Shown one piece after another: positions 1 to 64,000 of a stretch of DNA of 64,000 nucleotides. The stretch's first letter is position 1, and each line of letters opens with the position of its first letter. The stretch lies in the NCBI RefSeq assembly GCF_003286915.1, contig NZ_QMFY01000001.1, positions 1 to 64,000 on the forward strand, read 5' to 3'. A model generated the notes under the pieces. The model was not told the DNA's origin. It saw only the letters and a program-made list of their open reading frames with translations, and did no database searches. Source of the stretch: Pseudochryseolinea flava. GTDB taxonomy: Bacteria; Bacteroidota; Bacteroidia; Cytophagales; Cyclobacteriaceae. Both the position numbers and the translations under genes were made by a program.

Positions 1-1
1 C

Positions 2-226
2 CAAAAAAATGGCATTGAATGGAGCGCTATCCCCAAAGCATCACCACAACAGAACGCGATCATTGAACGATTCAATCGCACCTATCGCGAGGATGTTCTA
101 GATGCTAACATTGTTTTTTCAATCGAACACGCGCAGCAACTAACCGATGCGTGGCTGATCGAATACAACACAGTGCGAGAGCATGAAGCGCTCGGATACA
201 AAACACCAGCCTCTTATGCAGCATAA
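2..226 (+). pseudogene. IS3-type transposase, C-terminal end (cut by window edge)
   Basis: This is the last 74 codons of a DDE-type integrase-core transposase; the 5' part lies outside the window, so whether the full gene is intact cannot be seen. The sequence shows SPQQNAIIERFNRTYRED followed by YNTVREHEALGYKTPASY. That is the end of the rve domain in IS3/IS481-type transposases: the Glu of IIERFN is the third catalytic acid, and the N-x-x-R-x-H-x-x-L-x-x-x-P-x-x-Y tail is characteristic. It catalyses strand transfer of the element. No clear terminal inverted repeat is visible downstream, so the right end of the element cannot be placed. Confidence 0.85.
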
Positions 227-1461
227 GGTTTTTTTAGGCATATGCCCTCCAGAATATTTGAAAATGAAAAAGGATGTTGACTCAACAACATCCCTTTCAA
301 TGATCGACATTCTGTCGGGAGAACCTATCCCTGGCAGGTTGCTCCTCAGCAGAGCCTTGCTTCTGTTTTGGTTCAACAACACAAAATTCAAATCAGCAAA
401 CTATATTTACAACCTGTTCAAATTCACAGCCACTTTCACGCTTCACCCCTAGCCCCTAAAGGGGGAAACTATTTCAATTAATATTCATGTGTGATGAGCT
501 ATTAGGGATAAAGGGTGCAAAGAAGTAACATCTACTGCGTTCAGAAACGTCATCCTGGCTTCATCCTCTAGAGAAGCTATAGACATCCTTTCATTTTCTC
601 CAGATGTCCTCCATACGCGTCCAGTAGTTCTATCATTGTTCTATAGATGTTGGTTCATCACGCTATAGATGACGTATCATAAATTTCGGTGTTTGGTTCA
701 TTTTTCTCTCATCGCGCGTTCATTATTCTCTTATTAATTCGCAGTTTCTCCAGATGTCCTTTCATTGCGCTCTCATAATTCTGCATATCTCCCCTAGGAA
801 GATGCGGTGTTTGTTTCATAGAATGGGTCGTTTATGAAGCAAATAGGGAAGCTACACGGGAAGATCTTTAAAGCTAAAAGCTTAAAGTCGAAGACGGCGC
901 GTTTCGCGACGCAGAAAGTTTAAAGTTGAAAGTGGAAAGTTGAAAGTTGAAGACGGCGCGTCTAACCACAGGAAAGCTTCGAGTTGCGAGAAATGCGGTA
1001 GACGTCAGGAAGGCTGCGAGCTCCTTGGCTAGCATGCCTTAAGGTGAACGATTTTTTTACCGCAAAGTCGCGAAAGTGCGGAGGTGCGCGGAGGGACACG
1101 GTAAAAAGCATTCAACACCAACACGTCAACACGTTCCTAGAAAGCTGCGAGCTACGAGCTACGAGTTGCGAGAAATGCGCTTGTGAGAAAGCTGCGAACA
1201 CCATGAACGATGCATTCAACACCAACACGTCAACACACCAACACTTCAACACGTTTCTAGAAAGCTGCGAGCTATGAGCTTCGAGTTGCGTGTAGCTACG
1301 TTGCCTCACCTCACTCTTGAACACCTGAACACTTGAACACTCGAACACTTTAACACCTTAAGCCTTGACAATGCTCAGACATTTCCATAAATTATTCTAC
1401 GTTTCGTTTTCAATCATTGAAGCGAGCGGAACAGTTTTTTTTACCTAAATAAACCACAGAG
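227..1461. repeat. Gene-free stretch of short imperfect direct repeats
   Basis: No believable gene is present over 1.2 kb. Instead there are short repeats. TTCTCCAGATGTCCT occurs at 596-610 and 746-760. CGGTGTTTGGTTCAT at 687-701 recurs with one change at 805-819. GAAGACGGCGCGT occurs at 890-902 and 949-961, separated by AAAGTTGAAAGT-type runs. A 60-80 bp unit occurs at 1109-1170 and 1213-1290; it starts CATTCAACACCAACACGTCA and ends GCTGCGAGCT..CGAGTTGCG. The stretch 1314-1362 repeats GAACACTT-like octamers. The open frames on both strands here are by-products of this low complexity. The function is unknown; the region looks like a spreading intergenic repeat next to an IS. Confidence 0.7.
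272..293 (-). terminator. Hairpin with minus-strand U-run
   Basis: An 8-bp perfect stem (GGATGTTG / CAACATCC) with a 6-nt loop lies 45 bases after the transposase stop. Read on the minus strand it is followed by TTTTT, so it would terminate transcription entering from the right. No minus-strand gene is seen there, so it may be part of the IS end. Confidence 0.35.
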
Positions 1462-2481
1462 ATGAGAACAGTTACAAAACTCAGGTTACTGATGATCGCC
1501 ATCGTGTTGGCATCAGGTACAGCATTAGCACAGAAAAAAAAGCAAGACGCAGCGCCACCAACAGACGCCAGCCGGTTCAATTGGGATAAATCTAAAATCA
1601 TCCCTAAACTCGAACGGCTCGCTATCGTTGAGCTAACCGTCAATTATAAACTCACCACAACAGCAAAAACCATTACGCAAGAAGATCGCTCCGGCGGTAA
1701 AATCGCGGGTGCGCGCGTAACTGGATTTCTAGAATTTACCGACAGCGAACCAACTCAGGCCGATTACCAAGCCATCACCGATCACTTCTATCGTTACTTT
1801 CAAAAGAAACTTAAAGAAAACGGTATCGACACCGTTGGTTGGGATCAAGTGACAGCTTCCGAATTCTATCAAAAGAGTGGCGGCGAAGAAGGTGAAAAAG
1901 AAGATGCGCAGAAAGAAGGCGGTGGAAATAAATGGGTGACCAGCACGGCTAACAAAGGCAAAGTGATTCACAAAGGTCTCACTGGTTTTGCTGGCGGAAA
2001 AGGAAAACGCGCGATGGAGTTCGGCAAGGAATTCGGTACCGCTGCGACCTTCAAAGTAAATGTCGACTTCGCTGACGTCATGGTAAACCTGGATATCAAA
2101 TCAACAGACCGAAGGGATGTCGGTGGTGGATGGTACTATCCTGCAACTACATCGAAGAAATATACGTGGGGCGTTCATGCACAGATGATGGTGGGCGACC
2201 AAGAAAATAAAGAGTACACCTACATCTGGGCAGGCAAAGGCTTTCCTGAATTTCTAATGCAATGGAGCGATATTCCCGTTGCTGGTGAATATGCAGAGTC
2301 GGTTACAGAAGATGTTTCCAAAGCTAGAAGTGGGCTCGCAAAAGGATTTGCATTCCGAAAAGAACTCGACCCTGTATTGATTCAAACATCTCGTGAAAAA
2401 TATATTGCCGCGGCGAGAAATGCCGTCGAAAAATGGGTAGACGCTTTTGTTACACGCGCTGTTCAAATGCGAAAATCCTAA
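1462..2481 (+). CDS. Secreted protein of unknown function
   Basis: A 339-aa protein with a clear Sec signal peptide (MRTVTKLRLLMIAIVLASGTALA, cleavage before QKKK), so it is exported to the periplasm or outer membrane. I do not recognise a named family. The mature part is rich in Lys, Asp and Gly, has a charged low-complexity stretch near residues 138-153 (GEEGEKEDAQKEGGG), and a well-ordered second half with aromatic residues (GGGWYYPATTSKKYTWGV). It sits alone, followed by a strong bidirectional terminator, and reads in the opposite direction to the next four genes. The start is the only ATG that gives a signal peptide. It is most likely a conserved Bacteroidota hypothetical protein. Confidence 0.8.
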   Translation: MRTVTKLRLLMIAIVLASGTALAQKKKQDAAPPTDASRFNWDKSKIIPKLERLAIVELTVNYKLTTTAKTITQEDRSGGKIAGARVTGFLEFTDSEPTQADYQAITDHFYRYFQKKLKENGIDTVGWDQVTASEFYQKSGGEEGEKEDAQKEGGGNKWVTSTANKGKVIHKGLTGFAGGKGKRAMEFGKEFGTAATFKVNVDFADVMVNLDIKSTDRRDVGGGWYYPATTSKKYTWGVHAQMMVGDQENKEYTYIWAGKGFPEFLMQWSDIPVAGEYAESVTEDVSKARSGLAKGFAFRKELDPVLIQTSREKYIAAARNAVEKWVDAFVTRAVQMRKS

Positions 2482-2507
2482 AGTCAATCGCCGACGATAC
2501 ATTTAAC

Positions 2508-2541
2508 AAAAAAAGCGCAGTGAGTACCTGCGCTTTTTTTT
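2508..2541. terminator. Bidirectional intrinsic terminator
   Basis: The stem GCGCAG / CTGCGC (2515-2520 with 2528-2533) has a 7-nt loop, a run of A before it and of T after it. It can therefore end transcription of the secreted-protein gene on the plus strand and of the convergent hypothetical gene on the minus strand. Confidence 0.9.
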
Positions 2542-2556
2542 ATTGGTATCATGATG

Positions 2557-2874
2557 CTAGATCATCCACTCGTTAAACTTATGTCCGGTATAAAACCGGC
2601 GCTCAATGGCATCGAGAATCATCTCGCGCTTTGCTTTCAAAGCGTTCCGCTCCTGCGGTGTTCGTAAATTCAGAATATACTTTTCGTCCTTCTCCGGGAT
2701 CGCAGCATCGGATTTATACAATGGCCAAAAACTATCTTCACGCACATAGTTCATCAGTTGTGTACTTGTGATGCCATTCTGCTTCATCGTCGAAACGAGA
2801 TGCGCTGTTGATATCGATTCATCCATGATCGCGGTTTTAACAATCCACTCGATCAGTTGTATTCCTTGAAGCAT
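2557..2874 (-). CDS. Small hypothetical protein
   Basis: A 105-aa protein of unknown family with no signal peptide or membrane segment. It is mostly helical in appearance and ends KAKREMILDAIERRFYTGHKF. It lies just upstream of the shared terminator and 42 bases downstream of another small minus-strand gene, so the two may be co-transcribed. The first codon is an ATG, but MDESISTAHLV eighteen codons in could also serve. No function can be given from the sequence. Confidence 0.6.
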   Translation of the reverse strand: MLQGIQLIEWIVKTAIMDESISTAHLVSTMKQNGITSTQLMNYVREDSFWPLYKSDAAIPEKDEKYILNLRTPQERNALKAKREMILDAIERRFYTGHKFNEWMI

Positions 2875-2916
2875 ATAGCGTAATGTAAACTTATTGTACT
2901 CAAAACGTCTCCATCG

Positions 2917-3267
2917 CTACTCTCGTCCGGCAAAATGACTTAACATCTCATCGCGCCTATCGGCGTCAATCGATTCAACCACAAACAACACATCGCCATT
3001 CACCGTCCACTTTGTGTTTGGCTTTTCATCAAAAGCATTTGCTTCCCCTATCTCGTTCGCATCATCATATGACGCTGCAAATATTACCGTAATCGCAATC
3101 ATGTTGTCGGTACCCTTAAATTTAAATCCTTGCACAATTGCATCAGACCGCTTCAATTCGTTCGCACCAAACAACACCTGCTCAAGTTTTACATCGACGT
3201 TGTTCAGAAAAAATTCAACACGCCGTCGGTTAGGATGATCAAGATCCAAAGCAAAATTATTCTTCAT
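2917..3267 (-). CDS. Small hypothetical protein
   Basis: A 116-aa protein with no recognised domain. It begins MKNNFALDLDHPNRRRVEFF, contains alternating strand-like segments (MIAITVIFAAS, GDVLFVVESI) and no export signal, so a small cytoplasmic alpha/beta protein is likely. It is followed by another small gene on the same strand. Function unknown. Confidence 0.6.
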   Translation of the reverse strand: MKNNFALDLDHPNRRRVEFFLNNVDVKLEQVLFGANELKRSDAIVQGFKFKGTDNMIAITVIFAASYDDANEIGEANAFDEKPNTKWTVNGDVLFVVESIDADRRDEMLSHFAGRE

Positions 3268-3330
3268 GTGAATAGCAAGTTATGGATTTTGTGGGAATGA
3301 TCATCAAAGCATAGTCGCTACCATGTTCTG

Positions 3331-3894
3331 TTATTGATCGCGTTTATATTGGTTTGCTACAACGCCATTAGAAAATGCCATGGACTTGATGAGCGTTAAC
3401 TTATGCTGGCCATCAAAAATAATCTTGCCGGCGCCAATTGCTACAGGATTCACAAGCAAGTGAAATTCATCTACGAGGTTTTGCTTGATCAACGCCGACG
3501 CGAAGCTTGCACCACCATAGACAATGATATCTTTCCCGGGAAGATCTTTCAATTTTGTTACTACCGATGTTAGGTCACCCTGCTCAAGCGTTGTGTTCTC
3601 GCCTAGCGGTGAGCGAAACGTTTTACTGAAAATAATTTTGGGCGTCGACACAAACGTTTTTGCATACTCCCACTCCGCATCACCTTTTTTTATTTTTGTT
3701 ACATGCTCCCAATGGGGAACCGCTTCTTCAGCCATTTTTCGCCCGAGCAGTATAGTATCCATCGACGTGGTGAGGTCTTTTAAATATTGAACTTGCCGTT
3801 CATCTGTCTCCGGTGTCATCCAATCAAGTTGCCCCTGCGATCCGGCTACGTATCCGTCAAGTGTAATTTGCATCTGAAGTTTTAGTTTTCTCAT
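3331..3894 (-). CDS. Dihydrofolate-reductase-like (RibD C-terminal) oxidoreductase
   Basis: A 187-aa protein of the RibD C-terminal / DHFR-like fold, common as a stand-alone NADPH-dependent reductase of unknown substrate. The family hallmarks are visible: a start MRKLKLQMQITLDGYVAG, then TILLGRKMAEE (the LLGRKT-like nucleotide-binding turn) and DIIVYGGASFASALI near the C-terminus (the GG.. loop contacting NADPH). The frame stays open 21 codons further upstream, but homologues of this family start with the M-RKL..SLDG pattern, so 3894 was chosen. It is unlikely to be the riboflavin enzyme itself because the deaminase half is missing. Confidence 0.85.
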   Translation of the reverse strand: MRKLKLQMQITLDGYVAGSQGQLDWMTPETDERQVQYLKDLTTSMDTILLGRKMAEEAVPHWEHVTKIKKGDAEWEYAKTFVSTPKIIFSKTFRSPLGENTTLEQGDLTSVVTKLKDLPGKDIIVYGGASFASALIKQNLVDEFHLLVNPVAIGAGKIIFDGQHKLTLIKSMAFSNGVVANQYKRDQ

Positions 3895-4078
3895 CGTAAT
3901 ACCATTAGATTCAACGATCAAATGATAAAATTCTGATGCCTTTGTGTCGACGGTCATCCTAATTACTACAGTACCGAAAGCGTGAATTCAGCTTGTTTCG
4001 CCACAATGTCGGGTGAATGTCGGGTATTTGTAGTTGTGTTGGCTTGCGCTCACTGCGGTTATTTGTCAAAAAACTTTT

Positions 4079-4612
4079 ATGAAAACAGGTGAACTAATAA
4101 AACAGCTCAGGTTAAAAAAGGGTATCACCCAAGATGAACTTGCAGAACGAACCGACATCAGCGTCCGCACGATTCAGCGCATCGAAAGTTGCGAAGTCGA
4201 TCCGCGCGCCTACACCCTTCAATCTATCGCCACAGCTTTAGAAGTAGATTTCGAAATGTTGGCCGGAACCGAAGACAAACCCGAAGCAGGCAATCCAAAA
4301 AATGAAGAAAGTAAATGGCTCCCATTGATACACTTGAGTGGCTTGCTACTGCTCATCATCCCGCCAATTATTCTCTGGATATGGAAACGCGATAAAGTCG
4401 AAGACATACAACGCCACGCATACGATGTCATCAATTTCCAACTCAGCATGACACTCTACCTTCTGCCGTGCGCGCTCTTTCACATCATACCTTTTCTCAT
4501 CGTGCTTGGCATATATAGTCAAGTAGTCATTATCGTGAACACGATGAAAGTGACAAGCTCCCGTCCGTACAAATATCCGTTGACAATTAAGTTTTTAAAA
4601 CAACAGGCGTAG
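4079..4612 (+). CDS. XRE-family regulator with membrane DUF4870 domain
   Basis: A 177-aa protein. Residues 1-62 form a helix-turn-helix of the XRE/Cro type (ELIKQLRLKKGITQDELAER then SVRTIQRIE). The C-terminal half (about 85-165) is a membrane domain with three hydrophobic spans of the DUF4870 type (HAYDVINFQLSMTLYL). It would be a membrane-anchored DNA-binding regulator whose signal is unknown. An in-frame upstream ATG at 4034 would add 15 residues unrelated to the HTH fold, so the ATG at 4079 was chosen. The next gene begins 17 bases later and could be co-transcribed. Confidence 0.85.
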   Translation: MKTGELIKQLRLKKGITQDELAERTDISVRTIQRIESCEVDPRAYTLQSIATALEVDFEMLAGTEDKPEAGNPKNEESKWLPLIHLSGLLLLIIPPIILWIWKRDKVEDIQRHAYDVINFQLSMTLYLLPCALFHIIPFLIVLGIYSQVVIIVNTMKVTSSRPYKYPLTIKFLKQQA

Positions 4613-4629
4613 CCATAAACATCAATCCC

Positions 4630-6267
4630 ATGAAGCGTTGTATCTATTTCCTTTTTCTGATAGCTTATTGCGCAGCAGGAACAAGTTCATTGCATGCTTG
4701 CCAACCTGATTCATTAACGCAGATCATCGATTCGATCCTTTTCAATCACACTGGATCAGATCGGCCAGGTGCAACGATCGGCGTTATCAAAGATGGTGAA
4801 CTCATTTTTCAAAAGGGATATGGTATGGCGAACATTGAATCGCACACGCCTAACCATCCCCAAGTTACTTACAACATCGCTTCCGGTAGTAAACAGTTCA
4901 CGGCTGCCATCATCGTATCGCTTGCCAGAGAAAATAAGTTAAAGCTCACCGACGACGTACGAAAGTATATTACCGAACTTCCCGATTACGGTAAAACAAT
5001 CACCCTAGAAAATCTTCTTTATCATACCAGCGGCTTACGCGATTACCTGGTACTGATGTGGCTCACTGGCAAAAGTTTCGAAGAAAAGTTCACCAATGCA
5101 GATGCGCTGAAAATAATTACAACACAAAAAAAGCTAAGTTTCACGCCAGGAGAGCGGTGCACTTACAGTAACACCAACTACCTTCTTTTGGCGGAAGTTG
5201 TTCAGCGCGTAACCAAGAAATCGCTGGCACAATATGCTGAACGACATTTATTCAACGTACTGGGTATGCGCAAATCCGGTTTTGGTCGGCAGATGAATGT
5301 TGAAGGTAACAGCGTGAGTTATTACAAATCCGAAAAAGGATACGCGCCATTCAAAAACAACAATATAACGGCCGGGGATGGCGGAATGATCACCACGCTG
5401 CCGGACTTGTTACAATGGGATCGCTCATTTTACGACAGCTCGTCATTAGCACACCACATCCTTACGCGCGGCAAATTGAATGGGGAAGAACTTCGCTTCG
5501 GAATGGGTATCATCGCATCGCGTTACCGCGGTGACGAGGTTCATACACATCCCGGTGCATTTCTGGGGTACCGCTCCGAGATTTTACGCTTCCCGCAAAG
5601 TCGCATCACCATTGTTTGTCTTGCAAACGCAACAGACATCAATCCCGAACATATCACACGTGCCATCGCAGACCGTTACATTTTCGGAGCACAAACTGTT
5701 GTACGTCATCCCAAAACTAACACGCTGAACGCAGCTCAGATCAGCGCTATGATTGGAACATACCGCGTGAATAATACTATCTGCGTCGACATCAGAAATG
5801 AGGATGGCATCCTGACAGGGCAGGGTACAGGACAACCAAAAGAAATTTTACACGCGGCATCACACGACACCCTACTGATTGGCGAAACTAGTGACCGTGT
5901 GGTTTTCGAAAGTTTCGAGCATAACAAATTCCAAAAAATAATCATACAACAAAAACATGGTAATACAACGGCCCAACGATTGGTTCCAGCAACTGCTGAA
6001 GAGCATTCGCAGTTCACCGGCGAATACTACTGCGAAGATCAAAACACGTCATATCATTTTTACAGTGAAAACGATGCGTTATGGTTTAAAGTTGGTACCA
6101 ATCCGCCCGTAAGCGTAGAGGCATTTAAAAATCAGATGCGTATTACGTTCTCTTACTTTGATCTGGAACGTGCTTCGATCGATTTCAAGGTCAACATGGA
6201 CGGTAGCATACGAGGATTCGTTTTAAACACTGGGCGTATACGTGATCTTGAGTTTGTAAAAAGGTAA
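4630..6267 (+). CDS. Exported serine hydrolase, beta-lactamase (class C/PBP) family
   Basis: A 545-aa protein with a Sec signal peptide. Residues about 28-350 form a beta-lactamase/DD-peptidase fold. The nucleophile motif is S85-G-S-K88, the second motif is YSN near residue 179, and an H-x-G element HPGAFLGYRSE lies near residue 305. The C-terminal 170 residues look like the beta-rich accessory domain often fused to such esterases (FTGEYYCEDQNTSYHFY). Family members are esterases, D-aminopeptidases or PBP-like proteins; the substrate cannot be inferred. The gene follows the XRE/DUF4870 gene by 17 bases on the same strand. There is no evidence for antibiotic resistance. Confidence 0.9.
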   Translation: MKRCIYFLFLIAYCAAGTSSLHACQPDSLTQIIDSILFNHTGSDRPGATIGVIKDGELIFQKGYGMANIESHTPNHPQVTYNIASGSKQFTAAIIVSLARENKLKLTDDVRKYITELPDYGKTITLENLLYHTSGLRDYLVLMWLTGKSFEEKFTNADALKIITTQKKLSFTPGERCTYSNTNYLLLAEVVQRVTKKSLAQYAERHLFNVLGMRKSGFGRQMNVEGNSVSYYKSEKGYAPFKNNNITAGDGGMITTLPDLLQWDRSFYDSSSLAHHILTRGKLNGEELRFGMGIIASRYRGDEVHTHPGAFLGYRSEILRFPQSRITIVCLANATDINPEHITRAIADRYIFGAQTVVRHPKTNTLNAAQISAMIGTYRVNNTICVDIRNEDGILTGQGTGQPKEILHAASHDTLLIGETSDRVVFESFEHNKFQKIIIQQKHGNTTAQRLVPATAEEHSQFTGEYYCEDQNTSYHFYSENDALWFKVGTNPPVSVEAFKNQMRITFSYFDLERASIDFKVNMDGSIRGFVLNTGRIRDLEFVKR

Positions 6268-6392
6268 CTCACTCAATCCACAGTGGATACCAAATCACGA
6301 AACAAACTGACAAAAGTCTTACTTTCCAACAAGCACCATGGTAATACAATGAACATCAGCATTTAACGCCACGTAATATTTTTTTCACCTGC

Positions 6393-6436
6393 CTGATCTA
6401 AGTCATAACGGGGGCGGCACTTTCGATCTAGATTTG
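6393..6436 (+). promoter_or_regulatory. Crp/Fnr-type site plus -7 box, TonB-receptor operon
   Basis: The palindrome CTGATCTAAGTCAT (6393-6406) fits the N-TGA-N6-TCA-N pattern seen at six other places in this window. A perfect Bacteroidota -7 element TAGATTTG lies at 6429-6436, its first base 29.5 nt from the palindrome centre. The predicted transcription start falls at about 6441, on the GTG start codon, so the message would be leaderless or nearly so. Confidence 0.65.
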
Positions 6437-6440
6437 ACAT

Positions 6441-6821
6441 GTGAAGAAAGTCATCTCATTTGCGCTTATCGTATTAATGTCTATCCAGAGCATTTACCAG
6501 CTTGGCGTAATTGGGTACTTCCAAGTCAACAAGACATACATCGCAGAAGTGCTTTGCATCAACAAGGACAAGCCACTTTTGAGCTGCCACGGAAAATGTT
6601 TTCTGAAACGAAATTTAAACGAGCGCGACAAGACCGACACAGCGCGCGCACTAGGTAAAAACAAAGTTGAAATTCCGACTTTTATAGTAACAGAAGCGTG
6701 CACGTTGTTATTGCGCTGTGCGACCTCATACGTTACAAATTCAACGTATACAACGATCTACGCGTTCACCTACACACCATTCACTTTTCATCCACCATGC
6801 TGCCCGTTGAATAAAGTTTAA
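6441..6821 (+). CDS. Small membrane-anchored protein with C-x-x-x-C motif
   Basis: A 126-aa protein that begins with GTG and has an N-terminal hydrophobic segment (KKVISFALIVLMSIQSIYQL). It then carries the signature INKDKPLLSCHGKCFLKR, in which Cys-His-Gly-Lys-Cys could bind a metal, and a C-terminal HPPCCP. I know this type only as small hypothetical proteins encoded just before TonB receptors in Bacteroidota. It starts an apparent operon with the TonB receptor and the BNR-type lipoprotein (gaps 79 and -4 bases). The GTG start is supported by the signal-like N-terminus and by the promoter position. A metal, perhaps copper, handling role is inference. Confidence 0.75.
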   Translation: MKKVISFALIVLMSIQSIYQLGVIGYFQVNKTYIAEVLCINKDKPLLSCHGKCFLKRNLNERDKTDTARALGKNKVEIPTFIVTEACTLLLRCATSYVTNSTYTTIYAFTYTPFTFHPPCCPLNKV

Positions 6822-6900
6822 TCGTCATTCAAACTATTCACGGCCATACGGCAAGTCTTCCGCGTGAAGACATGAACGCCCATGGCCAAAATTCAACACC

Positions 6901-9282
6901 ATGAAAAGTATATTTCCATTCCTTCTGTTTCTTACCATTCTTTATAGCGCTGCACTTTGTCAGAACATCTGCAAAGGAAAAATATTTGACAGCGAGACCA
7001 ACGAACCGCTCGTCGGTGCCGCTGTTATAATCGCCGGCACACCATTGGGCAACGTCACTGATCTTGATGGGGTGTTTCTAATTGATGCGCCTACGCCTTT
7101 CGATTCCATTGTCGTCTCCTACCTTGGCTATGAGCGAAAAACGATTTTCGTATCGGGAAGAGAAATCATAGTTGCCTTACAGTCATCCACCAACAACCTT
7201 CAGCAAATCGTTGTTACTGCAAATCGTGAGGCATCGCTGCGAACGGAATCGCCTGTAGCCATTAGCAAAATATCAGCTGCAACGATCAACGACACAAAAC
7301 CTATTCTCCTTACGGAATTGCTCAACAAAGTTCCTGGCGTTGTGATGCTAAACTATAATAATGAACAGCATGCTATGTCTATTCGACAACCGATGGGCAC
7401 CTCGTCTTACTTCCTTTATCTTGAAGACGGGCTACCGGTGCGCCCTATGGGCATCTTCAATCATAACGCGTTAATTGAGATGAACATCTTGGGTATTTCA
7501 AACATTGAGGTGGTGAAAGGCCCTGCCTCGTCGTTGTATGGTCCTGAGGCTGTGGGTGGCGCCATTAACTTCATTACAAGAAAACCGTCCGCAGTTCCTA
7601 CTTTCCAAATCGGCGTTGCCGGCGATGCATGGGGATATAAAAGAATTCAATATGGTGCGGGTGGAGTGATTGGTAAAAAATTAGGCGTGCACATTAGTGG
7701 ATTCGAAGCGAACCAACGCAACGCATGGCAAACTTATTCTGACTACAAAAAATCTTCCGTGAATTTACGCGTTGACTATTCCCTCTCAAAACGCACAAAG
7801 CTTAGCGGCGCATTTTCGGGAAACGAGTATTATTCAGATATGGCTGGCAGTGTCGATAGTTTAGCATTCTACAACCGTGAATATTCAAGCACGACTGACT
7901 TCACGTATCGCAACGTGCATTCGCAGCGAATACGTTTTTCCATCAACCATCAATGGAACGATGGTCAGGAAACATTGCTTACGGTTGCCTATCGTGATAA
8001 TTACATAGAACAAAATCCAAACTATGCTATTCGCTGGACAAGTGGAAGTGAAACAGCTTCGGGAGAACGAAATCGGAATTCGTTCTACAGCCGCGTCGCG
8101 CTCGTGCAGCACAGTGTAAAGTTTAACTTTCTTGATTCAAAACTATTAGCGGGAGGAAGCTTCGACTACTCACCCACAACATATTGGGCATATAAAATCG
8201 ATATGGCTGCGCAACTGCGCCCCGATGGAAAATCTGTTGAACGTTATCGCATCCTGCAAGAGCAACCAGACCAGTTCCTATCAAACTATCAAGCCGATCT
8301 CAGCAATTACGCCTTGTATTCACAATTCGAAGCAAGCCTTCATAGCAGAATACGTGTTACCCTTGGGGTTCGCTACGATAGGATGGCCTTCGATTATCTT
8401 AATCGGCTTGAAGCGAGTACGGGTAAAAAGTCATTTGAACAAGTTACACCCAAGATCGGTGCGACATTCGATTTACTACGCGACAAAGGTTTATACGTAA
8501 ACTATAGCCAAGGTTTTTCACCACCGGGACTCACCTCTATCTTCAGAAAGAAACCGGGCATGTCTGGTGCGACTTCCGAGTTCTACTACAATCTTGAGCC
8601 GGCACGGTTCAACAACATTGAGATAGGCGGATGGGGCGCATTCTTAGATAGCAAAGTGTATGTAGATCTAGCGGTTTATCAAATGATAGGACACAAAGAG
8701 TTGCTTAATATTCGACAGACAGATAACACGACCGATTATCAAAGTGCCGGGAAGACATTGCACCGTGGCATTGAATATGGATTTACGTTTAAGCCTACAC
8801 CGGAATTGTTTATCCGTTTCGGTGGCACCAATGCGATACACCGTTTCGAAGATTTTACGCTCAGTGCCAGAACTTCAGACCAAACAAAAAATGTAGACGG
8901 CAACGAAATGCCACAGTCGCCGCGATGGATCGCCAATAGCGAAGTCACCTACAAACCTAATTATGTCGACGGTTTTAGTGTTTCGATTGAATGGCAGCGT
9001 ATCGGAAGTTGGTTTCAAGATCAAACCAACAACGTGAAATATGATGACAAAGGGCTGCTTGGATTTCGCGGCGTGAGCTATCTAAATCTTCGCATGGGAT
9101 ACGAAGTAAAGGGCTTCGAGTTTTTCACCAATGTGATAAACATTACGGATGAACTTTATGCAAATGCTGCCACAAGAGGAAATGGAGTACACGACAGAAC
9201 AACTTTTACACCCGCCGCACCGCGAACATTTGTACTCGGACTTCAGTACACGTTTAAAGGGACACAAAAATCCGTACTATGA
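6901..9282 (+). CDS. TonB-dependent outer-membrane receptor (candidate copper receptor)
   Basis: A 793-aa protein. A Sec signal peptide (to about residue 21) is followed by a carboxypeptidase-regulatory-like domain (about 25-100; GKIFDSETNEPLVGAAVIIAG), a plug domain (about 115-225; ETPVAISKI-like segment, EVVKGPASSLYGPEAVGGAI), and a 22-strand beta-barrel ending in a C-terminal aromatic segment (TFVLGLQYTF). It imports a ligand across the outer membrane with TonB energy. The ligand is not evident from the protein. It shares a predicted Crp/Fnr-type promoter with the nos genes and is followed, with a 4-bp overlap, by a Cys-rich lipoprotein. This makes copper supply for N2O reductase a plausible role, comparable with OprC/NosA. 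An iron chelate or B12 receptor remains possible, the latter because a B12-dependent reductase lies close by. Confidence 0.9.
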   Translation: MKSIFPFLLFLTILYSAALCQNICKGKIFDSETNEPLVGAAVIIAGTPLGNVTDLDGVFLIDAPTPFDSIVVSYLGYERKTIFVSGREIIVALQSSTNNLQQIVVTANREASLRTESPVAISKISAATINDTKPILLTELLNKVPGVVMLNYNNEQHAMSIRQPMGTSSYFLYLEDGLPVRPMGIFNHNALIEMNILGISNIEVVKGPASSLYGPEAVGGAINFITRKPSAVPTFQIGVAGDAWGYKRIQYGAGGVIGKKLGVHISGFEANQRNAWQTYSDYKKSSVNLRVDYSLSKRTKLSGAFSGNEYYSDMAGSVDSLAFYNREYSSTTDFTYRNVHSQRIRFSINHQWNDGQETLLTVAYRDNYIEQNPNYAIRWTSGSETASGERNRNSFYSRVALVQHSVKFNFLDSKLLAGGSFDYSPTTYWAYKIDMAAQLRPDGKSVERYRILQEQPDQFLSNYQADLSNYALYSQFEASLHSRIRVTLGVRYDRMAFDYLNRLEASTGKKSFEQVTPKIGATFDLLRDKGLYVNYSQGFSPPGLTSIFRKKPGMSGATSEFYYNLEPARFNNIEIGGWGAFLDSKVYVDLAVYQMIGHKELLNIRQTDNTTDYQSAGKTLHRGIEYGFTFKPTPELFIRFGGTNAIHRFEDFTLSARTSDQTKNVDGNEMPQSPRWIANSEVTYKPNYVDGFSVSIEWQRIGSWFQDQTNNVKYDDKGLLGFRGVSYLNLRMGYEVKGFEFFTNVINITDELYANAATRGNGVHDRTTFTPAAPRTFVLGLQYTFKGTQKSVL

Positions 9283-10481
9283 AAATGATTCGTCTTCTTG
9301 CATTGTCTGCTCTTTTTATCGCGATCTTTGTTCGGTGCGACAATACACAGCGTGAGATACAAATTTGTTCCGCAAATGCCGAATCTGTTTATCTGACACA
9401 CGACAACCTCGACAATCCGGTTGTTGCATGGACGGAAAAAAATAATGGACAACTGCATTTCACTTTTTCTATTTCCCAGGATGATGGTAGTTCGTTCGTT
9501 CAAAAAGCATCGATATTGTTAGGTTCATCTGTGGCAACGCATGCAGAAGGAATGCCTAAAGTTGCGTTCAAAAGAGACGGCACCATCCTGGTAGCATATG
9601 AAAAGAAAATCCCCACAGCGACGAACAAATATGCCGGGTCAATTCACTACAGAACTTCGGAAGACGACGGCAGGACATGGTCTACAGAAAAGACGATCCA
9701 TCGCGACACCACTTCAGGCAGAAGTAGATCGTACTTTGACATCGAAGTGCTTCCCGATGGAGAAATTGGTGCAGCATGGCTCGACATCAAACCACGGCAC
9801 GGAAAAGGCGGGAGAATCGTACTGTTCTCAAAAACAGATGCAACCAATTCTTTTTCAAATGAAATCCTCATTGATTCATCAGCATGTCAATGTTGCAGGA
9901 TTGATGTTTACACCGACGAGAACAAAAAAATCTACGTTGCTTATCGGGGATTGCGTAGCGGAAAAATGGATAAGCAAATTCGCGATATGATGGTGGCGAC
10001 ATCAGCGACAGATGGCACAAAATTCTCGCAGCCCATCAACATCAGCGCCGATCAATGGAACATCGATGGCTGTCCTCACACCGGACCAAGTTTGTGCAGC
10101 AACAAAGCGGGGCTGTTTACTATGTGGTATACTGAAGGTAACGGCAGCGGTTTGTATTATGCACATAAAGCTAGTGACGAAGACAATTTTTTTCCAAGGG
10201 AGCTTGTCTCGCGCGCTGGTCACCATCCTCAGGTAAGTTCGAACGGTGATGTGATCGCCATGCTTTGGGAGGAAAACATGACCACAGACGGAAGCACAGC
10301 TACAACGATTCATTGTCGATTGATCAAGGATGGAATAGACATCGAAAAGCGTGTATTAACGCCACGAAGTGCAAATTCCATCGCGCCGGTCGTCACCCAT
10401 ACGAAAGATGGTTTTCTCGTCGCTTGCCTGATGGAAAACGAGAATGGCGTAGCCGTGTATGCTATGAACCTTAAGCTGTAG
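9279..10481 (+). CDS. BNR/sialidase-fold lipoprotein with Cys motifs
   Basis: A 400-aa protein that starts inside the stop of the TonB receptor gene (ATGA overlap), so it is translationally coupled. The N-terminus is a signal peptide with Cys20 as probable lipid anchor (ALFIAIFVRC; Arg at -1 is unusual). The body shows Asp-box-like repeats (SQDDGSSF, SEDDGRTWS) of a beta-propeller, as in BNR/sialidase proteins. However, it has conserved-looking Cys and His motifs CQCCRIDVY and DGCPHTGPSLC, and HH in RAGHHPQV, which are more like a metal site than a sialidase active site. It is therefore not called a sialidase. A surface or periplasmic metal-binding partner of the receptor is inferred. Confidence 0.85.
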   Translation: MKMIRLLALSALFIAIFVRCDNTQREIQICSANAESVYLTHDNLDNPVVAWTEKNNGQLHFTFSISQDDGSSFVQKASILLGSSVATHAEGMPKVAFKRDGTILVAYEKKIPTATNKYAGSIHYRTSEDDGRTWSTEKTIHRDTTSGRSRSYFDIEVLPDGEIGAAWLDIKPRHGKGGRIVLFSKTDATNSFSNEILIDSSACQCCRIDVYTDENKKIYVAYRGLRSGKMDKQIRDMMVATSATDGTKFSQPINISADQWNIDGCPHTGPSLCSNKAGLFTMWYTEGNGSGLYYAHKASDEDNFFPRELVSRAGHHPQVSSNGDVIAMLWEENMTTDGSTATTIHCRLIKDGIDIEKRVLTPRSANSIAPVVTHTKDGFLVACLMENENGVAVYAMNLKL

Positions 10482-10510
10482 TCCGTCGCGTACTACCTCA
10501 AAAAAAATTC

Positions 10511-10561
10511 TGTGGATATGATCGCGATCATACCACAACTTTCGTTGCGCACATAGCTTTG
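10511..10561 (+). promoter_or_regulatory. Crp/Fnr-type operator and -7 box of scdA
   Basis: The 14-bp perfect palindrome ATGATCGCGATCAT (10518-10531) sits in a longer near-perfect palindrome (10511-10537, TGTGG..CCACA arms, one extra base on the left). A perfect -7 element TAGCTTTG follows at 10554-10561, 29.5 nt from the centre to its first base. A transcription start near 10566 puts the site at -41.5, the class II activator position. The sequence 10559-10572 also reads as an exact Fnr-type TTGAT-N4-ATCAA, but it lies on the start site. Confidence 0.75.
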
Positions 10562-10578
10562 ATAAAAATCAAAAAATT

Positions 10579-11322
10579 ATGGGCACATATTTGAATAACA
10601 CATTGGAGGGAAACCTACAGACGGTTGCCCAGCTTGCCATTTCACATCCTGGCGCGTTAGCTGTATTCACGAAATACAATATCGACTACTGCTGTGGTGG
10701 AAACCGAAGCTTGGAAGACGCTTGCAGAAGGATCGGCTTAGCGCCTGAAAAAATAAAAGCTGAGATCATTCAACAATCACAAGGGGAGATTAACGATGCG
10801 GTTCATCCGCAGCATTGGCGATCTTCATTCCTGGCAGACTATATCATTGAAAACCATCATCACTACGTAAAAAGAGCGATACCAGAAATTCAAGCATTCC
10901 TCGACAAAGTTTGTGATGCACATGGCAATGACTGCCTGGCGCTGTTACAGATACGCGAACATTTTCTTGATCTATCAGAAGATTTAACGAGCCACATGAA
11001 AAAGGAAGAGTTAGTGCTTTTTCCAGCAATCAAGAGACTCGAAGCACAACAGCACTTGGATCATCCGCTTGCAGATTCCATTCAGGCACCGATCGAAGCC
11101 ATGGAGCATGACCATGTTGCCGCAGGAGAACTGATCAAGCAGATCAGAACATTGTCGAACAACTATACACCTCCTGACTTTGCTTGTCCAACATTTAAAA
11201 TTACATATCAAAAGCTACATGAATTCGACAACGACTTGATGAAGCACGTGCATCTTGAAAACAATATTTTATTTGCGCGCTACAAAGAAAAGGCTACGCT
11301 TGGAGGAAGCTGTTCACTTTAA
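10579..11322 (+). CDS. scdA: Iron-sulfur cluster repair di-iron protein (RIC)
   Basis: A 247-aa cytoplasmic protein of the ScdA/YtfE family, which repairs Fe-S clusters damaged by nitric oxide or oxidation with a di-iron centre. Residues 1-65 are the ScdA N-terminal domain with the paired cysteines in NIDYCCGGNRSLEDAC. Residues about 85-240 are a hemerythrin-like four-helix bundle, with histidines in ENHHHYVKR, REHFLDL, HMKKEE, EHDHV and HVHLENNILF as iron ligands. Its length is that of the family. It is followed by the ribonucleotide reductase gene 30 bases later and is preceded by a strong Crp/Fnr-type site, which fits induction under low oxygen or NO. Confidence 0.95.
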   Translation: MGTYLNNTLEGNLQTVAQLAISHPGALAVFTKYNIDYCCGGNRSLEDACRRIGLAPEKIKAEIIQQSQGEINDAVHPQHWRSSFLADYIIENHHHYVKRAIPEIQAFLDKVCDAHGNDCLALLQIREHFLDLSEDLTSHMKKEELVLFPAIKRLEAQQHLDHPLADSIQAPIEAMEHDHVAAGELIKQIRTLSNNYTPPDFACPTFKITYQKLHEFDNDLMKHVHLENNILFARYKEKATLGGSCSL

Positions 11323-11352
11323 AATAATCCGACAACACCACTACAAGTCATT

Positions 11353-13203
11353 ATGCAGATCAATCAACGAATTCTTAGTGATCTCATTATTTACATGAAG
11401 TATGCACGGTACGTTCCCGCGTATCAGCGTCGTGAATTGTGGCCAGAAATCTGCGAACGATACGCGCGCATGTTGATTGAACGATATCCCTTACTCGAAG
11501 CTGAGATTAGGGAGAATCTGCAATTTGTTCTGGACAAGAAGGTATTGCCGTCGATGCGTGCGATGCAATTTGCTGGCATCGCCATAGCGCGGAACAATAG
11601 TCGTATTTACAACTGTGCATACATGCCTGTCGATGATATCCGTGCTTTTTCTGAAGCGATGTTTTTATTGTTGGGAGGAACGGGGGTTGGCTTCTCCGTG
11701 CAAGTTGATCATGTAGAACTTCTCCCGCCCGTCAAAAGGGCACAGAAAAAAAGAAGGTTTTTAGTTGGTGATAGTTTGGAGGGATGGGCGGATTGCGTGA
11801 AGGTTTTGCTGAAGGGGTATTTCGGAAAAAGCGATTATGTTCCGGAATTTGATTACTCGGATATTCGACCGAAGGGAGCGCGATTGGTTACCGCTGGTGG
11901 AAAAGCCCCGGGGCCTGAGCCGCTCAAAATTTGCATTGCACACCTAACAGCTATACTCGATAGAAAAACAAATGGAGAAAAACTCAGTACACTTGATTGT
12001 CATGATATGATGTGCCATATCGCGAATGCGGTATTGGCGGGCGGGATCAGAAGGTCAGCCATGATCTCGCTCTTTTCCTATCACGATGAAGAAATGTTAA
12101 CCTGTAAATTCGGCAATTGGTGGGAACTCAATGAACAACGCGGTCGTGCCAATAATTCTGTAGTGTTGCCAAGGAACAGCATAACGAAAGATGAATTTTT
12201 CGCGCTGTGGAAAAAAATAGAATTATCGGGATCGGGAGAACCAGGATTCTATTTCACAAACGATTTGAACTGGGGGACTAATCCGTGTTGTGAAATTGCA
12301 TTGCGACCATTTCAATTTTGCAATCTCTGTGAGGTAAATGTATCGGATGTTCAAAGTCAGGAAGACTTAAATGAACGCGCTGCAGCAGCCTCGTTCTTCG
12401 GAACATTACAAGCAGGGTTCACAAATTTCCACTACCTGCGAGAGATATGGAAAATAACCACTGAACGTGAAGCACTAATTGGTGTTGGTATGACCGGTAT
12501 TGCCAGTGGTAAAGTGGCTGCGCTAGACCTTAAGGAAGTAGCAGAGGTAGTAAAAAAAGTAAATCTCCAACTATCGAGTCGTATCAATATTCAATTTGCT
12601 GCGCGATGCACTACCATCAAACCTTCGGGAACTTCATCGATTGTACTCGGCACTTCCTCGGGAATCCATGCGTGGCATAATGATTATTACATTCGGCGCG
12701 TGCGTATCGGGAAGAATGAAGCGTTGTATGATTATTTGAAAGCCAATCATCCGGAGCTTTTGGAGGATGACCTACTGAATTCCAAGCAAGGTATTATCAG
12801 AATACCACAGTGTGCGCCAGAGGGATCAACACTACGAACTGAAAACGCTAGAGAGCTGCTGGATCGAATAAAAAAGTTCAACCTAGAATGGGTGCGCAAC
12901 GGATACCGAAACGGAAGCAACGCCAATAACGTCTCAGCAACGGTGAGCATCAAAGACGAAGATTGGCAACACGTTGGCGAATGGATGTGGGAAAACAAGG
13001 CATCGTACAATGGTCTCAGTGTGCTGCCCTATGACAACGGTAACTACAAACAAGCGCCGTTCGAAGATATTGACCAAGCCACATTCACTTCCCTGGCCTG
13101 CAGCTTAACCGAACTTGACCTATCGAAAGTATTTGAACCCGATGACGAAACTGAACTTCAAACCGAAGCTGCTTGCGCGGGAGGATCTTGTATCATTACA
13201 TAA
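11353..13203 (+). CDS. nrdJ: Adenosylcobalamin-dependent (class II) ribonucleotide reductase, monomeric type
   Basis: A 616-aa enzyme that reduces ribonucleotides to deoxyribonucleotides without oxygen, using coenzyme B12 to make the thiyl radical. The visible motifs are the first-strand Cys in RIYNCAYMPV, GGTGVGFSVQ, the catalytic finger loop NPCCEIALRP (the family usually has NPCGEI) with the partner Cys in FCNLCEVN, TTIKPSGTSS, and the C-terminal redox pair CAGGSC at the very end. Length, lack of an ATP cone and the arrangement resemble the monomeric Lactobacillus-type triphosphate reductase more than the dimeric NrdJ. It lies 30 bases after scdA and is probably co-transcribed, giving DNA precursor supply in anoxic or NO-exposed cells. 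Confidence 0.93.
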   Translation: MQINQRILSDLIIYMKYARYVPAYQRRELWPEICERYARMLIERYPLLEAEIRENLQFVLDKKVLPSMRAMQFAGIAIARNNSRIYNCAYMPVDDIRAFSEAMFLLLGGTGVGFSVQVDHVELLPPVKRAQKKRRFLVGDSLEGWADCVKVLLKGYFGKSDYVPEFDYSDIRPKGARLVTAGGKAPGPEPLKICIAHLTAILDRKTNGEKLSTLDCHDMMCHIANAVLAGGIRRSAMISLFSYHDEEMLTCKFGNWWELNEQRGRANNSVVLPRNSITKDEFFALWKKIELSGSGEPGFYFTNDLNWGTNPCCEIALRPFQFCNLCEVNVSDVQSQEDLNERAAAASFFGTLQAGFTNFHYLREIWKITTEREALIGVGMTGIASGKVAALDLKEVAEVVKKVNLQLSSRINIQFAARCTTIKPSGTSSIVLGTSSGIHAWHNDYYIRRVRIGKNEALYDYLKANHPELLEDDLLNSKQGIIRIPQCAPEGSTLRTENARELLDRIKKFNLEWVRNGYRNGSNANNVSATVSIKDEDWQHVGEWMWENKASYNGLSVLPYDNGNYKQAPFEDIDQATFTSLACSLTELDLSKVFEPDDETELQTEAACAGGSCIIT

Positions 13204-13205
13204 CC

Positions 13206-13249
13206 ATGACAAAAATCATATTTTATTATCTACCCGCGCGCTAACTTTC
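13206..13249 (+). promoter_or_regulatory. Crp/Fnr-type site plus -7 box, regulator gene
   Basis: The palindrome ATGACAAAAATCAT (13206-13219) has its centre exactly 29.5 nt before a near-consensus -7 box TAACTTTC (13242-13249). The gene downstream is itself a Crp/Fnr protein, so positive autoregulation is likely. Confidence 0.65.
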
Positions 13250-13265
13250 TCTGAAAAACGGAGAC

Positions 13266-13862
13266 ATGTTTCCTGCAAAGACACTCGAAAAATATCATGC
13301 AAAGCTCGTACAGCTAGGCAAAGATCAAGTTCTATTTCATGAAGGAGATAAAGCCATAGACTATTTTCAAGTCGAGGAAGGTTCAGTCAAGATGTTTATA
13401 TCTAGTAACGATGGACAGGAATTCATTCAAGGAATTTTTACTGCTGGCGAAAGTTTTGGCGAGCCAGCTTTGATTGGAAAATTCCCCTACCCCGGCAGCG
13501 TATCGGCTATTGAAAAAACCAAAGTATGGAAACTACCCGGCGATTACTTTCTTCAAATGCTTCGGGAGAATTTTGACCTGCATTTAAAAATGGATCAGGT
13601 CTTGTGTCAGCGATTAAAATATAAATCAATGGTGCTTTCGGAAATTTCTTCCTACGAGCCGGAACACCGCATTCGTACGCTACTCAAATACTATAAAAGT
13701 AAAAAAGCACTATCAGGCACCGGTGAAAAAATAATCGTTCCTTATACGCGTCAACAACTTGCCGACATGAGCGGGCTTCGGGTAGAGACAGTCATTCGAA
13801 CAGTAAAGAAGATGGAAAAAGAAGGAAAGCTTTCGCTTGAGGGACACAAAATCATGTTTTAA
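13266..13862 (+). CDS. Crp/Fnr-family transcriptional regulator
   Basis: A 198-aa protein. Residues about 10-125 form a cyclic-nucleotide-binding-like sensor domain (GKDQVLFHEGDKAIDYFQVEEG; FGEPALIG), then a dimerisation helix, then an HTH_Crp winged helix (about 145-198) with the recognition helix LRVETVIRTVKKM. The Glu and Arg of E-T-V-I-R are those that contact the TGA half-site in Crp and Fnr. Only one Cys is present, so an Fnr-type Fe-S cluster is excluded; a heme/NO sensor like DNR or HcpR would fit. The gene has a TGA-N6-TCA site in its own promoter, and the same site precedes nos, scdA, fasciclin and other genes. It probably governs the N-oxide regulon. Its stop overlaps that of the convergent gene by the shared TTAA. 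Confidence 0.92.
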   Translation: MFPAKTLEKYHAKLVQLGKDQVLFHEGDKAIDYFQVEEGSVKMFISSNDGQEFIQGIFTAGESFGEPALIGKFPYPGSVSAIEKTKVWKLPGDYFLQMLRENFDLHLKMDQVLCQRLKYKSMVLSEISSYEPEHRIRTLLKYYKSKKALSGTGEKIIVPYTRQQLADMSGLRVETVIRTVKKMEKEGKLSLEGHKIMF

Positions 13863-14239
13863 TTGCTGCGATTTAAGATGATGTCTTCTGCGACATCGAT
13901 CCATTTTTCAGATAAAACGGGAAGCACTTCCGATGTGACATAGTGTTCCTCATCGAAATCCGGATGGTTAACATAAGGGGCCACGTCGAAAAAAATATAC
14001 TGTTCCTCGTTGATTCCCTGAAGGAGAACGTGAAGACATTTAGACCGGCAGTTATTAATAAAAATCATTCGTCGTTGTGTGCCAGGAGATGTCGCATGCT
14101 GGCGTGAAAGATCTTGAAGACTTCCCAATTCCGCGATTCCTAAAGATTCTAATTGTGTCGCGATACGATACGACAGCTTCTTCTCGCCGGCATTCATTGC
14201 ACCCGAACAAAGAAAAACTAGCACTTTATTTGACTCCAT
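13859..14239 (-). CDS. Putative metal-binding DGC-like protein
   Basis: A 126-aa cytoplasmic protein. It starts KVLVFLCSGAMNAGEKKLSYRI and has a second motif FINNCRSKCLHVLL. The pattern CSGa.n.G near the N-terminus and a C-x3-C element in the middle is that of the DGC-domain (putative zinc-binding) family, although the name-giving D-G-C here reads N-N-C. The gene lies between the Crp/Fnr regulator (convergent, 4-bp overlap) and the large unrecognised gene, from which it is separated by a terminator-like hairpin. The ATG at 14239 was preferred to one six codons upstream because the family begins close to the CSG motif. Its role in the island is unknown. Confidence 0.7.
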   Translation of the reverse strand: MESNKVLVFLCSGAMNAGEKKLSYRIATQLESLGIAELGSLQDLSRQHATSPGTQRRMIFINNCRSKCLHVLLQGINEEQYIFFDVAPYVNHPDFDEEHYVTSEVLPVLSEKWIDVAEDIILNRSN

Positions 14240-14261
14240 GACGAAACGTTTACACATAGGT

Positions 14262-14289
14262 AAAAAAACGTCACGTTATGAAACATGAC
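14262..14289 (-). terminator. Terminator-like hairpin after the 623-aa gene
   Basis: On the minus strand an 8-bp stem (GTCATGTT / AACGTGAC, one U-G pair) with a 4-nt loop is followed by GTTTTTTT. It would end transcription of the 14312-16183 gene, or attenuate read-through into the DGC-like gene. Confidence 0.6.
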
Positions 14290-14311
14290 AAAAGACAGGA
14301 AGTCTAATTTT

Positions 14312-16183
14312 TTACGCGCTGAGATTGATTTTGCTTTCCATTGCTTCGCGCAACACCGCCAACTCCCCTTCGCACATAAGAAGTTCTTCCGTAAATGTAG
14401 CCGACGAAATGTGATCAGACAATGAATGGTAATAGGCTATGCCGGCAGAAAGTTGAGCGACAAATGTTTGTATTTCCTTCCGCCACTTCGTGTCCTCCAT
14501 ATCATTTGAAAGTATTTGATCGCGGACGTAATCAAGGTTTAACTTCAACTCTTTGATAAACATGTGGGGTCGCGCCGGATCGGTGATATCCGTTCTGCCG
14601 TAGATATGATCAGTCATTTCCCGCAAGGAAACCACTTTGTTGAAATACGCGATATTGGGTCCAGGACAGATCGTGACTGCCTTCAGGTTCTTTATCGGCG
14701 GAAGATCATACGTTACAATCGCAGCATTGCTAAGTCCGATGCAAAGACATTCCTTACTCACAATTTCCGCATGCTGCTTGTCATAATCCGATGATGACAG
14801 GGAAAGGCTTTTTAACGCGGCAATTTTCTTCTGCTGATAAACCGTCGATGCTGTACAGATCGGATCCTTTGTAAATTCCGTATTCGACACAAGGTGTTTC
14901 TCGGTACAAGGACTGCCAGGCTTTCCCTTCTTAACTCTCGCCATTTTTTCACGCTCAGAGCTTGTTCCTTTAAGGTAGTTGAAACGAATACCCAGTGGTG
15001 AGTTTTTACTAAGTATAATATCGCTTTCGAGCGCACTGGATAATAAATTCAAAGTTTCTTCATCAACAGTTGTCGCTTCCGGACAAAGCAAAAAGGGTGT
15101 TCCCCATCCAGTACTTTGCACATCATAGCGCGAGGCGAGAAACATTGCTTCGTGGTAGGTTCCTATGCCACCCTGCACGGTAATGGCAAGAGGATGCGGC
15201 TTGTCAAAAACCTCGAGACCTTTTGTTTTTAGTGCAGCAACATACAACGCATGTAATGAGGTGATGAGTTCTTCACGCTTTAATTTGAACTCTTCCAGAA
15301 TCGGACCAAGTAATGAACCGTCTGTGGCGAATGCGTGTCCTCCACAGTTAAGTCCCGATTCTATCCTGAATTCACTTACCCAGATACCTTTCTTCGCTAA
15401 ATATTTTCCCTGAATAAAGGCAGAACGATAATCGCTCACTTTGATTACAATCTTCTTGTCGAATGTAGCCCATGATTTTGCATTGAACGCTGGTAATGTT
15501 TCGAGATAGTTAAACAAACGGGGATTCAATCCAGCAGAGAAAATTACGGATGAGTCAACGAGATCGCTATTGGCGTAACCCCGAAGTGCTGCAACGGCAT
15601 CCGATCCATCGGTAAGTTGATGACCTGATCGATCATAATTGTTTTTGTCGACCTTCGTCATGATGTTGACGTCGATGCAACCTGGCTTGATCTGACTTGT
15701 CAGGAATTTTACCAGCGTATCGCGTTCGATTTTATCTTTTGCTTGCAACAGGCGTTCATACGAAAGTCTTAGGATGCTATCACCCGGGAGCATCTCAAAA
15801 TATTTAGTGAGCTCGCTACCGACACAAAATGTCGAGTGTCGTAAGTCTTCGAACTGCTTTTTGACGATGCGATTGAGTAGATTCAAATAGTCGGTAATTC
15901 TTTTAGCGCGGTAGTCTTGCTCCTTTGGCGTAATGGGAACATATTGTTCGTCGTACTTCTCGCAGTAATATTTCCGCATCAACTCCACCAACTTATCTTC
16001 GATAATCGATACTACTGAATTAATACCATACCGTGCTACTTTAACAGGCGTATCGATGGTGTAAGCTAATCCCATAACAGGGATGTGGAATGTATGAATT
16101 GGAGTTGTCGTGTGCATAGTGCTGGGATTCAAAGCACCGGCAATTACGATGTTAATAACATCACCATCTATGATTAAAGTCAT
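14312..16183 (-). CDS. Large conserved protein, possible FMN/TIM-barrel enzyme
   Basis: A 623-aa protein that I do not recognise with certainty. Several stretches look like enzyme active-site segments: FHIPVMGLAYTIDTPVKVAR near the N-terminus, ESGLNCGGHAFATDGSLLGP in the middle, AITVQGGIGTYHEAMFL and STGWGTPFLLCPEATTVDEE. The GGIGT and TGWGTPF elements resemble FMN-dependent TIM barrels such as nitronate monooxygenase or glutamate-synthase-type enzymes. The C-terminal part has several Cys (PCTEKHLV, DPICTAS, KECLCIGLSNAAI) that could hold a cluster. No export signal is seen. An internal start at 16117 (MHTTTPIHTF) is equally likely. It lies between globin and DGC-like genes in the N-oxide island, which hints at a redox role under anoxia. 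Confidence 0.75.
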   Translation of the reverse strand: MTLIIDGDVINIVIAGALNPSTMHTTTPIHTFHIPVMGLAYTIDTPVKVARYGINSVVSIIEDKLVELMRKYYCEKYDEQYVPITPKEQDYRAKRITDYLNLLNRIVKKQFEDLRHSTFCVGSELTKYFEMLPGDSILRLSYERLLQAKDKIERDTLVKFLTSQIKPGCIDVNIMTKVDKNNYDRSGHQLTDGSDAVAALRGYANSDLVDSSVIFSAGLNPRLFNYLETLPAFNAKSWATFDKKIVIKVSDYRSAFIQGKYLAKKGIWVSEFRIESGLNCGGHAFATDGSLLGPILEEFKLKREELITSLHALYVAALKTKGLEVFDKPHPLAITVQGGIGTYHEAMFLASRYDVQSTGWGTPFLLCPEATTVDEETLNLLSSALESDIILSKNSPLGIRFNYLKGTSSEREKMARVKKGKPGSPCTEKHLVSNTEFTKDPICTASTVYQQKKIAALKSLSLSSSDYDKQHAEIVSKECLCIGLSNAAIVTYDLPPIKNLKAVTICPGPNIAYFNKVVSLREMTDHIYGRTDITDPARPHMFIKELKLNLDYVRDQILSNDMEDTKWRKEIQTFVAQLSAGIAYYHSLSDHISSATFTEELLMCEGELAVLREAMESKINLSA

Positions 16184-16228
16184 ACTGGAGAGGATAACTT
16201 ATAATCTTAACACTACATGATTAAGTAT

Positions 16229-16615
16229 TTAATCACCGAGACGTTGCAACCCCATCTTACGTTGGAATATCTCCGCGATAGCTTGAGCTCGACTTTTTGC
16301 TTCATCAGCTCTCTCGCCAAAAAAATTGTCATTCACGGTTTCCTCAAATAATAAAAGCCAGCGATCAAAATGACGCCTGTCGATGGGTAAGTCCAAATGT
16401 CGTTGCAGCGGATTACCGCGATAAGTGCGATCGCCCAATAACATAGACGACCAAAAATCATACATCACAGGCAAATGTTTTATCCAATCGACGTGACTAA
16501 ACGCAGGACCTAGTAGTGGATCTATTTTTACCTTATCATAAAAAAGATCGACCATCAGATGAACATCCTGGTGACAAACAATATCATGCAACAATGCGTC
16601 TGATGACATACTCAT
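16229..16615 (-). CDS. Group III truncated hemoglobin
   Basis: A 128-aa 2-on-2 globin of the group III (Ctb-like) type, which binds oxygen or NO at heme and is usually linked to NO defence or microaerobic growth. Visible features are VDLFYDKVKIDPLLGPAF at the N-terminus, YDFWSSMLLGDRTYRGNPLQRH (E helix; read in two parts, YDFWSSMLLGD and YRGNPLQRH) and the proximal-His region RRHFDRWLLLFEETV. The length matches the family. It lies downstream of the fasciclin gene but behind its terminator, so it should have its own promoter; no clear TGA-N6-TCA site was found before it. The start could be two codons later (MSSDALL). Confidence 0.9.
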   Translation of the reverse strand: MSMSSDALLHDIVCHQDVHLMVDLFYDKVKIDPLLGPAFSHVDWIKHLPVMYDFWSSMLLGDRTYRGNPLQRHLDLPIDRRHFDRWLLLFEETVNDNFFGERADEAKSRAQAIAEIFQRKMGLQRLGD

Positions 16616-16648
16616 AAATCACTTTACATTATGTGTGAAAAAATTAAC

Positions 16649-16678
16649 GAAGGGCTCACCAATTTAAGCGAGCCCTTC
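16649..16678 (-). terminator. Intrinsic terminator of the fasciclin gene
   Basis: A perfect 9-bp stem GAAGGGCTC / GAGCCCTTC with a 12-nt loop; on the minus strand it is followed by GTTAATTTTTT. It lies 67 bases after the fasciclin gene stop and before the globin gene start. Confidence 0.85.
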
Positions 16679-16744
16679 CTACTAACACATTCTACTCATG
16701 AAACTATTGATACTAACGATGCTTTTAGAGCTCATACGGCCCAT

Positions 16745-17299
16745 CTATTCAGGCAACAAGACAGTATCGATTACATATACAATTCCGTTCGACGTCTGTA
16801 TTGTGGCCAATACATTCGCACCATTTACTTTAAGTTTATCACTTTCTTTCGTAATGGAAACATTCTTACCATTCACTTGATTCAATTTCATTGGTCCTTG
16901 TACCATCGATTCACGGATCACGCCCACATAGACGTGATACTCAAGAATGTTCTGAAGTTTGAGTTTGTTTTCAGGCTTTGTTAAATCTTCTACCGTTCCT
17001 GCGGGCAACTTTGCAAAGGCTTCATCGGTGGGTGCGAAGACGGTAAACGGTCCCGCATTCGAAAGCGCGTCGACATAGGCGGCGGCCTTCAGTGCTGCGA
17101 CGAGTGTAGTATGCTGCGGCGAACCGATAGCGGTTTGAACAATGTTCTTCTGCGACTCATCATCTTGCACGGCAGACTGACCTGCAGCTTGTTCAATATT
17201 AGATGCGCTAGCATCCACGACATCCTGTGATGGTTGTGAGCAAGAGGAACCGACCCAGGCGATCATCGCTAAGGCGAAAAGAATCCGATTTGTTTTCAT
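16745..17299 (-). CDS. Fasciclin-domain lipoprotein
   Basis: A 184-aa protein with a lipoprotein signal peptide (AWVGSSC, Cys20 lipidated) and one FAS1 domain (about 50-182; TIFAPTDEAF-type motif seen as FTVFAPTDEAFAKLP, then ILEYHVYVGV and VYVIDTVLLP). It acts at the cell envelope. FAS1 lipoproteins of this size are frequent in Bacteroidota nos regions, but their biochemical role there is not established. The gene lies just after nosY, yet it has its own Crp/Fnr-type site and -7 box in the 73-bp gap and its own terminator, so it is a separately driven member of the same regulon. Confidence 0.9.
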   Translation of the reverse strand: MKTNRILFALAMIAWVGSSCSQPSQDVVDASASNIEQAAGQSAVQDDESQKNIVQTAIGSPQHTTLVAALKAAAYVDALSNAGPFTVFAPTDEAFAKLPAGTVEDLTKPENKLKLQNILEYHVYVGVIRESMVQGPMKLNQVNGKNVSITKESDKLKVNGANVLATIQTSNGIVYVIDTVLLPE

Positions 17300-17317
17300 A
17301 AGCGTTTATTTACTCAT

Positions 17318-17362
17318 CAAAGATTCCACTTATGCGCCAGCCCTCCTATGACTACAATCATA
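17318..17362 (-). promoter_or_regulatory. Crp/Fnr-type site plus -7 box, fasciclin gene
   Basis: On the minus strand the palindrome ATGATTGTAGTCAT (17361-17348) has its centre 29.5 nt from the first base of AATCTTTG (17325-17318), one mismatch from TAnnTTTG. The distance is the same as at scdA, the regulator gene and the PRTase gene. Confidence 0.65.
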
Positions 17363-17372
17363 CGCGGGCGTC

Positions 17373-18140
17373 CTACAAATCTTTTTTACTGAATATTCTT
17401 AGCGCAATAAAAAACGGAATGATCACCCACAGAAAAAGAATCAACGTAGAGAAGATAATTCCAAATGAGCTTCCGAAAAATTGTCTGTAAAACGCGCCTG
17501 TGTATCCCATCAACGCAGATATATCCAGTTGAAGCAACATTATTACCCTTGCCAGATCGACAGGATTGAGCGATATCAAGCCCAACGTAATTTTCTCTAA
17601 TGGGTAGTCGGCGAAGGCATATACAAACCACAAAAGGAATCCATCATAGATGAGCGAAAAGTAAAACCAGAACAGCAATGCGATTCCAATTGCTTTTGCT
17701 TTATCGCGCGTGAGTACAGCGGCTAAAAACGCCAAAGAGACAAACACCAGTGTGAGAATGATTCCGCAAAATAGAAGTGACATGCCCGTTGCGCTTACAC
17801 CGTATATCCCCAGCGGAATGCCTACACCCACGGCGAATGCCATACAAAGAGACATGGCAACCGCCAAGTACTCTCCGATGAAAATTACTCGTCGATTGAT
17901 AGGCTGTGCAAGCATGAGTTCGATAAACTCATAAGAATTGTAAAAGTGAATGGTGGTGAAGACAATGCTCACCAAAGGTACAACCATCAGCACCACGTTC
18001 AGCAAACTCATCACTACTTTGTTGGGATCGCTATCGAGCTGAAACATGGCGAATGTGCTGACCAGCAACAGCGCAGTATAGAATATGATGAACCGTGTGC
18101 GGAGTATATCGTAGAAGACATATTTGATTATCCTATTCAT
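17373..18140 (-). CDS. nosY: Copper-site maturation ABC transporter permease NosY
   Basis: A 255-aa inner-membrane protein with six hydrophobic segments of the ABC-2 permease type (start MNRIIKYVFYDILRTRFIIFY; segment VMSLLNVVLMVVPLVSIVF; last span near residues 225-250). With NosF it forms the transporter that delivers a sulfur or other component for CuZ assembly in nitrous oxide reductase (family knowledge). The start is 3 bases after the nosF stop, and it is the last gene of the nos operon. Length and context fit NosY well. Confidence 0.9.
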   Translation of the reverse strand: MNRIIKYVFYDILRTRFIIFYTALLLVSTFAMFQLDSDPNKVVMSLLNVVLMVVPLVSIVFTTIHFYNSYEFIELMLAQPINRRVIFIGEYLAVAMSLCMAFAVGVGIPLGIYGVSATGMSLLFCGIILTLVFVSLAFLAAVLTRDKAKAIGIALLFWFYFSLIYDGFLLWFVYAFADYPLEKITLGLISLNPVDLARVIMLLQLDISALMGYTGAFYRQFFGSSFGIIFSTLILFLWVIIPFFIALRIFSKKDL

Positions 18141-18143
18141 AAG

Positions 18144-18872
18144 CTATCGATTAACAGAGTCAATTAATTGCTTTTGTCCAATCATGGTGGCTATCGCCTT
18201 ACCTAACTTCTTCTCTTGTGTTTCTTCCTTTAAGGTTTGAATTGTGTTGTTGTAGTGGACTTGGCCCTCGTAGATGTACACCATGTCGGAGGTAAGTTCG
18301 TCGAGATCACTCAGGATGTGGGAAGAAATGATCAACAGTTTACCGCGATGCTTTTCTTCGAGTATTTTTTCTTTCAATATCTCCACCGAAATCGGATCAA
18401 GACCTGCTGTAGGTTCATCAAGAATCAACACAGGCGGATTAAAAAGAAATGCAAGTGCGGCGCTCACTTTCTGCCGTGTGCCACCGGAAAGCGCGTGCAT
18501 TCGCTTGTCAAACATTTTGTAAAGCTTGAAACCTTCAATAATACTATCGTCAAGGACTTCTGCGTTTTTTCGAATATTCTTCATCATATCTATCAATTGA
18601 CCGATAGTCATGTTCTCGGGGTATCGTCCTATCTGGGGCATGTAGCCGATTTTCTCGCGATACATCCAGTCCTTGGCTATACTCTTACCTTCAAAAACAA
18701 TTTCACCAGAGGATGGAACAACGAGCCCCAGTATACTTTTGATCAAGGTGGTTTTACCCGAACCATTCGGGCCCACCAATGCATACGATCGCCCCATGCT
18801 CAGATCAAGGTCTACTTGCTTAAGAACATGAAGCTTTCCAAAATTCTTATTGACTTTTTGTATTGAGATCAT
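18144..18872 (-). CDS. nosF: Copper-site maturation ABC ATPase NosF
   Basis: A 242-aa ABC ATPase. Walker A is GPNGSGKTTL (about 34-43), the signature LSGGTRQKVS (about 127-136), Walker B VLILDEPTAGLDP (about 148-160) and the switch His in SSH (about 182). It powers NosY in N2O reductase maturation. It begins inside the 3' end of nosD (26-bp overlap) and is followed by nosY after 3 bases, so the three are translationally coupled. Confidence 0.93.
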   Translation of the reverse strand: MISIQKVNKNFGKLHVLKQVDLDLSMGRSYALVGPNGSGKTTLIKSILGLVVPSSGEIVFEGKSIAKDWMYREKIGYMPQIGRYPENMTIGQLIDMMKNIRKNAEVLDDSIIEGFKLYKMFDKRMHALSGGTRQKVSAALAFLFNPPVLILDEPTAGLDPISVEILKEKILEEKHRGKLLIISSHILSDLDELTSDMVYIYEGQVHYNNTIQTLKEETQEKKLGKAIATMIGQKQLIDSVNR

Positions 18873-20097
18873 AGGGCTTCATTGCAGGTGATTCGTCTTT
18901 TAAATTTTGCGGCGTCATGACAGGAATGGCTTTCTCTGCTTTATCCATTAACAGCACAAGAAAACTTCGCCATAACAAGACCGCTGCAGGCATCTGCTCA
19001 ACAACCATCGAATACATGCTCACAGGGTGATGAGGAATATCGCCGACGCTATCCTTGTTCAAATCATACCCTTCGTATTTATCCCAGTAGTTTCCGTTAA
19101 CACTATTGAGCACTAAACTTCCGTTGGTTGCCAGATCAAAGGTATTTGATGAAAAATTATTGCGTTTGAAATTATTATCGTCGCAGCTGGCCTGAAGCTT
19201 GATCGCGTAACCATTTTCGGAGAAAGTGTTATTGTCAAATTGTATTCTACTCGAGCCTTCCATCAAAATACCAACAGAATTTTGCAAGAATCGATTTCCT
19301 GAAACAAAACTATCGCGAATGTCTTTAAGCAGTAAACCGTAGGCGGAAGATCCCCAATTGTGTTCAAAAGTATTGTTGATCATCTTCACACCAGTTGTGT
19401 ACATCACCGCTACGCCCGCCCCGTTTTCTACAAAAGTGTTGTTTCGATATTCATTATTATGGGAAAACATAAAATGAAGCCCATAACGCATATTGCCTTT
19501 ACTATAATTTCCAGTGATCAATGAATTGGTGACGAACTCGAAATAAATACCATCACGATGACCTTTCACGATGTTGTTATCGACTGTGATATGATCGCAT
19601 TTCCATAGATGTATACCATTTCCAATTTGATGCTCGGCTTTTGCATCGGACTGCAGCTGATTACCTACAATCCAGGAATGCGAGGAGTTCGAAAAATGTA
19701 TTGCGAAGAAAGTGTTTACGAAGCGGTTGTTTGTGATCCTTAGCCATTTTGAGTCAAGCACTTTTATGGCTGCAAGATCATTGATACTTGCAATACCGGT
19801 GTTGATAAATTTCAATCCCGATATCGTTACATAATGCGCATGAATCGTAAAAATCTCCACCTTATGATCACCATCAAGTACTGGAAAATTTTCACCAATA
19901 AGTGTAAGACTCTTTTCAATAATAATATTGCCCTCCTTATAAGTGCCAGAGGTGATGTACAGCGTATCTCCTGGTTTGGCCTGGGAGATCGCTTGTTTAA
20001 TGCTTTTAATTTTCCCCTGTTTACTAACCGTTATCGTACTGCCGTAAGCAGTTATGGCCACGAAACAAGACAGGAAAATAATTTTTAGAGCTTTCAT
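18847..20097 (-). CDS. nosD: Periplasmic copper-maturation protein NosD
   Basis: A 416-aa exported right-handed beta-helix protein needed for CuZ assembly of N2O reductase (family knowledge). A Sec signal (MKALKIIFLSCFVAITAYG) is followed by many parallel beta-helix coils with N-N-x-F/I ladders (ITNNRFVNTFFAIHFSNS, KMINNTFEHN, IQFDNNTFSENG), then NGNYWDKYEGYDLNKDSVGD, a typical NosD element, and a hydrophobic segment near 365-385. The ATG at 20097 was chosen because it gives a clean signal peptide; an ATG seven codons upstream exists. It lies between the NosL fusion and nosF. Confidence 0.92.
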   Translation of the reverse strand: MKALKIIFLSCFVAITAYGSTITVSKQGKIKSIKQAISQAKPGDTLYITSGTYKEGNIIIEKSLTLIGENFPVLDGDHKVEIFTIHAHYVTISGLKFINTGIASINDLAAIKVLDSKWLRITNNRFVNTFFAIHFSNSSHSWIVGNQLQSDAKAEHQIGNGIHLWKCDHITVDNNIVKGHRDGIYFEFVTNSLITGNYSKGNMRYGLHFMFSHNNEYRNNTFVENGAGVAVMYTTGVKMINNTFEHNWGSSAYGLLLKDIRDSFVSGNRFLQNSVGILMEGSSRIQFDNNTFSENGYAIKLQASCDDNNFKRNNFSSNTFDLATNGSLVLNSVNGNYWDKYEGYDLNKDSVGDIPHHPVSMYSMVVEQMPAAVLLWRSFLVLLMDKAEKAIPVMTPQNLKDESPAMKPYDLNTKSQ

Positions 20098-20145
20098 GCA
20101 TTGATGACCAGACTTCATGTGAGCGATAGAACGCCATTGAAGTTG

Positions 20146-21162
20146 TCATTTATATTGTGTCTGTAATTCGCCCCAACTCATTTGAATACCTTTCCATTCG
20201 GCATTCATCTTTTGGAGCGCATCACTCGATTCAAAGGCGGCAACCTTACTCGCCATCGGACTTTTAATCGCTTCTGCCTTAATGTATAGCGCGTTTTTGG
20301 CGTCAATTAGTTTTTCCGGTTTAGCAAAATCGACAATCAATAAATTTTTTACATTTTCAATTGAGACCTCATTACTGTTGTAGAAACTTAGCATGCAATT
20401 CACGTCATCGAATTTGTAAATCTTGCCCTTCGTTGTTACCAACTCAGCGCCAAACTTATGATCCATTAAAGTCATCTTACATGTATGACATGCATCCTTT
20501 CCATAGACCAGTGGTTCAGGCTCAACGGAGCACGCCATCATGCACCATGCCATCATCACGATCATGGCTACTGTAGTTTTCTTTGTTTCCATTCTTGATT
20601 TCATTATTTCTGCAGCAAGGGTAATCATTGTTAGCAGTCCGGCAATCAAAAAAATCCACCCACCAACATCAGGACCAGAGTATGCTGTAAAGTTGAGAAG
20701 TTGTTTTGTGCCAATGAGTGGCGGCTGGTACGACATACCTGGCACGACAATAGGTGCTGTCGGATCGAGGTTGTGGCCATAATCATAGCCCCATCTATAA
20801 AAATCAACGAGTGCAACGATGCCACAGGCAACAATCAAGGTGGCGAATGCAATAAGCATATATCGGCGATTGACAATAACTGTTAAAATACCCATGGCGA
20901 TTACACCACCCACAATGTATATCATATATTTAAACTCAGGAAACATGCTGACCTCGATATGCTTCATACCGATATAGTGATTGAGTGCACTAATAATTTT
21001 AACATCTCCCGTCAAATTGTCTATCCATATTTTCATATCCAAACCCTCCGGATACTGCGGCGCCCACATGAGAATTTGCCATAGCGGAACGTAGTAAGCC
21101 GACACCATTGATAACGCAGCTAACAGAATGACAACACGCGATATTGGTCTGAGCTTTTTCAT
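20146..21162 (-). CDS. nosL: Membrane protein fused to NosL copper chaperone domain
   Basis: A 338-aa two-part protein. Residues 1-190 hold four hydrophobic spans (at about 10-28, 78-96, 101-120 and 164-185) with an extracytoplasmic loop rich in Trp and Tyr. Residues 195-335 are a NosL domain: a lipoprotein-like segment MMAWCMMACS, then the copper-binding YGKDACHTCKMTLMDHKFGAEL and YKFDDVNCMLSF (each shown in full within its limit only in part: DACHTCKM, FDDVNCM). NosL delivers Cu(I) to N2O reductase. Proteobacterial NosL is a free lipoprotein of about 180 residues, so the membrane fusion is the notable feature; such fusions occur in clade II nos clusters. It is preceded by an intercistronic hairpin after nosZ. 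Confidence 0.88.
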   Translation of the reverse strand: MKKLRPISRVVILLAALSMVSAYYVPLWQILMWAPQYPEGLDMKIWIDNLTGDVKIISALNHYIGMKHIEVSMFPEFKYMIYIVGGVIAMGILTVIVNRRYMLIAFATLIVACGIVALVDFYRWGYDYGHNLDPTAPIVVPGMSYQPPLIGTKQLLNFTAYSGPDVGGWIFLIAGLLTMITLAAEIMKSRMETKKTTVAMIVMMAWCMMACSVEPEPLVYGKDACHTCKMTLMDHKFGAELVTTKGKIYKFDDVNCMLSFYNSNEVSIENVKNLLIVDFAKPEKLIDAKNALYIKAEAIKSPMASKVAAFESSDALQKMNAEWKGIQMSWGELQTQYK

Positions 21163-21179
21163 TGTATTATTTTTTTAGA

Positions 21180-21207
21180 AGCCCTATCCCATCTCGGGGA
21201 TAGGGCT
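21180..21207 (-). other. Intercistronic hairpin between nosZ and nosL
   Basis: A perfect 11-bp inverted repeat AGCCCTATCCC / GGGATAGGGCT with a 6-nt loop. On the nos-coding strand it is followed by TCTAAAAAA, not by a U-run, so it is not an intrinsic terminator. A role in protecting the 3' end of nosZ mRNA, or in reducing downstream expression, is inferred. Confidence 0.7.
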
Positions 21208-21234
21208 ATCAACCTGCAAACTATGAATTTGAAT

Positions 21235-23220
21235 CTATTGACCAGCCCCGGTGATCTGATCTTCGATTTTACCGGTTGAGTATTTTATTTCAACATTATT
21301 GTTCGGTGCAGACACGCGTGCATATCCTTGCATCTCCTGATGTAGTGCTGAACAGAAGTCGGTACAGTAGAAAGGGAACACACCAACACGATCGGCTTTC
21401 CATTTCAATGTTTGTGTTTCTCCAGGCATGATTAAGATCTCGGCATTGTTAGCACCTTTGATAGCAAAGCCGTGCGGAACATCCCAATCTTGTTCTAGGT
21501 TCGTAACGTGGAAATATACATCGTCACCTTGCTTAATACCTTCTATGTTGTCGGGTGTTAAGTGCGACCGGATCGCTGTCATATATACGTGTACTTCGTT
21601 TCCTTTTCTTTCAACTTTAGTTTTGCCTTCGCCAAGCGCGGCATAAGGGTGCTTGTTGTCTTCGAGTCTGTATATTTTTTGTGACTTTGGCATGAGCAAT
21701 TCTGCGGGTATTGCTTCAGCATAGTGAGGCTCACCGGTAGTCGGAAAGTCAAGAATCAATTTCATTTTTTCACCGCTGATATCGTACAATTGGGCCGACT
21801 GCGTAAGCTCGGGACCTGTAGGCAAGTAGCGATCTTTTGTAATCTTGTTATATGCGATTACATATTTGCCATGCGGCTTCTTTGTTGGTCCACCAGGCAC
21901 GCAAAGGTGTCCGATGGAGTAATAAGTAGGTGCACGATCAAGTACTTTCAATTCTTTTACATTCCACTTTACGATTTCAGAAGAAACGAACATCGATGTG
22001 TATGCATTTCCGTTCGCATCGAATTCCGTATGCAATGGACCGAGCCCAGGTTTTTGAACCTCACCATAGAGGGCTGATTCATACTTTACAACAGGGATAC
22101 CCGCGAAATCACCTTCGAAAGATTTGTCGGCAATAGCTTTCTGCAATTTTGAGAAGGAGAACACCGGGATAAGCGCTGCAAGCTTGCCACTGCCGACGAT
22201 GTATTCACCTGACGGATCTACATCACAGCCGTGGGGTGACTTCGGACATGGGATAAAGTAAACGATATCTTTAAGTTCAGCCGGATCGAGTTGCATCACT
22301 TCTTCCAAAATCTCAGAAGACGACATATGCGTTGACTCATTTAACACATTGTGTGCATATTTCGACTTCACTGTCTTTCCTTTTCCTTGCTTCAGGTACT
22401 CTTCCGCCTTCTTCCAGTTAACAGCCATGATAAAATCTTTGTCTTTTTGTGACGCATTAACTTCGAGCAAAGTGTATGCTTGTTCGGTGTTGTAGGTTGA
22501 GAAGAAGAACCATCCATGAGAAGGACCTTTGCCTGCACGTGCAAGGTCGAAGCTTACACCAGGTGTTACAAGTTGGAAGGCGATATTCATATGTCCGGAA
22601 GTATCGACCTTTATAAAACTTACTGTTCCTTTGAAATTCTTTTTGAATGAGCTGATTGGAACATCGGTATTGTCGCCAATCGGAACACTGAAGCGTGTAC
22701 TTGCCACAACGTACTCCGTATTTTCCGTAATGTATGGTGACGAGTGATTGCCTCCGCTATTGGGCAACTCAAGGATTTCGACAGTCTTAAAAGTTTTTAA
22801 GTCGATGCGCGCAACACGCGGTGTGTTGTTACCATTGGCAAATGCCCAACGTCCATCATGTTCGCCATTTGTTGTCGACAATGAAATATGGTGCAAGTCA
22901 TCCCAGGGCACAAAGCCGTTGGCAGTATTTAACATGGGCTTGCTTTCTTCGCTATAGCCGTAACCGTTTTCAGGGAAAGTGGCGAAAACAGGAATGATCT
23001 TGAACAACCGCCCTGAAGGAATTCCGTACACGCCGATCTGACCATTAAATCCGCCAGACACAATGTTGTAAAATTCATCATATTTTCCGGGCGCAACATA
23101 CGCTTTGCTAGCAGCGTCTCCAGTGATAGCTTCACTTGGACCAGATGGCTTACAACTGTATATGGTGAAGGCAGCGAGAATGCCAGCCATGCCCCATACA
23201 AATTTATTGAGCGTTTTCAT
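21235..23220 (-). CDS. nosZ: Nitrous oxide reductase, clade II lipoprotein type
   Basis: A 661-aa copper enzyme that reduces N2O to N2 outside the cytoplasm. The N-terminus is a Sec/lipoprotein signal (LAAFTIYSC, Cys23), not a twin-arginine signal, which marks clade II NosZ. The seven-bladed propeller (about 50-520) carries the CuZ histidines in DDLHHISL, NGEHDGRW, GGNHSS, SPHGCD, GPLHTEFD, IGHLCVPGG and KPHGKYV. The C-terminal cupredoxin domain has the CuA motif YCTDFCSALHQEMQGY (near residue 625). Length is as expected. It lies between a cytochrome c gene (30 bases upstream) and nosL, in one operon under a Crp/Fnr-type promoter. Confidence 0.97.
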   Translation of the reverse strand: MKTLNKFVWGMAGILAAFTIYSCKPSGPSEAITGDAASKAYVAPGKYDEFYNIVSGGFNGQIGVYGIPSGRLFKIIPVFATFPENGYGYSEESKPMLNTANGFVPWDDLHHISLSTTNGEHDGRWAFANGNNTPRVARIDLKTFKTVEILELPNSGGNHSSPYITENTEYVVASTRFSVPIGDNTDVPISSFKKNFKGTVSFIKVDTSGHMNIAFQLVTPGVSFDLARAGKGPSHGWFFFSTYNTEQAYTLLEVNASQKDKDFIMAVNWKKAEEYLKQGKGKTVKSKYAHNVLNESTHMSSSEILEEVMQLDPAELKDIVYFIPCPKSPHGCDVDPSGEYIVGSGKLAALIPVFSFSKLQKAIADKSFEGDFAGIPVVKYESALYGEVQKPGLGPLHTEFDANGNAYTSMFVSSEIVKWNVKELKVLDRAPTYYSIGHLCVPGGPTKKPHGKYVIAYNKITKDRYLPTGPELTQSAQLYDISGEKMKLILDFPTTGEPHYAEAIPAELLMPKSQKIYRLEDNKHPYAALGEGKTKVERKGNEVHVYMTAIRSHLTPDNIEGIKQGDDVYFHVTNLEQDWDVPHGFAIKGANNAEILIMPGETQTLKWKADRVGVFPFYCTDFCSALHQEMQGYARVSAPNNNVEIKYSTGKIEDQITGAGQ

Positions 23221-23250
23221 TTTGTTTTTATTAATTGAAGAGATGTAAAT

Positions 23251-23733
23251 CTATTTTTCGCCGTCATTCTGCCTCATGAACTCCAAGATGTCGCGAGAGT
23301 CACCGACACTCACATTCTGATTCGGCATCCGAGTCAAACAGAGTTCGAGAAGTTTTTGTGCTTCGGCATCTTGATCAAGCATCACATCGACGTTGGTGAT
23401 CATATTCATAATCCATTCTGGCTTTCTTCGCTGTGTAACGCCTTTCCATCCGGGTCCTACTACCCGTTGATCATCTAGTTTATGACATGCAGCACATTTC
23501 ATTTCGTAAATGGCCAGCCCTCTCCCAATTCGATCTTGCTCAAGCGGCGTATTCAACGTAACCTCCTTAATCTCCCCGATACCCTTACCCTCATCTACTT
23601 TCTTTGGTGTTTCAGCTACTTCATATTCATCGGAACCATTACTAGAATTTTGATCTTTTGGTTTTTCGTTACCACATGCTGCCAGCATCGCCAACAGCAT
23701 GACTACAGGAAAAAGCTTTTTCATAGTTTTCAA
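23251..23733 (-). CDS. Mono-heme cytochrome c lipoprotein of the nos operon
   Basis: A 160-aa lipoprotein (MLAACG, Cys20) with an acidic linker (about 22-65) and one c-type heme domain: CAACH at residues 80-84 and the axial Met in TRMPNQNVS. It is likely the electron donor to NosZ, or links the quinol pool to it, as proposed for cytochromes encoded beside clade II nosZ. It is the first gene of the nos operon, 30 bases before nosZ. Confidence 0.93.
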   Translation of the reverse strand: MKTMKKLFPVVMLLAMLAACGNEKPKDQNSSNGSDEYEVAETPKKVDEGKGIGEIKEVTLNTPLEQDRIGRGLAIYEMKCAACHKLDDQRVVGPGWKGVTQRRKPEWIMNMITNVDVMLDQDAEAQKLLELCLTRMPNQNVSVGDSRDILEFMRQNDGEK

Positions 23734-23777
23734 GTTTTATTTGAATAATCAGATATGTTGTCCCTTTTTATTCAGTG

Positions 23778-23823
23778 CTAAAGTAGTCCGAGAACAAGCG
23801 ACGCCTTTATGACTTTAGTCATA
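23778..23823 (-). promoter_or_regulatory. Crp/Fnr-type site plus -7 box, nos operon
   Basis: A strongly palindromic TATGACTTTAGTCATA (23808-23823; core ATGACTTTAGTCAT). On the minus strand a -7-like box TACTTTAG runs from 23785 to 23778, 30.5 nt from the palindrome centre, one base longer than at the other sites. The leader before the cytochrome c start is about 40 nt. The rest of the 268-bp gap to 24002 shows no gene. Confidence 0.65.
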
Positions 23824-24001
23824 TCCCGAACATAATTTTAATCAGGTGCAAACACGTGACTTCAAGATATCCAAAGTCAACTAAATAATAAAATGAAATT
23901 TCAATGTTAATAATTGTCATTAGATTCAAGCGAGCACACTTGAAGAGTAGTTGCAATCCAATGCGAATACTACGTGAATCGCTGAAAGGACATTATTACG
24001 A

Positions 24002-25207
24002 TCACACTAAAAACGCTTTCGCCCGCTTCGAGAAACCCATCATCAACAACAAACAACTGATGGAAAGACCAATGGAAAAAAATAACAGAACGTCTGCGGC
24101 ACTAATGAAATGAACGCCGAAAATAGCTCGCCACCAGGGTGACAACACCAAACAAATTTCCATCGCTATAAAACATATAAAAAAAAGTTTGATACCATTC
24201 CAAAACCAGATACTCACACGCTCTAGTTCACCATACCATGCCATCAAGAAAAAACTAATCACACCCACCAGCGCCAAATGCAAATACGCGATTACAACGG
24301 GGCGAAGTTCATAAGCCAATTGTGCTGCGATCGGAAATGCAGAGAGGAGTTGCAAAATCAACTTTATCAACAACGCCATGGTGACTACAATCAACAGCCA
24401 TTGCACTTCCGGACGAAACTTCGTTCGCATATGTGCAAAAACTTTCCGAAGCAAGCCAAGCATAGCCATGAAAGCAACAAGTTGAATAATAGCAGCAATC
24501 GCGCTAACTACATTATAGCTGATACCTGGCTTAGCCCACAATACGCTGAGGAAGTACGCCGGTACGCATGCGAAAGCAAACATCTTACATATACGCTTTG
24601 CGCCGAAGACGTCAAACGGAATCTGCCTTCGCTCAAGAAGATTAAAGAATAAGCTAAGCACGCCAAAAAAGAAAAATCCATTGTACTGAAAATGGAGATA
24701 AAAATAGATAGAGAAAAAATACCATTGACTTTTGCCCAATCCAGAGGCCATCAAATAGCCAAGTGAAAATGGTCCAATCGATGAAATCATGAAAAACACA
24801 AGCGCCACGACCGCGCACCATGCCGAAATTGACGTCATCGATTTAACTTTCTTTATAAACTTCGCGATGAAGAAAAATGCAGCCAGTGTATGCATCGTCG
24901 AAAGTAAGATACTGAAGAAGCCGTAGCCCTGAATGGGAAACGACACAAGCATACCCAGCAATAGAAACTGTAATATGATAAAGAGTAGGCGAACACCGCG
25001 TTGGTCATCTTCACGAATGTGGTTCAACGTAAAACCAATCAGCAACACGTTAAATACCCATCCAAGGAACATCACGTGGGAGTGTCCATGTAAAAAATTC
25101 GAATAGTTTATACCCGGGGTTGGTGACACAAACTGCAACCGAAGGAATACGCCCAACAACGAACCAACAAAAAGAAATATGAATGGTATCTTAACGAACT
25201 TTTGCAT
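24002..25207 (-). CDS. Twelve-span membrane protein with paired His motifs
   Basis: A 401-aa very hydrophobic protein with about twelve membrane segments. Conserved-looking histidines occur in NFLHGHSHVMFLGW (residues about 37-50), LSTMHTLAAFF and FYLHFQYNGFFFFG (about 170). The H-x-H..M..GW and LH-x-QYNG elements recall heme- or copper-binding membrane proteins of the heme-copper oxidase or NnrS type, but the full motif set of neither is present, so no name is given. It overlaps the next upstream gene by 17 bases and is the last gene of an operon with it and a CoA-transferase. A role in N-oxide stress or respiration is inferred from position only. Confidence 0.8.
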   Translation of the reverse strand: MQKFVKIPFIFLFVGSLLGVFLRLQFVSPTPGINYSNFLHGHSHVMFLGWVFNVLLIGFTLNHIREDDQRGVRLLFIILQFLLLGMLVSFPIQGYGFFSILLSTMHTLAAFFFIAKFIKKVKSMTSISAWCAVVALVFFMISSIGPFSLGYLMASGLGKSQWYFFSIYFYLHFQYNGFFFFGVLSLFFNLLERRQIPFDVFGAKRICKMFAFACVPAYFLSVLWAKPGISYNVVSAIAAIIQLVAFMAMLGLLRKVFAHMRTKFRPEVQWLLIVVTMALLIKLILQLLSAFPIAAQLAYELRPVVIAYLHLALVGVISFFLMAWYGELERVSIWFWNGIKLFFICFIAMEICLVLSPWWRAIFGVHFISAADVLLFFSIGLSISCLLLMMGFSKRAKAFLV

Positions 25208-26252
25208 GCTGCCTACTGCTGAACGTAAGTATTGCCATTGTTACAAAATATCCGACAATAGCGATTGCACTGAGCATTCCACAGACCCTGCGGATTTCCA
25301 TCGCCATATAAATATCCGAGATAACGCGTAGCACCCACGACGATTGTAAAATCACGAGCCACACATATAACACTTTACTAAACGGTGTCCCATAGAGACC
25401 CATTATTCCAGGAAGTATCATCGGACCGTGCGCAAATATCATTGAAAAAACAAAACCCAAAAAGAACGCATGTACAATCGCGTCATAAGCGAGCCATTGA
25501 TCTGAAAGCGACCAAAAAAATATCCCGGTTAACAATAGCGCAATGTATCCACACAATAAAGTGATCGCCGTAAACTGTGGCAGACGTTTACGCTTGAGAT
25601 TGAGTGTAATTGTATCGTGCTTCATAAGCCATGCAGCTATCGCGATCAAGCTAACCGCACTCACCATGCGCCCCACACCATGGAAAGACAACACTACGCC
25701 GATACCAAAGATGAAAAGGAGCCCTATAAAAAATTGTTTCGCTGTGCTGCTCACAGGCAAAAATTTCATGATCTCCATTCTTTCCGCTGCAATAATATAG
25801 AGCGCAAACGCAACCCACCAAGGAAAAGCTAATGGATAAAAGAAACTTGACAACAACAACACGTTCCCTACTAGCCAGCAAACCGCACCGAGTGACATCA
25901 ACACGTAGATAATTGAGCGCTGGCTACGAAAATAGTACAAGAACACAAGTACAAGCGATGCGCTAGATAAAATCAACAAATAAATCGACACCTTGATTTG
26001 GTCGGCAAAAAAAAATGCAACGCTCACTGCATTCAATACAGGTATTAAAAACAATATTCGTTTCCGCAGCGGAATGATTTTCTCCAATGCAATGAGCGTT
26101 CCTAAAAAGCCACCCACCATAATAGCGCCGTGATGCGCCACCATCGGCGACAATGCGATATTCCATCCAATACGTTGCAGCCCCGACCATAGTCCACATA
26201 CAAGACAGAACATGGCAAAGAGAATAATCGGAAGTCGTTCAGTTTTTATCAT
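25191..26252 (-). CDS. Multi-pass membrane protein, NnrS-like in context
   Basis: A 353-aa protein with about ten to twelve hydrophobic segments. Histidines occur in SPMVAHHGAIMVGGFLGTL (about 40) and in AYDAIVHAFFLGFVFSMIF then AHGPMILPGI (about 270-295). The pairing of H..FFLGF and AHG in one membrane domain resembles NnrS, a heme/copper protein tied to NO metabolism, but similarity is partial. It overlaps the downstream membrane gene by 17 bases, which suggests the two products act together. The ATG at 26252 was chosen; the frame is open three codons more with a TTG. The substrate is unknown. Confidence 0.8.
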   Translation of the reverse strand: MIKTERLPIILFAMFCLVCGLWSGLQRIGWNIALSPMVAHHGAIMVGGFLGTLIALEKIIPLRKRILFLIPVLNAVSVAFFFADQIKVSIYLLILSSASLVLVFLYYFRSQRSIIYVLMSLGAVCWLVGNVLLLSSFFYPLAFPWWVAFALYIIAAERMEIMKFLPVSSTAKQFFIGLLFIFGIGVVLSFHGVGRMVSAVSLIAIAAWLMKHDTITLNLKRKRLPQFTAITLLCGYIALLLTGIFFWSLSDQWLAYDAIVHAFFLGFVFSMIFAHGPMILPGIMGLYGTPFSKVLYVWLVILQSSWVLRVISDIYMAMEIRRVCGMLSAIAIVGYFVTMAILTFSSRQHAKVR

Positions 26253-26295
26253 GGGAACCAAAACACATCAATACGATGAAACATAAGCGTCAGGG

Positions 26296-27588
26296 CTAAT
26301 ACTCTGTTCTTTCAAACTCGTAAGTGTGGAAGCGTTCAAAGGCCGCACGTTCAAGTTCTTCGCGATGATTTGGGTGCGCTACTTTAATGAGTTCTTTCGC
26401 ACGCTGACGCATGTTCTTGCCATACAAATATGCAATACCATACTCTGTTACGATATAGTGCGCATGTGCCCGCGTCGTTACCACACCAGCGCCTTCTTTT
26501 AAGAATGACGAAATGCGCGATACACCTTTCGCCGTAATCGAAGGAAGCGCAATGATTGGCTTTCCGCCCTCCGACAATGACGCACCGCGAACAAAATCCA
26601 TCTGACCACCAACGCCTGAATAATGATACGTTCCGATAGAGTCAGAACATACCTGACCCGTAATATCAACTTCAATGGCGCTATTGATCGCCGTAACTTT
26701 CGGATTGGTTCTAATAACAGCTGTATCATTCACGTAGTCGATGTTCAACGCTACTACCGATGGATTGTCGTCTACAAAATCATAAAGCTTGCGACTTCCC
26801 AGCAAAAACGATGTAACTGTTTTTCCTCTATACTTACGCTTGTGCTGATTGGTGATCACACCTTTTTCGATCAACGGAATAATACCGTCGGAAAACATTT
26901 CGGTATGCACACCAAGTTCTTTGTGATTCGTTAATGAAGCAAGTACAGCATCGGGAATTGACCCGATTCCCATTTGTATTGTCGCGCCATCCTCCACTAG
27001 CTCGGCACAATGACTACCAATACGCATATTGATTTCATTTAAGTCACCGCTAACCACCTCAGGAAGTTCTTGCTCGTGATACACGACAGCATCAAAGTCG
27101 TCGATCTTTACAATTCCGTCGCCAATGGTGCGCGGCATGCGTGGATTGACTTGCGCGATGACATGCTTAGCCGTCTTCACGGCAGTCGCGGCGATATCAA
27201 CAGAAACACCGAGTGAGCAAAAGCCATGTTTATCAGGCGGCGACACTTGCACCAACGCAACATCAATTGGCAAAATATTACGCCTAAACAAAATTGGGAT
27301 CTCACTGAGAAAAATCGGCACATAGTCCGCACGCCCGTCATTAACCGCCGACCTGATATTTTGCGACACGAACAATGAGTTGATCCGAAAACTATCTTTA
27401 TACTTTTTGTCCGCAACAATCGCATTGCCTTGCATACTGATGCTCACGATCTCAATATTCCAAAGTTCCGATTGTCGCTCCGCCAGCTTCTGTAATAAGT
27501 AATGAGGCGTTGCAGCACCACCGTGCACGAACACCCGTTGACCTGGCTTAATTACTTTTACAGCATCTTCACCTGTGATATAATTCAT
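26296..27588 (-). CDS. Acetyl-CoA hydrolase / CoA-transferase family
   Basis: A 430-aa cytoplasmic enzyme of the acetyl-CoA hydrolase/4-hydroxybutyrate CoA-transferase family, which moves CoA between short acyl groups. Visible motifs are VFVHGGAATPHYLLQ at the N-terminus, VQVSPPDKHGFCSLG, QMGIGSIPDAVL, HTEMFSDGI with the Glu of the covalent intermediate region, and the end VTEYGIAYLYGKNMRQRA. The ATG at 27588 is preferred to one 16 codons upstream because family members begin directly with the KI.pG..V.. region. It precedes the two membrane genes by 43 bases. It could serve acetate or butyrate metabolism under anoxia. Confidence 0.88.
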   Translation of the reverse strand: MNYITGEDAVKVIKPGQRVFVHGGAATPHYLLQKLAERQSELWNIEIVSISMQGNAIVADKKYKDSFRINSLFVSQNIRSAVNDGRADYVPIFLSEIPILFRRNILPIDVALVQVSPPDKHGFCSLGVSVDIAATAVKTAKHVIAQVNPRMPRTIGDGIVKIDDFDAVVYHEQELPEVVSGDLNEINMRIGSHCAELVEDGATIQMGIGSIPDAVLASLTNHKELGVHTEMFSDGIIPLIEKGVITNQHKRKYRGKTVTSFLLGSRKLYDFVDDNPSVVALNIDYVNDTAVIRTNPKVTAINSAIEVDITGQVCSDSIGTYHYSGVGGQMDFVRGASLSEGGKPIIALPSITAKGVSRISSFLKEGAGVVTTRAHAHYIVTEYGIAYLYGKNMRQRAKELIKVAHPNHREELERAAFERFHTYEFERTEY

Positions 27589-27716
27589 AGCTACTCTATT
27601 TATGGTTTGACAAAATTTACCACCTTCAAAAGACACATCTTCCGGGATAGTTTCATTTTCGTTTCAAAAGTATTTCTTTCACGTCCAGTGTAGGGTGACG
27701 TCGCTCAACCAAAAGC

Positions 27717-27730
27717 CTGATTTATGTCAT
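27717..27730 (-). promoter_or_regulatory. Weak Crp/Fnr-type site toward the CoA-transferase operon
   Basis: On the minus strand it reads ATGACATAAATCAG, one base off the palindrome. The nearest -7-like sequence (TACACTGG, from 27692) is poor and 31.5 nt away, and the start codon is 135 nt off, so this site is less certain than the others. Confidence 0.35.
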
Positions 27731-27779
27731 GATTGCAAGTCGGTCGCATCCGTAACGCTGATACTGTTTAGTGACGCTT

Positions 27780-27823
27780 GTGACTGAAGTCATAATTTAG
27801 CGAAAGAAGGTCAAGTACCTTCG
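27780..27823 (+). promoter_or_regulatory. Crp/Fnr-type site plus -7 box, PRTase operon
   Basis: GTGACTGAAGTCAT (27780-27793) lies 29.5 nt, centre to first base, before TACCTTCG (27816-27823), one mismatch from TAnnTTTG. The ATG follows 18 nt later. Confidence 0.65.
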
Positions 27824-27841
27824 CATCATAACACACATTTT

Positions 27842-28492
27842 ATGATACTCGATCACACGTTTGTTGCGCACGATCGGCGACACGCCGGAATGCAGTTGGC
27901 TGATAAACTTAGCGAATTCAAAAACAGTAATGCCATTGTTGTCGCCGTATCGCAAAGCGGTGCCGTAATCGGCTATTATATAGCCCAACAACTCGGGCTC
28001 CCATTCGAGGTTTGCCTTTGCAAAGCAATTGAACATCCCGCTAATCGACGACAGACACTCGGATCCATTAGCGCCGATGCCGTACTCATGCATAGTGACA
28101 GTTACGGTATACCGCGCGATTACATTCACCATCAGATTATCCTCAACCAAAGTATACTTAAATCACAACGGCAATTTTACCGCGTCGATCGAATGCTAGA
28201 CGTACGCGAGAGAAAAGTCATCCTCGTCGGTGAAACTTTCCTTACCATGGATTCACTCGCCGCATCACTTCATGAAATCCGTCGACAACGTCCTGAGAAA
28301 GTTGTTGTTGCTGCAGCTGCATGCACACCGGAAGTGGCTTCGGAACTCGCACGTTGTACAAACGACGTCACGTTCCTCGTGGTAGAACACAATATTAAAA
28401 CTGAAAAATTATATCACCAATATTCAACGATCGACGACAAGGCAGTAAAATATTTGTTGCGCATGGCCGCTGTTAAAATAAATTACAATTAA
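27842..28492 (+). CDS. Phosphoribosyltransferase-like protein
   Basis: A 216-aa protein of the type I PRTase fold, as in stand-alone 'phosphoribosyltransferase' stress proteins. An N-terminal segment is followed by IVVAVSQSGAVIGYYIAQQLG, a helix pair, and a region KVILVGETFLTMDSLAASL where PRTases have the acidic PRPP loop (usually DDG..TG); here the loop reads GETFLTMDS, so acids are reduced and catalytic activity is uncertain. It reads divergently from the CoA-transferase operon, has its own Crp/Fnr-type site, and is followed 14 bases later by a PNPOx-like gene in the same operon. Confidence 0.8.
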   Translation: MILDHTFVAHDRRHAGMQLADKLSEFKNSNAIVVAVSQSGAVIGYYIAQQLGLPFEVCLCKAIEHPANRRQTLGSISADAVLMHSDSYGIPRDYIHHQIILNQSILKSQRQFYRVDRMLDVRERKVILVGETFLTMDSLAASLHEIRRQRPEKVVVAAAACTPEVASELARCTNDVTFLVVEHNIKTEKLYHQYSTIDDKAVKYLLRMAAVKINYN

Positions 28493-28506
28493 AAACGAAC
28501 AACATT

Positions 28507-28977
28507 ATGATTGGCGCATTAACAAATGAACAAATCGAACACGTACTTCGCAGTGGTTTGATTGGACGAATAGGCTGTTCCAATGGAGCAAATGTCTACG
28601 TTGTCCCAGTCACGTATGTCTTTCACGACAAATACATTTACATCCATTCGCGTGAGGGATTAAAAGTTCAAATCATGAGAACGCATCCTCAAGTCTGCTT
28701 TGAAGTCGACAGTATTGAAGGCATGACAAACTGGAGATGTGTGATTGCGCATGGCACCTTTCAAGAATTGAAGAACGAACCCGATCGCACAGAAGCGCTG
28801 AACATCCTGAAAAATCGACTCGTGCCGTACCTTCTCAGTGAAACAATGCGACCTCAAGGATTCGATCATGCACCGAAGTCTATTGAGAAAGAGCGCCAGC
28901 CTATTGTGTACAGAATTCAGGTTACCGAAATGACGGGGCGCTTCGAAAAAAATGTGTACTCAGAAAAGCTATTGTAA
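28507..28977 (+). CDS. PNPOx-fold flavin-binding protein (NimA-like)
   Basis: A 156-aa protein of the pyridoxamine 5'-phosphate oxidase split-barrel fold. The pattern LTNEQIEHVLRSGLIGRIGC, then VYVVPVTYVFHDKYIYIHS and GLKVQIMRTHPQVCFEVD is that of small FMN- or heme-binding proteins in the Nim/HugZ-like group. Such proteins reduce nitro groups or bind heme or flavin; the exact reaction cannot be told. It forms an operon with the PRTase-like gene under an N-oxide-regulon-type promoter, so a redox stress role is likely. Confidence 0.88.
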   Translation: MIGALTNEQIEHVLRSGLIGRIGCSNGANVYVVPVTYVFHDKYIYIHSREGLKVQIMRTHPQVCFEVDSIEGMTNWRCVIAHGTFQELKNEPDRTEALNILKNRLVPYLLSETMRPQGFDHAPKSIEKERQPIVYRIQVTEMTGRFEKNVYSEKLL

Positions 28978-29175
28978 ACGGGCGAGAATATATCACATCG
29001 CTAGCGGAATCTCGTCTTTGTACCATTGGGCGTTCCCCACTTTGCCATCGCGCACTTCCATCACACGCGGGTCAGGCTATCCGCTGCAACGGGCTCCCCA
29101 CGCAACGCGCAGGGCTACACGCGCCATTTCGGTTTCCGCTCCTATCCTTAACGCGCGGCTTATTGTACTCGCTCT
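28978..29175. repeat. GC-rich intergenic segment, candidate dispersed repeat
   Basis: The segment 29060-29165 is clearly richer in G and C than its flanks and has REP-like phrases (GGCTATCCGCTGCAACGGGC, CGCGCAGGGCTACACGCG). Only one copy is in the window, so a repeat family cannot be shown here. Confidence 0.35.
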
Positions 29176-30090
29176 TCAATTAAACGATTGTCGGAATTCC
29201 AATGGGGATTGACTCGTCTTCGTCTTAAAAAATTTACTGAACGACTGCGGATGTTCAAAACCTAGCTGATACGCGATCTCACTCACCGAAAGATTTGTTG
29301 TCGACAGTTTTTCTTTAGCTTTTTCAATGAGCTTCTCGTGTATGTGCTGCTGCGTATTCAGGCCCGTCAACATCTTCAGCAAACTCCTCAAATAAACAGC
29401 TGACACATTGAGATTAGCCGAAATAAACTCAACCGTAGGTAATCCTTTGCTGAGCAATTCGTCATTGTTAAAGTACGATGTCAGCAGTGTTTCGAGCCGT
29501 TCAAGAATTTCATGACTCGATTTCTTTCTCGTGATAAATTGTCTATGATAAAATCGCTCCCCATAACTTAACAGCAATTCAATTTGAGCAACGATGATTT
29601 GCTCGCTAAAGCGATCGATGTTCGACTGATACTCCGTTTGAATTTTCCGGACGATCTCATTCATCGTCTGCTCTTCTTTTGTAGAAAGGAACAACGCTTC
29701 ATTCACCGCATAGTCGAAGTATTCGTACTGCTTGATCGTTTTTGCGAGCGATGTGCGCCAAAGAAAATCAGGATGAATCAGCAACATCCAGCCCGTGCGT
29801 GTAGCGTTGGCGTTGGGCGCTCTTTGAATTTTCAGCAATTGTTTCGGCGCCATAAAAAACATTACGCCCTGATCAAAATCGTATGACTGTTGTCCGTACT
29901 GCATCTTCCCTCCGACACCTCTTTTAATAGAAATCAAATAGAAGTCGAACAACAAACCGCGTTCATCATCAGTATGTGAACTTTTCATCTTCGCGTAATC
30001 AATAACACTAATCAAAGGATGTTCCGGAGGCGGTAACCCCCGGAGCTTGTGATATTCACCAATCGTCTTAATGTGTATGGGTTCTTTCAT
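29176..30090 (-). CDS. AraC-family transcriptional regulator
   Basis: A 304-aa regulator. The N-terminal ligand-binding/cupin-like part (1-190) begins MKEPIHIKTIGEYHKLRGLP, a start typical of Bacteroidota AraC proteins. The C-terminal HTH_18 domain (about 200-302) has both helix-turn-helices (VEFISANLNVSAVYLRSLLK, VSEIAYQLGFEHPQSFSKFF). The ATG at 30090 was taken because it starts the standard N-terminus and clears the upstream gene stop by 8 bases. It probably controls the SDR gene directly upstream in the same operon; the ligand is unknown. Confidence 0.92.
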   Translation of the reverse strand: MKEPIHIKTIGEYHKLRGLPPPEHPLISVIDYAKMKSSHTDDERGLLFDFYLISIKRGVGGKMQYGQQSYDFDQGVMFFMAPKQLLKIQRAPNANATRTGWMLLIHPDFLWRTSLAKTIKQYEYFDYAVNEALFLSTKEEQTMNEIVRKIQTEYQSNIDRFSEQIIVAQIELLLSYGERFYHRQFITRKKSSHEILERLETLLTSYFNNDELLSKGLPTVEFISANLNVSAVYLRSLLKMLTGLNTQQHIHEKLIEKAKEKLSTTNLSVSEIAYQLGFEHPQSFSKFFKTKTSQSPLEFRQSFN

Positions 30091-30098
30091 CTTGCAAT

Positions 30099-30974
30099 CT
30101 AAAAATAGTTCTTTCGCATGTCTTCCACCAGCCCCATGTGTTCCGGTTTCCAACCCAATACCTGTTGTGTTTTCAATGACGTAGCAGGACCATCGATATT
30201 GATAAACCTACTCATCCAATCAAAATGTTTTAGTGAGTCATCACCCGATACAGAACCAACGGAAACGCCTAACGAATCACCAATGATGTTGGCAATTTCT
30301 CGTAGTGTAATCCCATTGTCGCCGATAGCGTTGTACAAAGCACCCTTCGTCGGGTGTTCCAATGCCAATCGAAATAATTTTGCTGCGTCTAAACGATGTA
30401 CAGCGCCCCAACGATTTTCACCTACGCCTGGATAAGCCGCGATGTTATACTTACGTGCTTGTCGAATCATAAACGGAATAAATCCGTTATCGCCCTTATC
30501 GTGCACCGACGGCGGTAAACGAACCACCGATACGTTGACACCTTCTTGTGCCCACTTCATGGCTGTACCCTCAGAAGAACGTGGTGCGTTAACAGCCTTA
30601 CTGTCCTCCGTGATATTTCCATCCATCAGCGGCAATCCTAAAATCCCCGCGGTGACAATAAGCGGTTTATTCGTACCAACAAGAACCCCCGCCATCGCGT
30701 TGATCACTTCTTTCTCCACTTCATTAGCTTTCACGTATTGCGTGAAGTCGTGGATGAAAGCCGTGTGAATAATTCCATCCGCCAGCAATGCACCTTGCTT
30801 CAAAACATCCAAGTCCTCGAGGCCACCCATTAACACAGCGGCACCACTATCGGTAATCTTCTTCGCCGAAGCTTCCGTACGCGCCAGTCCTATTACCTCA
30901 TGTTTTGCATCTCGTAGTTCCTTCACGACGGCCGACCCTATAAAGCCCGACGCGCCCGTTACAAATACTTTCAT
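30099..30974 (-). CDS. Atypical SDR NAD(P)-dependent epimerase/reductase
   Basis: A 291-aa Rossmann-fold enzyme. The start MKVFVTGASGFIGSAVVKEL carries the GxxGxxG nucleotide site (residues 7-13). Further elements are GLARTEASAKKI (strand 2, NADP-type Arg), DGIIHTAF and the NRWGAVHRLDAAKLFRLAL segment found in NAD-dependent epimerase/dehydratase proteins. No classical YxxxK is obvious, as in the atypical subgroup. It is followed by an AraC gene after 8 bases. The substrate is unknown. Confidence 0.88.
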   Translation of the reverse strand: MKVFVTGASGFIGSAVVKELRDAKHEVIGLARTEASAKKITDSGAAVLMGGLEDLDVLKQGALLADGIIHTAFIHDFTQYVKANEVEKEVINAMAGVLVGTNKPLIVTAGILGLPLMDGNITEDSKAVNAPRSSEGTAMKWAQEGVNVSVVRLPPSVHDKGDNGFIPFMIRQARKYNIAAYPGVGENRWGAVHRLDAAKLFRLALEHPTKGALYNAIGDNGITLREIANIIGDSLGVSVGSVSGDDSLKHFDWMSRFINIDGPATSLKTQQVLGWKPEHMGLVEDMRKNYF

Positions 30975-31163
30975 ATTATTTTGTTTTGTGAAGTACAAAG
31001 GTCATCAATCACGCCCCGTAGCATGTATCCATTACGTTGTTCGTTGTAGTCAAAACGAATCCATTTATCATCATACATCTCCTTACCATTGCAGTAATCT
31101 GCGTATCTTTACACCGATTTGCGTCAATCAATACATTTACGCACGCATTAAAAGACGCTGGCA

Positions 31164-32072
31164 ATGGTCGGCCAAATGATGATCTTTCAACAAAACATGT
31201 TCAAAAGAGTTTATCTCGAGATCTCCAACATCTGTAACGTACAGTGCTCGTTTTGTCCTGTTGTAGAAAAGGATAAGAAGATTATGGATTTGGCAGAATT
31301 TGAAACCGTACTAAAAGACGTTGCTCCCTTAACAGAAATTGTTTGTCTACACCTACTCGGTGAGCCGCTTGCGCATCCAAAGTTTTCAGAGATCTTGGAC
31401 ATCTGCGAACGATACAACACGCAGATCGATTTGACCACAAACGGCATCCTCATCAAACGATATCGTGAGCGCATCATTCAATCCGCTGCCGTGAGACAAG
31501 TCAATTTTTCTATTCAGGCATTTAAAGACAATTTTCCTGAGCGTGACCTCGATCCGTATCTGCTCCCTATATTTGAATTCACCAAATCAGCGCACGCATC
31601 GCGGCCAGAACTTTACATCAACTACAGATTGTGGAATCAGCAAAGCAACGACGCCGACAATGAAGACGTTTTTCAGAAAATAGAATCGAACTTCGATTTG
31701 CAGATCAACCGTAATGTCGAAACGGGTGCGATCAAGTCTAAAAGAATTTGGAATAAACTCTACCTTCATTTTGATTCACGTTTTGAATGGCCTTCTTTTT
31801 CATTGCCACATCAAGGTACTCACGGACGTTGCCATGGCACAGTCAACCATATCGGCATTCACGCGGACGGAACAGTGGTGCCTTGTTGCCTGGATAAGAA
31901 TGGCGCAATCAATCTTGGCAATGCGAAACAACAATCATTGCAAGACATCCTCAACAGCGAAAGATTTGTGAAGATGCGCGATGGATTTTTAAATGGCGTG
32001 TTGGTTGAAGAATTTTGTCAGCATTGCTCGTTTATTACACGGTTCAATAAAACTGCGGCTGCGAAAAATTAA
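31164..32072 (+). CDS. Radical SAM / SPASM-domain protein
   Basis: A 302-aa protein. The radical SAM cluster motif is CNVQCSFC (C-x3-C-x2-C, residues about 24-31), followed by the SAM-contact LHLLGEPLAHP. A C-terminal SPASM domain (about 215-290) carries GRCHGTVNHIGIHADGTVVP then CCLD and FCQHCSF, which would bind auxiliary Fe-S clusters. SPASM enzymes modify peptides or act as maturases, but no precursor peptide gene is seen beside it. Possible starts are ATG 31164 or ATG 31197 (MFKRVYLE); the latter fits the family better. It stands alone. Confidence 0.9.
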   Translation: MVGQMMIFQQNMFKRVYLEISNICNVQCSFCPVVEKDKKIMDLAEFETVLKDVAPLTEIVCLHLLGEPLAHPKFSEILDICERYNTQIDLTTNGILIKRYRERIIQSAAVRQVNFSIQAFKDNFPERDLDPYLLPIFEFTKSAHASRPELYINYRLWNQQSNDADNEDVFQKIESNFDLQINRNVETGAIKSKRIWNKLYLHFDSRFEWPSFSLPHQGTHGRCHGTVNHIGIHADGTVVPCCLDKNGAINLGNAKQQSLQDILNSERFVKMRDGFLNGVLVEEFCQHCSFITRFNKTAAAKN

Positions 32073-32291
32073 ATCGCTTTACGATACGGCGACATACAAA
32101 AACCGCTGTAGGCGAAATTCCTAACAAAGCTTTTCATTGTTAGTTCGTACAATCGACAGGCTCGGCAAATCAATTTCATTTCCATCCTTTTCGTAACAGC
32201 CGCAAATATGGCGCAGCTGAATTCTGTCGATTTTTTCCAAGTTCTGAAACAATCACTTTTGCAACTTTACTGCATACAAACCATCCACGCT

Positions 32292-32858
32292 ATGAAAACA
32301 CTGTTTCTATTAAAGCTCACGATATTCATGTTACTAAATCACATCGCACCAGCACAAACAAAATCTCCAAACGTTATGAACAACTCAACCTACACAATGA
32401 CGATAACACAAACCTTCAATGCCCCTCTTGAAAAAGTATGGACAGCATTTACCGATGCTGAATCCATAAAACGTTGGTGGGGACCAGTCGGATTCACAGC
32501 TCCGATTGCTAACATCAATTTCCGAGAGGGAAATGTTTCACTTGTCTGCATGCGTTCACCTGACGGGTTTGAAATTTTTAACACTTGGACATATCAGAAA
32601 ATTTCGGCTATGAAAAGCATTGAGTTTATCCAGCACTTCACGGACAAGTCCGGTAAAAAAATTAAACCTTCCGATATCGGTATGCCTCCAGGAATACCAG
32701 ACGAAGTGCCACATATTATTACGTTCAAAAAAATTGGCGATCAAAAAACGGAACTCACGATCGTCGAGCATGGATATACAAATCCACAGATTGTTGAAAT
32801 CTCAAAGAATGGTACCGCTTCAATGCTGCAGAAATTCGCAACAGAAGTGGAACGGTAA
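32292..32858 (+). CDS. Exported SRPBCC (AHSA1-like) protein
   Basis: A 188-aa protein with an N-terminal signal (MKTLFLLKLTIFMLLNHIAPAQ) and an SRPBCC/AHSA1 domain: ITQTFNAPLEKVWTAFTD, RWWGPVGFTAPIANINFREG, IIRFKKIGDQKTELTIVEHG-like segment (shown partly). Members bind hydrophobic ligands in a helix-grip pocket. A signal peptide is unusual for this family, which is mostly cytoplasmic; the internal MNNSTYTMTITQ start would give the usual form. The frame is also open further upstream to 32208. Confidence 0.8.
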   Translation: MKTLFLLKLTIFMLLNHIAPAQTKSPNVMNNSTYTMTITQTFNAPLEKVWTAFTDAESIKRWWGPVGFTAPIANINFREGNVSLVCMRSPDGFEIFNTWTYQKISAMKSIEFIQHFTDKSGKKIKPSDIGMPPGIPDEVPHIITFKKIGDQKTELTIVEHGYTNPQIVEISKNGTASMLQKFATEVER

Positions 32859-32886
32859 TCTTATATATACCGACGACGTAATCATC

Positions 32887-33375
32887 ATGAATCAAAACAG
32901 TCAGACAATCGATCAAATTCCGCATATAGCCCTTAGCGAACTTACACGTAACATAGAACGTATTAATAAAATCCTTGATCGATTGTCTGACGCAACATTA
33001 TCACGAAAAACACAGCTTCCTTACGACTGCGGACTTTACATACTTGGCCAATTGATATCACGACTTGATATCTTGCTCGAGAGCTTAGGCACAGCGAAGC
33101 AAAGGTTTCATGAACTTGAAGAAATATACATTTCTAGCTGTAGTTATAGGAACATAGATCAACTTAGCGCGCCGACACTACGCGCGTCGTGGAATATAAT
33201 CAGTATCATTTCCATTGCTGAGCTTAGTCAGATATCGTTAGTCGATTGGTTTGCCTGTCCCCCTGACAATCCGCGAAACATACTTGAGTTACCGCGACGT
33301 TCGCGCATCAGCATATTACTTTTATTTTCTTATAATATCGGCTACAACACAGGTCGACTGAGTCGCATCGCATAA
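32887..33375 (+). CDS. Hypothetical helical protein
   Basis: A 162-aa protein of unknown family. It starts MNQNSQTIDQIPHIALSEL and is predominantly helical by appearance, with no export signal. It follows the SRPBCC gene by 28 bases on the same strand, so it may be co-transcribed. The frame is open upstream inside the SRPBCC gene, but that part is only an out-of-frame reading of it. Function unknown. Confidence 0.5.
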   Translation: MNQNSQTIDQIPHIALSELTRNIERINKILDRLSDATLSRKTQLPYDCGLYILGQLISRLDILLESLGTAKQRFHELEEIYISSCSYRNIDQLSAPTLRASWNIISIISIAELSQISLVDWFACPPDNPRNILELPRRSRISILLLFSYNIGYNTGRLSRIA

Positions 33376-33497
33376 TCTTAGGCCTTACCTTTTTTGTTAC
33401 ATACACCATAGCGAGTCAGAATATGCCTCATTAATGTCGCATTTACACCCGCCGCAAACAGGATATGTGTTGTTGTTTTACACAACAATCAAAGTGT

Positions 33498-34358
33498 ATG
33501 AACGTCTCTCATATCCAATACAGAACATTCGATGTTCACGTAAAACTTCGCAGCATCGTAAAATGTATTTGGTCGTGTGATGCTACCCCCAACAACGGTG
33601 ATCATTTCATTTTCAGAACATACGCTAGTCTTTATCCGACGATCATCTTTTGTAAACAAGGATGGGTAACGCCCGTTGATGATCGTACCCGGGGAGCGGT
33701 TTTATTGCTTGGTCAGGCTAATACTTGGTGTCGCTTCCGAACCAGCCAGGATTTTAAGTTACTAGGCGTAACACTAAATCCATCGGCACTACCACGTCTA
33801 TTCCACATTGCCGCTCATGAAGTGACAAATAGGATCTACGATGACAAACGCGTGTTTCTAAATGATGCATTGGCTACGTTTTGCCGTGAAGTGATTGGAC
33901 ATTCATTCAATCCCAAACACATTATTAACTTGCTGACAGAAAAAAATCAAGAAGACGTAAACTATGACGATCCAATACTTCCCTTTATCATGTCGTGCTT
34001 TCAATGCGATATGCGATCGCCTGTCACTGATTTACCCAGACAAGTTTTCATGTCGCAGCGGAATTTTGAAAGGAAGTTTAAGTACTATACTGGATTTACA
34101 CCGAAAGCGTTTACAAACTTAGCACGCCTTATCGGAACAATAAATTCGTTATCGGTTAAAACCAAAAAACTGTCGGATACAGCACTTGAGCACCATTACT
34201 TCGATCAATCACATTTCTCCAATGAATTCAAAAGGCATACTGGCTTTCAACCCAGCGTTTTTGCAAAGAGTGTTGATGACCAGCGCGCCGTCTGGGAGCA
34301 CTTTTTAAAATTCTTCCACACGTTGTCAATCTGCCCTCCGATGTTGTGCAAATCATAA
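33498..34358 (+). CDS. AraC-family regulator with DUF6597-type N-terminus
   Basis: A 286-aa regulator. The N-terminal domain begins MNVSHIQYRTFDVHVKLRSI followed by VKCIWSCDA, the pattern of the DUF6597 sensor domain (short strands then a Trp-containing motif). The C-terminal AraC HTH (about 175-280) shows VTDLPRQVFMSQRNFERKFK and LSDTALEHHYFDQSHFSNEF. An upstream in-frame ATG at 33465 adds eleven Cys-rich residues and was not used. No neighbouring target is evident. Confidence 0.85.
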   Translation: MNVSHIQYRTFDVHVKLRSIVKCIWSCDATPNNGDHFIFRTYASLYPTIIFCKQGWVTPVDDRTRGAVLLLGQANTWCRFRTSQDFKLLGVTLNPSALPRLFHIAAHEVTNRIYDDKRVFLNDALATFCREVIGHSFNPKHIINLLTEKNQEDVNYDDPILPFIMSCFQCDMRSPVTDLPRQVFMSQRNFERKFKYYTGFTPKAFTNLARLIGTINSLSVKTKKLSDTALEHHYFDQSHFSNEFKRHTGFQPSVFAKSVDDQRAVWEHFLKFFHTLSICPPMLCKS

Positions 34359-34380
34359 GGCACAACAAAGCGCGCTTAGA

Positions 34381-34626
34381 TTAAAAGTGAAGGGAGCTCC
34401 TTCTGACACGTGCAGCTTTCGAATCTTTAAACTTTAATTTTCGGGCCTTTTGTGTGCGACCTTTCTTAGCTGACTTTTTGTTTTTCTTAATATTGAGTTC
34501 TGTGTTGATCTCCGGTAGCGAATAAGCTGCACGCGCGGAAGACGTATAGGCATCGCGTTGTGCAAAGGCTGGCGTTGCAAGGAAAGCAACAAGCGTCAGC
34601 AATATCAAAACTTGTAAATATTTCAT
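34381..34626 (-). CDS. Small secreted basic protein
   Basis: An 81-aa protein with a clear signal peptide (MKYLQVLILLTLVAFLATPAFA before QRDAY). The mature 58 residues are strongly basic, with KKNKKSAKKGRTQKARKLKF, and end in SSLHF. Such tails suggest binding to nucleic acid or an anionic surface polymer, but no family is recognised. It stands alone on the minus strand. Confidence 0.65.
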   Translation of the reverse strand: MKYLQVLILLTLVAFLATPAFAQRDAYTSSARAAYSLPEINTELNIKKNKKSAKKGRTQKARKLKFKDSKAARVRRSSLHF

Positions 34627-34796
34627 AAAGGTAGTTTCATCTATGCTAGCAAAATCATGCCAGCAAGCGCAACGAAGGTTATATGGTCATTCATAATGCC
34701 CACCGGTTCCCTGGCGGCTATTCATTCCACCGTTCACCATGCACATTTACCCTATTTTACCTAAGTTCATGATGAGACCTGCACAAATAATTACGC

Positions 34797-34907
34797 ATGA
34801 ATTATTATACCGTCAAGCCGAGTACAAAACTTGCGAACATCGTTCGCTTTTACTGGGTATTTGAAGGGGCTGCCAGTCCAGATAATCTGTGGGAGGAAGA
34901 AAAATAA
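34797..34907 (+). pseudogene. Fragment of an AraC regulator N-terminus (DUF6597-like)
   Basis: A 36-codon frame reads MNYYTVKPSTKLANIVRFYW then VFEGAASPDNLWEEEK and a stop. This is the typical beginning of a DUF6597-type AraC regulator (Y-x-P-x-x-L-x-x-x-V-x-x-Y-W-x-x-E), cut off after the first strands. No continuation is found in any frame in the next 230 bases. The whole gap 34627-35135 otherwise holds nothing I can name. It is a remnant of a deleted regulator gene. Confidence 0.6.
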
Positions 34908-35135
34908 TTCACTTGCATCATCGATTCATCACAACATCAATACTTCACAATCCACTTTAAAACGCTATCAGCGATGATGCTAGAGTCACTGCAAAATAGC
35001 CATTCGATGGTCTTGGCCACTGGAAATGAATAGGGAAAAATGTACAAGGATCGTGGACATTCGTCCATTCCGGGAGCTAATGATATGATGCACTTTTGTA
35101 TCGTTCATTATCACAAACAAAACACAAAGTTCTTT

Positions 35136-36041
35136 ATGAAAACCACGTTATTATCCCTCATCCTTCTACTGACCGCATTCAGTCACACCATCGTTGCTCA
35201 AGGGAAAAGAGTACCAGCTTCAGCCGGGAGAGCAGAATTCATTGAAGTAGAAAAAGGCGTTAAGCTTCACGTCACCGACCTTGGAGAAGGTCAACCGATC
35301 GTTCTCATACATGGATGGCCGCTAAGCGATGCGATGTACGAATACCAGTATCAAGCGCTTTCCCGCAGAGGTTTCCGCGTGATCGGAATTACGCTGCGAG
35401 GTTTCGGTGAGTCCAGTAAGCCCTACGGAAAATATGACTTTGACGTTTTCTCTGACGATATTAAAGTTGTCCTTGAAAAACTCAATATCCAAAATGCCGT
35501 GCTTGGTGGTTTTTCGATGGGCGGTGCCGTTGTAACTCATTACGTAACAAAATACAATGCAGCACATGTAAGCAAACTAGCACTATTTGCTGCAGCGGCG
35601 CCGTCATGGAAAAAACGCACTGACTTTCCTTATGGTGTATCGGACGCCGATGCTGAAGGATTGATAAAAGCTACCATGACAGCAAGACAAGACCTTATTC
35701 AAAGTTTTGGTGCAGGCTTTCCAGCGAAAGAAGGCGGTATCTCTAAAAATGTAGAGAAGTGGTTAGAGAACATCAATTTGCAAGCGTCGCCATATGCGAT
35801 CACTGAATCGATCACTGCGTTGCGTGACCTGGATCTCAGGCCAGAACTTTCTAAGATCAAAATTCCAACGGCGATCTTCCATGGTACGCAAGACAAACTG
35901 TGTGATTTCACATTCGCAGAACAACTTAACAAAGGAATCAAGAACTCATACATTGTCAAGTTTGAGAACAGTGGTCACGCGCTGTTCGTGGAAGAAGCTG
36001 AAAAGTTCAACAGTGAGCTTGAAAAATTCGCAAAAAAATAA
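35136..36041 (+). CDS. Exported alpha/beta hydrolase (haloperoxidase-like)
   Basis: A 301-aa protein with a signal peptide (MKTTLLSLILLLTAFSHTIVAQ). The hydrolase fold shows the oxyanion segment VLIHGWPLSDAMYEYQ, the nucleophile elbow GGFSMGG (Ser about 132), the acid in HGTQDKLC and the His in NSGHALFVEE. Members near this are cofactor-free perhydrolases/esterases; halide oxidation is only a side activity. The ATG at 35136 yields the signal peptide; the frame is open upstream to 35040. A terminator follows, then an AraC gene. Confidence 0.88.
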   Translation: MKTTLLSLILLLTAFSHTIVAQGKRVPASAGRAEFIEVEKGVKLHVTDLGEGQPIVLIHGWPLSDAMYEYQYQALSRRGFRVIGITLRGFGESSKPYGKYDFDVFSDDIKVVLEKLNIQNAVLGGFSMGGAVVTHYVTKYNAAHVSKLALFAAAAPSWKKRTDFPYGVSDADAEGLIKATMTARQDLIQSFGAGFPAKEGGISKNVEKWLENINLQASPYAITESITALRDLDLRPELSKIKIPTAIFHGTQDKLCDFTFAEQLNKGIKNSYIVKFENSGHALFVEEAEKFNSELEKFAKK

Positions 36042-36054
36042 ATCATCGCAGTTG

Positions 36055-36085
36055 ACGTTTCGGAATACTTGCTATTCCGAAACGT
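36055..36085 (+). terminator. Long hairpin after the hydrolase gene
   Basis: A perfect 13-bp inverted repeat ACGTTTCGGAATA / TATTCCGAAACGT with a 5-nt loop, followed by TTATCTTC. It lies 14 bases after the hydrolase stop. Confidence 0.75.
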
Positions 36086-36121
36086 TTATCTTCGTGCCAT
36101 ATCAAGTCATCATTAGGTCCA

Positions 36122-36988
36122 ATGAAAAATCAGAACGTATTTGAAAGCAGTCTGAAAAAATTAGGTCTCGTCCATATCGGTAAAAGGGATATCCACACGA
36201 TCAATGGCGACACCTATAAAGATTATATCAAAGCATTGTATTTACCAAAGGGACACACATTGAAGGTCGACTTCACCACATATGTAACGCGACAGCCCTC
36301 GTTATTTTTCATCGCGCCAAATCAATTCCTCACCATTGAAACATCCGGAGAAGAAGTTGGATTTATGGTGTACTACAATCGTGACTTCTATTGCATCCAT
36401 ATTCATGATCAGGAAGTCGCATGCGACGGGTTGTTGTTCAACAATATTCACAATATGCCTACTGTGCAGGTGCCTAAAGAAGATCAAGAATATGTAACTA
36501 ATTTATTCCACCAGATGGAAATGGAATTCAAGCTCAACGACACATCGCTCGAAGAAATGAACAGAACCTACTTAAAGCAGTTGCTCATTAAAGCAACGCG
36601 TATGTGGAAGAAACAGCATTTGGAAAAAATCGTAACATCGCAAAATAACGATCTCGAGTTCTTCCGAAAATTTACGTTACTGGTAGACGAGCACTATAAA
36701 CAAAAACACTCTGTTGCAGATTATGCAGACGTGCTGAATATGGCACCGAAAACAGTAACACATAAATTCAAGCGCCTCAAATTGCCACAGCCGAATGAGA
36801 TCATCAAAAACAGAATAATCCTGGAAGCAAAAAGACTGTTGGTGCACACTGCATTGACGGCAAAAGAAATCGCGCATGAGCTAGGGTACGATGACCCAGC
36901 CTATTTCAGTCGTCAGTTTCAGATAAAAACCGGCGATTCTCCTTCTGGTTTCAGAACCAAATATCTTACCACCGTCATAGATCGATGA
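36122..36988 (+). CDS. AraC-family transcriptional regulator
   Basis: A 288-aa protein. The N-terminal sensor part has a cupin-like strand pattern (LYLPKGHTLKVDFTTYV, SLFFIAPNQFLTIE). The C-terminal HTH domain (about 185-285) shows VADYADVLNMAPKTVTHKFK and AKEIAHELGYDDPAYFSRQF, ending GDSPSGFRTKY. It follows the hydrolase gene behind a terminator and may regulate it. The ligand is unknown. Confidence 0.92.
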   Translation: MKNQNVFESSLKKLGLVHIGKRDIHTINGDTYKDYIKALYLPKGHTLKVDFTTYVTRQPSLFFIAPNQFLTIETSGEEVGFMVYYNRDFYCIHIHDQEVACDGLLFNNIHNMPTVQVPKEDQEYVTNLFHQMEMEFKLNDTSLEEMNRTYLKQLLIKATRMWKKQHLEKIVTSQNNDLEFFRKFTLLVDEHYKQKHSVADYADVLNMAPKTVTHKFKRLKLPQPNEIIKNRIILEAKRLLVHTALTAKEIAHELGYDDPAYFSRQFQIKTGDSPSGFRTKYLTTVIDR

Positions 36989-37030
36989 TCCGTCATGATT
37001 GTTTTGATAACTGCCACTGGATGCAATGCA

Positions 37031-38476
37031 TCATGACTGCACAATAGCTTTCGCCATGCGCGGAAAAATCAGCGCGTGAAATGGCAACACACTAAACCAA
37101 TATAGCCGTCCCCATAGGCCCAACGGGCGGAACGTTGCCGTCTGCACAAGCTTATGTGTCTGGTCTTCTGATTTGATAGTAAACTCTAACCACGCTTCGC
37201 CAGGCAATTTCATTTCAGCATAGAGTATCAATCTTCCTTTAATTGGATCTGCCAAAATTACGCGCCAGAAGTCGAGTGCATCACCAGTCTTCAACGCGTT
37301 CTCGCTTCTTCTGCCACGACGAATCCCAACACCACCTACAATAGTATCAGCGAAGCCCCGTATTCGCCAGAGCCAGTTCCCCGCATACCATCCCTTCTTC
37401 CCGCCAATAGACCATAAGTTGGCAATCACTTCTTTGACAGGGCGCGTAAAAGAAATCTCACGTCTATCCGTGAGAACACCATGCGATGGCACTTCAATAT
37501 TATTCATGACGTCACGTCGACCCGTTTGAAGGTAGAAAGAATCTTTCCAACTCGAGATGATATTCTTATGGCTAATCTTATCGAATGCAAGTTCCAGCGC
37601 CTGACGATAGCTAAATAATGTAATCGGAACAATCGATTGGATTTCATTGTCTTTGCATACCACCTCGTTCTTCATGCTATCAACGAGTGACTTTGCTAGC
37701 GCGTACGAAGTAGCTGTAACGAATACCAACCACATCGACGACAACCTGGGCGTAAGAACCGGAACTGTAATGATCATGCGCTTAAGCTTCCTGGCTTTTG
37801 CGTACGCGTAGAGCATTTCTTTGTAGGTAAGCACATCGGTGCCACCAATGTCGAACGTTTTTCCTAGCGCTTCGTCTTTGGCCATCACCCCGACTAGATA
37901 TTCGAGAACATTTCGAATAGCAATGGGCTGACATCGTGTGTCAAGCCACCGCGGTGCGATCATCACGGGAAGTTTTTCTACGAGGTCACGAATGATTTCA
38001 AATGACGCGCTTCCAGAACCAATAATGATGGCTGCGCGAAGAACTGTGAGCGGAACGCTTGCCGAGCGAAGAATATCTTCGACAGCTGTTCGGGATGTTA
38101 GATGACTTGAAAGATTCGCACTGTTAGCGATGCCTGACACATAAATAATTTGTTGCGTTTTTGTTTGATTGATACGCGTTGTGAAATTCTTAGCAGATCG
38201 TTTTTCAAGTTCCTGAAAATCTTCATTGGCGGAACTCATTGAATGGAGAAGGTAATAAGCAATGTCTATCTCTTCCGGAATGATGTGCATCGACGACGCG
38301 TCCGAAAAATCGCATTCAAGCACTTCAAAGTTTTTATAGATCTCTCTCGGGAATGCATCCCAATCAAACTTTTGACGATGGCGAACCGCACAAAAGACGT
38401 GATGTCCTGCGTCAAGTAAAACTGGAAGGAGGCGTCTTCCGATATAGCCGGTAGAACCTGTGAGCAGAATATTCAT
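37031..38476 (-). CDS. SDR family protein with C-terminal DUF2867 domain
   Basis: A 481-aa protein. Residues 1-290 are an NAD(P)-binding Rossmann domain (MNILLTGSTGYIGRRLLPVL; GxxGxxG at 7-13; YYLLHSM; RAAIIIGSGSASFE). Residues about 320-470 are a DUF2867 domain (WSIGGKKGWYAGNWLWRIRG, MKLPGEAWLEF, RPLGLWGRLYW). This architecture is a known fusion in many bacteria, with unknown substrate, possibly linked to lipid or quinone modification. The start at 38476 puts the Rossmann strand at the N-terminus. Confidence 0.9.
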   Translation of the reverse strand: MNILLTGSTGYIGRRLLPVLLDAGHHVFCAVRHRQKFDWDAFPREIYKNFEVLECDFSDASSMHIIPEEIDIAYYLLHSMSSANEDFQELEKRSAKNFTTRINQTKTQQIIYVSGIANSANLSSHLTSRTAVEDILRSASVPLTVLRAAIIIGSGSASFEIIRDLVEKLPVMIAPRWLDTRCQPIAIRNVLEYLVGVMAKDEALGKTFDIGGTDVLTYKEMLYAYAKARKLKRMIITVPVLTPRLSSMWLVFVTATSYALAKSLVDSMKNEVVCKDNEIQSIVPITLFSYRQALELAFDKISHKNIISSWKDSFYLQTGRRDVMNNIEVPSHGVLTDRREISFTRPVKEVIANLWSIGGKKGWYAGNWLWRIRGFADTIVGGVGIRRGRRSENALKTGDALDFWRVILADPIKGRLILYAEMKLPGEAWLEFTIKSEDQTHKLVQTATFRPLGLWGRLYWFSVLPFHALIFPRMAKAIVQS

Positions 38477-38884
38477 AGATGCCTTCGCGCTTGGTCGTGT
38501 TAGTATTAAGAACAATTGTGCGCGGGAAGTGTTTAAAAAAAAAGGAATTGAATTGGTTGCCGTCGCAAAATACTCATTCCGCTGAGATGTGATTGTCGAC
38601 GTCCGTGACGACGATTCCGAAATAAACTGAATGAGATGAGTACGATTTTAAAAGCCGGACCATGCGCTCAAGATGAAATAGCATCCTTAGTCTTCATAAC
38701 GAAAGCATTGCGTCGCGCAAACGCCCATTGCTCAACTTACAAAAAACAATCGCTTCTCGCAGCGAAAAATCTTTATGTCGTACTCCAAAAAACTTAGTTC
38801 CCGAAATCTTTTTTTGTAGCTTGTAAAGCATACTCCGTGATAAGCAACAACGTGGGGAATTCGTTACAGCATAACGCAAAGATC
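38477..38884. other. Divergent promoter region between SDR and HTCS genes
   Basis: A 408-bp gap between the minus-strand SDR gene and the plus-strand HTCS gene. A 53-codon frame (38636-38797, starting MSTILKAGPCAQDEIASL) faintly resembles the beginning of a GNAT acetyltransferase, but nothing confirms it. An imperfect -7 box TAGCTTGT lies near 38817. Nothing else is recognisable. Confidence 0.4.
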
Positions 38885-41800
38885 GTGAAAACCGGACGCT
38901 ACATTTTAATTATCCTACTTTTCGTATCCTGTACAGGCTATTCACAATCCGGCAAATTTTTCAGCGTTGACGCTGATCTTTCCAGCAGTCTGGTTCATGA
39001 CATTTACCAGGACCATAACCAAGTTATCTGGATTGCCACCGATAACGGGTTAAACCGTTACGATGGGTCAAAATTTAAGGTTTACAAAAGCGATAAAAAT
39101 GATAGCACGTCGTTGCTACATAATTACGTCCGCGTTCTTGCGGAAGATGGAAAAGGCAGATTGTTTGTTGGTCTGGTGAATGGCTTGCAGATATATGATG
39201 ATGCATTCGATTCATTTCAGTCTGTGCCGTTGCTCATGATAGACGGTAATCCGTTTCCGGCGCACGTCACCACAATTTTACAACGAAAGAATGGTGACAT
39301 TCTCATTGGTACAACAGGCCACGGCATATTCATTCTTAAGAACACGAACGGAAAAATCTTTGCACAACAGCTTTCGTCACCGATGCCGAGTTACCTGATC
39401 AAAACGCTCTTCGAGGACACGCATCAAAACTTATGGATATGTACGCAGGACAAAGGCCTCTTCCGGGTGGACGAACATCATCGACTTACGCAGCCAGATA
39501 TTCATGGAGACAGTAAAAACATTTTTAGTTTGTGTGAGGACAGCGAAGGAAAATTATACGCAGGAAGCATTACTACAGGCCTCTATACATACAACGAAAA
39601 ATCAGACGCTTTTTTTCCGACACTGGACACTGAGAATCGCTTGCCCATCACAAAACTTTTGGTGACGCGTTCGGGCCGAGTGCTCATCGGTACTGAGGGT
39701 CGCGGCTTAAAAAGTTATGATCCTAAAAAACGAGAATTTTCAAATGCTGATTTGACAACGAACACCGTTGATCTTTCACGCAACAAAATTCATGCGCTGC
39801 TTGAAGACAATGCCGGTAATCTGTGGATCGGAATATTTCAAAAAGGAATTATGTTGGTGCCTGCCAGAACAAATCGTTTTCAATACTATGGTCACCGCTC
39901 AGTATCGAATGACATCATCGGCTCTGCCAACGTTACGGCATTGCACAAAGATCGCTTTGGTATACTTTGGGTTGGTACAGATGGTGATGGTGTTTATGCC
40001 CTGGACGCTGCAGGAAATAGAAAAGCATATTTCAAACCCTCTGGCAAGTCCGGGAGTGCACCGGCAACCATCCTTGATATTTACGAAGATTCTAATGACA
40101 ATCTATGGCTGGGATCTTACGATAATGGTATTTGTGTCCTGAATCGTGCGACGGGACAGTGCCAATACATGAACAACTTAATTTCACCTGATGGTGAAAT
40201 ACCAAAAGTATTTGAAATTACCGAGGACAAGGAGAAGCGCCTCTGGATTGGAACCATGGGATTGGGACTTTATTCGCTCGATTTGAAAACATCCGTTGTA
40301 GAACAATTTAGAGCAATCGGTCCTGATTATCGACCAGACATTGATGTGTTACATAATGACTGGATTAATGCCGTGTTGGTGAGCAAAAACAACAAGCTTT
40401 ACATCGGCACCGCAGATGGGCTCGGATGTCTTGACTTAAATACCGGAAAGTTTAATACTGCATTCAACGGCACAAACCGCCTCTTAGCTGGACTCATTGT
40501 TCACACGCTGCATGAGGATAAAAATGGAACGATTTGGATAGGAACATCTGAGGGCGTCGTCTCATATCAACAGAATCAAAGCGGCACCCAAGATTCTTTG
40601 ATGCAGTTGACGACAGACCACGGTCTGCCCAGCAATGTAATCTTTGGTATACTCAGTGATACATTAAATCATCTCTGGGTCAGCACAAATTATGGGCTGT
40701 CACGGATAGACAAGAAAACACATTCTATTGTCAACTTCTATCAGGATGATGGGTTACAGGGGAATGAATTTTCAGACGCTGCGTGTGTGGACGGCGCTGA
40801 AATGTTTTTTGGTGGAACCGATGGGATTACGTTTTTTGATCCGAGCCGTATAACGGAAGAAGTAAAAAAAATTGAAGTACGCGTCACAGGATTTTACATA
40901 CACAATCAGCCGGTCAAAAAAGGAATGAAGTCGGGTATGTATAACATCGTTGACACTACCGTGATGAATGCTGCTGTGTTTGAGCTTTCACAAAAAGATA
41001 ATTCATTCACCATCGAGTTTTCTGTGATGGAATTCAGTAATCCAAACCGGATTACGTACCTGTATTCGCTAAATGGTAATGGTTGGATAGAACTTGCGCC
41101 AGGAAAAAACACCGTAACCTTTAGCGATATTTCTCCGGGTGACTATGAGTTCCGAATACGCGCTAAGGATCATGGAACGTATTCCGAAGCGAAGATAATT
41201 ACAATCACGGTTCATCCCTTGTGGTACTTTTCATTTTGGGCCAAGCTATGCTATGCACTTGTCGCATTCGTTACCATGACTGTTTTTATTCAGCAGGTAA
41301 GGCAACGACAAGAAGCGAAGCGAAAAATACAAGCGCACGTTCATGCCAAACAACTTAACGACGCGAAGCTGCAGTTTTTCATCAATATCGCGCACGAGAT
41401 CCGCACACCTGTTACACTCATTCTTAGTCCACTGAAAAAATTGATTACAAAAGACAAAGATCGTGAACGACAGCGCTCCTATGCCGCGATGGACAGGAAT
41501 TCAAATCGTATCCTGCACCTTGTCAATCAGCTGATGGATGTTCAACGTATTGATCGCGGCCAGATGATGTTAGCGTTTCAGGAAACAGAAATGGTTGCGT
41601 TCATTTCAGACTTATGTTCTGCGTTTGATGAGCAGACCCGCATGAAGGAAATTGATCTTACCTATAAACACGATATGAAGGCTCTTCACGCGTGGATAGA
41701 TCCTTTCAATTTCGACAAAGTAATTTTGAATATTCTTGCCAATGCGCTCAAGTTTACACCTGTCGGCGGAAAAATCAATGTTGCTTTACGTACGGTCAAA

Positions 41801-42991
41801 GAAGACGCGGATCTTACTACAGGTCAAGAATATTTCCAGGTTGAAATTTCCGACACTGGGAGCGGAATCAGAGAAGGCGAATTGGAAAAGGTCTTCGAAT
41901 GTTTTTACCAGGCTCGCGACAGCCATCATAATTTTAGCTCCGGCGCAGGCATTGGCCTTCATCTTACCCGCTCAATCGTGGAACTGCATCACGGCAGGAT
42001 ATGGTCGGAGAACAACAAAAATGGAAAGGGATGTAGCTTTATTTTCCGCCTTCCATTGGGGAACCAGCATCTGAATCCAGAACAGATGTTAATTGCAGAG
42101 GCTTCGCAAAAAACAGAACATGCATTTGAAATGCAGGCGATCCCAGTAGTGAGCACGCCGGAGGTGAAAGTCAAACCTAAAAGTACTTATCGAGTTCTGG
42201 TCGTAGACGATGATCCGGATATCCTCCAGTACATCAGAACAGAGATGGCTAGTGATTATCACATGATCACGTGTAAGGACGGAAAAGAAGCCTTGTCATA
42301 TGTATTGCAACATACTCCGGATGTCGTCGTATCCGACATAAAAATGCCCACGATGGATGGCATTACGTTGTGTCAGAAAATAAAACAAAACGTAAACATC
42401 AACCACATTCCCGTCATACTACTCACGGCCAAAGTTGAGGAGGAATACAATCTCGAAGGGTTAGGAATTGGTGCAGACGGGTACCTACAGAAACCTTTCA
42501 ATGTAGAAATACTCCGCAAAACGATTCAAAATGTGATACGCACACGGGAAATTCTTCGTAATAAATTTACAGGAAGTCAGCAGCAGAAAGACAAAGTGCA
42601 GGATGTTGTGTTGGCTTCGTCGAACGAGAAATTGCTGACGCGGATTATGGACGCAATCAACAAAAATATCGCTAATCCCGGATTGAATGTCGAGATGCTA
42701 TCGCACGAGGTGGGCATCAGTCGCGTTCATCTGCATCGCAAGCTAAAGGAGTTAACGAGTCAGTCGACACGAGATCTAATTCGAAACATACGTCTTCAAC
42801 AAGCTGCCAAATTAATTTCAGAAAAACAGATGAACATCACGGAAGTTGCTTTTGCAACTGGCTTCACTAACATTGGACATTTCTCCAGTGCTTTTAAAGA
42901 TTTTTATGGGATCCCACCTTCTCAGTATATGGAAAATCACTTACACACAACCAAAATTAAAAAGTCAACGGAGCGCAAACGTTCAAACTAA
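38885..42991 (+). CDS. Hybrid two-component system sensor-regulator (HTCS)
   Basis: A 1368-aa one-protein signalling system that spans the inner membrane, senses oligosaccharides outside and binds DNA inside. A signal peptide is followed by two-component-regulator propeller repeats (about 25-670; many W-I-G-T and G-L-N-R-Y units), a Y_Y_Y domain (to about 770), one transmembrane span (about 780-805), HisKA with the phospho-His in NIAHEIRTPVT (near 836), HATPase (NILANALKF near 947; SDTGSGI), a receiver domain (VLVVDDDPDI near 1102; phospho-Asp in VVSDIKMP) and an AraC HTH (about 1255-1360). The GTG at 38885 gives a proper signal peptide; GTG 38837 is an alternative. It lies next to the xylan locus and is its likely activator. 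Confidence 0.95.
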   Translation: MKTGRYILIILLFVSCTGYSQSGKFFSVDADLSSSLVHDIYQDHNQVIWIATDNGLNRYDGSKFKVYKSDKNDSTSLLHNYVRVLAEDGKGRLFVGLVNGLQIYDDAFDSFQSVPLLMIDGNPFPAHVTTILQRKNGDILIGTTGHGIFILKNTNGKIFAQQLSSPMPSYLIKTLFEDTHQNLWICTQDKGLFRVDEHHRLTQPDIHGDSKNIFSLCEDSEGKLYAGSITTGLYTYNEKSDAFFPTLDTENRLPITKLLVTRSGRVLIGTEGRGLKSYDPKKREFSNADLTTNTVDLSRNKIHALLEDNAGNLWIGIFQKGIMLVPARTNRFQYYGHRSVSNDIIGSANVTALHKDRFGILWVGTDGDGVYALDAAGNRKAYFKPSGKSGSAPATILDIYEDSNDNLWLGSYDNGICVLNRATGQCQYMNNLISPDGEIPKVFEITEDKEKRLWIGTMGLGLYSLDLKTSVVEQFRAIGPDYRPDIDVLHNDWINAVLVSKNNKLYIGTADGLGCLDLNTGKFNTAFNGTNRLLAGLIVHTLHEDKNGTIWIGTSEGVVSYQQNQSGTQDSLMQLTTDHGLPSNVIFGILSDTLNHLWVSTNYGLSRIDKKTHSIVNFYQDDGLQGNEFSDAACVDGAEMFFGGTDGITFFDPSRITEEVKKIEVRVTGFYIHNQPVKKGMKSGMYNIVDTTVMNAAVFELSQKDNSFTIEFSVMEFSNPNRITYLYSLNGNGWIELAPGKNTVTFSDISPGDYEFRIRAKDHGTYSEAKIITITVHPLWYFSFWAKLCYALVAFVTMTVFIQQVRQRQEAKRKIQAHVHAKQLNDAKLQFFINIAHEIRTPVTLILSPLKKLITKDKDRERQRSYAAMDRNSNRILHLVNQLMDVQRIDRGQMMLAFQETEMVAFISDLCSAFDEQTRMKEIDLTYKHDMKALHAWIDPFNFDKVILNILANALKFTPVGGKINVALRTVKEDADLTTGQEYFQVEISDTGSGIREGELEKVFECFYQARDSHHNFSSGAGIGLHLTRSIVELHHGRIWSENNKNGKGCSFIFRLPLGNQHLNPEQMLIAEASQKTEHAFEMQAIPVVSTPEVKVKPKSTYRVLVVDDDPDILQYIRTEMASDYHMITCKDGKEALSYVLQHTPDVVVSDIKMPTMDGITLCQKIKQNVNINHIPVILLTAKVEEEYNLEGLGIGADGYLQKPFNVEILRKTIQNVIRTREILRNKFTGSQQQKDKVQDVVLASSNEKLLTRIMDAINKNIANPGLNVEMLSHEVGISRVHLHRKLKELTSQSTRDLIRNIRLQQAAKLISEKQMNITEVAFATGFTNIGHFSSAFKDFYGIPPSQYMENHLHTTKIKKSTERKRSN

Positions 42992-43115
42992 ATAATGAGT
43001 GGTGACACGTGAGACCGATACCTCATGGCTACTACACAATCAACGCGCGTCGTAAATCCCTTTATATCATTTGCAGCTCTTCAAATTCAATAGCGCTAGA
43101 TCCTGTTGAACGTAA

Positions 43116-43145
43116 AAGAGGTTGCCAAACCAAAAGCAACCTCTT
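43116..43145. terminator. Bidirectional hairpin between HTCS and xylanase genes
   Basis: A perfect 10-bp inverted repeat AAGAGGTTGC / GCAACCTCTT with a 10-nt loop, located between the convergent stops of the HTCS and GH10 genes. U-runs on either side are weak. Confidence 0.65.
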
Positions 43146-43201
43146 GACTACGTGTTCCAACCCAAAAATCCTAGTTTAATATCAGTGCCAAAAAATGTCG
43201 A

Positions 43202-45346
43202 TTAGTTTTCTTTCAAAGCATCTGCCACTGCCCCATAAGCTCTCTTTCGATTAAATCCCAGCGTCCATACTCCAATTGGCTCGCCTGCGCGCCAGGAAGA
43301 TCCTGTTGGACTATCTTTCGGACTCCATAATGTGATACCGTACTGTTGTTGTGCGGGAATGATCTCAAAATATTTTTGTACTACAAACTTGTACATTTCA
43401 GCTTGTGCTTTGTAATGTTCGTCTGTTGCATCGTTGGTCTGAACACCAACACCGATATCCAGTTCAGAGATCTTAATCAACTTGCCAGTCGCCGCCAGCA
43501 ATTCAAGCATTTCTATAATTTTATTTTTATCTGAATCTGTACTGATGTGCATCTGTGTACCGATACCATCAACACGGCCGCCGTGACTATCGATATACTC
43601 GGCATATTCAATCAGACCTTTGCATTTATCAAGGTTATACTCAAGATTGTAATCGTTGATGAATAGTTTATCAGAAGTGTTGCCGTAGTGCGCCGCCATT
43701 TTAAAAGCTTCGACTGCGTAGTCCTTGCCCAGGTAGTCCTGCCAGTAAAACTCGTCTGCTGCGAGTTCCCTGCCAACTCCAGTTTTTAGTTCGTAAGGGT
43801 TGCCATCATCCATCGGTTCATTCACAACATCCCATGCTTTCACGTAATCTTTTGAAACCTCCATCATTCCGGCGATCCATCGGTCAAGTTCATTGTGAAT
43901 AATTTCTCTTTTTTCTTCAGGTGTTTTCTCTATCACCTGCGCTCCGCCACCATCAGGATTTATTCTACTTAGCGTCACATCGTCGACGTACACCGTTCCA
44001 GCAAAGTCGCCAAAGCTGAAAATAAATCTGTTTCTATCTGCTTTGCTAGCTGTTGTCTGTAATGTGTATTCCTTCCATTCCGTAGAAATAGCAAAAGTAC
44101 CGAAGCCATCACTTGAATAGTCAGCAGTGGATTGGATCTCGGCACGAATAGTACCAGCTACATTTGACTTCACTTTAAAATTCAAAACGTAAGTTGATCC
44201 CGTCTGCAATGCCGGTGACAGATCATAGGCAGTCTGTGCTTCCCAAAAATTTACAGCAGAAGGATTTGTGAACGTGTACGCGTAGCCAACATTGTTATGA
44301 CCACTACCTTGTGTTGAAATTCCTCTGGTCGATCCGTTACCCCAGCCCATCCAACCAGCTCCGCCTCCGCTTTCAAAGTCTGAGTTGGATATAACGCTGG
44401 CCTCCAGTGACGGGCCGCCGCCACCCATCTCGTTGTATTTTTCCAGCTTTATCTGATCGAAATAGTAATTGGTCGCTTTACTTCCGAGATTAAAGGCAAT
44501 CGTTTTAATCTGTTTTGTATCATCTGTGATCGTTGCCTCTGCAACATATTGCGTCCATGTTGTTGTCGCGCTAATGTCTCCGAAGGTTCCATGATGTTTA
44601 AAGGCGCCAGGTTCTCCATGACCTTGTGTAGGAAATGTGGCGGCGACATCTGCCCGCACATACATGGTTAATTTATACTTTTCACCTACCTGCGTTTCGT
44701 TAGGAAATGTAACAAACAACTGACTCTCCCAATTGTTGGTCCGAACCTCAGGATTGGTGACTTTCAAAGCGCGATCTGAGGCATCTGCACCCGGCGAAGA
44801 ATAACTTAGTTGTGCGCCAGCGTTTGATGTGAAGTTAGATTGATCATCGGTTTCAAAATCTGCAGTGGTAACAGGATCCCAGGTTGGCTCACCTGTTATA
44901 ATAGTAGGTGCAATAGTTTTGTTCAGGTACGTTGCATTTTGGTTTGCATGCCAACAGAGCGTGTGACCGTAAATACCAATGTTTGCAATACGAGCAGCCT
45001 CGACAAGACTTTTAACGGGCCCGAGATTTAGACTTCCGTCGCTCTGCACAACCGCGCCATGTTTCATTTCCCACCCTGCAACCACTTCATCAAAATTAGA
45101 AACTAACATGCTGTAGTCTGTTTCTTTTTTTAAGAAGTCGCTTACGGAAATACCGGCACCAAGTTTAAAATTTGGGTTGGCGTTTCGATTAACGTACGAC
45201 TTTAATACATCATATTCCCGAAGGTACTCGAGCTCCGCCATACGCGCGGATTTTTCAACTTCGAAAAGCAGTTTGCTTTCATCGGCACAAGATGCTAAAG
45301 CCCATAGCGCAATAGCACTTATCCAAACTTTTTTAGAGCGTATCAT
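43202..45346 (-). CDS. xyn10A: GH10 endo-1,4-beta-xylanase with CBMs inserted in the catalytic domain
   Basis: A 714-aa outer-surface lipoprotein (ALASCADE, Cys20). The GH10 barrel is split. Its first part (about 50-150) ends with GHTLCWHANQNATYLNK, then two beta-sandwich carbohydrate-binding modules of the CBM4/22 type lie at about 160-460, and the barrel resumes to the end. The acid/base Glu is in DVVNEPMDD (near 508) and the nucleophile Glu in SELDIGV (near 627). CBMs inside GH10 are known from gut Bacteroidota Xyn10A enzymes. It cuts xylan backbone for import by the SusC/D pairs and is the last gene of that operon, 24 bases after the XusE-like gene. Confidence 0.95.
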   Translation of the reverse strand: MIRSKKVWISAIALWALASCADESKLLFEVEKSARMAELEYLREYDVLKSYVNRNANPNFKLGAGISVSDFLKKETDYSMLVSNFDEVVAGWEMKHGAVVQSDGSLNLGPVKSLVEAARIANIGIYGHTLCWHANQNATYLNKTIAPTIITGEPTWDPVTTADFETDDQSNFTSNAGAQLSYSSPGADASDRALKVTNPEVRTNNWESQLFVTFPNETQVGEKYKLTMYVRADVAATFPTQGHGEPGAFKHHGTFGDISATTTWTQYVAEATITDDTKQIKTIAFNLGSKATNYYFDQIKLEKYNEMGGGGPSLEASVISNSDFESGGGAGWMGWGNGSTRGISTQGSGHNNVGYAYTFTNPSAVNFWEAQTAYDLSPALQTGSTYVLNFKVKSNVAGTIRAEIQSTADYSSDGFGTFAISTEWKEYTLQTTASKADRNRFIFSFGDFAGTVYVDDVTLSRINPDGGGAQVIEKTPEEKREIIHNELDRWIAGMMEVSKDYVKAWDVVNEPMDDGNPYELKTGVGRELAADEFYWQDYLGKDYAVEAFKMAAHYGNTSDKLFINDYNLEYNLDKCKGLIEYAEYIDSHGGRVDGIGTQMHISTDSDKNKIIEMLELLAATGKLIKISELDIGVGVQTNDATDEHYKAQAEMYKFVVQKYFEIIPAQQQYGITLWSPKDSPTGSSWRAGEPIGVWTLGFNRKRAYGAVADALKEN

Positions 45347-45370
45347 ATCTATCGCTGTTTATCTGGTCCA

Positions 45371-46480
45371 TTAATTTTTATAGAAAGGGGTCAACACTTC
45401 CACCTTTACGCCGCGATCGCGAACCACCAAGGTATCGCTGGTAACATAGCTCACCTGGTCAGTTCTGTTGGGTAGCCCTGCATTAGGATATGTTGTCTCC
45501 ACTTCGTAGCTCACGTTGTATTGAAGGTATAACACATCTCTGTCCTTGTTACCCCAACTCTTCTTTTCTCCCTTTTTAACAAATGCTCCGCTTCCTGTCG
45601 CTGAGATATTGTACACGCTTACAGAGTCATTCACGTCATAAGCAGTAACATGAGGTTCAACGGTACATGATTCATCTTCATTGAAGTTCAGTTTCAACGC
45701 CAAGTTCAAATTCAATCCGGAGTAACCTTTGTAATCTTGTGTATACTTCAGTTCATGCAGGGAGAGCGTACTCAGTGAACGAAGTTCGTCGGCCTCCACC
45801 GTGGGCTGATGACGCGTTATTGTGGAAGTAGCTCCGTTAACGGTGATTTGATCCTTACCACGTCTCAAGTAGTTTGCGTGCCAGGGATTGATGTATTTAA
45901 TGAAATAAAGAACGTAATCTTTCGGTTGGATATCCCAGTGCGAGGCATTCACTTTGTCTGGCTCCTGAACTTTTGGTAACCCTGAAAGAATTGCATCGGC
46001 ATTAGTAACATTGAGCATGCGTAACGGAATGACATAGGTATTTTGCAATGCGTTGGCGTCTGCAAAAAATGCATCCGTCAATTGCACACCTACGGCTCCC
46101 TGCAGTTTATGATCAAGAGATATCTGGTTACCGGAAAGTGTGTAGTAGTTCGCGGGCATCGGCTGTACCGGAACGGTGAACGCAGCGTCGAGATACAATT
46201 TGTTACATAGGGAATTATCCACCGCGATGTCAATATCTATTTTCTTTTTGTTTTCATAAACACCGCCCATCGTTGCATATATCTGACACTTATAATCGTT
46301 GTCAAGCGAAGTGTCGTAAATATCTTCTCCAAGCACGATTGTTCTTACCGGATATTGGTATGCGAAATACACCGTGCTCTTGTCGTAATCAGGGAAAGAG
46401 ATTTCCTGATTTTCGCACGACATCGTCAGCGCTGAAAGACTTATACCGCACAATATTGATTGTAAATTATACCGTTTCAT
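45371..46480 (-). CDS. xusE: XusE-like lipoprotein (DUF1735/DUF4361)
   Basis: A 369-aa lipoprotein (SALTMSC, Cys22) with a DUF1735-type N-terminal domain (VYFAYQYPVRTIVLGED; DIDIAVDNSLCNKLY) and a C-terminal region with the DUF4361-like order. It has no catalytic motif. In xylan-utilisation systems the gene between the second susD and xyn10A encodes such a surface protein (XusE), of which a glycan-binding role is assumed. It stands 34 bases after susD and 24 bases before the xylanase gene. The symbol is given on position and size, not on direct sequence comparison. Confidence 0.8.
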   Translation of the reverse strand: MKRYNLQSILCGISLSALTMSCENQEISFPDYDKSTVYFAYQYPVRTIVLGEDIYDTSLDNDYKCQIYATMGGVYENKKKIDIDIAVDNSLCNKLYLDAAFTVPVQPMPANYYTLSGNQISLDHKLQGAVGVQLTDAFFADANALQNTYVIPLRMLNVTNADAILSGLPKVQEPDKVNASHWDIQPKDYVLYFIKYINPWHANYLRRGKDQITVNGATSTITRHQPTVEADELRSLSTLSLHELKYTQDYKGYSGLNLNLALKLNFNEDESCTVEPHVTAYDVNDSVSVYNISATGSGAFVKKGEKKSWGNKDRDVLYLQYNVSYEVETTYPNAGLPNRTDQVSYVTSDTLVVRDRGVKVEVLTPFYKN

Positions 46481-46514
46481 ATTTTGCTATTTTTCATCAT
46501 TAGTATTTCAATCA

Positions 46515-48293
46515 TTACCAGCCTTCATTTTGTTGGAGCGCACTCCACTTGGTGATTTCACCATAGGGGATTGGCCCATAGAACATATGCTGCTGGTAAT
46601 TTCTGCTTTCAACATTGATCGGCGTATAGATTACGGTATTGCCAGGTTTTGAAACCTGAATACCCCGCGCAGTTTCATTCAACTCATTCAAACTTACTTT
46701 CCAACGGCGGATATCTCTGAAGCGGTGGTTCTCAAAACAAAGTTCCAGGCGACGTTCGTTGCGTATCATTTGTCTCATGAGTATCTGATCACTTTTTATC
46801 GACTCGAGATAACCATCGCCGCCTGTGATACCAGCGCGTTGACGAATCGCGCGAATTACATCGTACGCCGAGTATGCGTTGCCGCCAGCGCCTGTAGGAC
46901 CCCAAGCCTCATTCGCTGCTTCCGCGTACGCGAGAAAGATTTCTGTGTAACGAATGCGCGCAGTGTAATGCTTTTGCGTTGTGTTGAACTCCCCGTTTGG
47001 ATTAACGTCAGACCTGAGCAACTTCCTCAAATAATAACCCGTGCGTGTAGAGAATCCTTTCTCCCGATTGATGACATCGTTTTTTGTGCCGTAGGTTCCG
47101 GTAATAATTACATCGGACCCTGGACCTTGCTGGCTTTCGTTGAGGACGATATATTTTGCCAGTCGTGGATCACGATTTGCGTATGGATTGTTGGGATCGT
47201 AATCGCTCGATGGGTTTGAGATGGGATAACCATTGATCATCGGGAATGCATCCACTAAATTTTGAGTCGGATTTACACGACCGTTTCCGAATAGAGACGG
47301 CGGAAAATTATCTCTTTCTAACTCCAGACTTTGTCCTATATCACTACGCCAAATTATTTCAGCCGGTGTTTGGCCTGAAGCTAGTTGCTCTATGCCTGAA
47401 TCCTTGGTATACCACGTTCCGCCATTCGGTGCGAGACCACTGACGCCGCCAATGCGATTAAGAACCTGAGCAGCATAGCCTGCAGCTTCCTCCCAAGTCA
47501 TGTTGGTACCTTCACTGTACGCCGGGCTTGCAGCGAGTAACGCTACCTGCGCACGAATCGCTTCCACAATTCTTCCAGAGATGCGACCGCGCATATGCTC
47601 TCCGTTTACGCGCTCATATTGTGTGGCGCCAAGTCCCTCTACATTCGCATATTTAGCAGGAACTTCAGCGTCCGTAAACTTTTTATAGTCAAGGGGCAAA
47701 AGTTCAAGTGCCCTATCAGCATCTGCTATAATCTGGTCTATACATTCCTGAAAAGTGTTTCTGGGTTTGTTGAAATCCGACGTTGGCGTTTCCGGATCAT
47801 TCACAATAGACACACCCATCAATCGACCATCTTGCGTCCAGCCTCCGTGCGCTAATAAAAGATGATACATTTGCAATGCACGTAATCCGTAGGCTTCACC
47901 TTTCAATCGATCGTTAAAAAGCATTCTGATCACTTCATCATTTGCCCAGGCAACCTGATCCGCATTCGCCAGGAAAATATTTAAATATTGAATCGCATTC
48001 TTTCTTCCTTGCCACTGAGAAGTTGGATCATCAATAGCAGACCATGAACCCGTCGCCATTCGGAGAAAGTTGTTGTCAATGTTGTTTGAAACAGCATCAT
48101 CTGTCGCCACATCAGTGTTGGGTGAGGCCGAGTAAGGAAGAAGTATGTAAGCATTACCGAGAATGCCCTGTGCAAAACCAGGTTCCTTATACATGGCATC
48201 AAGTCCCCGGATGTTTTCTGTAGCCGGTGACAAAACATCCTCGCAAGCTGTGAGCAAGAGGATGATTGCCGATAGTTGTATAAAATTTTTCAT
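46515..48293 (-). CDS. xusD: SusD-like glycan-binding lipoprotein (second pair)
   Basis: A 592-aa lipoprotein (LLLTAC, Cys17) of the RagB/SusD fold: TPR-like helices (LRALQMYHLLLAHGGW; RAQVALLAASPAYSEGTNM) and the C-terminal conserved end (RYTEIFLAYAEAANEAWGP; RNERRLELCFENHRFRDIRR W). It captures oligosaccharide on top of its partner SusC barrel. Its stop-start spacing to susC (27 bases) and to xusE (34 bases) supports one operon. Confidence 0.93.
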   Translation of the reverse strand: MKNFIQLSAIILLLTACEDVLSPATENIRGLDAMYKEPGFAQGILGNAYILLPYSASPNTDVATDDAVSNNIDNNFLRMATGSWSAIDDPTSQWQGRKNAIQYLNIFLANADQVAWANDEVIRMLFNDRLKGEAYGLRALQMYHLLLAHGGWTQDGRLMGVSIVNDPETPTSDFNKPRNTFQECIDQIIADADRALELLPLDYKKFTDAEVPAKYANVEGLGATQYERVNGEHMRGRISGRIVEAIRAQVALLAASPAYSEGTNMTWEEAAGYAAQVLNRIGGVSGLAPNGGTWYTKDSGIEQLASGQTPAEIIWRSDIGQSLELERDNFPPSLFGNGRVNPTQNLVDAFPMINGYPISNPSSDYDPNNPYANRDPRLAKYIVLNESQQGPGSDVIITGTYGTKNDVINREKGFSTRTGYYLRKLLRSDVNPNGEFNTTQKHYTARIRYTEIFLAYAEAANEAWGPTGAGGNAYSAYDVIRAIRQRAGITGGDGYLESIKSDQILMRQMIRNERRLELCFENHRFRDIRRWKVSLNELNETARGIQVSKPGNTVIYTPINVESRNYQQHMFYGPIPYGEITKWSALQQNEGW

Positions 48294-48320
48294 TGTATAA
48301 TTCCTATTTCGTGAAGGATT

Positions 48321-51197
48321 TTAAAATGCTGCTCTCACGCCAAGATTATAAAATCTTGTTTGGGGAGCGCTTGTGAAATTTGTTTCCAGAATCTCCCGCT
48401 CTTTAGAAAGCGTTAGCAGGTTTGCACCGCTGATGTAAACTGAAACGTCTTGCAAGAAGGAGTTCTTTAAGATTTTATCTGGCAATGCATACGACACCTG
48501 AACCCGCGCAAGATCGAAGCGGTTGGTTTTGTATAGCCAGAAATCAGAGCTTCGGAAATTATTTGCGCTACTCTCCGTTGTCAATCTAGGATAGGTAGCA
48601 CTTTCTTTTGTTTCTTCTGTCCAACGGCCGCGGACTACTTCAGAATATTTCCTGTTACCGTAAACCCAGAAATATGAATTACTCTTCATGGCGAAAGCAC
48701 CAAAACTAGCTGTGCCAAGTGCGAAGAATGTAAAGCCCTTCCATCTAGCCGTTACATTCAAGCCGCCTGTAAATGGAGAACCATTTACTCCTGACTGCCC
48801 AAGAAAAACTTCATCCTTTTCATCGATTATGTTATCGTTGTTTTGATCCACATACTTAATATCTCCCGGACGTCGCTCTCCACCAAAGATTTGACGAGGG
48901 CTGTTATCAATCTCGGCCTGGCTGCCGAACAAGCCTGCACTCTGAAGGCCCCATATACCGTCTAAAGGTTTGCCTGTGCGATTTCTATACGTATCTACAA
49001 AGTTTTCGTCAAGACGGGTTGCTTCGGTTGTTAGATACAAACCCATCAATCCCAAAGAAAAATCGATTTGCCCTACTTGCTTGTTGATGTTTACATTAAA
49101 GTCGACTCCTCTACGTTGATGGTTATTGTAATTCACGAAAGGCATAAATGATGCCGGTGGAAAATCTGTTTCAAAATAACTTGGATACAACGTTGATGGC
49201 TGAATGATCAAGCCATGTATCGTGTTTAAGAAGAAAGACGCGTTGACTGTTACCAACCTATCCCACAAAGAAGTCCTCGCATTCAAGGAGATCTCCTTCC
49301 GCTTAACAAAATCCAATCCTTCCTTACTGCCGCGCAGCGAATTTGTTGAGCGCTCTGATGCACCATCAAACCACCCCCACCACGAACCCTGTGCTTGCGT
49401 ATAGTTAGTTTCTGACATATAATATTCCGCGATATCTAAATCAGTTTCGAGAATACTTCCTGAAACACTTACTGATAGGTCATCTACTACATTCGAATTA
49501 ACGAGAAAGCTCTCCTCGCTCAGCTTCCAGCCCAGCGTTAGGGAAGAGGATAATCCATTGCGGTAATCTTTAGCAAGTTTTGCGGAACGAAGTAATGCAC
49601 CGCCCAGGCTTGCATAATACTTTTGACGGTAGTTGTAATTCGCTTCCAGCCCAAGATTAGCGTTGCCTATCCTGTGATAGACCTGCGAACGTGTCTGCTG
49701 AAATCCTGTCGCCAGAAGCTTCGCGGAGAAATTATGCCCTCGCTGTACCGGCGCAACATAATCGAAGTAGCTCGTGAACGCGATGGTTTGTCTGTTGCTG
49801 CTCCCGGTGATATTCTGAACGCCCGATTTTTTGTCGTTGTTGTATTTAGCAACAAAGCCTGATATCACATCGCTGCCATTGTAGTCAGACCATATCGGTT
49901 CATACACCGCATATGAGTTGTTATACGACGACGTGTATGATGTTGCGTAGTCGACCGCATAATGGGTATGAAATGTGAGGCCATTCAAAACACGCGAGAG
50001 ATCGAAATTCAATCCCGCGTCAAATTGAAATTGACGACTCGTCCATTTACTGCTACCGCCAGCGTAGTAATCTGCGAACACGTTTTGACGATCGGTTTGA
50101 GAACCGCCTAAGAAGTATTTACCGTCGATGATGTTACTGCTACCGCCGACTGCATCAAGCGCGCTTAGGGCATTTGGATCAATGTAACTCAATGGAAGCA
50201 AGGGTGACACACGATTCGGGCGCATCGTGGCTGCATATGTCCAATAATTATCCACGTTGACCGGATCGTCGGGATTACTATCGGCGGCATTTCCACTGAG
50301 TGAATTGTAAAATGTTGCATTCGCATTTACAAAAGCGGTGATCTTTTTTGTGATGTTCAAATCGATATTGCCGCGTACGTTCAGGCGGTCAGTATAATTG
50401 TCTTTCACTTCGCCAAAAGTAAACACATCGCCTTGCCGCTGATAGCCGATGTTGGTATAGAAACGCGACAACTTGTTACCACCTGATAATTCAGCGGTCA
50501 CGTCAGAACGGTTGTATGCCTTTTTCAGATAATCTGAAGAATAGAAATCAACATCGGGATAGCGATACGGATTTGAACCGGAAGCGTAGTGATAAATTTC
50601 ATCGGCAGTAGATTGCGCTGGGTAACCATCGTTGATTCGCGCTTCGTTATACAACGTCATGTACTCTGCTGATCCAAGATACTTGGGGTAACGCTTCGAC
50701 ACATGGAAACCCGTATTCGCACGTACACTAACTTTCAAAGGTTCAGCTTTACCTCTTTTGGTCGTGATTTCAACCACACCTTTTGCCGCGCGGCTACCAT
50801 AAAGCATGACAGACGCTGCACTTTTCAAAAAAGTTATTTGCTCAATCTCAGTAGGCATTACATTGTTTGCGTCGCGTGGAACGCCGTCAACCAACACCAA
50901 GTAATCATTCATGCCCCACATGGCATTGCCTGTCCATCCACTCACCAGGCCCTGGGCATTGTCGAGACTGTAAGTGGTGTAGTTCTTTTCGATGAGGCTG
51001 CTCATGTCGATGACAGATGTACCGTCGGGAATTCCATTGGGAGAGACGGTGCGAAATGGACGATTTAAAAAATTATCGGTCGAGGTATCAACCCCGGTGG
51101 AGTCCGTCGTATTCGCTTTAATGCTTTGCGCAGACACCATTGAGGGAATGCCTAGCGCAGCGCCTAAAATGAAACTTATTCGTATATAATATTTCAT
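48321..51197 (-). CDS. xusC: SusC-like TonB receptor (second pair), lacking the regulatory-like N-domain
   Basis: A 958-aa outer-membrane receptor. After a signal peptide (MKYYIRISFILGAALGIPSM) it goes nearly straight into the plug domain (YLVLVDGVPRDANNVMPTEI, then SAASVMLYGSRAAKGVVEIT) and a barrel that ends RFYNLGVRAAF. The carboxypeptidase-regulatory-like domain and the usual signature LDEVVVVGYG are missing or altered, which sets it apart from the first SusC here. It imports xylo-oligosaccharides with SusD as lid. The ATG at 51197 gives the signal peptide; the frame is open 15 codons more. Confidence 0.92.
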   Translation of the reverse strand: MKYYIRISFILGAALGIPSMVSAQSIKANTTDSTGVDTSTDNFLNRPFRTVSPNGIPDGTSVIDMSSLIEKNYTTYSLDNAQGLVSGWTGNAMWGMNDYLVLVDGVPRDANNVMPTEIEQITFLKSAASVMLYGSRAAKGVVEITTKRGKAEPLKVSVRANTGFHVSKRYPKYLGSAEYMTLYNEARINDGYPAQSTADEIYHYASGSNPYRYPDVDFYSSDYLKKAYNRSDVTAELSGGNKLSRFYTNIGYQRQGDVFTFGEVKDNYTDRLNVRGNIDLNITKKITAFVNANATFYNSLSGNAADSNPDDPVNVDNYWTYAATMRPNRVSPLLPLSYIDPNALSALDAVGGSSNIIDGKYFLGGSQTDRQNVFADYYAGGSSKWTSRQFQFDAGLNFDLSRVLNGLTFHTHYAVDYATSYTSSYNNSYAVYEPIWSDYNGSDVISGFVAKYNNDKKSGVQNITGSSNRQTIAFTSYFDYVAPVQRGHNFSAKLLATGFQQTRSQVYHRIGNANLGLEANYNYRQKYYASLGGALLRSAKLAKDYRNGLSSSLTLGWKLSEESFLVNSNVVDDLSVSVSGSILETDLDIAEYYMSETNYTQAQGSWWGWFDGASERSTNSLRGSKEGLDFVKRKEISLNARTSLWDRLVTVNASFFLNTIHGLIIQPSTLYPSYFETDFPPASFMPFVNYNNHQRRGVDFNVNINKQVGQIDFSLGLMGLYLTTEATRLDENFVDTYRNRTGKPLDGIWGLQSAGLFGSQAEIDNSPRQIFGGERRPGDIKYVDQNNDNIIDEKDEVFLGQSGVNGSPFTGGLNVTARWKGFTFFALGTASFGAFAMKSNSYFWVYGNRKYSEVVRGRWTEETKESATYPRLTTESSANNFRSSDFWLYKTNRFDLARVQVSYALPDKILKNSFLQDVSVYISGANLLTLSKEREILETNFTSAPQTRFYNLGVRAAF

Positions 51198-51313
51198 GTG
51201 GTATATTTTTTTGTCTAATAAGACATGTATCATCGTGAACATGTTGAATAATATTCAGCAGTAAGGTGATTCATATGTCTATTTTCTTGCTTGAAAATAT
51301 TTATGTCAGAGCG

Positions 51314-53257
51314 TTACCATCCTGGATTCTGTGCGAATTCCGGATACATCGAAACATCCGCAACTTTGAGCGGGAACCAATAGTGACGCGTACCAAACTG
51401 CCGGGTCAAAATCGGTACTTCCCTGAAGTTTGCTACACGGGCGTCTTTTGGATCGTTCTCTTTGAAGAAGTCGACATTTTCAAGTCGATCAAATTCCTGT
51501 GATGTCTTAACATTGTAAGGCGGTTCCGTAAGCAACAGCCACCGTTGCAAATCATTGAAGCGATATCCTTCGAAAGACAATTCTACAGCACGTTCTCTAC
51601 GTACCTCATCCAGAAACTTTTCACGATTTCCAGTATAGGAGGCGTGCACATGACCAGCACCTGCACGATCGCGGATAGTGTTGATTGCATCTTCTGCGGT
51701 TTTGGAAAAATTTGTTGCTCTGCCAGCTGCGCCATCGAAAGCTGCGCAAGCTTCGGCATACATCAGGTAAATGTCAGCGAGGCGCATGTAAGGAAGGTAG
51801 ATGTGAAGATTACCGCTCCAGTTGTATGCACCATCGTACTTATTCGCCGTATGCGGCACCAGCTTTTGAATAAAGTAACCTGTGCGACTGCCGTTGGTCG
51901 CGCCTCTCATGGTGCCATTGCTGTGTAAGCCCGCATATCGCAGATACTCCATATCTGCCGGCATCGATGCATTAACATATTTAAAACCATCAAAAACGAT
52001 ATCGTGGTAAAACCGCGGATCGCGGTCTTTAAAAGGATAAGCCGGATCAAATCCTGAGGCTGGGTCGTTCAATGGCAAACCATTCGCCATACCATAGAAC
52101 TTTACATAGTTCGCTGTGGGTTGGTGAATAATGTTATCGTGTTCGACAATGCCTTCTACTTTTGGACCGAATGTTTTTGTTGTATTCCAGTTACTTCCGT
52201 TGACGTCTGTAGAAGGGCCACGGAAAATTGCTTCGGTTGATCCAGGCATGAGCCAGTTCTGACCCATGGTATAAAATATATCGCTGAACTTTGACGTAAC
52301 ACCATCAGCCTCTTCGTGGTCATAAATGTTCTTGTAGTCAAATTGTACAAGTGCGTATTGCGTTTGACCACTCTCCACCAGGGCCAGTAATTGACCAAAG
52401 GCCTCTGCTGCTTTTCTACTGAATGTGTCGTCATAATTATAGGTATTTCCTCCGCCGAGTGATGCCCCATTCTTCATCAGTGGACTTGCGGCCCACAAAT
52501 AGTTTTTTCCCAGGTAGCCAAGTGCCATGATTTTATTGGCGCGCAACTGATTTTTTCCTGCGGTTTTCGTGCCAACAGTAGTCTTATCCCAATCAATCGG
52601 CAAGAGTTCGGCTGCCCGCGCAAAATCTTCACCTGCTTTGTTAGCGCATTCCTGATAGCTGAGCCGTGGTAACATCGGCGCCTTGTCTGCCGGAAAAACT
52701 TGATCGACGTAAGGTAGGCCTCCGAAATATTCCATCATTTCAAAATGCCACCACGCCCTGAAAAAATACAGTTGACCTGCAATGAGATTCTTCTGCTCTT
52801 CCGTTCCTATGAGCTTATCGATATTAGCAAGGCCAAGATTTACCTTACGGATACTATACCATGCGTGTGGCCACAAAGCATGTTCAAATTTATTGGTTGA
52901 TGTCGGACTAGTAGTCGGCTTGTCGAGCCATATACCAGGCTGACTGAGTCTTCCTGCTTGCCAAGCCCAAAAATTTCCAAGATCAACCTGGTTCGTCATG
53001 TGCCAGTTTCCTTCGATGTTGAATACTTCATCATCACCCCAGTTCCACGACGTTGTCCAGTAGTTTTTTTCCTTATCGGGGATACAGTTATAAATTTCTT
53101 CGATGTAACCCTGGAAATTAGTGAAGGTCTTAAATGCCTCCCCTTCCGCTACAATTGCGTCGGCCTCTTTATCTAAAAAATCTGAGCAGGAAAAAATTCC
53201 TGCTGCGGTTACCAATAGTAAGCCGCACCATAGCAGTGTCTTATAAATCTTCTTCAT
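51314..53257 (-). CDS. xusB: SusD-like glycan-binding lipoprotein (first pair)
   Basis: A 647-aa RagB/SusD lipoprotein (AAGIFSCSDFLDKEADAIV, Cys at about 24). Helical core motifs are QLYFFRAWWHFEMMEYFGGL and NKIMALGYLGKNYLWAASPL; the conserved C-terminus is MRLADIYLMYAEACAAF then RRERAVELSFEGYRFNDLQR. It binds xylan fragments at the surface with the SusC encoded just upstream (10 bases from stop to start). The ATG at 53257 was used; a TTG three codons earlier is not needed. Confidence 0.94.
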   Translation of the reverse strand: MKKIYKTLLWCGLLLVTAAGIFSCSDFLDKEADAIVAEGEAFKTFTNFQGYIEEIYNCIPDKEKNYWTTSWNWGDDEVFNIEGNWHMTNQVDLGNFWAWQAGRLSQPGIWLDKPTTSPTSTNKFEHALWPHAWYSIRKVNLGLANIDKLIGTEEQKNLIAGQLYFFRAWWHFEMMEYFGGLPYVDQVFPADKAPMLPRLSYQECANKAGEDFARAAELLPIDWDKTTVGTKTAGKNQLRANKIMALGYLGKNYLWAASPLMKNGASLGGGNTYNYDDTFSRKAAEAFGQLLALVESGQTQYALVQFDYKNIYDHEEADGVTSKFSDIFYTMGQNWLMPGSTEAIFRGPSTDVNGSNWNTTKTFGPKVEGIVEHDNIIHQPTANYVKFYGMANGLPLNDPASGFDPAYPFKDRDPRFYHDIVFDGFKYVNASMPADMEYLRYAGLHSNGTMRGATNGSRTGYFIQKLVPHTANKYDGAYNWSGNLHIYLPYMRLADIYLMYAEACAAFDGAAGRATNFSKTAEDAINTIRDRAGAGHVHASYTGNREKFLDEVRRERAVELSFEGYRFNDLQRWLLLTEPPYNVKTSQEFDRLENVDFFKENDPKDARVANFREVPILTRQFGTRHYWFPLKVADVSMYPEFAQNPGW

Positions 53258-53266
53258 TGTCGTCAA

Positions 53267-56200
53267 TTAAAGTGTGAGTCGGAGACCTAAATTGTAACGC
53301 TTCACTGTCGGATAAGCGCCTTGGGAACCTGCGCCAGCAAAATTGGATTCGCGGTCGTCAGGCATGCGCGACCATACCCACAGATTGTTTCCATTGAGGA
53401 ATATGCGCAATGCTGTAAACCCAACTTTGCTAAGCTGTTTCGCACTTAACGTGTAAGCGATTTCAGCATTCTTCAAACGAACATAAGAGCCATCGTACAA
53501 AAATTGTGTACCGTTGTAATAGCTTGGTGTTGACATCCAGCGGGGCACAGGTACATCAGCGTTAGGGAGATCTCTCGACCACCAGGTGCCCATATCATAG
53601 ACTGTATTCAGGCCGCTACCGAAACTTGTAAGCGGAACTTCACGCGTAACATTGTTCACGCCATAAAACTGCGCGAAGACACTAAAACCTTTCCAATCAA
53701 AACCGACGGTTGCACTGTAAGTGTTCTGCGGAACATCTGAGTACCCATACGCTACCCTGTCGAAATCATCTACAATACCATCGCCATTAAAATCGATGAT
53801 GTAATAGTTCCCAGGCAATTTCTGAATATCATTTGTATTATGTTGAGGACTTCCGTAAATCTCATCGTATGTATTCACATAGCCAGCATCAATAAATGAA
53901 CGATGTTGATTGATGGCGAAACCTGCCTGCTTCCGGTAGTCAGGATACAACGCCGGATCATCTCTGTTCAGAATTTTATTCTTTGCGTGCGTGAGATTGA
54001 GACTTGCCCACAAGCGAATTCCATTCGATAACGTTTTGTCTGCATTCAGCACAATTTCGAAACCCTGCGCTTCCACCGATCCGATATTTGCTGTCGGTGG
54101 TGTTCCACCGAAGTAAGAAGGAACAGCGCGATCGACACCATTGACAAGAATGTCAGTACGCTTGTCACGAAAGAAATCTACACTTCCGGAAAAAAGTCCA
54201 TCAAAGAATGCGTAGTCTATTCCTATATTAAACTTCTTTACAGTTTCCCACCTGACATCAGGGTTTCCAATCGCGGCTTCCCTGTACCATGGATATGGAC
54301 TTGTACCCTGCGTTACATCAAGCGATGTAGTGCCGCCATACGCCCATTGCGTTAGGTACAGCCAGCGGTCACGTATGTTATCATCACCAATTGCACCGAA
54401 AGATGATCTCACTTTAAGAAGATCCAGGAACGAAAGATCTTTCATAAAAGATTCTTCAGAAATCATCCATCCGATTGCGCCAGAGTTAAAGAATGCATAT
54501 CGATAATCTTTGCTGAATTGTTCTGAACCGTTGTACGCGCCATTGTACTCCGCGAAATACTTGCCGTTGTAATCATACGTTCCACGGAAAACCCAGTCCT
54601 CCCGGTATCGCGGCATTTCACTTCCGGTTGCTCTCTGTTGACGCATAAACATGGCCATCGCGGCAACGTTGTGTTTATCAAAAGTCCTCGCCCAATTTGT
54701 TTGAAGCTGATAGTTCAGATTCCGCTGCGTATCATTGTTGCGCACTTCGCCACCCGACGTCGACCATAATACACCTTGCATGAAGTCGAAGTGATTATTC
54801 TGATCATAATCGTACTTGTAAGTGACACTACCCGTTAGCGGATTAATCCATTTTTGTTGAGCATTATTGAAAAGGTCATTCACACCGCGGTTCCATTCTA
54901 TGAAAGCATTATCCCACGATATCGAGCCTCTGAAATTCAATCCCTTCATGACAAAGTTTAAATCCTGCTGAAGAATAAAATCTGTATTGATACGTGTGTT
55001 GGTAGTAGTCATTGCGCCGCCTAGCGCCAGGTTTGCCGCTGAATTACTGACGTTGGAGATATCAGGATAAAATCCCCAGGAACCATCCGAATATTTTGGC
55101 ATGAATACATCGGGCGCAATGTTGTAAGCACCTGCCCACTGTTGTGCGACAGCCCAATCAGAAGAATTGGATTGATTCCACGGACTCTTCCGAACACCGT
55201 TTGAACCTGCAAGGTTTATTTTGAATACAGTGGTCTTCGTTAATTGAAAGTCAAGATTACTTCGAACGTTAAGACGATTATACCCATAACCGGCGTCATA
55301 ATTACGGCCGTTGTCCCACATTCTGAAAAGGTCTCCCTCATGCTGAAAGTCGGCCGAGGTAAAGTATTTCACGAAGCTAGTACCGCCAGACACACTCAAG
55401 TTCGCGTTGTATGCCATCGCATAGTCTCTGAAAAGTTCTTCTTGCCAGTCGATATTGGGATAGCGTTCTGACTCTTCAAGACTTGCTGGATTACGATACT
55501 TATCGATAAACGATTGTGGCCTGATGTACGACCATGAACTCGGCGACACGCCAAGTTCGTGCTCGATGGCAATATTGCGTGCCATCAGTGCGTCATATGA
55601 ATCTAATTTGTTCGGAAGTTTTGACGGAACTTTTAATGTCGTACTACCCGTGATCTCAATTTTTGCAGCGCCTTCTTTTCCACGCTTGGTGGTAATCAGA
55701 ATAACACCGTTAGCACCTTTCACTCCAAACACTGCTGTGGCGGAAGCATCTTTCAATACTGAGATGGACTCGACAGCGTTTATATCGATCCCTTGCATGG
55801 GCCGTTCAACACCATCAACCAGGATGAGTGGCTGTCTGTTATTCCATGAACTTGCTGCGCGAATTAATATCATTGGGTCTTCTTCGCCTGGCATTCCACT
55901 ACTCGACATCGTAACAACCCCTGGCAAATTTCCCGTCAGTGCCGCCCCAACATTCGAAACACCACCCGTGCGTTGCAATACTGTACCACTTGTTTGCGTA
56001 ATCGCGCCTACAATGCTTTCCTTTTTTTGTTCGCCGTAACCTACGACAACAATTTCATTCAGTGTGCTGATGTCTGTGATCAACCGAATATTAAAAACCG
56101 ATAACTGTGCGACGGGAACCTCCTGAGACGCATAGCCAATTGCGCTGAATAATAAGATGGCGTCATTAGATGGAACCTCGAGCGAAAACGCGCCTGCAAC

Positions 56201-56464
56201 GTCTGTAATGGCCCCCGTATTCGTACCCTTGATTACAACGCTCACACCCGGTATTCCTTCGTTGGTTTCATTGTCCAACACAGTACCTGTAACCACCCTG
56301 CTCTGCAAAAGTGCTCCCGCAACGAACGAGTCGTTGTTTACAACCTCAATGGCGCTATGCTTACTTAAAGCATAACCGTCTGTTGAAAAAAAACAAAGGA
56401 AGCAGAAGCCAATGGCCAGACACTGTACAATGAAAGGAAGTGTTTCTGGTAGATTTTTTTTCAT
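53267..56464 (-). CDS. xusA: SusC-like TonB receptor (first pair)
   Basis: A 1065-aa outer-membrane importer with full SusC architecture: a signal peptide, a carboxypeptidase-regulatory-like domain (about 58-135; GTVLDNETNEGIPGVSVVIK), the signature LNEIVVVGYGEQKKESIVGA, a plug domain (ASATAVFGVKGANGVILITT) and a 22-strand barrel ending GAYPTVKRYNLGLRLTL. It is the first gene of the SusC/D series, following the GH43 gene by 135 bases. That gap (56465-56599) holds no gene and may contain a second promoter. Confidence 0.95.
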   Translation of the reverse strand: MKKNLPETLPFIVQCLAIGFCFLCFFSTDGYALSKHSAIEVVNNDSFVAGALLQSRVVTGTVLDNETNEGIPGVSVVIKGTNTGAITDVAGAFSLEVPSNDAILLFSAIGYASQEVPVAQLSVFNIRLITDISTLNEIVVVGYGEQKKESIVGAITQTSGTVLQRTGGVSNVGAALTGNLPGVVTMSSSGMPGEEDPMILIRAASSWNNRQPLILVDGVERPMQGIDINAVESISVLKDASATAVFGVKGANGVILITTKRGKEGAAKIEITGSTTLKVPSKLPNKLDSYDALMARNIAIEHELGVSPSSWSYIRPQSFIDKYRNPASLEESERYPNIDWQEELFRDYAMAYNANLSVSGGTSFVKYFTSADFQHEGDLFRMWDNGRNYDAGYGYNRLNVRSNLDFQLTKTTVFKINLAGSNGVRKSPWNQSNSSDWAVAQQWAGAYNIAPDVFMPKYSDGSWGFYPDISNVSNSAANLALGGAMTTTNTRINTDFILQQDLNFVMKGLNFRGSISWDNAFIEWNRGVNDLFNNAQQKWINPLTGSVTYKYDYDQNNHFDFMQGVLWSTSGGEVRNNDTQRNLNYQLQTNWARTFDKHNVAAMAMFMRQQRATGSEMPRYREDWVFRGTYDYNGKYFAEYNGAYNGSEQFSKDYRYAFFNSGAIGWMISEESFMKDLSFLDLLKVRSSFGAIGDDNIRDRWLYLTQWAYGGTTSLDVTQGTSPYPWYREAAIGNPDVRWETVKKFNIGIDYAFFDGLFSGSVDFFRDKRTDILVNGVDRAVPSYFGGTPPTANIGSVEAQGFEIVLNADKTLSNGIRLWASLNLTHAKNKILNRDDPALYPDYRKQAGFAINQHRSFIDAGYVNTYDEIYGSPQHNTNDIQKLPGNYYIIDFNGDGIVDDFDRVAYGYSDVPQNTYSATVGFDWKGFSVFAQFYGVNNVTREVPLTSFGSGLNTVYDMGTWWSRDLPNADVPVPRWMSTPSYYNGTQFLYDGSYVRLKNAEIAYTLSAKQLSKVGFTALRIFLNGNNLWVWSRMPDDRESNFAGAGSQGAYPTVKRYNLGLRLTL

Positions 56465-56599
56465 GCTAAATGCTCTTTTAGGTTTTAAGTTTTTGGTAAA
56501 ATTTTATCGTGCTCATAGTGTTATGTATGCGTATTTCGTGTTGCCATATTGATCGTTGGTTAGGGTTGATCTGGTAGTAAGAAAATTTCATTTGAACTA

Positions 56600-58306
56600 T
56601 TATGGATGTCGCGTTGCGTATAGCCCCACATTGGTTCCGGTAAATCCAAATGAATTCGCCGTCGATAAAAAATGCGCATCTATACCTTTCGCTACCGTTT
56701 TCCAATCGCCTGATTCTTCAGCGGCATAGAAGTTGAAACTGGTGCCGTCGGATTCTATTTTAAGTTGAATCGTACCCTTCGATAGCGACAGCGTCATCGT
56801 GTGCGTGACTTCAGTTCCCTGCGGAGTTGTTTTTTCTAACGTCACTTTCCGGGCGTTACCACTTTTGCGGATCGCGAGGAAGTAGTGATGTCCTTCATCT
56901 TTCAACAGTAGCATTCCTGCAGCATCATTGTCATCCTGTGGTTGAAAGTCTACTGTCGTTGATGCACGGAATTTGTGATGCTGAAGGCGTCGTGATACAT
57001 AAGCAAGTTCTTTTCGTTCCGCAGCCGTTGCTGGGATGCATTGCAAGGAGAGATAGCCAGGCTTTTTACTGAGTGAATACAAATTCGAAGCGGCGCCACG
57101 CAATGTCATCCAGTCCATGCCGAGCACAGCTTTATCAAAATCATCTCGCTTCGAAAAATTACCAAACGTAGTGTTGGCTTGACGGTTTGCGCCCTTCATC
57201 TTTAGAATGCGCGGAACAACTTCATCGTCTTTCGTCAAATATGGGAACCCGTCTTCGCTCCATGTGACGGGCATCAGAAATGTTTCCCGCCCGAGATTCT
57301 CGAAGCGATTTTCAATGGGTCGGCATGCAAGGAAAACAGACCACCACGATCCATCCTTCGATTGAATCAAGTCTGCATGACCAGCGCAAGTAATCGGGTC
57401 TGGACGACTAGGATCAAGATGCTTCTGAGTCAGGATCGGATTTCTCTTCCACGGTGTAAATGTTCCCATCGGAGAATCACCGCTGAAAATCACTTCGCGG
57501 TGGTCTGGGCCTGTGCCACCTTCAGCAGCCATCAGGAGATATTTGCCCTTAATCTTGTAAATGTGAGGCCCTTCGATCCATACCGGTTTATCAGCGAGAT
57601 TAACACCTCCGTTAACAAGCATTTTCCGAGGCCCAAAGGTCTTGTCTTTTAATACATCAAATTCCTGAATCCGAATCGCACGATGGCCATCATATCCTAC
57701 AGTACCTTCAGGAGCATCGTTATTAACAATGTAAGCACGTCCATTGTCATCAAAGAAAAACGACGGATCAATACCGTGTACTTCAGGTAGCCAGATTGGA
57801 TCGGACCATTCACCAAATGGGTCCTTCGTCTTGACGAAAAAGTTTCCACCGCCAATATTGGTGGTAATCATGTAATACGTTTTGTTCTGCGGATTGTAGC
57901 TTATCGCCGGCGCAAAAATTCCTTCACTCACTTTCTGGTTTGTAAGCTTAAGTTGAGAAGGGCGGGTCAGAACGTGTCCGACTTGTTTCCAGTTTATTAA
58001 GTCCTCACTGTGAAAAATCGGTACACCTGGAAAATAAGCAAATGTCGATGTCACCAGGAAATAGTCTTTTCCATTTGTGCAGATGCTTGGATCAGAGTAC
58101 CAACCCGGCAAGATTGGATTGTAAAACTGATCGGCGGAAGTAAGCGGTAGCCTGGCATAAAAATCGTCTTCTCCGTTGTAAAAAAATAAATCGAAGTGCG
58201 CAAAGGATGCCGCCTCGGCTGACGGCTCAGGCGCAATGGATGGTTGAGCGTTTACCCCAAATAAAAGGGCAAATGTCAGGGAGCTGACGAGTAAAGTTCT
58301 TATCAT
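56600..58306 (-). CDS. GH43 beta-xylosidase / arabinofuranosidase
   Basis: A 568-aa exported enzyme (signal peptide to about residue 20). The five-bladed GH43 propeller has the three acids in NPILPGWYSDPSIC (Asp72, base), HGIDPSFFFDD (pKa modulator) and WIEGPHIYK (acid Glu). A C-terminal beta-sandwich (about 395-565; RDDFDKAVLGMDWMTLRGAA) is the usual second domain. It would remove xylose or arabinose from xylo-oligosaccharides in the periplasm. Subfamily cannot be fixed by eye. It lies at the head of the xus operon on the same strand. Confidence 0.93.
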   Translation of the reverse strand: MIRTLLVSSLTFALLFGVNAQPSIAPEPSAEAASFAHFDLFFYNGEDDFYARLPLTSADQFYNPILPGWYSDPSICTNGKDYFLVTSTFAYFPGVPIFHSEDLINWKQVGHVLTRPSQLKLTNQKVSEGIFAPAISYNPQNKTYYMITTNIGGGNFFVKTKDPFGEWSDPIWLPEVHGIDPSFFFDDNGRAYIVNNDAPEGTVGYDGHRAIRIQEFDVLKDKTFGPRKMLVNGGVNLADKPVWIEGPHIYKIKGKYLLMAAEGGTGPDHREVIFSGDSPMGTFTPWKRNPILTQKHLDPSRPDPITCAGHADLIQSKDGSWWSVFLACRPIENRFENLGRETFLMPVTWSEDGFPYLTKDDEVVPRILKMKGANRQANTTFGNFSKRDDFDKAVLGMDWMTLRGAASNLYSLSKKPGYLSLQCIPATAAERKELAYVSRRLQHHKFRASTTVDFQPQDDNDAAGMLLLKDEGHHYFLAIRKSGNARKVTLEKTTPQGTEVTHTMTLSLSKGTIQLKIESDGTSFNFYAAEESGDWKTVAKGIDAHFLSTANSFGFTGTNVGLYATRHP

Positions 58307-58819
58307 AGGAGGTCAGGGAGCGCCACGGGCGCAAACGATTTCTGTAAATATGGAGGAGGATAGGCTGATTACGCTTACGCCAGTGTTACACCATTTTATG
58401 AGCATGTAACATCCAACTAACAAACTGACTATCTGCAGATTAAAAATGATCTTCAAGATCACGCGACCGACAGAAGAACAATAAGTGCTAGCATACCGAC
58501 AATTACTGACAGTAAAGGGAGAAGAGGTCGGACTGGTTTGTGGATTCGCTACATCGGCGTAATGATAGACTTCCGAGATCGTGAAGGTATATGCTTGACG
58601 ACTTGGCTAGAATCGAGTTGCTGTCCCGTAGTCAATTGGATCTGCAGTTGCGAAACCATTCCTGGCACTTGGTCGGTTTTACGCTAATACCGCTCTCGAC
58701 AAATTGAAAGTGTCGTAAAGATTTAGTTGGCCGATTAGCCACGCAAGGAATGATAAAATCTCGGCAGCGTTGTTCCATCTTTTCCCAAGGGGTGGTTGTG
58801 TACTAGCCAAATTTAAAGT
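58307..58819. other. 513-bp gap between GH29 and GH43 genes
   Basis: No gene is recognised. On the minus strand an open frame without an ATG runs from about 58600 to 58320, but its translation resembles no protein I know. The stretch must contain the promoter for the GH43 gene; no clear -7 box or HTCS repeat could be fixed. Confidence 0.4.
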
Positions 58820-60457
58820 TTACTCATAGATTTTGTAAACGATAGCGATGTCATTGGGCACTGTCGCGGGCATTTCGATTTCCAATGAATCTTTGTTTTG
58901 GCTCCACTTTACTTTTTCTCTACTGCCAAGCAATTGTATTTTTTTGATCTTACGCGTTGCGCGAGCGGTGCCGAGGTTTCTGATGATTATTTTTTCATCG
59001 GGCTTACCGAGTATCGTGGCATATAAGATGTTCGCTTTTTTATTGAAGCGTATATCTTGAGAAGAGAACTTGACCCGTCCTTCATTGAATCCCTGAGCGT
59101 TTAAAGGATTAGCAGCATCAGCGGCCGGACCTTCACCGAATACTGTCCATGGGCGGGTATCGAATATGCTCTCCCTATTGATGTCCATCCAAGCTGTGAT
59201 GCCTTGCAAAACCGCAACCTCCTTCTCATCGATAGTTCCGTCACCGCGTACGGGAATATTCAAAAGTAGATTACCATTTTTGCTCACCACGTCTACAAGT
59301 TGATGTATAACATCTTTAGCGGATTTATACTGATTGTTTTGATATACCGAATTGTTATAATGCCAGTCACCAATGCATGAACAGGTTTGCCATGGAATAT
59401 CTTGAATTTGATCGGGAGCACCACGTTCAACATCCCATACTAAACATTGCTTTTGATCGTCAGTAAGAATTTTACCAAACAATACAGCTTCAAGTTTACC
59501 ATCGTGCTTGGCAATGTTCGTGTTATAAAAGTGTGTGGCGATCTTTAAACCGGCGTCACTTACAGGGTAAAGCGGCAAGGCTGTGTCATCGAAATATAGA
59601 AGATCAGGTTTAAACTGATTGATCATGTCCAACGTGCGATTGTAAAATTTTTCACAGTATTCTTTCGATGGAATAGCCACACCGTTTCCCCAATTCCACT
59701 GACTATGGATTTTATTTATATCGCTGTAGCCCGCACTAAGTGAGTGATCCTGTGCATATAGTTCTTGTGGATCCAATCCTTCCCACCATGTCCCTTTTCC
59801 ATCAGCAGAATTGAGCTTGCCATCATAAGGAATGCCAGCGTAGTTCCCAACAGTATCTGACTGTTGAGAAGTTTCGAGCCAAGACCATGCATGCGCTGCA
59901 TGAACACTCAAGCCAAACATAAGATTGTTATTCTTTGCCGCTTTTGCCCATGCTGCAAGTATATCTTTACGTGGTCCGACTTTTACCGTGTTCCATTCCT
60001 GATATTTACTATTCCACAGATCAAGATTATCGTGATGATTGGCCATTGCAAAAAAATATTGAGCACCGGCTCTTTTATATAACGCAACCAGTTTCTCTGG
60101 ATCCCAACGATCAGCTTTCCAACTGTTGATTACTTCTTTGAATCCGGCTTTAGAAGGATGCCCATAATTCTTAAGGTGCCACGTATATTGACTGCTACCT
60201 TCTTTGTACATAAATCGCGCATACCAGTCGCCCTGCCCGGGTTGACATTGTGGTCCCCAGTGTGCCCAGATTCCGAACTTGGCATTCCGGAACCATTCAG
60301 GAACTTCATATTGTGCTAACGATTGCCAAGTAGGTTCAAATTTCCCCGCTGCAACGGGTTCGTTTCCCGCACCGATCGGAACCTTGAAGTCCTCTTGAGC
60401 GAACGTTGAATATACTCCAAGTATTAATGCTAGTGCGGTGACCGTAAGGGTTTTCAT
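58820..60457 (-). CDS. GH29 alpha-L-fucosidase-like enzyme
   Basis: A 545-aa exported protein (signal peptide to about residue 20). The GH29 barrel shows VPEWFRNAKFGIWAHWGPQC, YFFAMANHHDNLDLWNSKYQ and the nucleophile region FKPDLLYFDDTALPLYP (Asp near 292). The C-terminal beta-sandwich begins near 410. The family hydrolyses alpha-L-fucosides, some members alpha-L-galactosides. In a xylan locus its target could be fucosylated or galactosylated side chains of plant xylan or xyloglucan. It lies 513 bases before the GH43 gene. Codons 251-294 (59574-59706) occur again as an exact copy 2354 bases away at 61928-62060. Confidence 0.93.
   Translation of the reverse strand: MKTLTVTALALILGVYSTFAQEDFKVPIGAGNEPVAAGKFEPTWQSLAQYEVPEWFRNAKFGIWAHWGPQCQPGQGDWYARFMYKEGSSQYTWHLKNYGHPSKAGFKEVINSWKADRWDPEKLVALYKRAGAQYFFAMANHHDNLDLWNSKYQEWNTVKVGPRKDILAAWAKAAKNNNLMFGLSVHAAHAWSWLETSQQSDTVGNYAGIPYDGKLNSADGKGTWWEGLDPQELYAQDHSLSAGYSDINKIHSQWNWGNGVAIPSKEYCEKFYNRTLDMINQFKPDLLYFDDTALPLYPVSDAGLKIATHFYNTNIAKHDGKLEAVLFGKILTDDQKQCLVWDVERGAPDQIQDIPWQTCSCIGDWHYNNSVYQNNQYKSAKDVIHQLVDVVSKNGNLLLNIPVRGDGTIDEKEVAVLQGITAWMDINRESIFDTRPWTVFGEGPAADAANPLNAQGFNEGRVKFSSQDIRFNKKANILYATILGKPDEKIIIRNLGTARATRKIKKIQLLGSREKVKWSQNKDSLEIEMPATVPNDIAIVYKIYE
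59574..59706 (-). repeat. Parent copy of a 133-bp exact direct repeat
   Basis: These 133 bases within the GH29 gene, which encode the segment from about IHSQ to DDTALP including the nucleophile Asp, recur base for base at 61928-62060 in the same orientation. The flanks differ on both sides. Confidence 0.95.
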
Positions 60458-60801
60458 TTTTATGTAATCTTAGCGTTACAGTCCTTCCTTATGCAAAGGC
60501 ACTGCTTGTGTAATTTATTTCTAAATTAAATAGCACTTCCGAATGAAACAATTTTCGGTGAGATTGGCTAAGTCCATCGGACGTCAATTGATCACGTCCC
60601 AATAATATTAGGAATACACCTTTTTCGATGGCACAACAAGAGGACCCTAAGCATAATACCTTTATCGTTCACGACACGATAATGCTTCCCATGCATTGCT
60701 TATGGAATATTTCATGAAGCTTCGGTTATGATATGTTTGGTAGTACCTTACCTCAACACGAATTTGAAAGTCGCGCCAGTCGGCATCGCCCAACGATTAT
60801 C
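60458..60801. other. 344-bp gap upstream of the GH29 gene
   Basis: AT-rich stretch upstream of the GH29 gene and downstream of the barrel-protein fragment. It should hold the GH29 promoter. No gene, hairpin or repeat could be supported. Confidence 0.4.
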
Positions 60802-61347
60802 TCAGAAACTATATGCATACGCAAATGTAGTCGTGACTGCGGTCGTTACGGGAACTTCTAAGCGCTCCCGGCGTTGCCATACTGCGTTTAAGGTGAGGTT
60901 ATGTTTCTTCATGAATATATAGCCAACGTTACCTCTAAGGTTTAATACTTTGTTTTCTGCGGTACCATCATTGTAACTAACGTTGTATGAAGCAGACATT
61001 CCTGTTAACATTGTTTTCTTAAAAACTTTTGCGCGTACCCCTAGCGTTGGCCCCGTAATCCAATACGTTTTACCGCCGACGTGGTTGTATGTTGTATTGA
61101 CAGAAGCCGTGAAATGAATGGCCTGCGGCACAAACAACAATCCATACACTGTACTCATGTTATAAAACTGCGAAACCGCGCCGGGCTTAATAATGTCTCC
61201 CTGTTTATCTGCAGCCTCTTGAAAACTGAGGTTAACATTAATATGCTGACGCTTATCTTCATTCTTGTAAAAGTTATAGAGCCCACTTAGGGAAAGATTC
61301 ACATTTGGCTTTCGTATGCAGCTTTTTTTATGTATTCGTTGTATCAA
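60802..61347 (-). pseudogene. C-terminal fragment of an outer-membrane beta-barrel protein
   Basis: About 175 codons of amphipathic beta-strand pattern (NVNLSLSGLYNFYKN, IHFTASVNTTYNHVGG, MLTGMSASYNVSYND, HNLTLNAVWQRRER) ending with the outer-membrane signature TTTFAYAYSF (terminal Phe). No signal peptide or N-terminal part exists: the frame opens with TTG inside the 3' end of the neighbouring 160-aa gene. It is the 3' end of a larger gene joined to foreign sequence at about 61330. Confidence 0.75.
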
Positions 61348-61810
61348 GGGCTTCTTTTAAAAAAGCAACCTTGAAGTCCGAGTAAATGTCAAGCAGGTCT
61401 TTCACAATCATTTTCATCTCCACGTAATCGACGAAAATCGTGGACGGGTTCATTAGTCTATCCACATCGTTTAACAGGTATTTATAAGTAAACACCAGAT
61501 TCGGATAAGGGAATTCAATTTTTTCATCGTTCAGAAAAACATAGACATACCCCAGCACGATACCACCATTCACATCGAGGACAAAGCGAAACTTGAATTC
61601 ACCATGGACCTCTTCGGAGACATATTCTGGCCCTGGTGTGCGAACCTTGAAAGTATATCCCAATTCACTCAGGATGCTGATGACTTGCTTCTTATCCGTT
61701 TTGCGCAGACGATTGGCAAAATCTGTATGCACCAGTATGTTCTCAAAACGGCTGATGAAGTTTATTTTTTCATAAGCGCGGGTTATGGCATCGACGTACG
61801 CTTGACTCAT
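61328..61810 (-). CDS. Possible immunity protein
   Basis: A 160-aa cytoplasmic protein with no named family by eye. It is acidic, with mixed alpha/beta look (MSQAYVDAITRAYEKINFIS; SILSELGYTFKVRTPGPEYV; VYVFLNDEKIEFPYPNLVF). Its ATG lies 2 bases after the stop of a C-terminal protein fragment (61813-61927) in the same direction. This is the usual spacing between a polymorphic toxin's C-terminal end and its immunity gene, so an immunity role is inferred. The coding frame is intact. Confidence 0.6.
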   Translation of the reverse strand: MSQAYVDAITRAYEKINFISRFENILVHTDFANRLRKTDKKQVISILSELGYTFKVRTPGPEYVSEEVHGEFKFRFVLDVNGGIVLGYVYVFLNDEKIEFPYPNLVFTYKYLLNDVDRLMNPSTIFVDYVEMKMIVKDLLDIYSDFKVAFLKEALDTTNT

Positions 61811-61812
61811 TG

Positions 61813-61927
61813 CTACTCGGGTTTAAACACTATTGTTACTTTGTAATCCGTTGCAAGTTTCTTCAATTCTTCACTGGCTTCAAAGAAAGCTTTGTTGGTA
61901 TCCAGAATCTCCAGGAAAAATTTTCCT
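61813..61927 (-). pseudogene. C-terminal remnant, possible toxin tip
   Basis: Thirty-seven codons ending LATDYKVTIVFKPE then stop (LEILDTNKAFFEASEELKKL before it). Their 5' continuation is replaced by the 133-bp GH29 copy in the same frame, which creates a chimeric 73-codon open frame. By position next to the putative immunity gene it is probably the end of a toxin. Confidence 0.6.
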
Positions 61928-62060
61928 GGCAAGGCTGTGTCATCGAAATATAGAAGATCAGGTTTAAACTGATTGATCATGTCCAACGTGCGATTGTAAA
62001 ATTTTTCACAGTATTCTTTCGATGGAATAGCCACACCGTTTCCCCAATTCCACTGACTAT
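61928..62060 (-). repeat. Second copy of the 133-bp GH29-internal segment
   Basis: An exact 133-bp duplicate of 59574-59706 in the same orientation. It encodes MAIPSKEYCEKFYNRTLDMI and the following FKPDLLYFDDTALP of the GH29 enzyme, here without the rest of that gene. Zero differences indicate a recent event, or an assembly join. Confidence 0.95.
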
Positions 62061-62090
62061 TATCCGACGTTAATTTTCTTTTTCAAATCC

Positions 62091-62614
62091 CTAAACATAT
62101 CCGGTATAGGAGAATTTAATCGACTTTCCGTCTTCGGTGGTACCTTCGAACGAGTAGTCGAGGCTTGCGCCGTTATCCACGGTAGATTTCAGAACACCGC
62201 TGGTGATTTTATAAACTGTTCCATCGCTGGTGCCAGGTTTAACACCTATTCTAACGGAGGCATCATGAAAGGTGAACACTGCAGCTTCGCCTTCAACCGC
62301 ATCGGTTGCCACGTTACTAACAGCTTTGAACGTGATGAGATCACCAGCGCCTGATACTGTTGGCGGATTCGTTTCAATATCATATTGAAGACCTTCACCG
62401 TAGGACGTGATGTCCTGATCGTGTACAGTTGTTTCTCCTACTGCTCTTCCGAAATAGTCGTACATCGGCAGTGATCCTGTAAGCGTAATTTTTGATCCAT
62501 TGAACTCCGCTTGATTGTTGAGTTTATTTCCATCGTCGTCATCATCTTTGCAAGCTGTAGTTAGTGCTACGATCACTGTGAGAGTATTAGTTTAAGAGGA
62601 AATTTTGGTTTCAT
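62091..62614 (-). pseudogene. Lipoprotein gene with frameshift in the signal peptide
   Basis: The main frame (to 62576) encodes VIVALTTACKDDDDDG, a lipobox and acidic tether, followed by about 145 residues of beta-rich domain (ITLTGSLPMYDYFGRAVGET; ending SIKFSYTGYV). The frame has no ATG before the lipobox. The ATG at 62614 (MKPKFPLKLILSQ then TGA) is in another frame and supplies the missing n-region. One base gained or lost near 62570-62590 explains both. Function unknown; no family recognised. Confidence 0.75.
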
Positions 62615-62660
62615 AGTTTGTTGTTTAAATCGTTTTAAAAAATACATTTTCGTCTGCCTG

Positions 62661-63350
62661 CTATTCCTCAATCACAATCTCATAGGGTAATGGTTTGAAT
62701 TCCAGTCCTTCAATATTTGCTGACTCAATGGAAAGCTTGAGTTTTTCTGATACTAATTCTCCGCTTTGGTTTATACCGAACATCGTAATAAAATCAACCG
62801 TATTTTTCAACACTATTCTCTGAGTGATCAGATCCTTCGATATCCCAACTTTTATTTTTTTTCGTTCCTTTTTATACTCTGCGAAATTCGAAACAACGAG
62901 AGGTTGATTTTTGTCTTAAAGGAAAATAGATCTATTAAAATCTATCATTGTGTTAGGATCGAAGGAATGCCCGAGGATTCCGTAGTGGAACATCCAATAA
63001 GCAAGTTTCTCATCTTTGAATTTCAGCTTGGTTGCATAAAAATGGAATGCTTTTGCAATGTTGTGACGTGTGATGAGTTCCTTAAATCTGTCAGACACAT
63101 ACCATGCAGATACAGCTGGATATTCGCCGGAAAATCCGTGTACGTCCTGCAGTCGCCACTCGGCATCTTCTTTCGGATCATAGGTTTGCAAATAAAAATA
63201 GTCGAACACAGGAGCATCGTAAATCACCTCACTGTTTGAGATTCTCGGAAAATACAATTCACGATTTTCCACCAACACGCCATTGGCATAGCCTAGAATT
63301 TTGTCGACTTCGGGGAAGCTGCTTTTGATCTTAGTTTGGTAGTATTTCAT
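62661..63350 (-). pseudogene. Immunity-like protein gene split by an in-frame stop
   Basis: The first part (144 codons, 63350 down to 62916) begins MKYYQTKIKSSFPEVDKILG and contains LQDVHGFSGEYPAVSAWYVS. After a single TAA at 62916-62918 the same frame stays open for 84 more codons (DKNQPLVVSNFAEYKKERKK to FKPLPYEIVIEE) and ends at TAG. The whole would be a 228-aa protein. Its order and the position 3 bases after a toxin-tip remnant resemble Imm11/Imm43-type immunity proteins, but this is only an impression. The stop makes it a nonsense pseudogene or two short products. Confidence 0.7.
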
Positions 63351-63353
63351 AAA

Positions 63354-63625
63354 TTAAAAGTCAACAATTTCATTTACATTTTTACTACCCATGATTGCTT
63401 CATCCGTTAATGTTCCCTTCACCTGAGAAATCAAATCTCTAACGTTTTCAAACGCCTCGTCAAGATCGCCTCCCGCGTCGTTAATCACCTGAGTGATTTT
63501 ATCATCGAGTGCTCTGGTGTACTGAGGGTGGCTGCCGTGACCTACCTGATCCATCTTCAAACTTTTCTTTTGGACCATTATCGATCCCATTGAAATCGAG
63601 ATCCTTTCCTTTTTTATGCATTTCA
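63354..63625 (-). pseudogene. Polymorphic toxin C-terminal remnant, frameshifted
   Basis: The final 66 codons read MDQVGHGSHPQYTRALDDKI to MGSKNVNEIVDF; the GHGSHP-x-YT element is typical of nuclease-like tips of Bacteroidota toxins. Just upstream in a different frame stands KKGKDLDFNGIDNGPKEKFE, a linker-like sequence, so a one-base frameshift near 63560 separates the two. A stop (TAG) in that frame about eight codons further upstream ends the fragment. It lies directly before the immunity-like gene. Confidence 0.65.
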
Positions 63626-63737
63626 AAAAGCTAGTGCTTGAGTCGTGCATTGCTTTCTAACGCTTCAATCGGTATGACGCGGTGCGCTTCAAAATTGAGC
63701 GTTCCTTTTCTGTGTAGTTATTGTTCTGATCGCGTTT

Positions 63738-63881
63738 CTAAAAAGAAACAATTGCAGCCTGCTGTTGTTCTACTGCAGTAGTAGTTGTGCTGGCACCGTC
63801 AGTCTGCGCGTGCGAGGTAGAAGCAGCGATTAACACAAACAGAAATGACAACATCACCACACGACTTGCCAATGAGCGCAT
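63738..63881 (-). CDS. 47-codon signal-peptide ORF, probable gene remnant
   Basis: ATG at 63881 opens MRSLASRVVMLSFLFVLIAA followed by STSHAQTDGASTTTTAVEQQ and QAAIVSF. It is a clean signal peptide with only about 20 mature residues. It is either a small secreted peptide or, more likely, the cut-off start of a large exported protein whose end is the toxin remnant downstream. Confidence 0.5.
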   Translation of the reverse strand: MRSLASRVVMLSFLFVLIAASTSHAQTDGASTTTTAVEQQQAAIVSF

Positions 63882-64000
63882 CACGCCTATGAAAAAAATT
63901 TACAATCGTAATGATTACAATTATGGTGTGCAGCAACGGTGAAGGAGATCGTCGCGGTATAAGAATATCGAAACCGTGTAATGAACCGAATGAACTCGCG

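Follow-up and report, generated by a model that had tools for sequence, protein, structure and literature searches.

A small Crp/Fnr-family protein, encoded at position 13266 next to the nitrous-oxide-reducing genes of Pseudochryseolinea flava, very probably switches these genes on by way of a conserved word, TATGAY-N4-RTCATA, whose distance from the promoter is fixed. Our preferred reading, to which we give a probability of roughly 0.8, is that this protein is a dedicated class II activator of a small N-oxide regulon and may itself be under a second regulator. The window is the whole stretch of DNA that was analysed, 64,000 nucleotides long. The NorB (PF22085) and NirK (TIGR02376) models have no match in this genome, so "N-oxide" here denotes N2O reduction together with NO protection, and not full denitrification. 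Clade II NosZ occurs widely among Bacteroidota and constitutes an important biological sink for N2O; the accessible portion of the open-access literature yielded no description of how its transcription is switched on in this phylum. The accessible sections of a Kordia paper (PMC7477175) held nothing on nos regulation. The finding would name a regulator, its exact operator, the genes it targets and a predicted start for each promoter; many relatives share the word and its spacing, so control of this N2O sink becomes directly testable.

A shared palindrome at a fixed promoter distance

The earlier note on this DNA reported the palindrome NTGA-N6-TCAN before six transcription units, and all six are present where it placed them (6393, 10518, 13206, 17348, 23809 and 27780). 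Its spacing holds as well: at five sites the -7 box starts 29.5 nt from the palindrome centre, and at nos, the site at 23809, it starts 30.5 nt away; four of the six boxes (Table 1) have one mismatch to TANNTTTG. The TAnnTTTG box occupies -12 to -5 in Flavobacterium psychrophilum, according to the accessible part of that study (PMC9723704), so a spacing of 29.5 nt equals an activator position of -41.5. The class II position deduced earlier is thus supported by the boxes and by that mapping, the predicted box position putting the operator centre near -41.5, as in class II promoters.

The bare core, TGA-N6-TCA, occurs 38 times in the window, where 26.3 (sd 5.0) would be expected; 38 is a number reached in 0 of 100 shuffles; this is mild enrichment only, and we dropped the core as evidence. 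Spacing was assessed for every one of the 38 palindromes and in both orientations, counting as good any box that matched at least five of six positions. Six good boxes fall at 29.5 nt, the five of the earlier note plus one that had been overlooked, and half of these six are perfect; three more fall at 30.5 nt. The 77 other spacings average 0.57 good boxes, with no more than 3 at any of them. The observation of a shared palindrome with fixed promoter geometry is confirmed, far above chance.

The same geometry was found in 81 stretches, comprising the best 80 loci by Crp homology and 36 kb of the window. Boxes there are most numerous at 29.5 nt (89), followed by 30.5 nt (60), most other spacings having about 12 at most. 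The notion that word and spacing might be just as frequent before random genes fared badly: they stand before 120 genes versus 7.1 expected, related loci not being independent. Most often sited are crp homologues (23 of 82), RIC (20 of 41) and the nos cytochrome c (16 of 33), joined by a small protein without known function (15 of 18) and NorB (4 of 7). The logo from the relatives reads TATGAY..RTCATA plus TANNTTTG; NTGA-N6-TCAN sites do exist, as first described, but the word that discriminates is TATGAY-N4-RTCATA, which in full stands at -41.5 or -42.5 before RIC/YtfE, nos, norB and others in the relatives.

The exact word occurs six times in the 6.54-Mb genome. Four of these occurrences are in the window (binomial 1.4e-7), all before genes, and the remaining two lie inside long open frames without a box. 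Counted on one strand, the exact 16-mer numbers 75 against 27 in the control in 16 genomes with a Crp ortholog, and 121 against 79 in 43 genomes without one; since the excess extends to the latter, it serves only in part as a marker across the genomes of all relatives. The pattern with one mismatch plus box geometry is likewise in excess in the ortholog-free genomes, so other regulators use the geometry too.

Computation thus establishes the sites, their geometry and their conservation. To chance coincidence of a frequent core with a frequent -7 box, for which the mild enrichment of the core alone could be cited, we give virtually no credence: the spacing controls, a reversed-pattern control, conservation and the clustering of exact words already contradict it. 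It is also quite unlikely that the 13266 protein is a repressor or dual regulator instead of an activator, because the fixed centre at -41.5/-42.5, found at 149 sites versus about 24 in the background, is a class II activator position that a repressor would not need. Class II activation by this protein is strongly indicated.

The proposed regulator and its known relatives

The 13266 protein combines a cNMP-binding-type sensor domain with an HTH_Crp DNA-binding domain, as befits the Crp/Fnr superfamily, and its best sequence match among solved structures is DNR (3dkw, E 8.9e-23). Its AF2 model (mean pLDDT 85.8) matches CRP/FNR chains with Z up to 20.6 over 194 residues (rmsd 2.8); as a means of separating CRP from DNR or FNR the structure search was uninformative, with tied rows and DNR not among the 50 shown. 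The earlier note rightly had the Glu and Arg kept (Glu174 and Arg178, in the recognition helix RVETVIR) and the Fnr cysteines missing: the N-terminal segment that carries Cys in E. coli FNR is absent from the protein, and with it the three N-terminal cluster-binding cysteines. Among 82 clustered homologues, some of whose starts may be overlong, 17 have no Cys and five have four or more. Arg82, which we take to be the phosphate-binding residue of the CRP nucleotide pocket, is absent, FPYPGS aligning with QERSA of E. coli CRP. Identity is 28-33% among the 15 matches listed of 418 plasmid records.

Our guess is that the protein senses NO via haem, NO being the leading ligand candidate. That the signal is instead low oxygen, N2O itself, a cyclic nucleotide or another ligand has a chance not far short of even, given that no ligand residues were identified in the protein and that neither NorB nor NirK is matched in this genome. 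Favouring NO, only crp is sited more often than RIC, the word stands at NorB in other genomes, and the protein has neither CRP Arg82 nor the FNR cysteine segment.

Regulator and word also co-occur across genomes. NosZ is present in 14 of 16 genomes with the Crp ortholog versus 10 of 43 without it (p 1.1e-5), and the perfect word precedes nos in 11 of the 14 NosZ genomes with the ortholog versus one of the 10 without (p 0.0028). The other three of the 14 have the word there at 11 of 12 positions, and it is perfect in two of four genomes with nos and crp on different contigs. Exceptions are G011, with the word before nos and no Crp ortholog, and G009 and G016, with the ortholog and no NosZ; the stretches around crp hold no site in G009 and G035, and none resembling the word in G016.

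The 13266 protein is predicted to work like DNR or NnrR; its half-site (TATGA) and its recognition helix (VETVIR) are different from theirs. DNR, the NO-responsive activator of nir, nor and nos in Pseudomonas, has the common Crp/Fnr fold and a small regulon with nos and NO-related genes, which the 13266 protein would likewise control through its predicted sites; it differs in phylum, promoter type and recognition helix (PETFSR). NssA/NssB, whose hosts are presumably Campylobacterota, have the consensus TTGA-N6-TCAA, unlike the word here. In the accessible parts of the papers cited from here to the end of this section, NssA/NssB of Wolinella, with homologues in Nitrosophilus, are proposed to exert Crp/Fnr control of clade II nosZ (PMC11539149), and the DNR word is TTGAT-N4-ATCAA (PMC1274295), again distinct from TATGAY-N4-RTCATA. 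NnrR of alpha-proteobacteria, in the FixLJ-FixK2-NnrR cascade (PMC6710368), is alike in two-step logic and nos control; its word is ctTTGcgnnnncgCAAag (PMC1274295), and its operator TTGcg-N4-cgCAA does not fit ours; in the present case a receiver-Crp fusion would take the upstream position. HcpR of Porphyromonas and Bacteroides is a Bacteroidota Crp/Fnr activator in nitrosative stress (PMC12750200, PMC13370916) with Met68 as haem ligand (PMC12750200); HcpR motifs differ from the operator predicted here, that of HcpR2 being GTAAC-N4-GTTAC with a predicted regulon of mostly hcp alone (PMC1274295). A meta-regulon study of CRP/FNR proteins in an anammox community covered Ignavibacteria, Flavobacteriales and Saprospiraceae and, in its accessible part, gives no evidence of NosZ regulation by this family (PMC8510549). 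The regulon could have gone unnoticed because searches used matrices from other groups.

Predicted targets and a second, receiver-Crp regulator

Two weight matrices were scored in bits, one for the N-oxide word, built without the window sequence and with same-genus relatives included, and one for the word of a receiver-Crp regulator. The N-oxide matrix ranks the six sites of the earlier note and a further one, at 16170, as the top seven of the 38 palindromes.

Table 1. Predicted operators, -7 boxes and genes in the window (N, N-oxide matrix; R, second, receiver-Crp matrix; scores in bits).
Feature	Position	Strand	Details
Predicted operator CCTGATCTAAGTCATA, -7 box TAGATTTG	6392..6407		TonB operon; N 13.1, R 15.4
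126-aa protein with CHGKC motif, TonB receptor, BNR-repeat protein	6441..10481	+	
Predicted operator TATGATCGCGATCATA	10517..10532		Upstream of RIC and class II RNR-like gene; N 20.4
-7 box TAGCTTTG of RIC promoter	10554		Predicted +1 about 10566
Iron-sulfur cluster repair di-iron protein (RIC/ScdA/YtfE)	10579..11322	+	TIGR03652 222.7 bits, cut-off 204.7
Adenosylcobalamin-dependent (class II) ribonucleotide reductase-like protein	11353..13203	+	TIGR02505 E 1.2e-73, under curated cut-off
Predicted crp operator CATGACAAAAATCATA, -7 box TAACTTTC	13205..13220		N 11.8, R 16.5
crp, Crp/Fnr-family regulator, 198 aa	13266..13862	+	Pfam cNMP_binding and HTH_Crp_2 over cut-off
623-aa ORF, conserved protein	14312..16183	-	No Pfam or NCBIfam match
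Predicted operator TATGACTTTAATCATA	16169..16184	minus reading	N 21.8, window's best
Truncated globin, downstream of fasciclin	16229..16615	-	Bac_globin
Fasciclin-domain protein	16745..17299	-	Domain profile match
Predicted operator TATGATTGTAGTCATA, -7 box AATCTTTG	17347..17362	minus reading	Upstream of fasciclin; N 20.3
nos operon: cytochrome c, clade II NosZ, NosL-containing protein, NosD-like, ABC ATPase, permease	17373..23733	-	Cytochrom_C; TIGR04246 936.9 bits; NosL
Predicted operator TATGACTAAAGTCATA, -7 box TACTTTAG at 30.5 nt	23808..23823	minus reading	nos; N 20.8
Acetyl-CoA hydrolase/transferase-family gene	26296..27636	-	Downstream of tandem pair
Tandem pair, box TACTTTTG	27694..27731	-	27696-27707 at -41.5 (R 3.2, N -8.1); 27718-27729 at -63.5 (R 17.9, N 3.4)
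Predicted operator TGTGACTGAAGTCATA, -7 box TACCTTCG	27779..27794		PRTase-like/PNPOx genes; N 16.3
PRTase-like and pyridoxamine-phosphate-oxidase-like proteins	27842..28977	+	

We infer DNA binding and activation as follows. A dimer of the 13266 protein would bind the 16-bp word, centred at -41.5 or -42.5, and recruit the Bacteroidota housekeeping polymerase to the TAnnTTTG -7 box. Predicted transcript starts lie near window positions 10566, 13248, 17313, 23773 and 27828. The N-oxide regulon of the earlier note stands as a real regulon with three firm predicted sites, those of RIC, fasciclin and nos; the crp and TonB sites score higher with the second matrix, and we treat their assignment between the two words as ambiguous. 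The firm targets would be RIC with the class II RNR-like gene, the nos operon, and fasciclin with the truncated globin. The RNR-like gene runs in the same direction as RIC. The nos operator matches the word at 12 of 12 positions; the names NosD-like, ABC ATPase and permease come from inspection of the ORFs, and the gene order is kept in relatives. By its matrix score the PRTase site likely belongs to the N-oxide set; the PRTase-like protein, named as in the earlier note, has no Pfam or NCBIfam match.

The earlier note lacked the perfect 16-mer at 16169-16184, for which neither spacing, 29.5 or 30.5 nt, offers a good -7 box; in the gene family of the 623-aa ORF, three of nine members are preceded by a site. 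The 16-mer lies where that ORF had been read to start; the relatives' proteins begin at residues corresponding to window 16117, about which the true start probably lies. The protein model, which is weak (pLDDT 63.3; best structural match Z 14.4, 210 residues, rmsd 3.2), resembles FMN-type TIM barrels of the FabK/PfaD/nitronate-monooxygenase kind. This flavin-barrel-like gene would thus enter the scheme with a perfect operator and no clear -7 box.

The predicted +1 of the TonB operon coincides with the GTG of its first ORF, so either the transcript is leaderless or the start is misassigned. A homologue of the 126-aa protein adjoins nos in one genome (G033), and homologues of the TonB receptor and BNR-repeat protein lie near nos in another (G046); the operon possibly supplies copper for NosZ. 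A parallel is the nosA copper receptor, part of the Brucella NnrR regulon in the accessible text of PMC1274295.

The palindrome at 27717, described earlier as a weaker seventh site, is present but belongs to the divergent CoA-transferase promoter and is of the second regulator's type. It has merely a 4/6 box (TAACGCTG) on the plus strand and lies exactly 22 bp upstream of the minus-strand palindrome 27696-27707, whose perfect box 29.5 nt away, upstream of the CoA-transferase gene, had been overlooked; this puts 27717 at -63.5 of that promoter. As it also fits the second matrix, we rejected it as an additional site for PRTase.

The second Crp-family regulator is a receiver-Crp fusion (C22:571388-572446) with its own word and -63.5 geometry; PAS histidine kinase and cbb3 oxidase genes adjoin it. 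That the sites are mainly those of this fusion, with the 13266 protein a bystander or mere target, is unlikely. The two words share their core, and both the tandem pair and the A-tract crp site match that of the fusion, the latter better than the N-oxide word. Against this, second-type sites from relatives (n=34) score a median of -0.7 bits in the N-oxide matrix versus 21.5 for N-oxide sites, and the perfect word before nos tracks the Crp ortholog. Moreover, in G004 and G006, of the same genus, second-type words adjoin a long Crp-family frame (L285, L286), yet neither genome has the Crp ortholog or NosZ.

Under our preferred reading of a dedicated activator, the fusion would also, or instead, read the crp, divergent CoA-transferase and perhaps TonB promoters. 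This arrangement suggests a cascade of two steps, as in ANR-DNR or FixLJ-FixK2-NnrR; its direction, also inferred, would have oxygen or redox state acting first and N-oxide second. There is an even chance that the N-oxide regulon is Bacteroidota-wide, reaching neighbouring phyla, with its own DNA code and layered under a receiver-Crp regulator that acts at -63.5 with a different word. If so, the helix V-E-T-V-I-R would read TATGA, beside TGTGA (CRP), TTGA (FNR/DNR) and GTAAC (HcpR2), and flanking bases, centre sequence and promoter position would keep two paralogous regulators of one genome apart, a clean pair in which to study the divergence of Crp/Fnr specificity. Among relatives, crp promoters vary: the outer TA..TA is present in only nine of the 31 sites assigned to them.

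Operator word and promoter spacing

The regulon is conserved and real. The six palindromes of the earlier note, and their distances from palindrome centre to the first base of a TAnnTTTG-like −7 box, are all present in the window sequence. Because the core TGA-N6-TCA is frequent (38 in 64 kb versus 26.3 expected), we took the spacing to the box as the test. With at least 5/6 positions required to match TANNTTTG, the 38 palindromes on both strands gave six boxes at 29.5 nt and three at 30.5 nt; 77 other spacings averaged 0.57, with a maximum of 3. The six at 29.5 nt include a previously unlisted minus-strand site with box TACTTTTG. A F. psychrophilum study (PMC9723704) places TAnnTTTG at −12 to −5; a centre 29.5 nt upstream of −12 lies at −41.5, the class II position. 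Predicted +1 values are arithmetic from site and box positions; a weakness is that the TonB value falls on the GTG start of its operon.

For relatives, we took 1562 palindrome readings from the best 80 loci of a Crp-homology search, which are chiefly of Bacteroidota with a few of Chlorobi/Ignavibacteria and other groups, and from 36 kb of the window. Boxes peaked at 29.5 nt (89) and 30.5 nt (60), where a typical spacing had about 12; next came 34 at 51.5 nt, then 25 and 24. Perfect boxes numbered 32 at 29.5 nt and 20 at 30.5 nt, and elsewhere at most 5, save 9 at 51.5 nt. Of the 149 sites, 20 were left without an assigned gene; 120 genes had a site versus 7.1 expected from control spacings, related loci not being independent. 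The spacing recurs before the NO-related RIC (20/41 family members) and NorB (4/7) genes. Other carriers among these single-linkage families were crp homologues (23/82), nos cytochrome c (16/33), a small unknown protein (15/18), universal stress protein (5/6), fasciclin (4/23) and the 623-aa family (3/9); many site-less members may sit within operons or at contig ends. The logo reads TATGAY-N4-RTCATA, then TANNTTTG. The outer TA..TA occurs in 49/55 sites of RIC (17/20), nos cytochrome c (13/16), NorB (4/4) and the small protein (15/15), and is scarcer at crp homologues (9/31 assigned sites) and stress protein (0/5). The small protein is roughly 95-124 aa long and is encoded near the crp homologue; its sites, at 15 loci between L161 and L198, all read TATGAT...TCATA, and two members lack a Pfam match.

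A matrix built from 58 sites of these relatives, the window left out (the N-oxide matrix), ranks the original six and one additional site on top of the 38 window palindromes, the next scoring 8.3; the six therefore stand, with one new member. The exact 16-mer word has six genomic copies, four of them in the window (probability of at least 4/6 by chance, 1.4e-7); the two outside fall within open frames 558 and 582 codons long, with boxes of at most 3/6. The geometry first described was right; its word and regulon membership needed correction.

Window sites and other features, with matrix scores and predicted starts
Feature	Position	N-oxide matrix (bits)	Second matrix	Predicted +1
TonB site	6393	13.1	15.4	6441
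RIC site	10518	20.4		10566
crp site	13206	11.8	16.5	13248
Additional member	16169-16184 (16171 in ranking)	21.8		
Fasciclin site	17348	20.3		17313
nos site	23809	20.8		23773
Unlisted site (−)	27696-27707			
CoA-transferase promoter, −63.5 site	27717			27660
PRTase site	27780	16.3		27828
TonB operon	6441-10481			
Small gene beside crp (−)	13859-14257			
~600-aa protein gene (−)	14312-16117			
PNPOx-like gene, window	28507-28977			
PNPOx-like gene, C22 locus	L071:13507-13956			
Receiver-Crp cluster (host; L071, L072)	C22:559452-573784			
Third Crp-like locus (host)	C11:1007287			
nos operator of G011 (L202)	C167, about 14812			

A second regulon and a predicted cascade

Scanning the host genome (6.54 Mb, 48 contigs) for TGA-N6-TCA-N23-TANNTTTG, allowing up to one mismatch, gave 66 matches, versus 39 for the reversed pattern. 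Seven were exact. Three of these fall in the window and three on contig C22, where a single cluster of cbb3-oxidase and stress-protein genes adjoins a gene for a receiver-Crp fusion; the seventh stands between genes for a third cNMP-binding-domain protein and a DinB-family protein. The C22 cluster also encodes a PAS histidine kinase, FixG, a P-type ATPase, universal stress proteins and PNPOx; its tandem sites, at −63.5 and −41.5, carry CCTGACAAAAATCAGG.

Stretches around 20 Crp-family matches in relatives, picked by open-frame length alone (355-393 codons), together with C22, peaked at 51.5 nt (n=30; typical spacing 3-4, runner-up 14). This puts the centre at −63.5; the word there is CCTGACAAAAATCAGG, and a weaker copy is frequent at −41.5. 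In the host, sites of this kind stand before the genes for universal stress protein, PNPOx, the ccoN region and kinase/receiver-Crp. There are thus two regulons, each with its own word and spacing. The weaker seventh site of the earlier note is of this second type, and is precisely a −63.5 partner for the CoA-transferase promoter. The TonB and crp sites score higher with the second matrix. Since the crp site, CATGACAAAAATCATA, fits it better and CCTGATAAAAATCATA stands in the crp promoter of close relatives (L122, L124), a cascade from receiver-Crp to crp is likely. A PNPOx-like gene occurs in the window and another in the C22 cluster of the second regulon, each following a TGA-N6-TCA site at equal spacing; in the window a PRTase-like gene intervenes.

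The Crp protein and its distribution

Crp has the Crp/Fnr fold, with DNR the nearest solved structure by sequence. Its recognition helix reads V-E-T-V-I-R (RVETVIR in 73/82 clustered homologues), where E. coli CRP has R-E-T-V-G-R and FNR V-E-T-I-S-R. A published analysis (PMC1274295) ties residues 180/181 to operator bases G3/A6. Val at 180 would agree with the absence of TGTGA, and we propose that Ile at the FNR Ser212 place may read the A of TATGA. The FNR cysteine segment is absent in alignment, as the earlier note had it, and so is the CRP phosphate arginine; no ligand residue in Crp could be named. The regulon works like DNR/NnrR systems; we do not class it as DNR, NnrR, FNR or CRP, because operator or sensor features tested for these were not found.

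A Crp ortholog (E at most 2.5e-38) occurs in 16 of 59 genomes, with NosZ in 14/16 of these versus 10/43 others (p 1.1e-5). Within 1,400 nt upstream of NosZ, 11 of the 14 ortholog-bearing genomes have a perfect 12-of-12 word and three have 11 of 12; of ten NosZ genomes lacking the ortholog, G011 is perfect, G017 reaches 11 and the other eight at most 10 (p 0.0028). Some other regulator may share the specificity in G011. Where nos and crp lie on separate contigs (4/14), the word is perfect in G002 and G022 and 11 of 12 in G030 and G035; the best G030 word stands 1.3 kb upstream and its box matches at 4 of 6 positions. Stretches around crp held no gap 22-24 sites in G009 and G035, and none similar to the word in G016.

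Regulon functions and neighbouring genes

Judged by gene content, the regulon unites N2O respiration (clade II NosZ) with repair of NO-damaged iron centres (RIC), and includes a B12-dependent ribonucleotide reductase-like protein and a truncated globin. NorB and NirK models found no match in the genome. The TonB operon (126-aa CHGKC-motif protein, TonB receptor, BNR-repeat protein) is perhaps a copper uptake unit for NosZ; its homologues adjoin nos in two genomes (G033, G046), and nosA offers a precedent (PMC1274295). The conserved ~600-aa protein, of the 623-aa family, has no Pfam or NCBIfam match; a weak structural model of it is similar to barrels of the FMN enoyl-reductase/nitronate-monooxygenase type (Z 14.4). 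The small gene between it and crp recurs in Chryseolinea sp. H1M3-3 (L121), with its own palindrome at the same spacing.

Follow-up and report, generated by a model that had tools for sequence, protein, structure and literature searches.

In Bacteroidota, TonB receptors of the BtuB-BtuG type are paired with a beta-propeller lipoprotein. For copper, the three-gene operon cruR-crtA(bfrG)-crpH of Bordetella pertussis has been described, which is headed by the leader CruR (PMC9426467, PMC12914433, PMC13038864). CutF is the leader of cutFOG in Rhodobacter capsulatus, and the survey of its family takes in Bacteroidota and TonB-type neighbours and may include the S proteins treated below (PMC9973294). 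In a survey of RAPP/RGPP leaders, copper-related leaders were missing from Bacteroidota (PMC12992588). Furthermore, the TonB-type receptor OprC/NosA of pseudomonads was proposed to serve copper supply, N2O reductase included (PMC8610252). Bacteroidota are a major clade II nosZ group, and the literature searched says next to nothing on how they take up copper across the outer membrane.

The original prediction had named a CHGKC-motif small protein (S), a TonB receptor (T) and a Cys/His-rich BNR-fold lipoprotein (B) in a row, and these open reading frames were confirmed in Pseudochryseolinea flava. The resulting S-T-B operon is very probably one for copper import. Within the window, i.e. the whole 64,000-nt stretch of DNA analysed, the following features are relevant:

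6394..6405, plus strand: Crp/Fnr-type site TGATCTAAGTCA 5' of S, exact match
6429..6436, plus strand: -7 box TAGATTTG of the S promoter, 23 nt after the site
6441-10481, plus strand: three-gene operon S, T, B, open reading frames re-found at these positions
6441..6821, plus strand: S, small exported/membrane protein of 126 aa with a GTG start, candidate copper-sensing leader
6555..6599, plus strand: Cys-motif codons CINKDKPLLSCHGKC of S, invariant columns among homologues
6786..6797, plus strand: FHPP codons near the S C-terminus (residues 116-119), from the homologue alignment
6842..6887, plus strand: stem-loop between S and T from folding, -19 kcal/mol, z -2.4
6901..9282, plus strand: T, TonB-dependent receptor, by domain matches and invariant residues
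9279..10481, plus strand: B, BNR-fold lipoprotein with CxCC ... DxWxxxxCPHxG, by BNR_2 match, model and conservation
10519..10561, plus strand: promoter TGATCGCGATCA-23-TAGCTTTG 5' of ric/ytfE, same two-part architecture
10579..11322, plus strand: ric/ytfE/scdA (NO-damage repair), TIGR03652, 222.7 bits
13266..13862, plus strand: Crp/Fnr-family regulator gene by family match, candidate reader of the S/nos site
17373..23733, minus strand: cytc-nosZ-nosB/L-nosD-nosF-nosY, by open reading frames and matches
23778..23821, minus strand: nos promoter TGACTAAAGTCA-24-TACTTTAG, site plus Bacteroidota -7 box
27781..27823, plus strand: fourth promoter TGACTGAAGTCA-23-TACCTTCG of two-part architecture, 5' of 27842-28492

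The start of B overlaps the end of T by 4 nt (ATGA), and a gene for a B12-dependent RNR lies near the operon at 11353. The nos gene names given for 17373..23733 follow the usual naming of the nos cluster. They also draw on PMC9697520.

Like cruR-crtA-crpH, the locus comprises three genes, of which the first encodes a small, probably exported protein with a Cys motif and a Pro-Pro near its C-terminus, and the second a TonB receptor. The likeness extends to S-T-PepSY_TM loci, which are present in Bacteroidota, and to a paralogous S-like-T-PepSY_TM operon in the P. flava genome itself. However, the third gene of S-T-B encodes a Cys/His BNR lipoprotein, and the operon is transcribed from a promoter of the nos type. 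The pairing of a TonB receptor with a propeller-type lipoprotein resembles BtuB-BtuG, but B is of the sialidase type with a Cys/His site, and an Rfam search of positions 1-30000 returned no riboswitch, including no B12 riboswitch.

Small protein S as a candidate leader

S matched no Pfam or NCBIfam family above cut-off. It possesses an N-terminal hydrophobic segment, from which we infer its export, and a Cys motif of the form C39..C49xG51KC53. In 71/71 homologues this motif is followed 63-72 residues on by a Pro-Pro, which lies inside the last 14 residues in 71/71 as well (2-4% in the control), 1-7 residues ahead of the stop. While C39, C49, G51, C53, P118 and P119 are invariant, the stretch between the Cys motif and the Pro-Pro is mostly unconserved in sequence, with its length kept. 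The Pro-Pro appears as FHPP in 44/71 homologues and otherwise as FRPP, LQPP, ILPP etc.; the exact RAPP motif of CruR is not the form of S. Proteins with an FHPP-stop such as S occur in 118/296 sampled genomes.

Taken together, a small ORF heading a probable copper operon was found to combine a Cys motif with a C-terminal Pro-Pro at conserved spacing, as in leaders of the CruR/CutF type, and S looks like a Bacteroidota counterpart of CruR and CutF. With CutF, which governs a copper gene, it shares a small, apparently exported protein with a Cys motif and a Pro-rich C-terminus. However, the response that CutF induces in the presence of copper is one of copper detoxification, and spacing and motif differ. 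Compared to CruR, S lacks DUF2946 (no match to the Pfam family at E <= 0.1 for S and five homologues), and it carries CxGKC instead of CxxC and FHPP instead of RAPP, at a spacing of about 66 rather than 45.

Two further candidate signals were discarded. As S-T intergenic regions (z -2.08) are not more structured than other intergenic regions taken as controls (z -2.25), the stem-loop was dropped as evidence for an attenuator. The 3' end of S also shows a C>G bubble of the Rho type, which was strong against controls (p 2e-26), but synonymous resampling gives it too (0.072 vs 0.082); it is explained by the amino-acid composition of S and is therefore not independent evidence.

Receptor, lipoprotein and copper context

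T consists of CarbopepD_reg_2, Plug and barrel domains, and NEQHxMxxRQP, NHN, H621, H647 and M670 are invariant among its homologues. No Cys is invariant across 25 T sequences, but an HxM in the plug is. The comparison with OprC/NosA made in the original prediction holds as an analogy, but not as sequence kinship: the profile reached only an E of about 0.8 against OprC chains, the plug appears to have the HxM in place of the CxxxM-HxM site, and TIGR01778 is absent from the 25 families listed for T. Against the structures 9RVQ/9RVX of the copper-chelate receptor CrtA, an E of 3e-28 was obtained in a partial alignment without the region of the invariant His358. By profile, the closest solved receptor is PqqU/YncD (PMC12124388; E 4e-44) and not a copper transporter, which counts against a copper role, with 84.8 bits against the PqqU model at a cut-off of 1200. 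In the profile alignment, read by eye, the PqqU contacts Y99, Q121, R304, R365 and R536 correspond to M/L, H188, N/D, T and S/T, respectively, and at most K274 is kept (1/6; contacts per PMC12124388). PQQ is thus disfavoured as the substrate of T, and the gene context, unlike that of PqqU, is one of copper.

The AlphaFold2 model of B is all-beta (mean pLDDT 90.8), with sialidase/lyase-type folds as best matches. Across 30 homologues of B, no variation occurs at C203, C205, C206, C265, P266 and H267, and its earlier description as Cys/His-rich is justified. With regards to the neighbourhood in other genomes, SCO1 was present at 11 of the loci examined, several times directly 3' of B, and MbnP or SCO1 adjoins S-T-B in some genomes. 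S homologues also head MbnP-MauG(-SCO) operons and OprC-like receptors (TIGR01778-like, 266 and 123 bits). The copper acquisition proposed originally is thereby supported, through guilt by association and residue conservation.

Two other readings of the module have to be weighed against this. Instead of a leader, S could be a periplasmic or membrane-anchored structural copper binder, i.e. a carrier or chaperone taking copper inward from T, much as the original prediction had it. Its three conserved Cys, the closeness of CxGKC to the membrane segment and the constant adjacency of S to a transporter or copper-protein gene would fit such a role. However, S is the first gene of the modules examined, an invariant Pro-Pro near the stop behind a mostly unconserved stretch of conserved length is the pattern expected of a pause motif and a spacer, and a second S-like copy in the genome has lost CxGKC yet kept FQPPRV-stop. 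Since the Pro-Pro is conserved beside the stop codon, a copper-sensing leader is likelier, and we regard a structural S as unlikely, if still a serious contender. For T, import of another ligand (PQQ, heme, cobalamin or an iron siderophore), with the nos link as co-regulation only, is suggested by the PqqU/YncD match, by siderophore-/hemin-type NCBIfam models scoring best, all far under cut-off, and by the nearby RNR gene. Against it stand the loss of at least five of the six PQQ contacts, the recurrence of copper genes as partners, and the outcome for Fur regulation and a B12 riboswitch, both named beforehand as refuting the original prediction: the Fur-box search gave no excess, and the riboswitch search was negative as described above. 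Another ligand is accordingly rather improbable.

Shared promoter and relation to nosZ

S-T-B and cytc-nosZ have a two-part promoter in common, TGAYN4RTCA followed after 23-24 nt by TAnnTTTG, as expected within an N-oxide (Crp/Fnr) regulon. It has 14 matches in the 6.5 Mb genome, 4 of them within the 64-kb window. The original prediction had left out the promoters 5' of ric/ytfE and at 27781..27823 as well as the Crp/Fnr gene. For TGAYNNNNGTCATAA, six matches were found in 6.54 Mb, three within the window, including TGATCTAAGTCATAA (6394) and TGACTAAAGTCATAA (23807-23821, minus strand); the remaining three fall within ORFs of other contigs and are probably chance matches. The -7 box of S ends 4 nt ahead of the GTG, a near-leaderless start, and the -7 box score is maximal at a gap of 23 for S and nos promoters alike. 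Across Bacteroidota, 54 TGAYN4RTCA-type sites were found at nos promoters vs 5.7 expected (45 upstream regions). The site 5' of S tracks nosZ across genomes, occurring in 13/31 nosZ+ vs 3/32 nosZ- genomes (0.8 expected each; Fisher p 0.003, with related genomes, e.g. three Pontibacter, counted as independent), at a background of 4.5% and 3.3% for other genes of the same loci. In 8/37 genomes with both, the S module lies <=12 kb from nosZ. The regulator site said to be shared with nos is therefore real, and the wiring to it is supported in P. flava and beyond.

That S and nos share the site by chance alone, leaving the operon unconnected to N2O reduction, is hardly credible: hexad pairs with a single mismatch are common (87 vs 68 expected), but the exact site with a spaced -7 box is scarce genome-wide, clusters in the window and recurs at related operons in other nosZ+ genomes. 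The opposite extreme, dedication of S-T-B to NosZ maturation, is the original prediction read strictly and could point to the co-regulation with nos in P. flava, to Runella, where the operon lies directly behind nos, and to nosZ being more frequent in carriers (40/77) than at random (129/395, about a third). However, 37/77 carriers are without detectable nosZ, and in the class sample only 7/129 nosZ+ genomes have a B orthologue. Strict co-occurrence was rejected at 40/77 carriers and 7/11 strong B matches (class sample) with nosZ. As S-T-B is widespread in Bacteroidota and about half of its carriers are without nosZ, dedication to N2O reduction is unsupported and decidedly improbable; the result comes near the finding, orthologous operons mostly in genomes without nosZ, that had been named as refuting it.

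Proposed double control of copper import

With somewhat more confidence than doubt, we favour S-T-B as a copper import operon under two layers of control, an N-oxide promoter and a copper-sensing leader. In the first layer, a Crp/Fnr-family regulator, by family and location probably that of 13266-13862, would bind the TGAYN4RTCA site, which is centred about 41 nt 5' of S, and activate S-T-B along with cytc-nosZ and ric, so that the operon would be made during nitrogen oxide respiration. In the second layer, S would act as a nascent-chain copper sensor that is exported during translation, so timed that CxGKC would emerge in the periplasm when translation arrives at FHPP. Copper on S would alter the pause at FHPP and thus set T-B transcription or translation; as for CruR, arrest without copper would keep the import operon on. 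T may import a copper chelate or ion via TonB, for which H188 and the plug motif H157-x-M159 are candidate ligands. The beta-propeller-type B may use its Cys3 and Cys-Pro-His site to bind copper at the outer membrane or pass it on there. In nosZ+ genomes the operon would have been recruited to the N2O regulon for the copper demand of NosZ, and in genomes without nosZ it presumably supplies oxidases.

NosZ is the main biological N2O sink. As the enzyme requires many copper atoms, N2O can escape from a cell that is short of copper. For this supply, the locus offers a receptor that can be tested, its partner lipoprotein and what is probably a copper sensor. If true, the double control would have an N-oxide Crp/Fnr promoter as its outer layer and a nascent-chain copper sensor as its inner one, and S as a leader would fill the Bacteroidota gap of the RAPP/RGPP survey (PMC12992588) with a different arrest-like motif. 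The broader proposition is evenly balanced in our judgement: S-type FHPP-stop proteins may constitute a class of copper-sensing arrest leaders that is new, extends across Bacteroidota and has escaped RAPP-based surveys, and N2O-reductase lineages may repeatedly have put copper import under double control.

The three-gene locus and its neighbours

The three genes named in the original prediction were confirmed as real open reading frames (ORFs) of one direction, those of T and B overlapping by 4 nt. The operon is abbreviated S-T-B here.

6441-6821, co-directional with T and B: S, small CHGKC protein; GTG start, 126 aa, zero Pfam matches
6901-9282, co-directional with S and B: T, TonB receptor; Pfam CarbopepD_reg_2, Plug and barrel
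9279-10481, co-directional with S and T: B, Cys/His-rich BNR-fold lipoprotein; Pfam BNR_2
In the window, strand opposite to S-T-B: cytc-nosZ-nosB/L-nosD-nosF-nosY

B is single-copy in the searched assembly (6.54 Mb, 99% complete; the window belongs to its contig C11), and the closest named relative seen was Chryseolinea sp. H1M3-3, with identities of 57% for B and 71% for T, which makes a host within the Cytophagales probable. On the 3' side of S-T-B, family matches of the Pfam/NCBIfam type identified ric/ytfE (TIGR03652), followed by a class II ribonucleotide reductase and a Crp/Fnr regulator. NosL (20146-21162) carries a fused N-terminal membrane part, like the NosB-NosL fusions of PMC9697520. 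Two Pedobacter loci (L075, L128) have, in the vicinity of S-T-B, homologues of a 623-aa ORF at 14312-16183 (49-50% identity). The large gene set at 43202-60457, with SusC/SusD-like pairs and glycosidase-like genes, looks by eye like a locus for xylan utilisation.

A promoter shared with the nos operon

The sequence TGAYNNNNGTCATAA has six matches genome-wide, three of which lie in the window, namely 5' of S, 5' of cytc-nosZ and at 27781. Promoters of S and nos taken from many genomes have the Bacteroidota -7 box TAnnTTTG 23 nt after the Crp/Fnr-type site TGAYN4RTCA, and the box score peaked sharply at this gap with means of 4.0 (S) and 4.3 (nos, seven sites only) of 6, compared with about 1-2.6 elsewhere. 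Site and box combined gave 14 genome matches against 4 for a control pattern, and the window holds four of these 14 (S, ric, nos and 27781). The site was found upstream of S in 13/31 nosZ-positive but only 3/32 nosZ-negative operon-bearing genomes, with an expectation of about 0.8 for either group (Fisher p 0.003, optimistic, as are all site p-values, since the genomes compared are related), while it precedes 4.5% and 3.3%, respectively, of the other genes of the same loci. Across the phylum, nos upstream regions contained the site class 54 times versus 5.7 expected. With regard to its rarity in the genome, the box spacing and the enrichment with nosZ, the predicted sharing of a regulator site by S-T-B and nos is borne out, and S-T-B is probably wired to the N-oxide regulator.

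The S mRNA may be leaderless, because S starts 4-6 nt past the -7 box in several loci. The same two-part promoter precedes ric/ytfE (10519-10578), where a perfect TTGATAAAAATCAA is also present at 10559, and occurs at 27781-27823, 5' of ORFs 27842-28492 and 28507-28977. By eye, these two are phosphoribosyltransferase-like and flavin-nucleotide-binding-like, and they may likewise belong to the N-oxide regulon. Control by Fur or a B12 riboswitch, which the original prediction had set against its own reading, was checked as well; neither an excess of Fur boxes nor a riboswitch was found. RNA structure in the S-T gap was not above control, and a C>G bubble at the 3' end of S was accounted for by amino-acid composition; the step by which S would act on the following genes could involve Rho, attenuation or initiation.

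Copper-related neighbours and the small protein S

A copper-acquisition role, as originally predicted, is likely for S-T-B, judged from neighbouring genes and conserved residues. SCO1/SenC was detected at 11 examined loci, in several of them immediately 3' of B, and in Larkinella an MbnP gene follows 13 nt after B. Further S homologues precede MbnP-MauG genes in Larkinella and Arsenicibacter, and a second S, present in Lutibacter and in a MAG of Flavobacterium, stands 5' of a receptor matching the TonB-copper model TIGR01778, with scores of 123 and 266 bits that fall short of the cut-off. In S modules adjoining nos, the copper cargo is interchangeable: a TonB-dependent receptor (L206), T-PepSY_TM (L207, L209), MbnP-MauG (L208) or OprC-like receptors (L210-L212). 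CxCC and CPH are invariant in B, as are NEQHxM, NHN, H621, H647 and M670 in T. T itself was ruled out as OprC (E 0.8); it is nearest to PqqU/YncD, and most PQQ contacts of PqqU are lost. A remote BNR-type relative of B, in which CxCC and GCPGTGP are present, occurs without a receptor at locus L011, where it adjoins a gene resembling a metal P-type ATPase (by eye).

S was present in 118/296 sampled Bacteroidota. All 71 homologues collected carry Pro-Pro 1-7 residues ahead of the stop (FHPP in 44), at a distance of 63-72 residues from CxGKC, compared with 2-4% of other proteins of the same loci having Pro-Pro within the last 14 residues. The only invariant positions in an alignment of 31 sequences are C39, C49, G51, C53, P118 and P119, and the stretch between Cys motif and Pro-Pro is mostly unconserved. 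This anatomy is shared with CruR and CutF (PMC9426467, PMC9973294), two small proteins that are exported and sense copper through their own translation, thereby controlling the genes that follow; RAPP arrest of CruR was demonstrated in vitro (PMC12992588). Unlike these, S lacks a DUF2946 match, has CxGKC and FHPP, and shows a longer spacing. On its sequence features, S would somewhat more plausibly than otherwise be a copper-sensing leader.

The same genome holds a second module (contig C22:184537-188709; L213:3538-7709) of an S-like ORF, a receptor that shares 51% identity with T and a PepSY_TM protein; the fetched C22 stretch contains no TGAYN4RTCA site. Its S-like ORF ends in FQPPRV and has lost CxGKC, and since the Pro-Pro end is kept without the Cys motif, it can be argued that this end has a role of its own. 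Like the cruR operon, in which cruR stands first in a receptor operon (PMC12914433, PMC13038864), the C22 module has PepSY_TM as its third gene. PMC12992588 reports Bacteroidota to be without RAPP/RGPP leaders of copper genes, and no description of S-T-B in this phylum was found in the literature searched. The family survey of the CutF paper counts Bacteroidota members and TonB-type neighbours (PMC9973294), and S may be among them.

Distribution and relation to nosZ

Searching GTDB genomes with a profile built on B brought up more than 580 relatives. Among the 80 kept, T lies directly 5' of B in nearly all and a detectable S in most, the hosts of S-T-B including Runella, Spirosoma, Larkinella, Pontibacter, Pedobacter, Chitinophaga and Flavobacterium, among others. 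Pedobacter and Sphingobacterium retain S and B with a receptor different from T. In Runella, S-T-B stands directly behind nosZ-B/L-D-F-Y-FAS1. At L206:10035-12830, a co-directional array nosZ-B-L-D-F-Y-orf139-S-TonB receptor runs almost gapless up to S, and the receptor is apparently inside the nos operon.

The predicted co-occurrence with nosZ holds as an enrichment and fails as exclusivity. nosZ was detected in 40/77 S-T-B genomes versus 129/395 genomes of a class sample and 100/296 of a phylum sample (Fisher p about 0.001-0.003, treating genomes as independent of phylogeny), and in 7/11 strong B carriers of the class sample. Because nosZ accompanies just these 40 of 77 carriers and B occurs in only 7/129 nosZ-positive class-sample genomes, S-T-B is not dedicated to N2O reduction, and it is unlikely to serve NosZ exclusively. 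S-T-B is nevertheless over-represented and specifically wired in nosZ-positive genomes, and it would be a variant within the CruR-CrtA kind.
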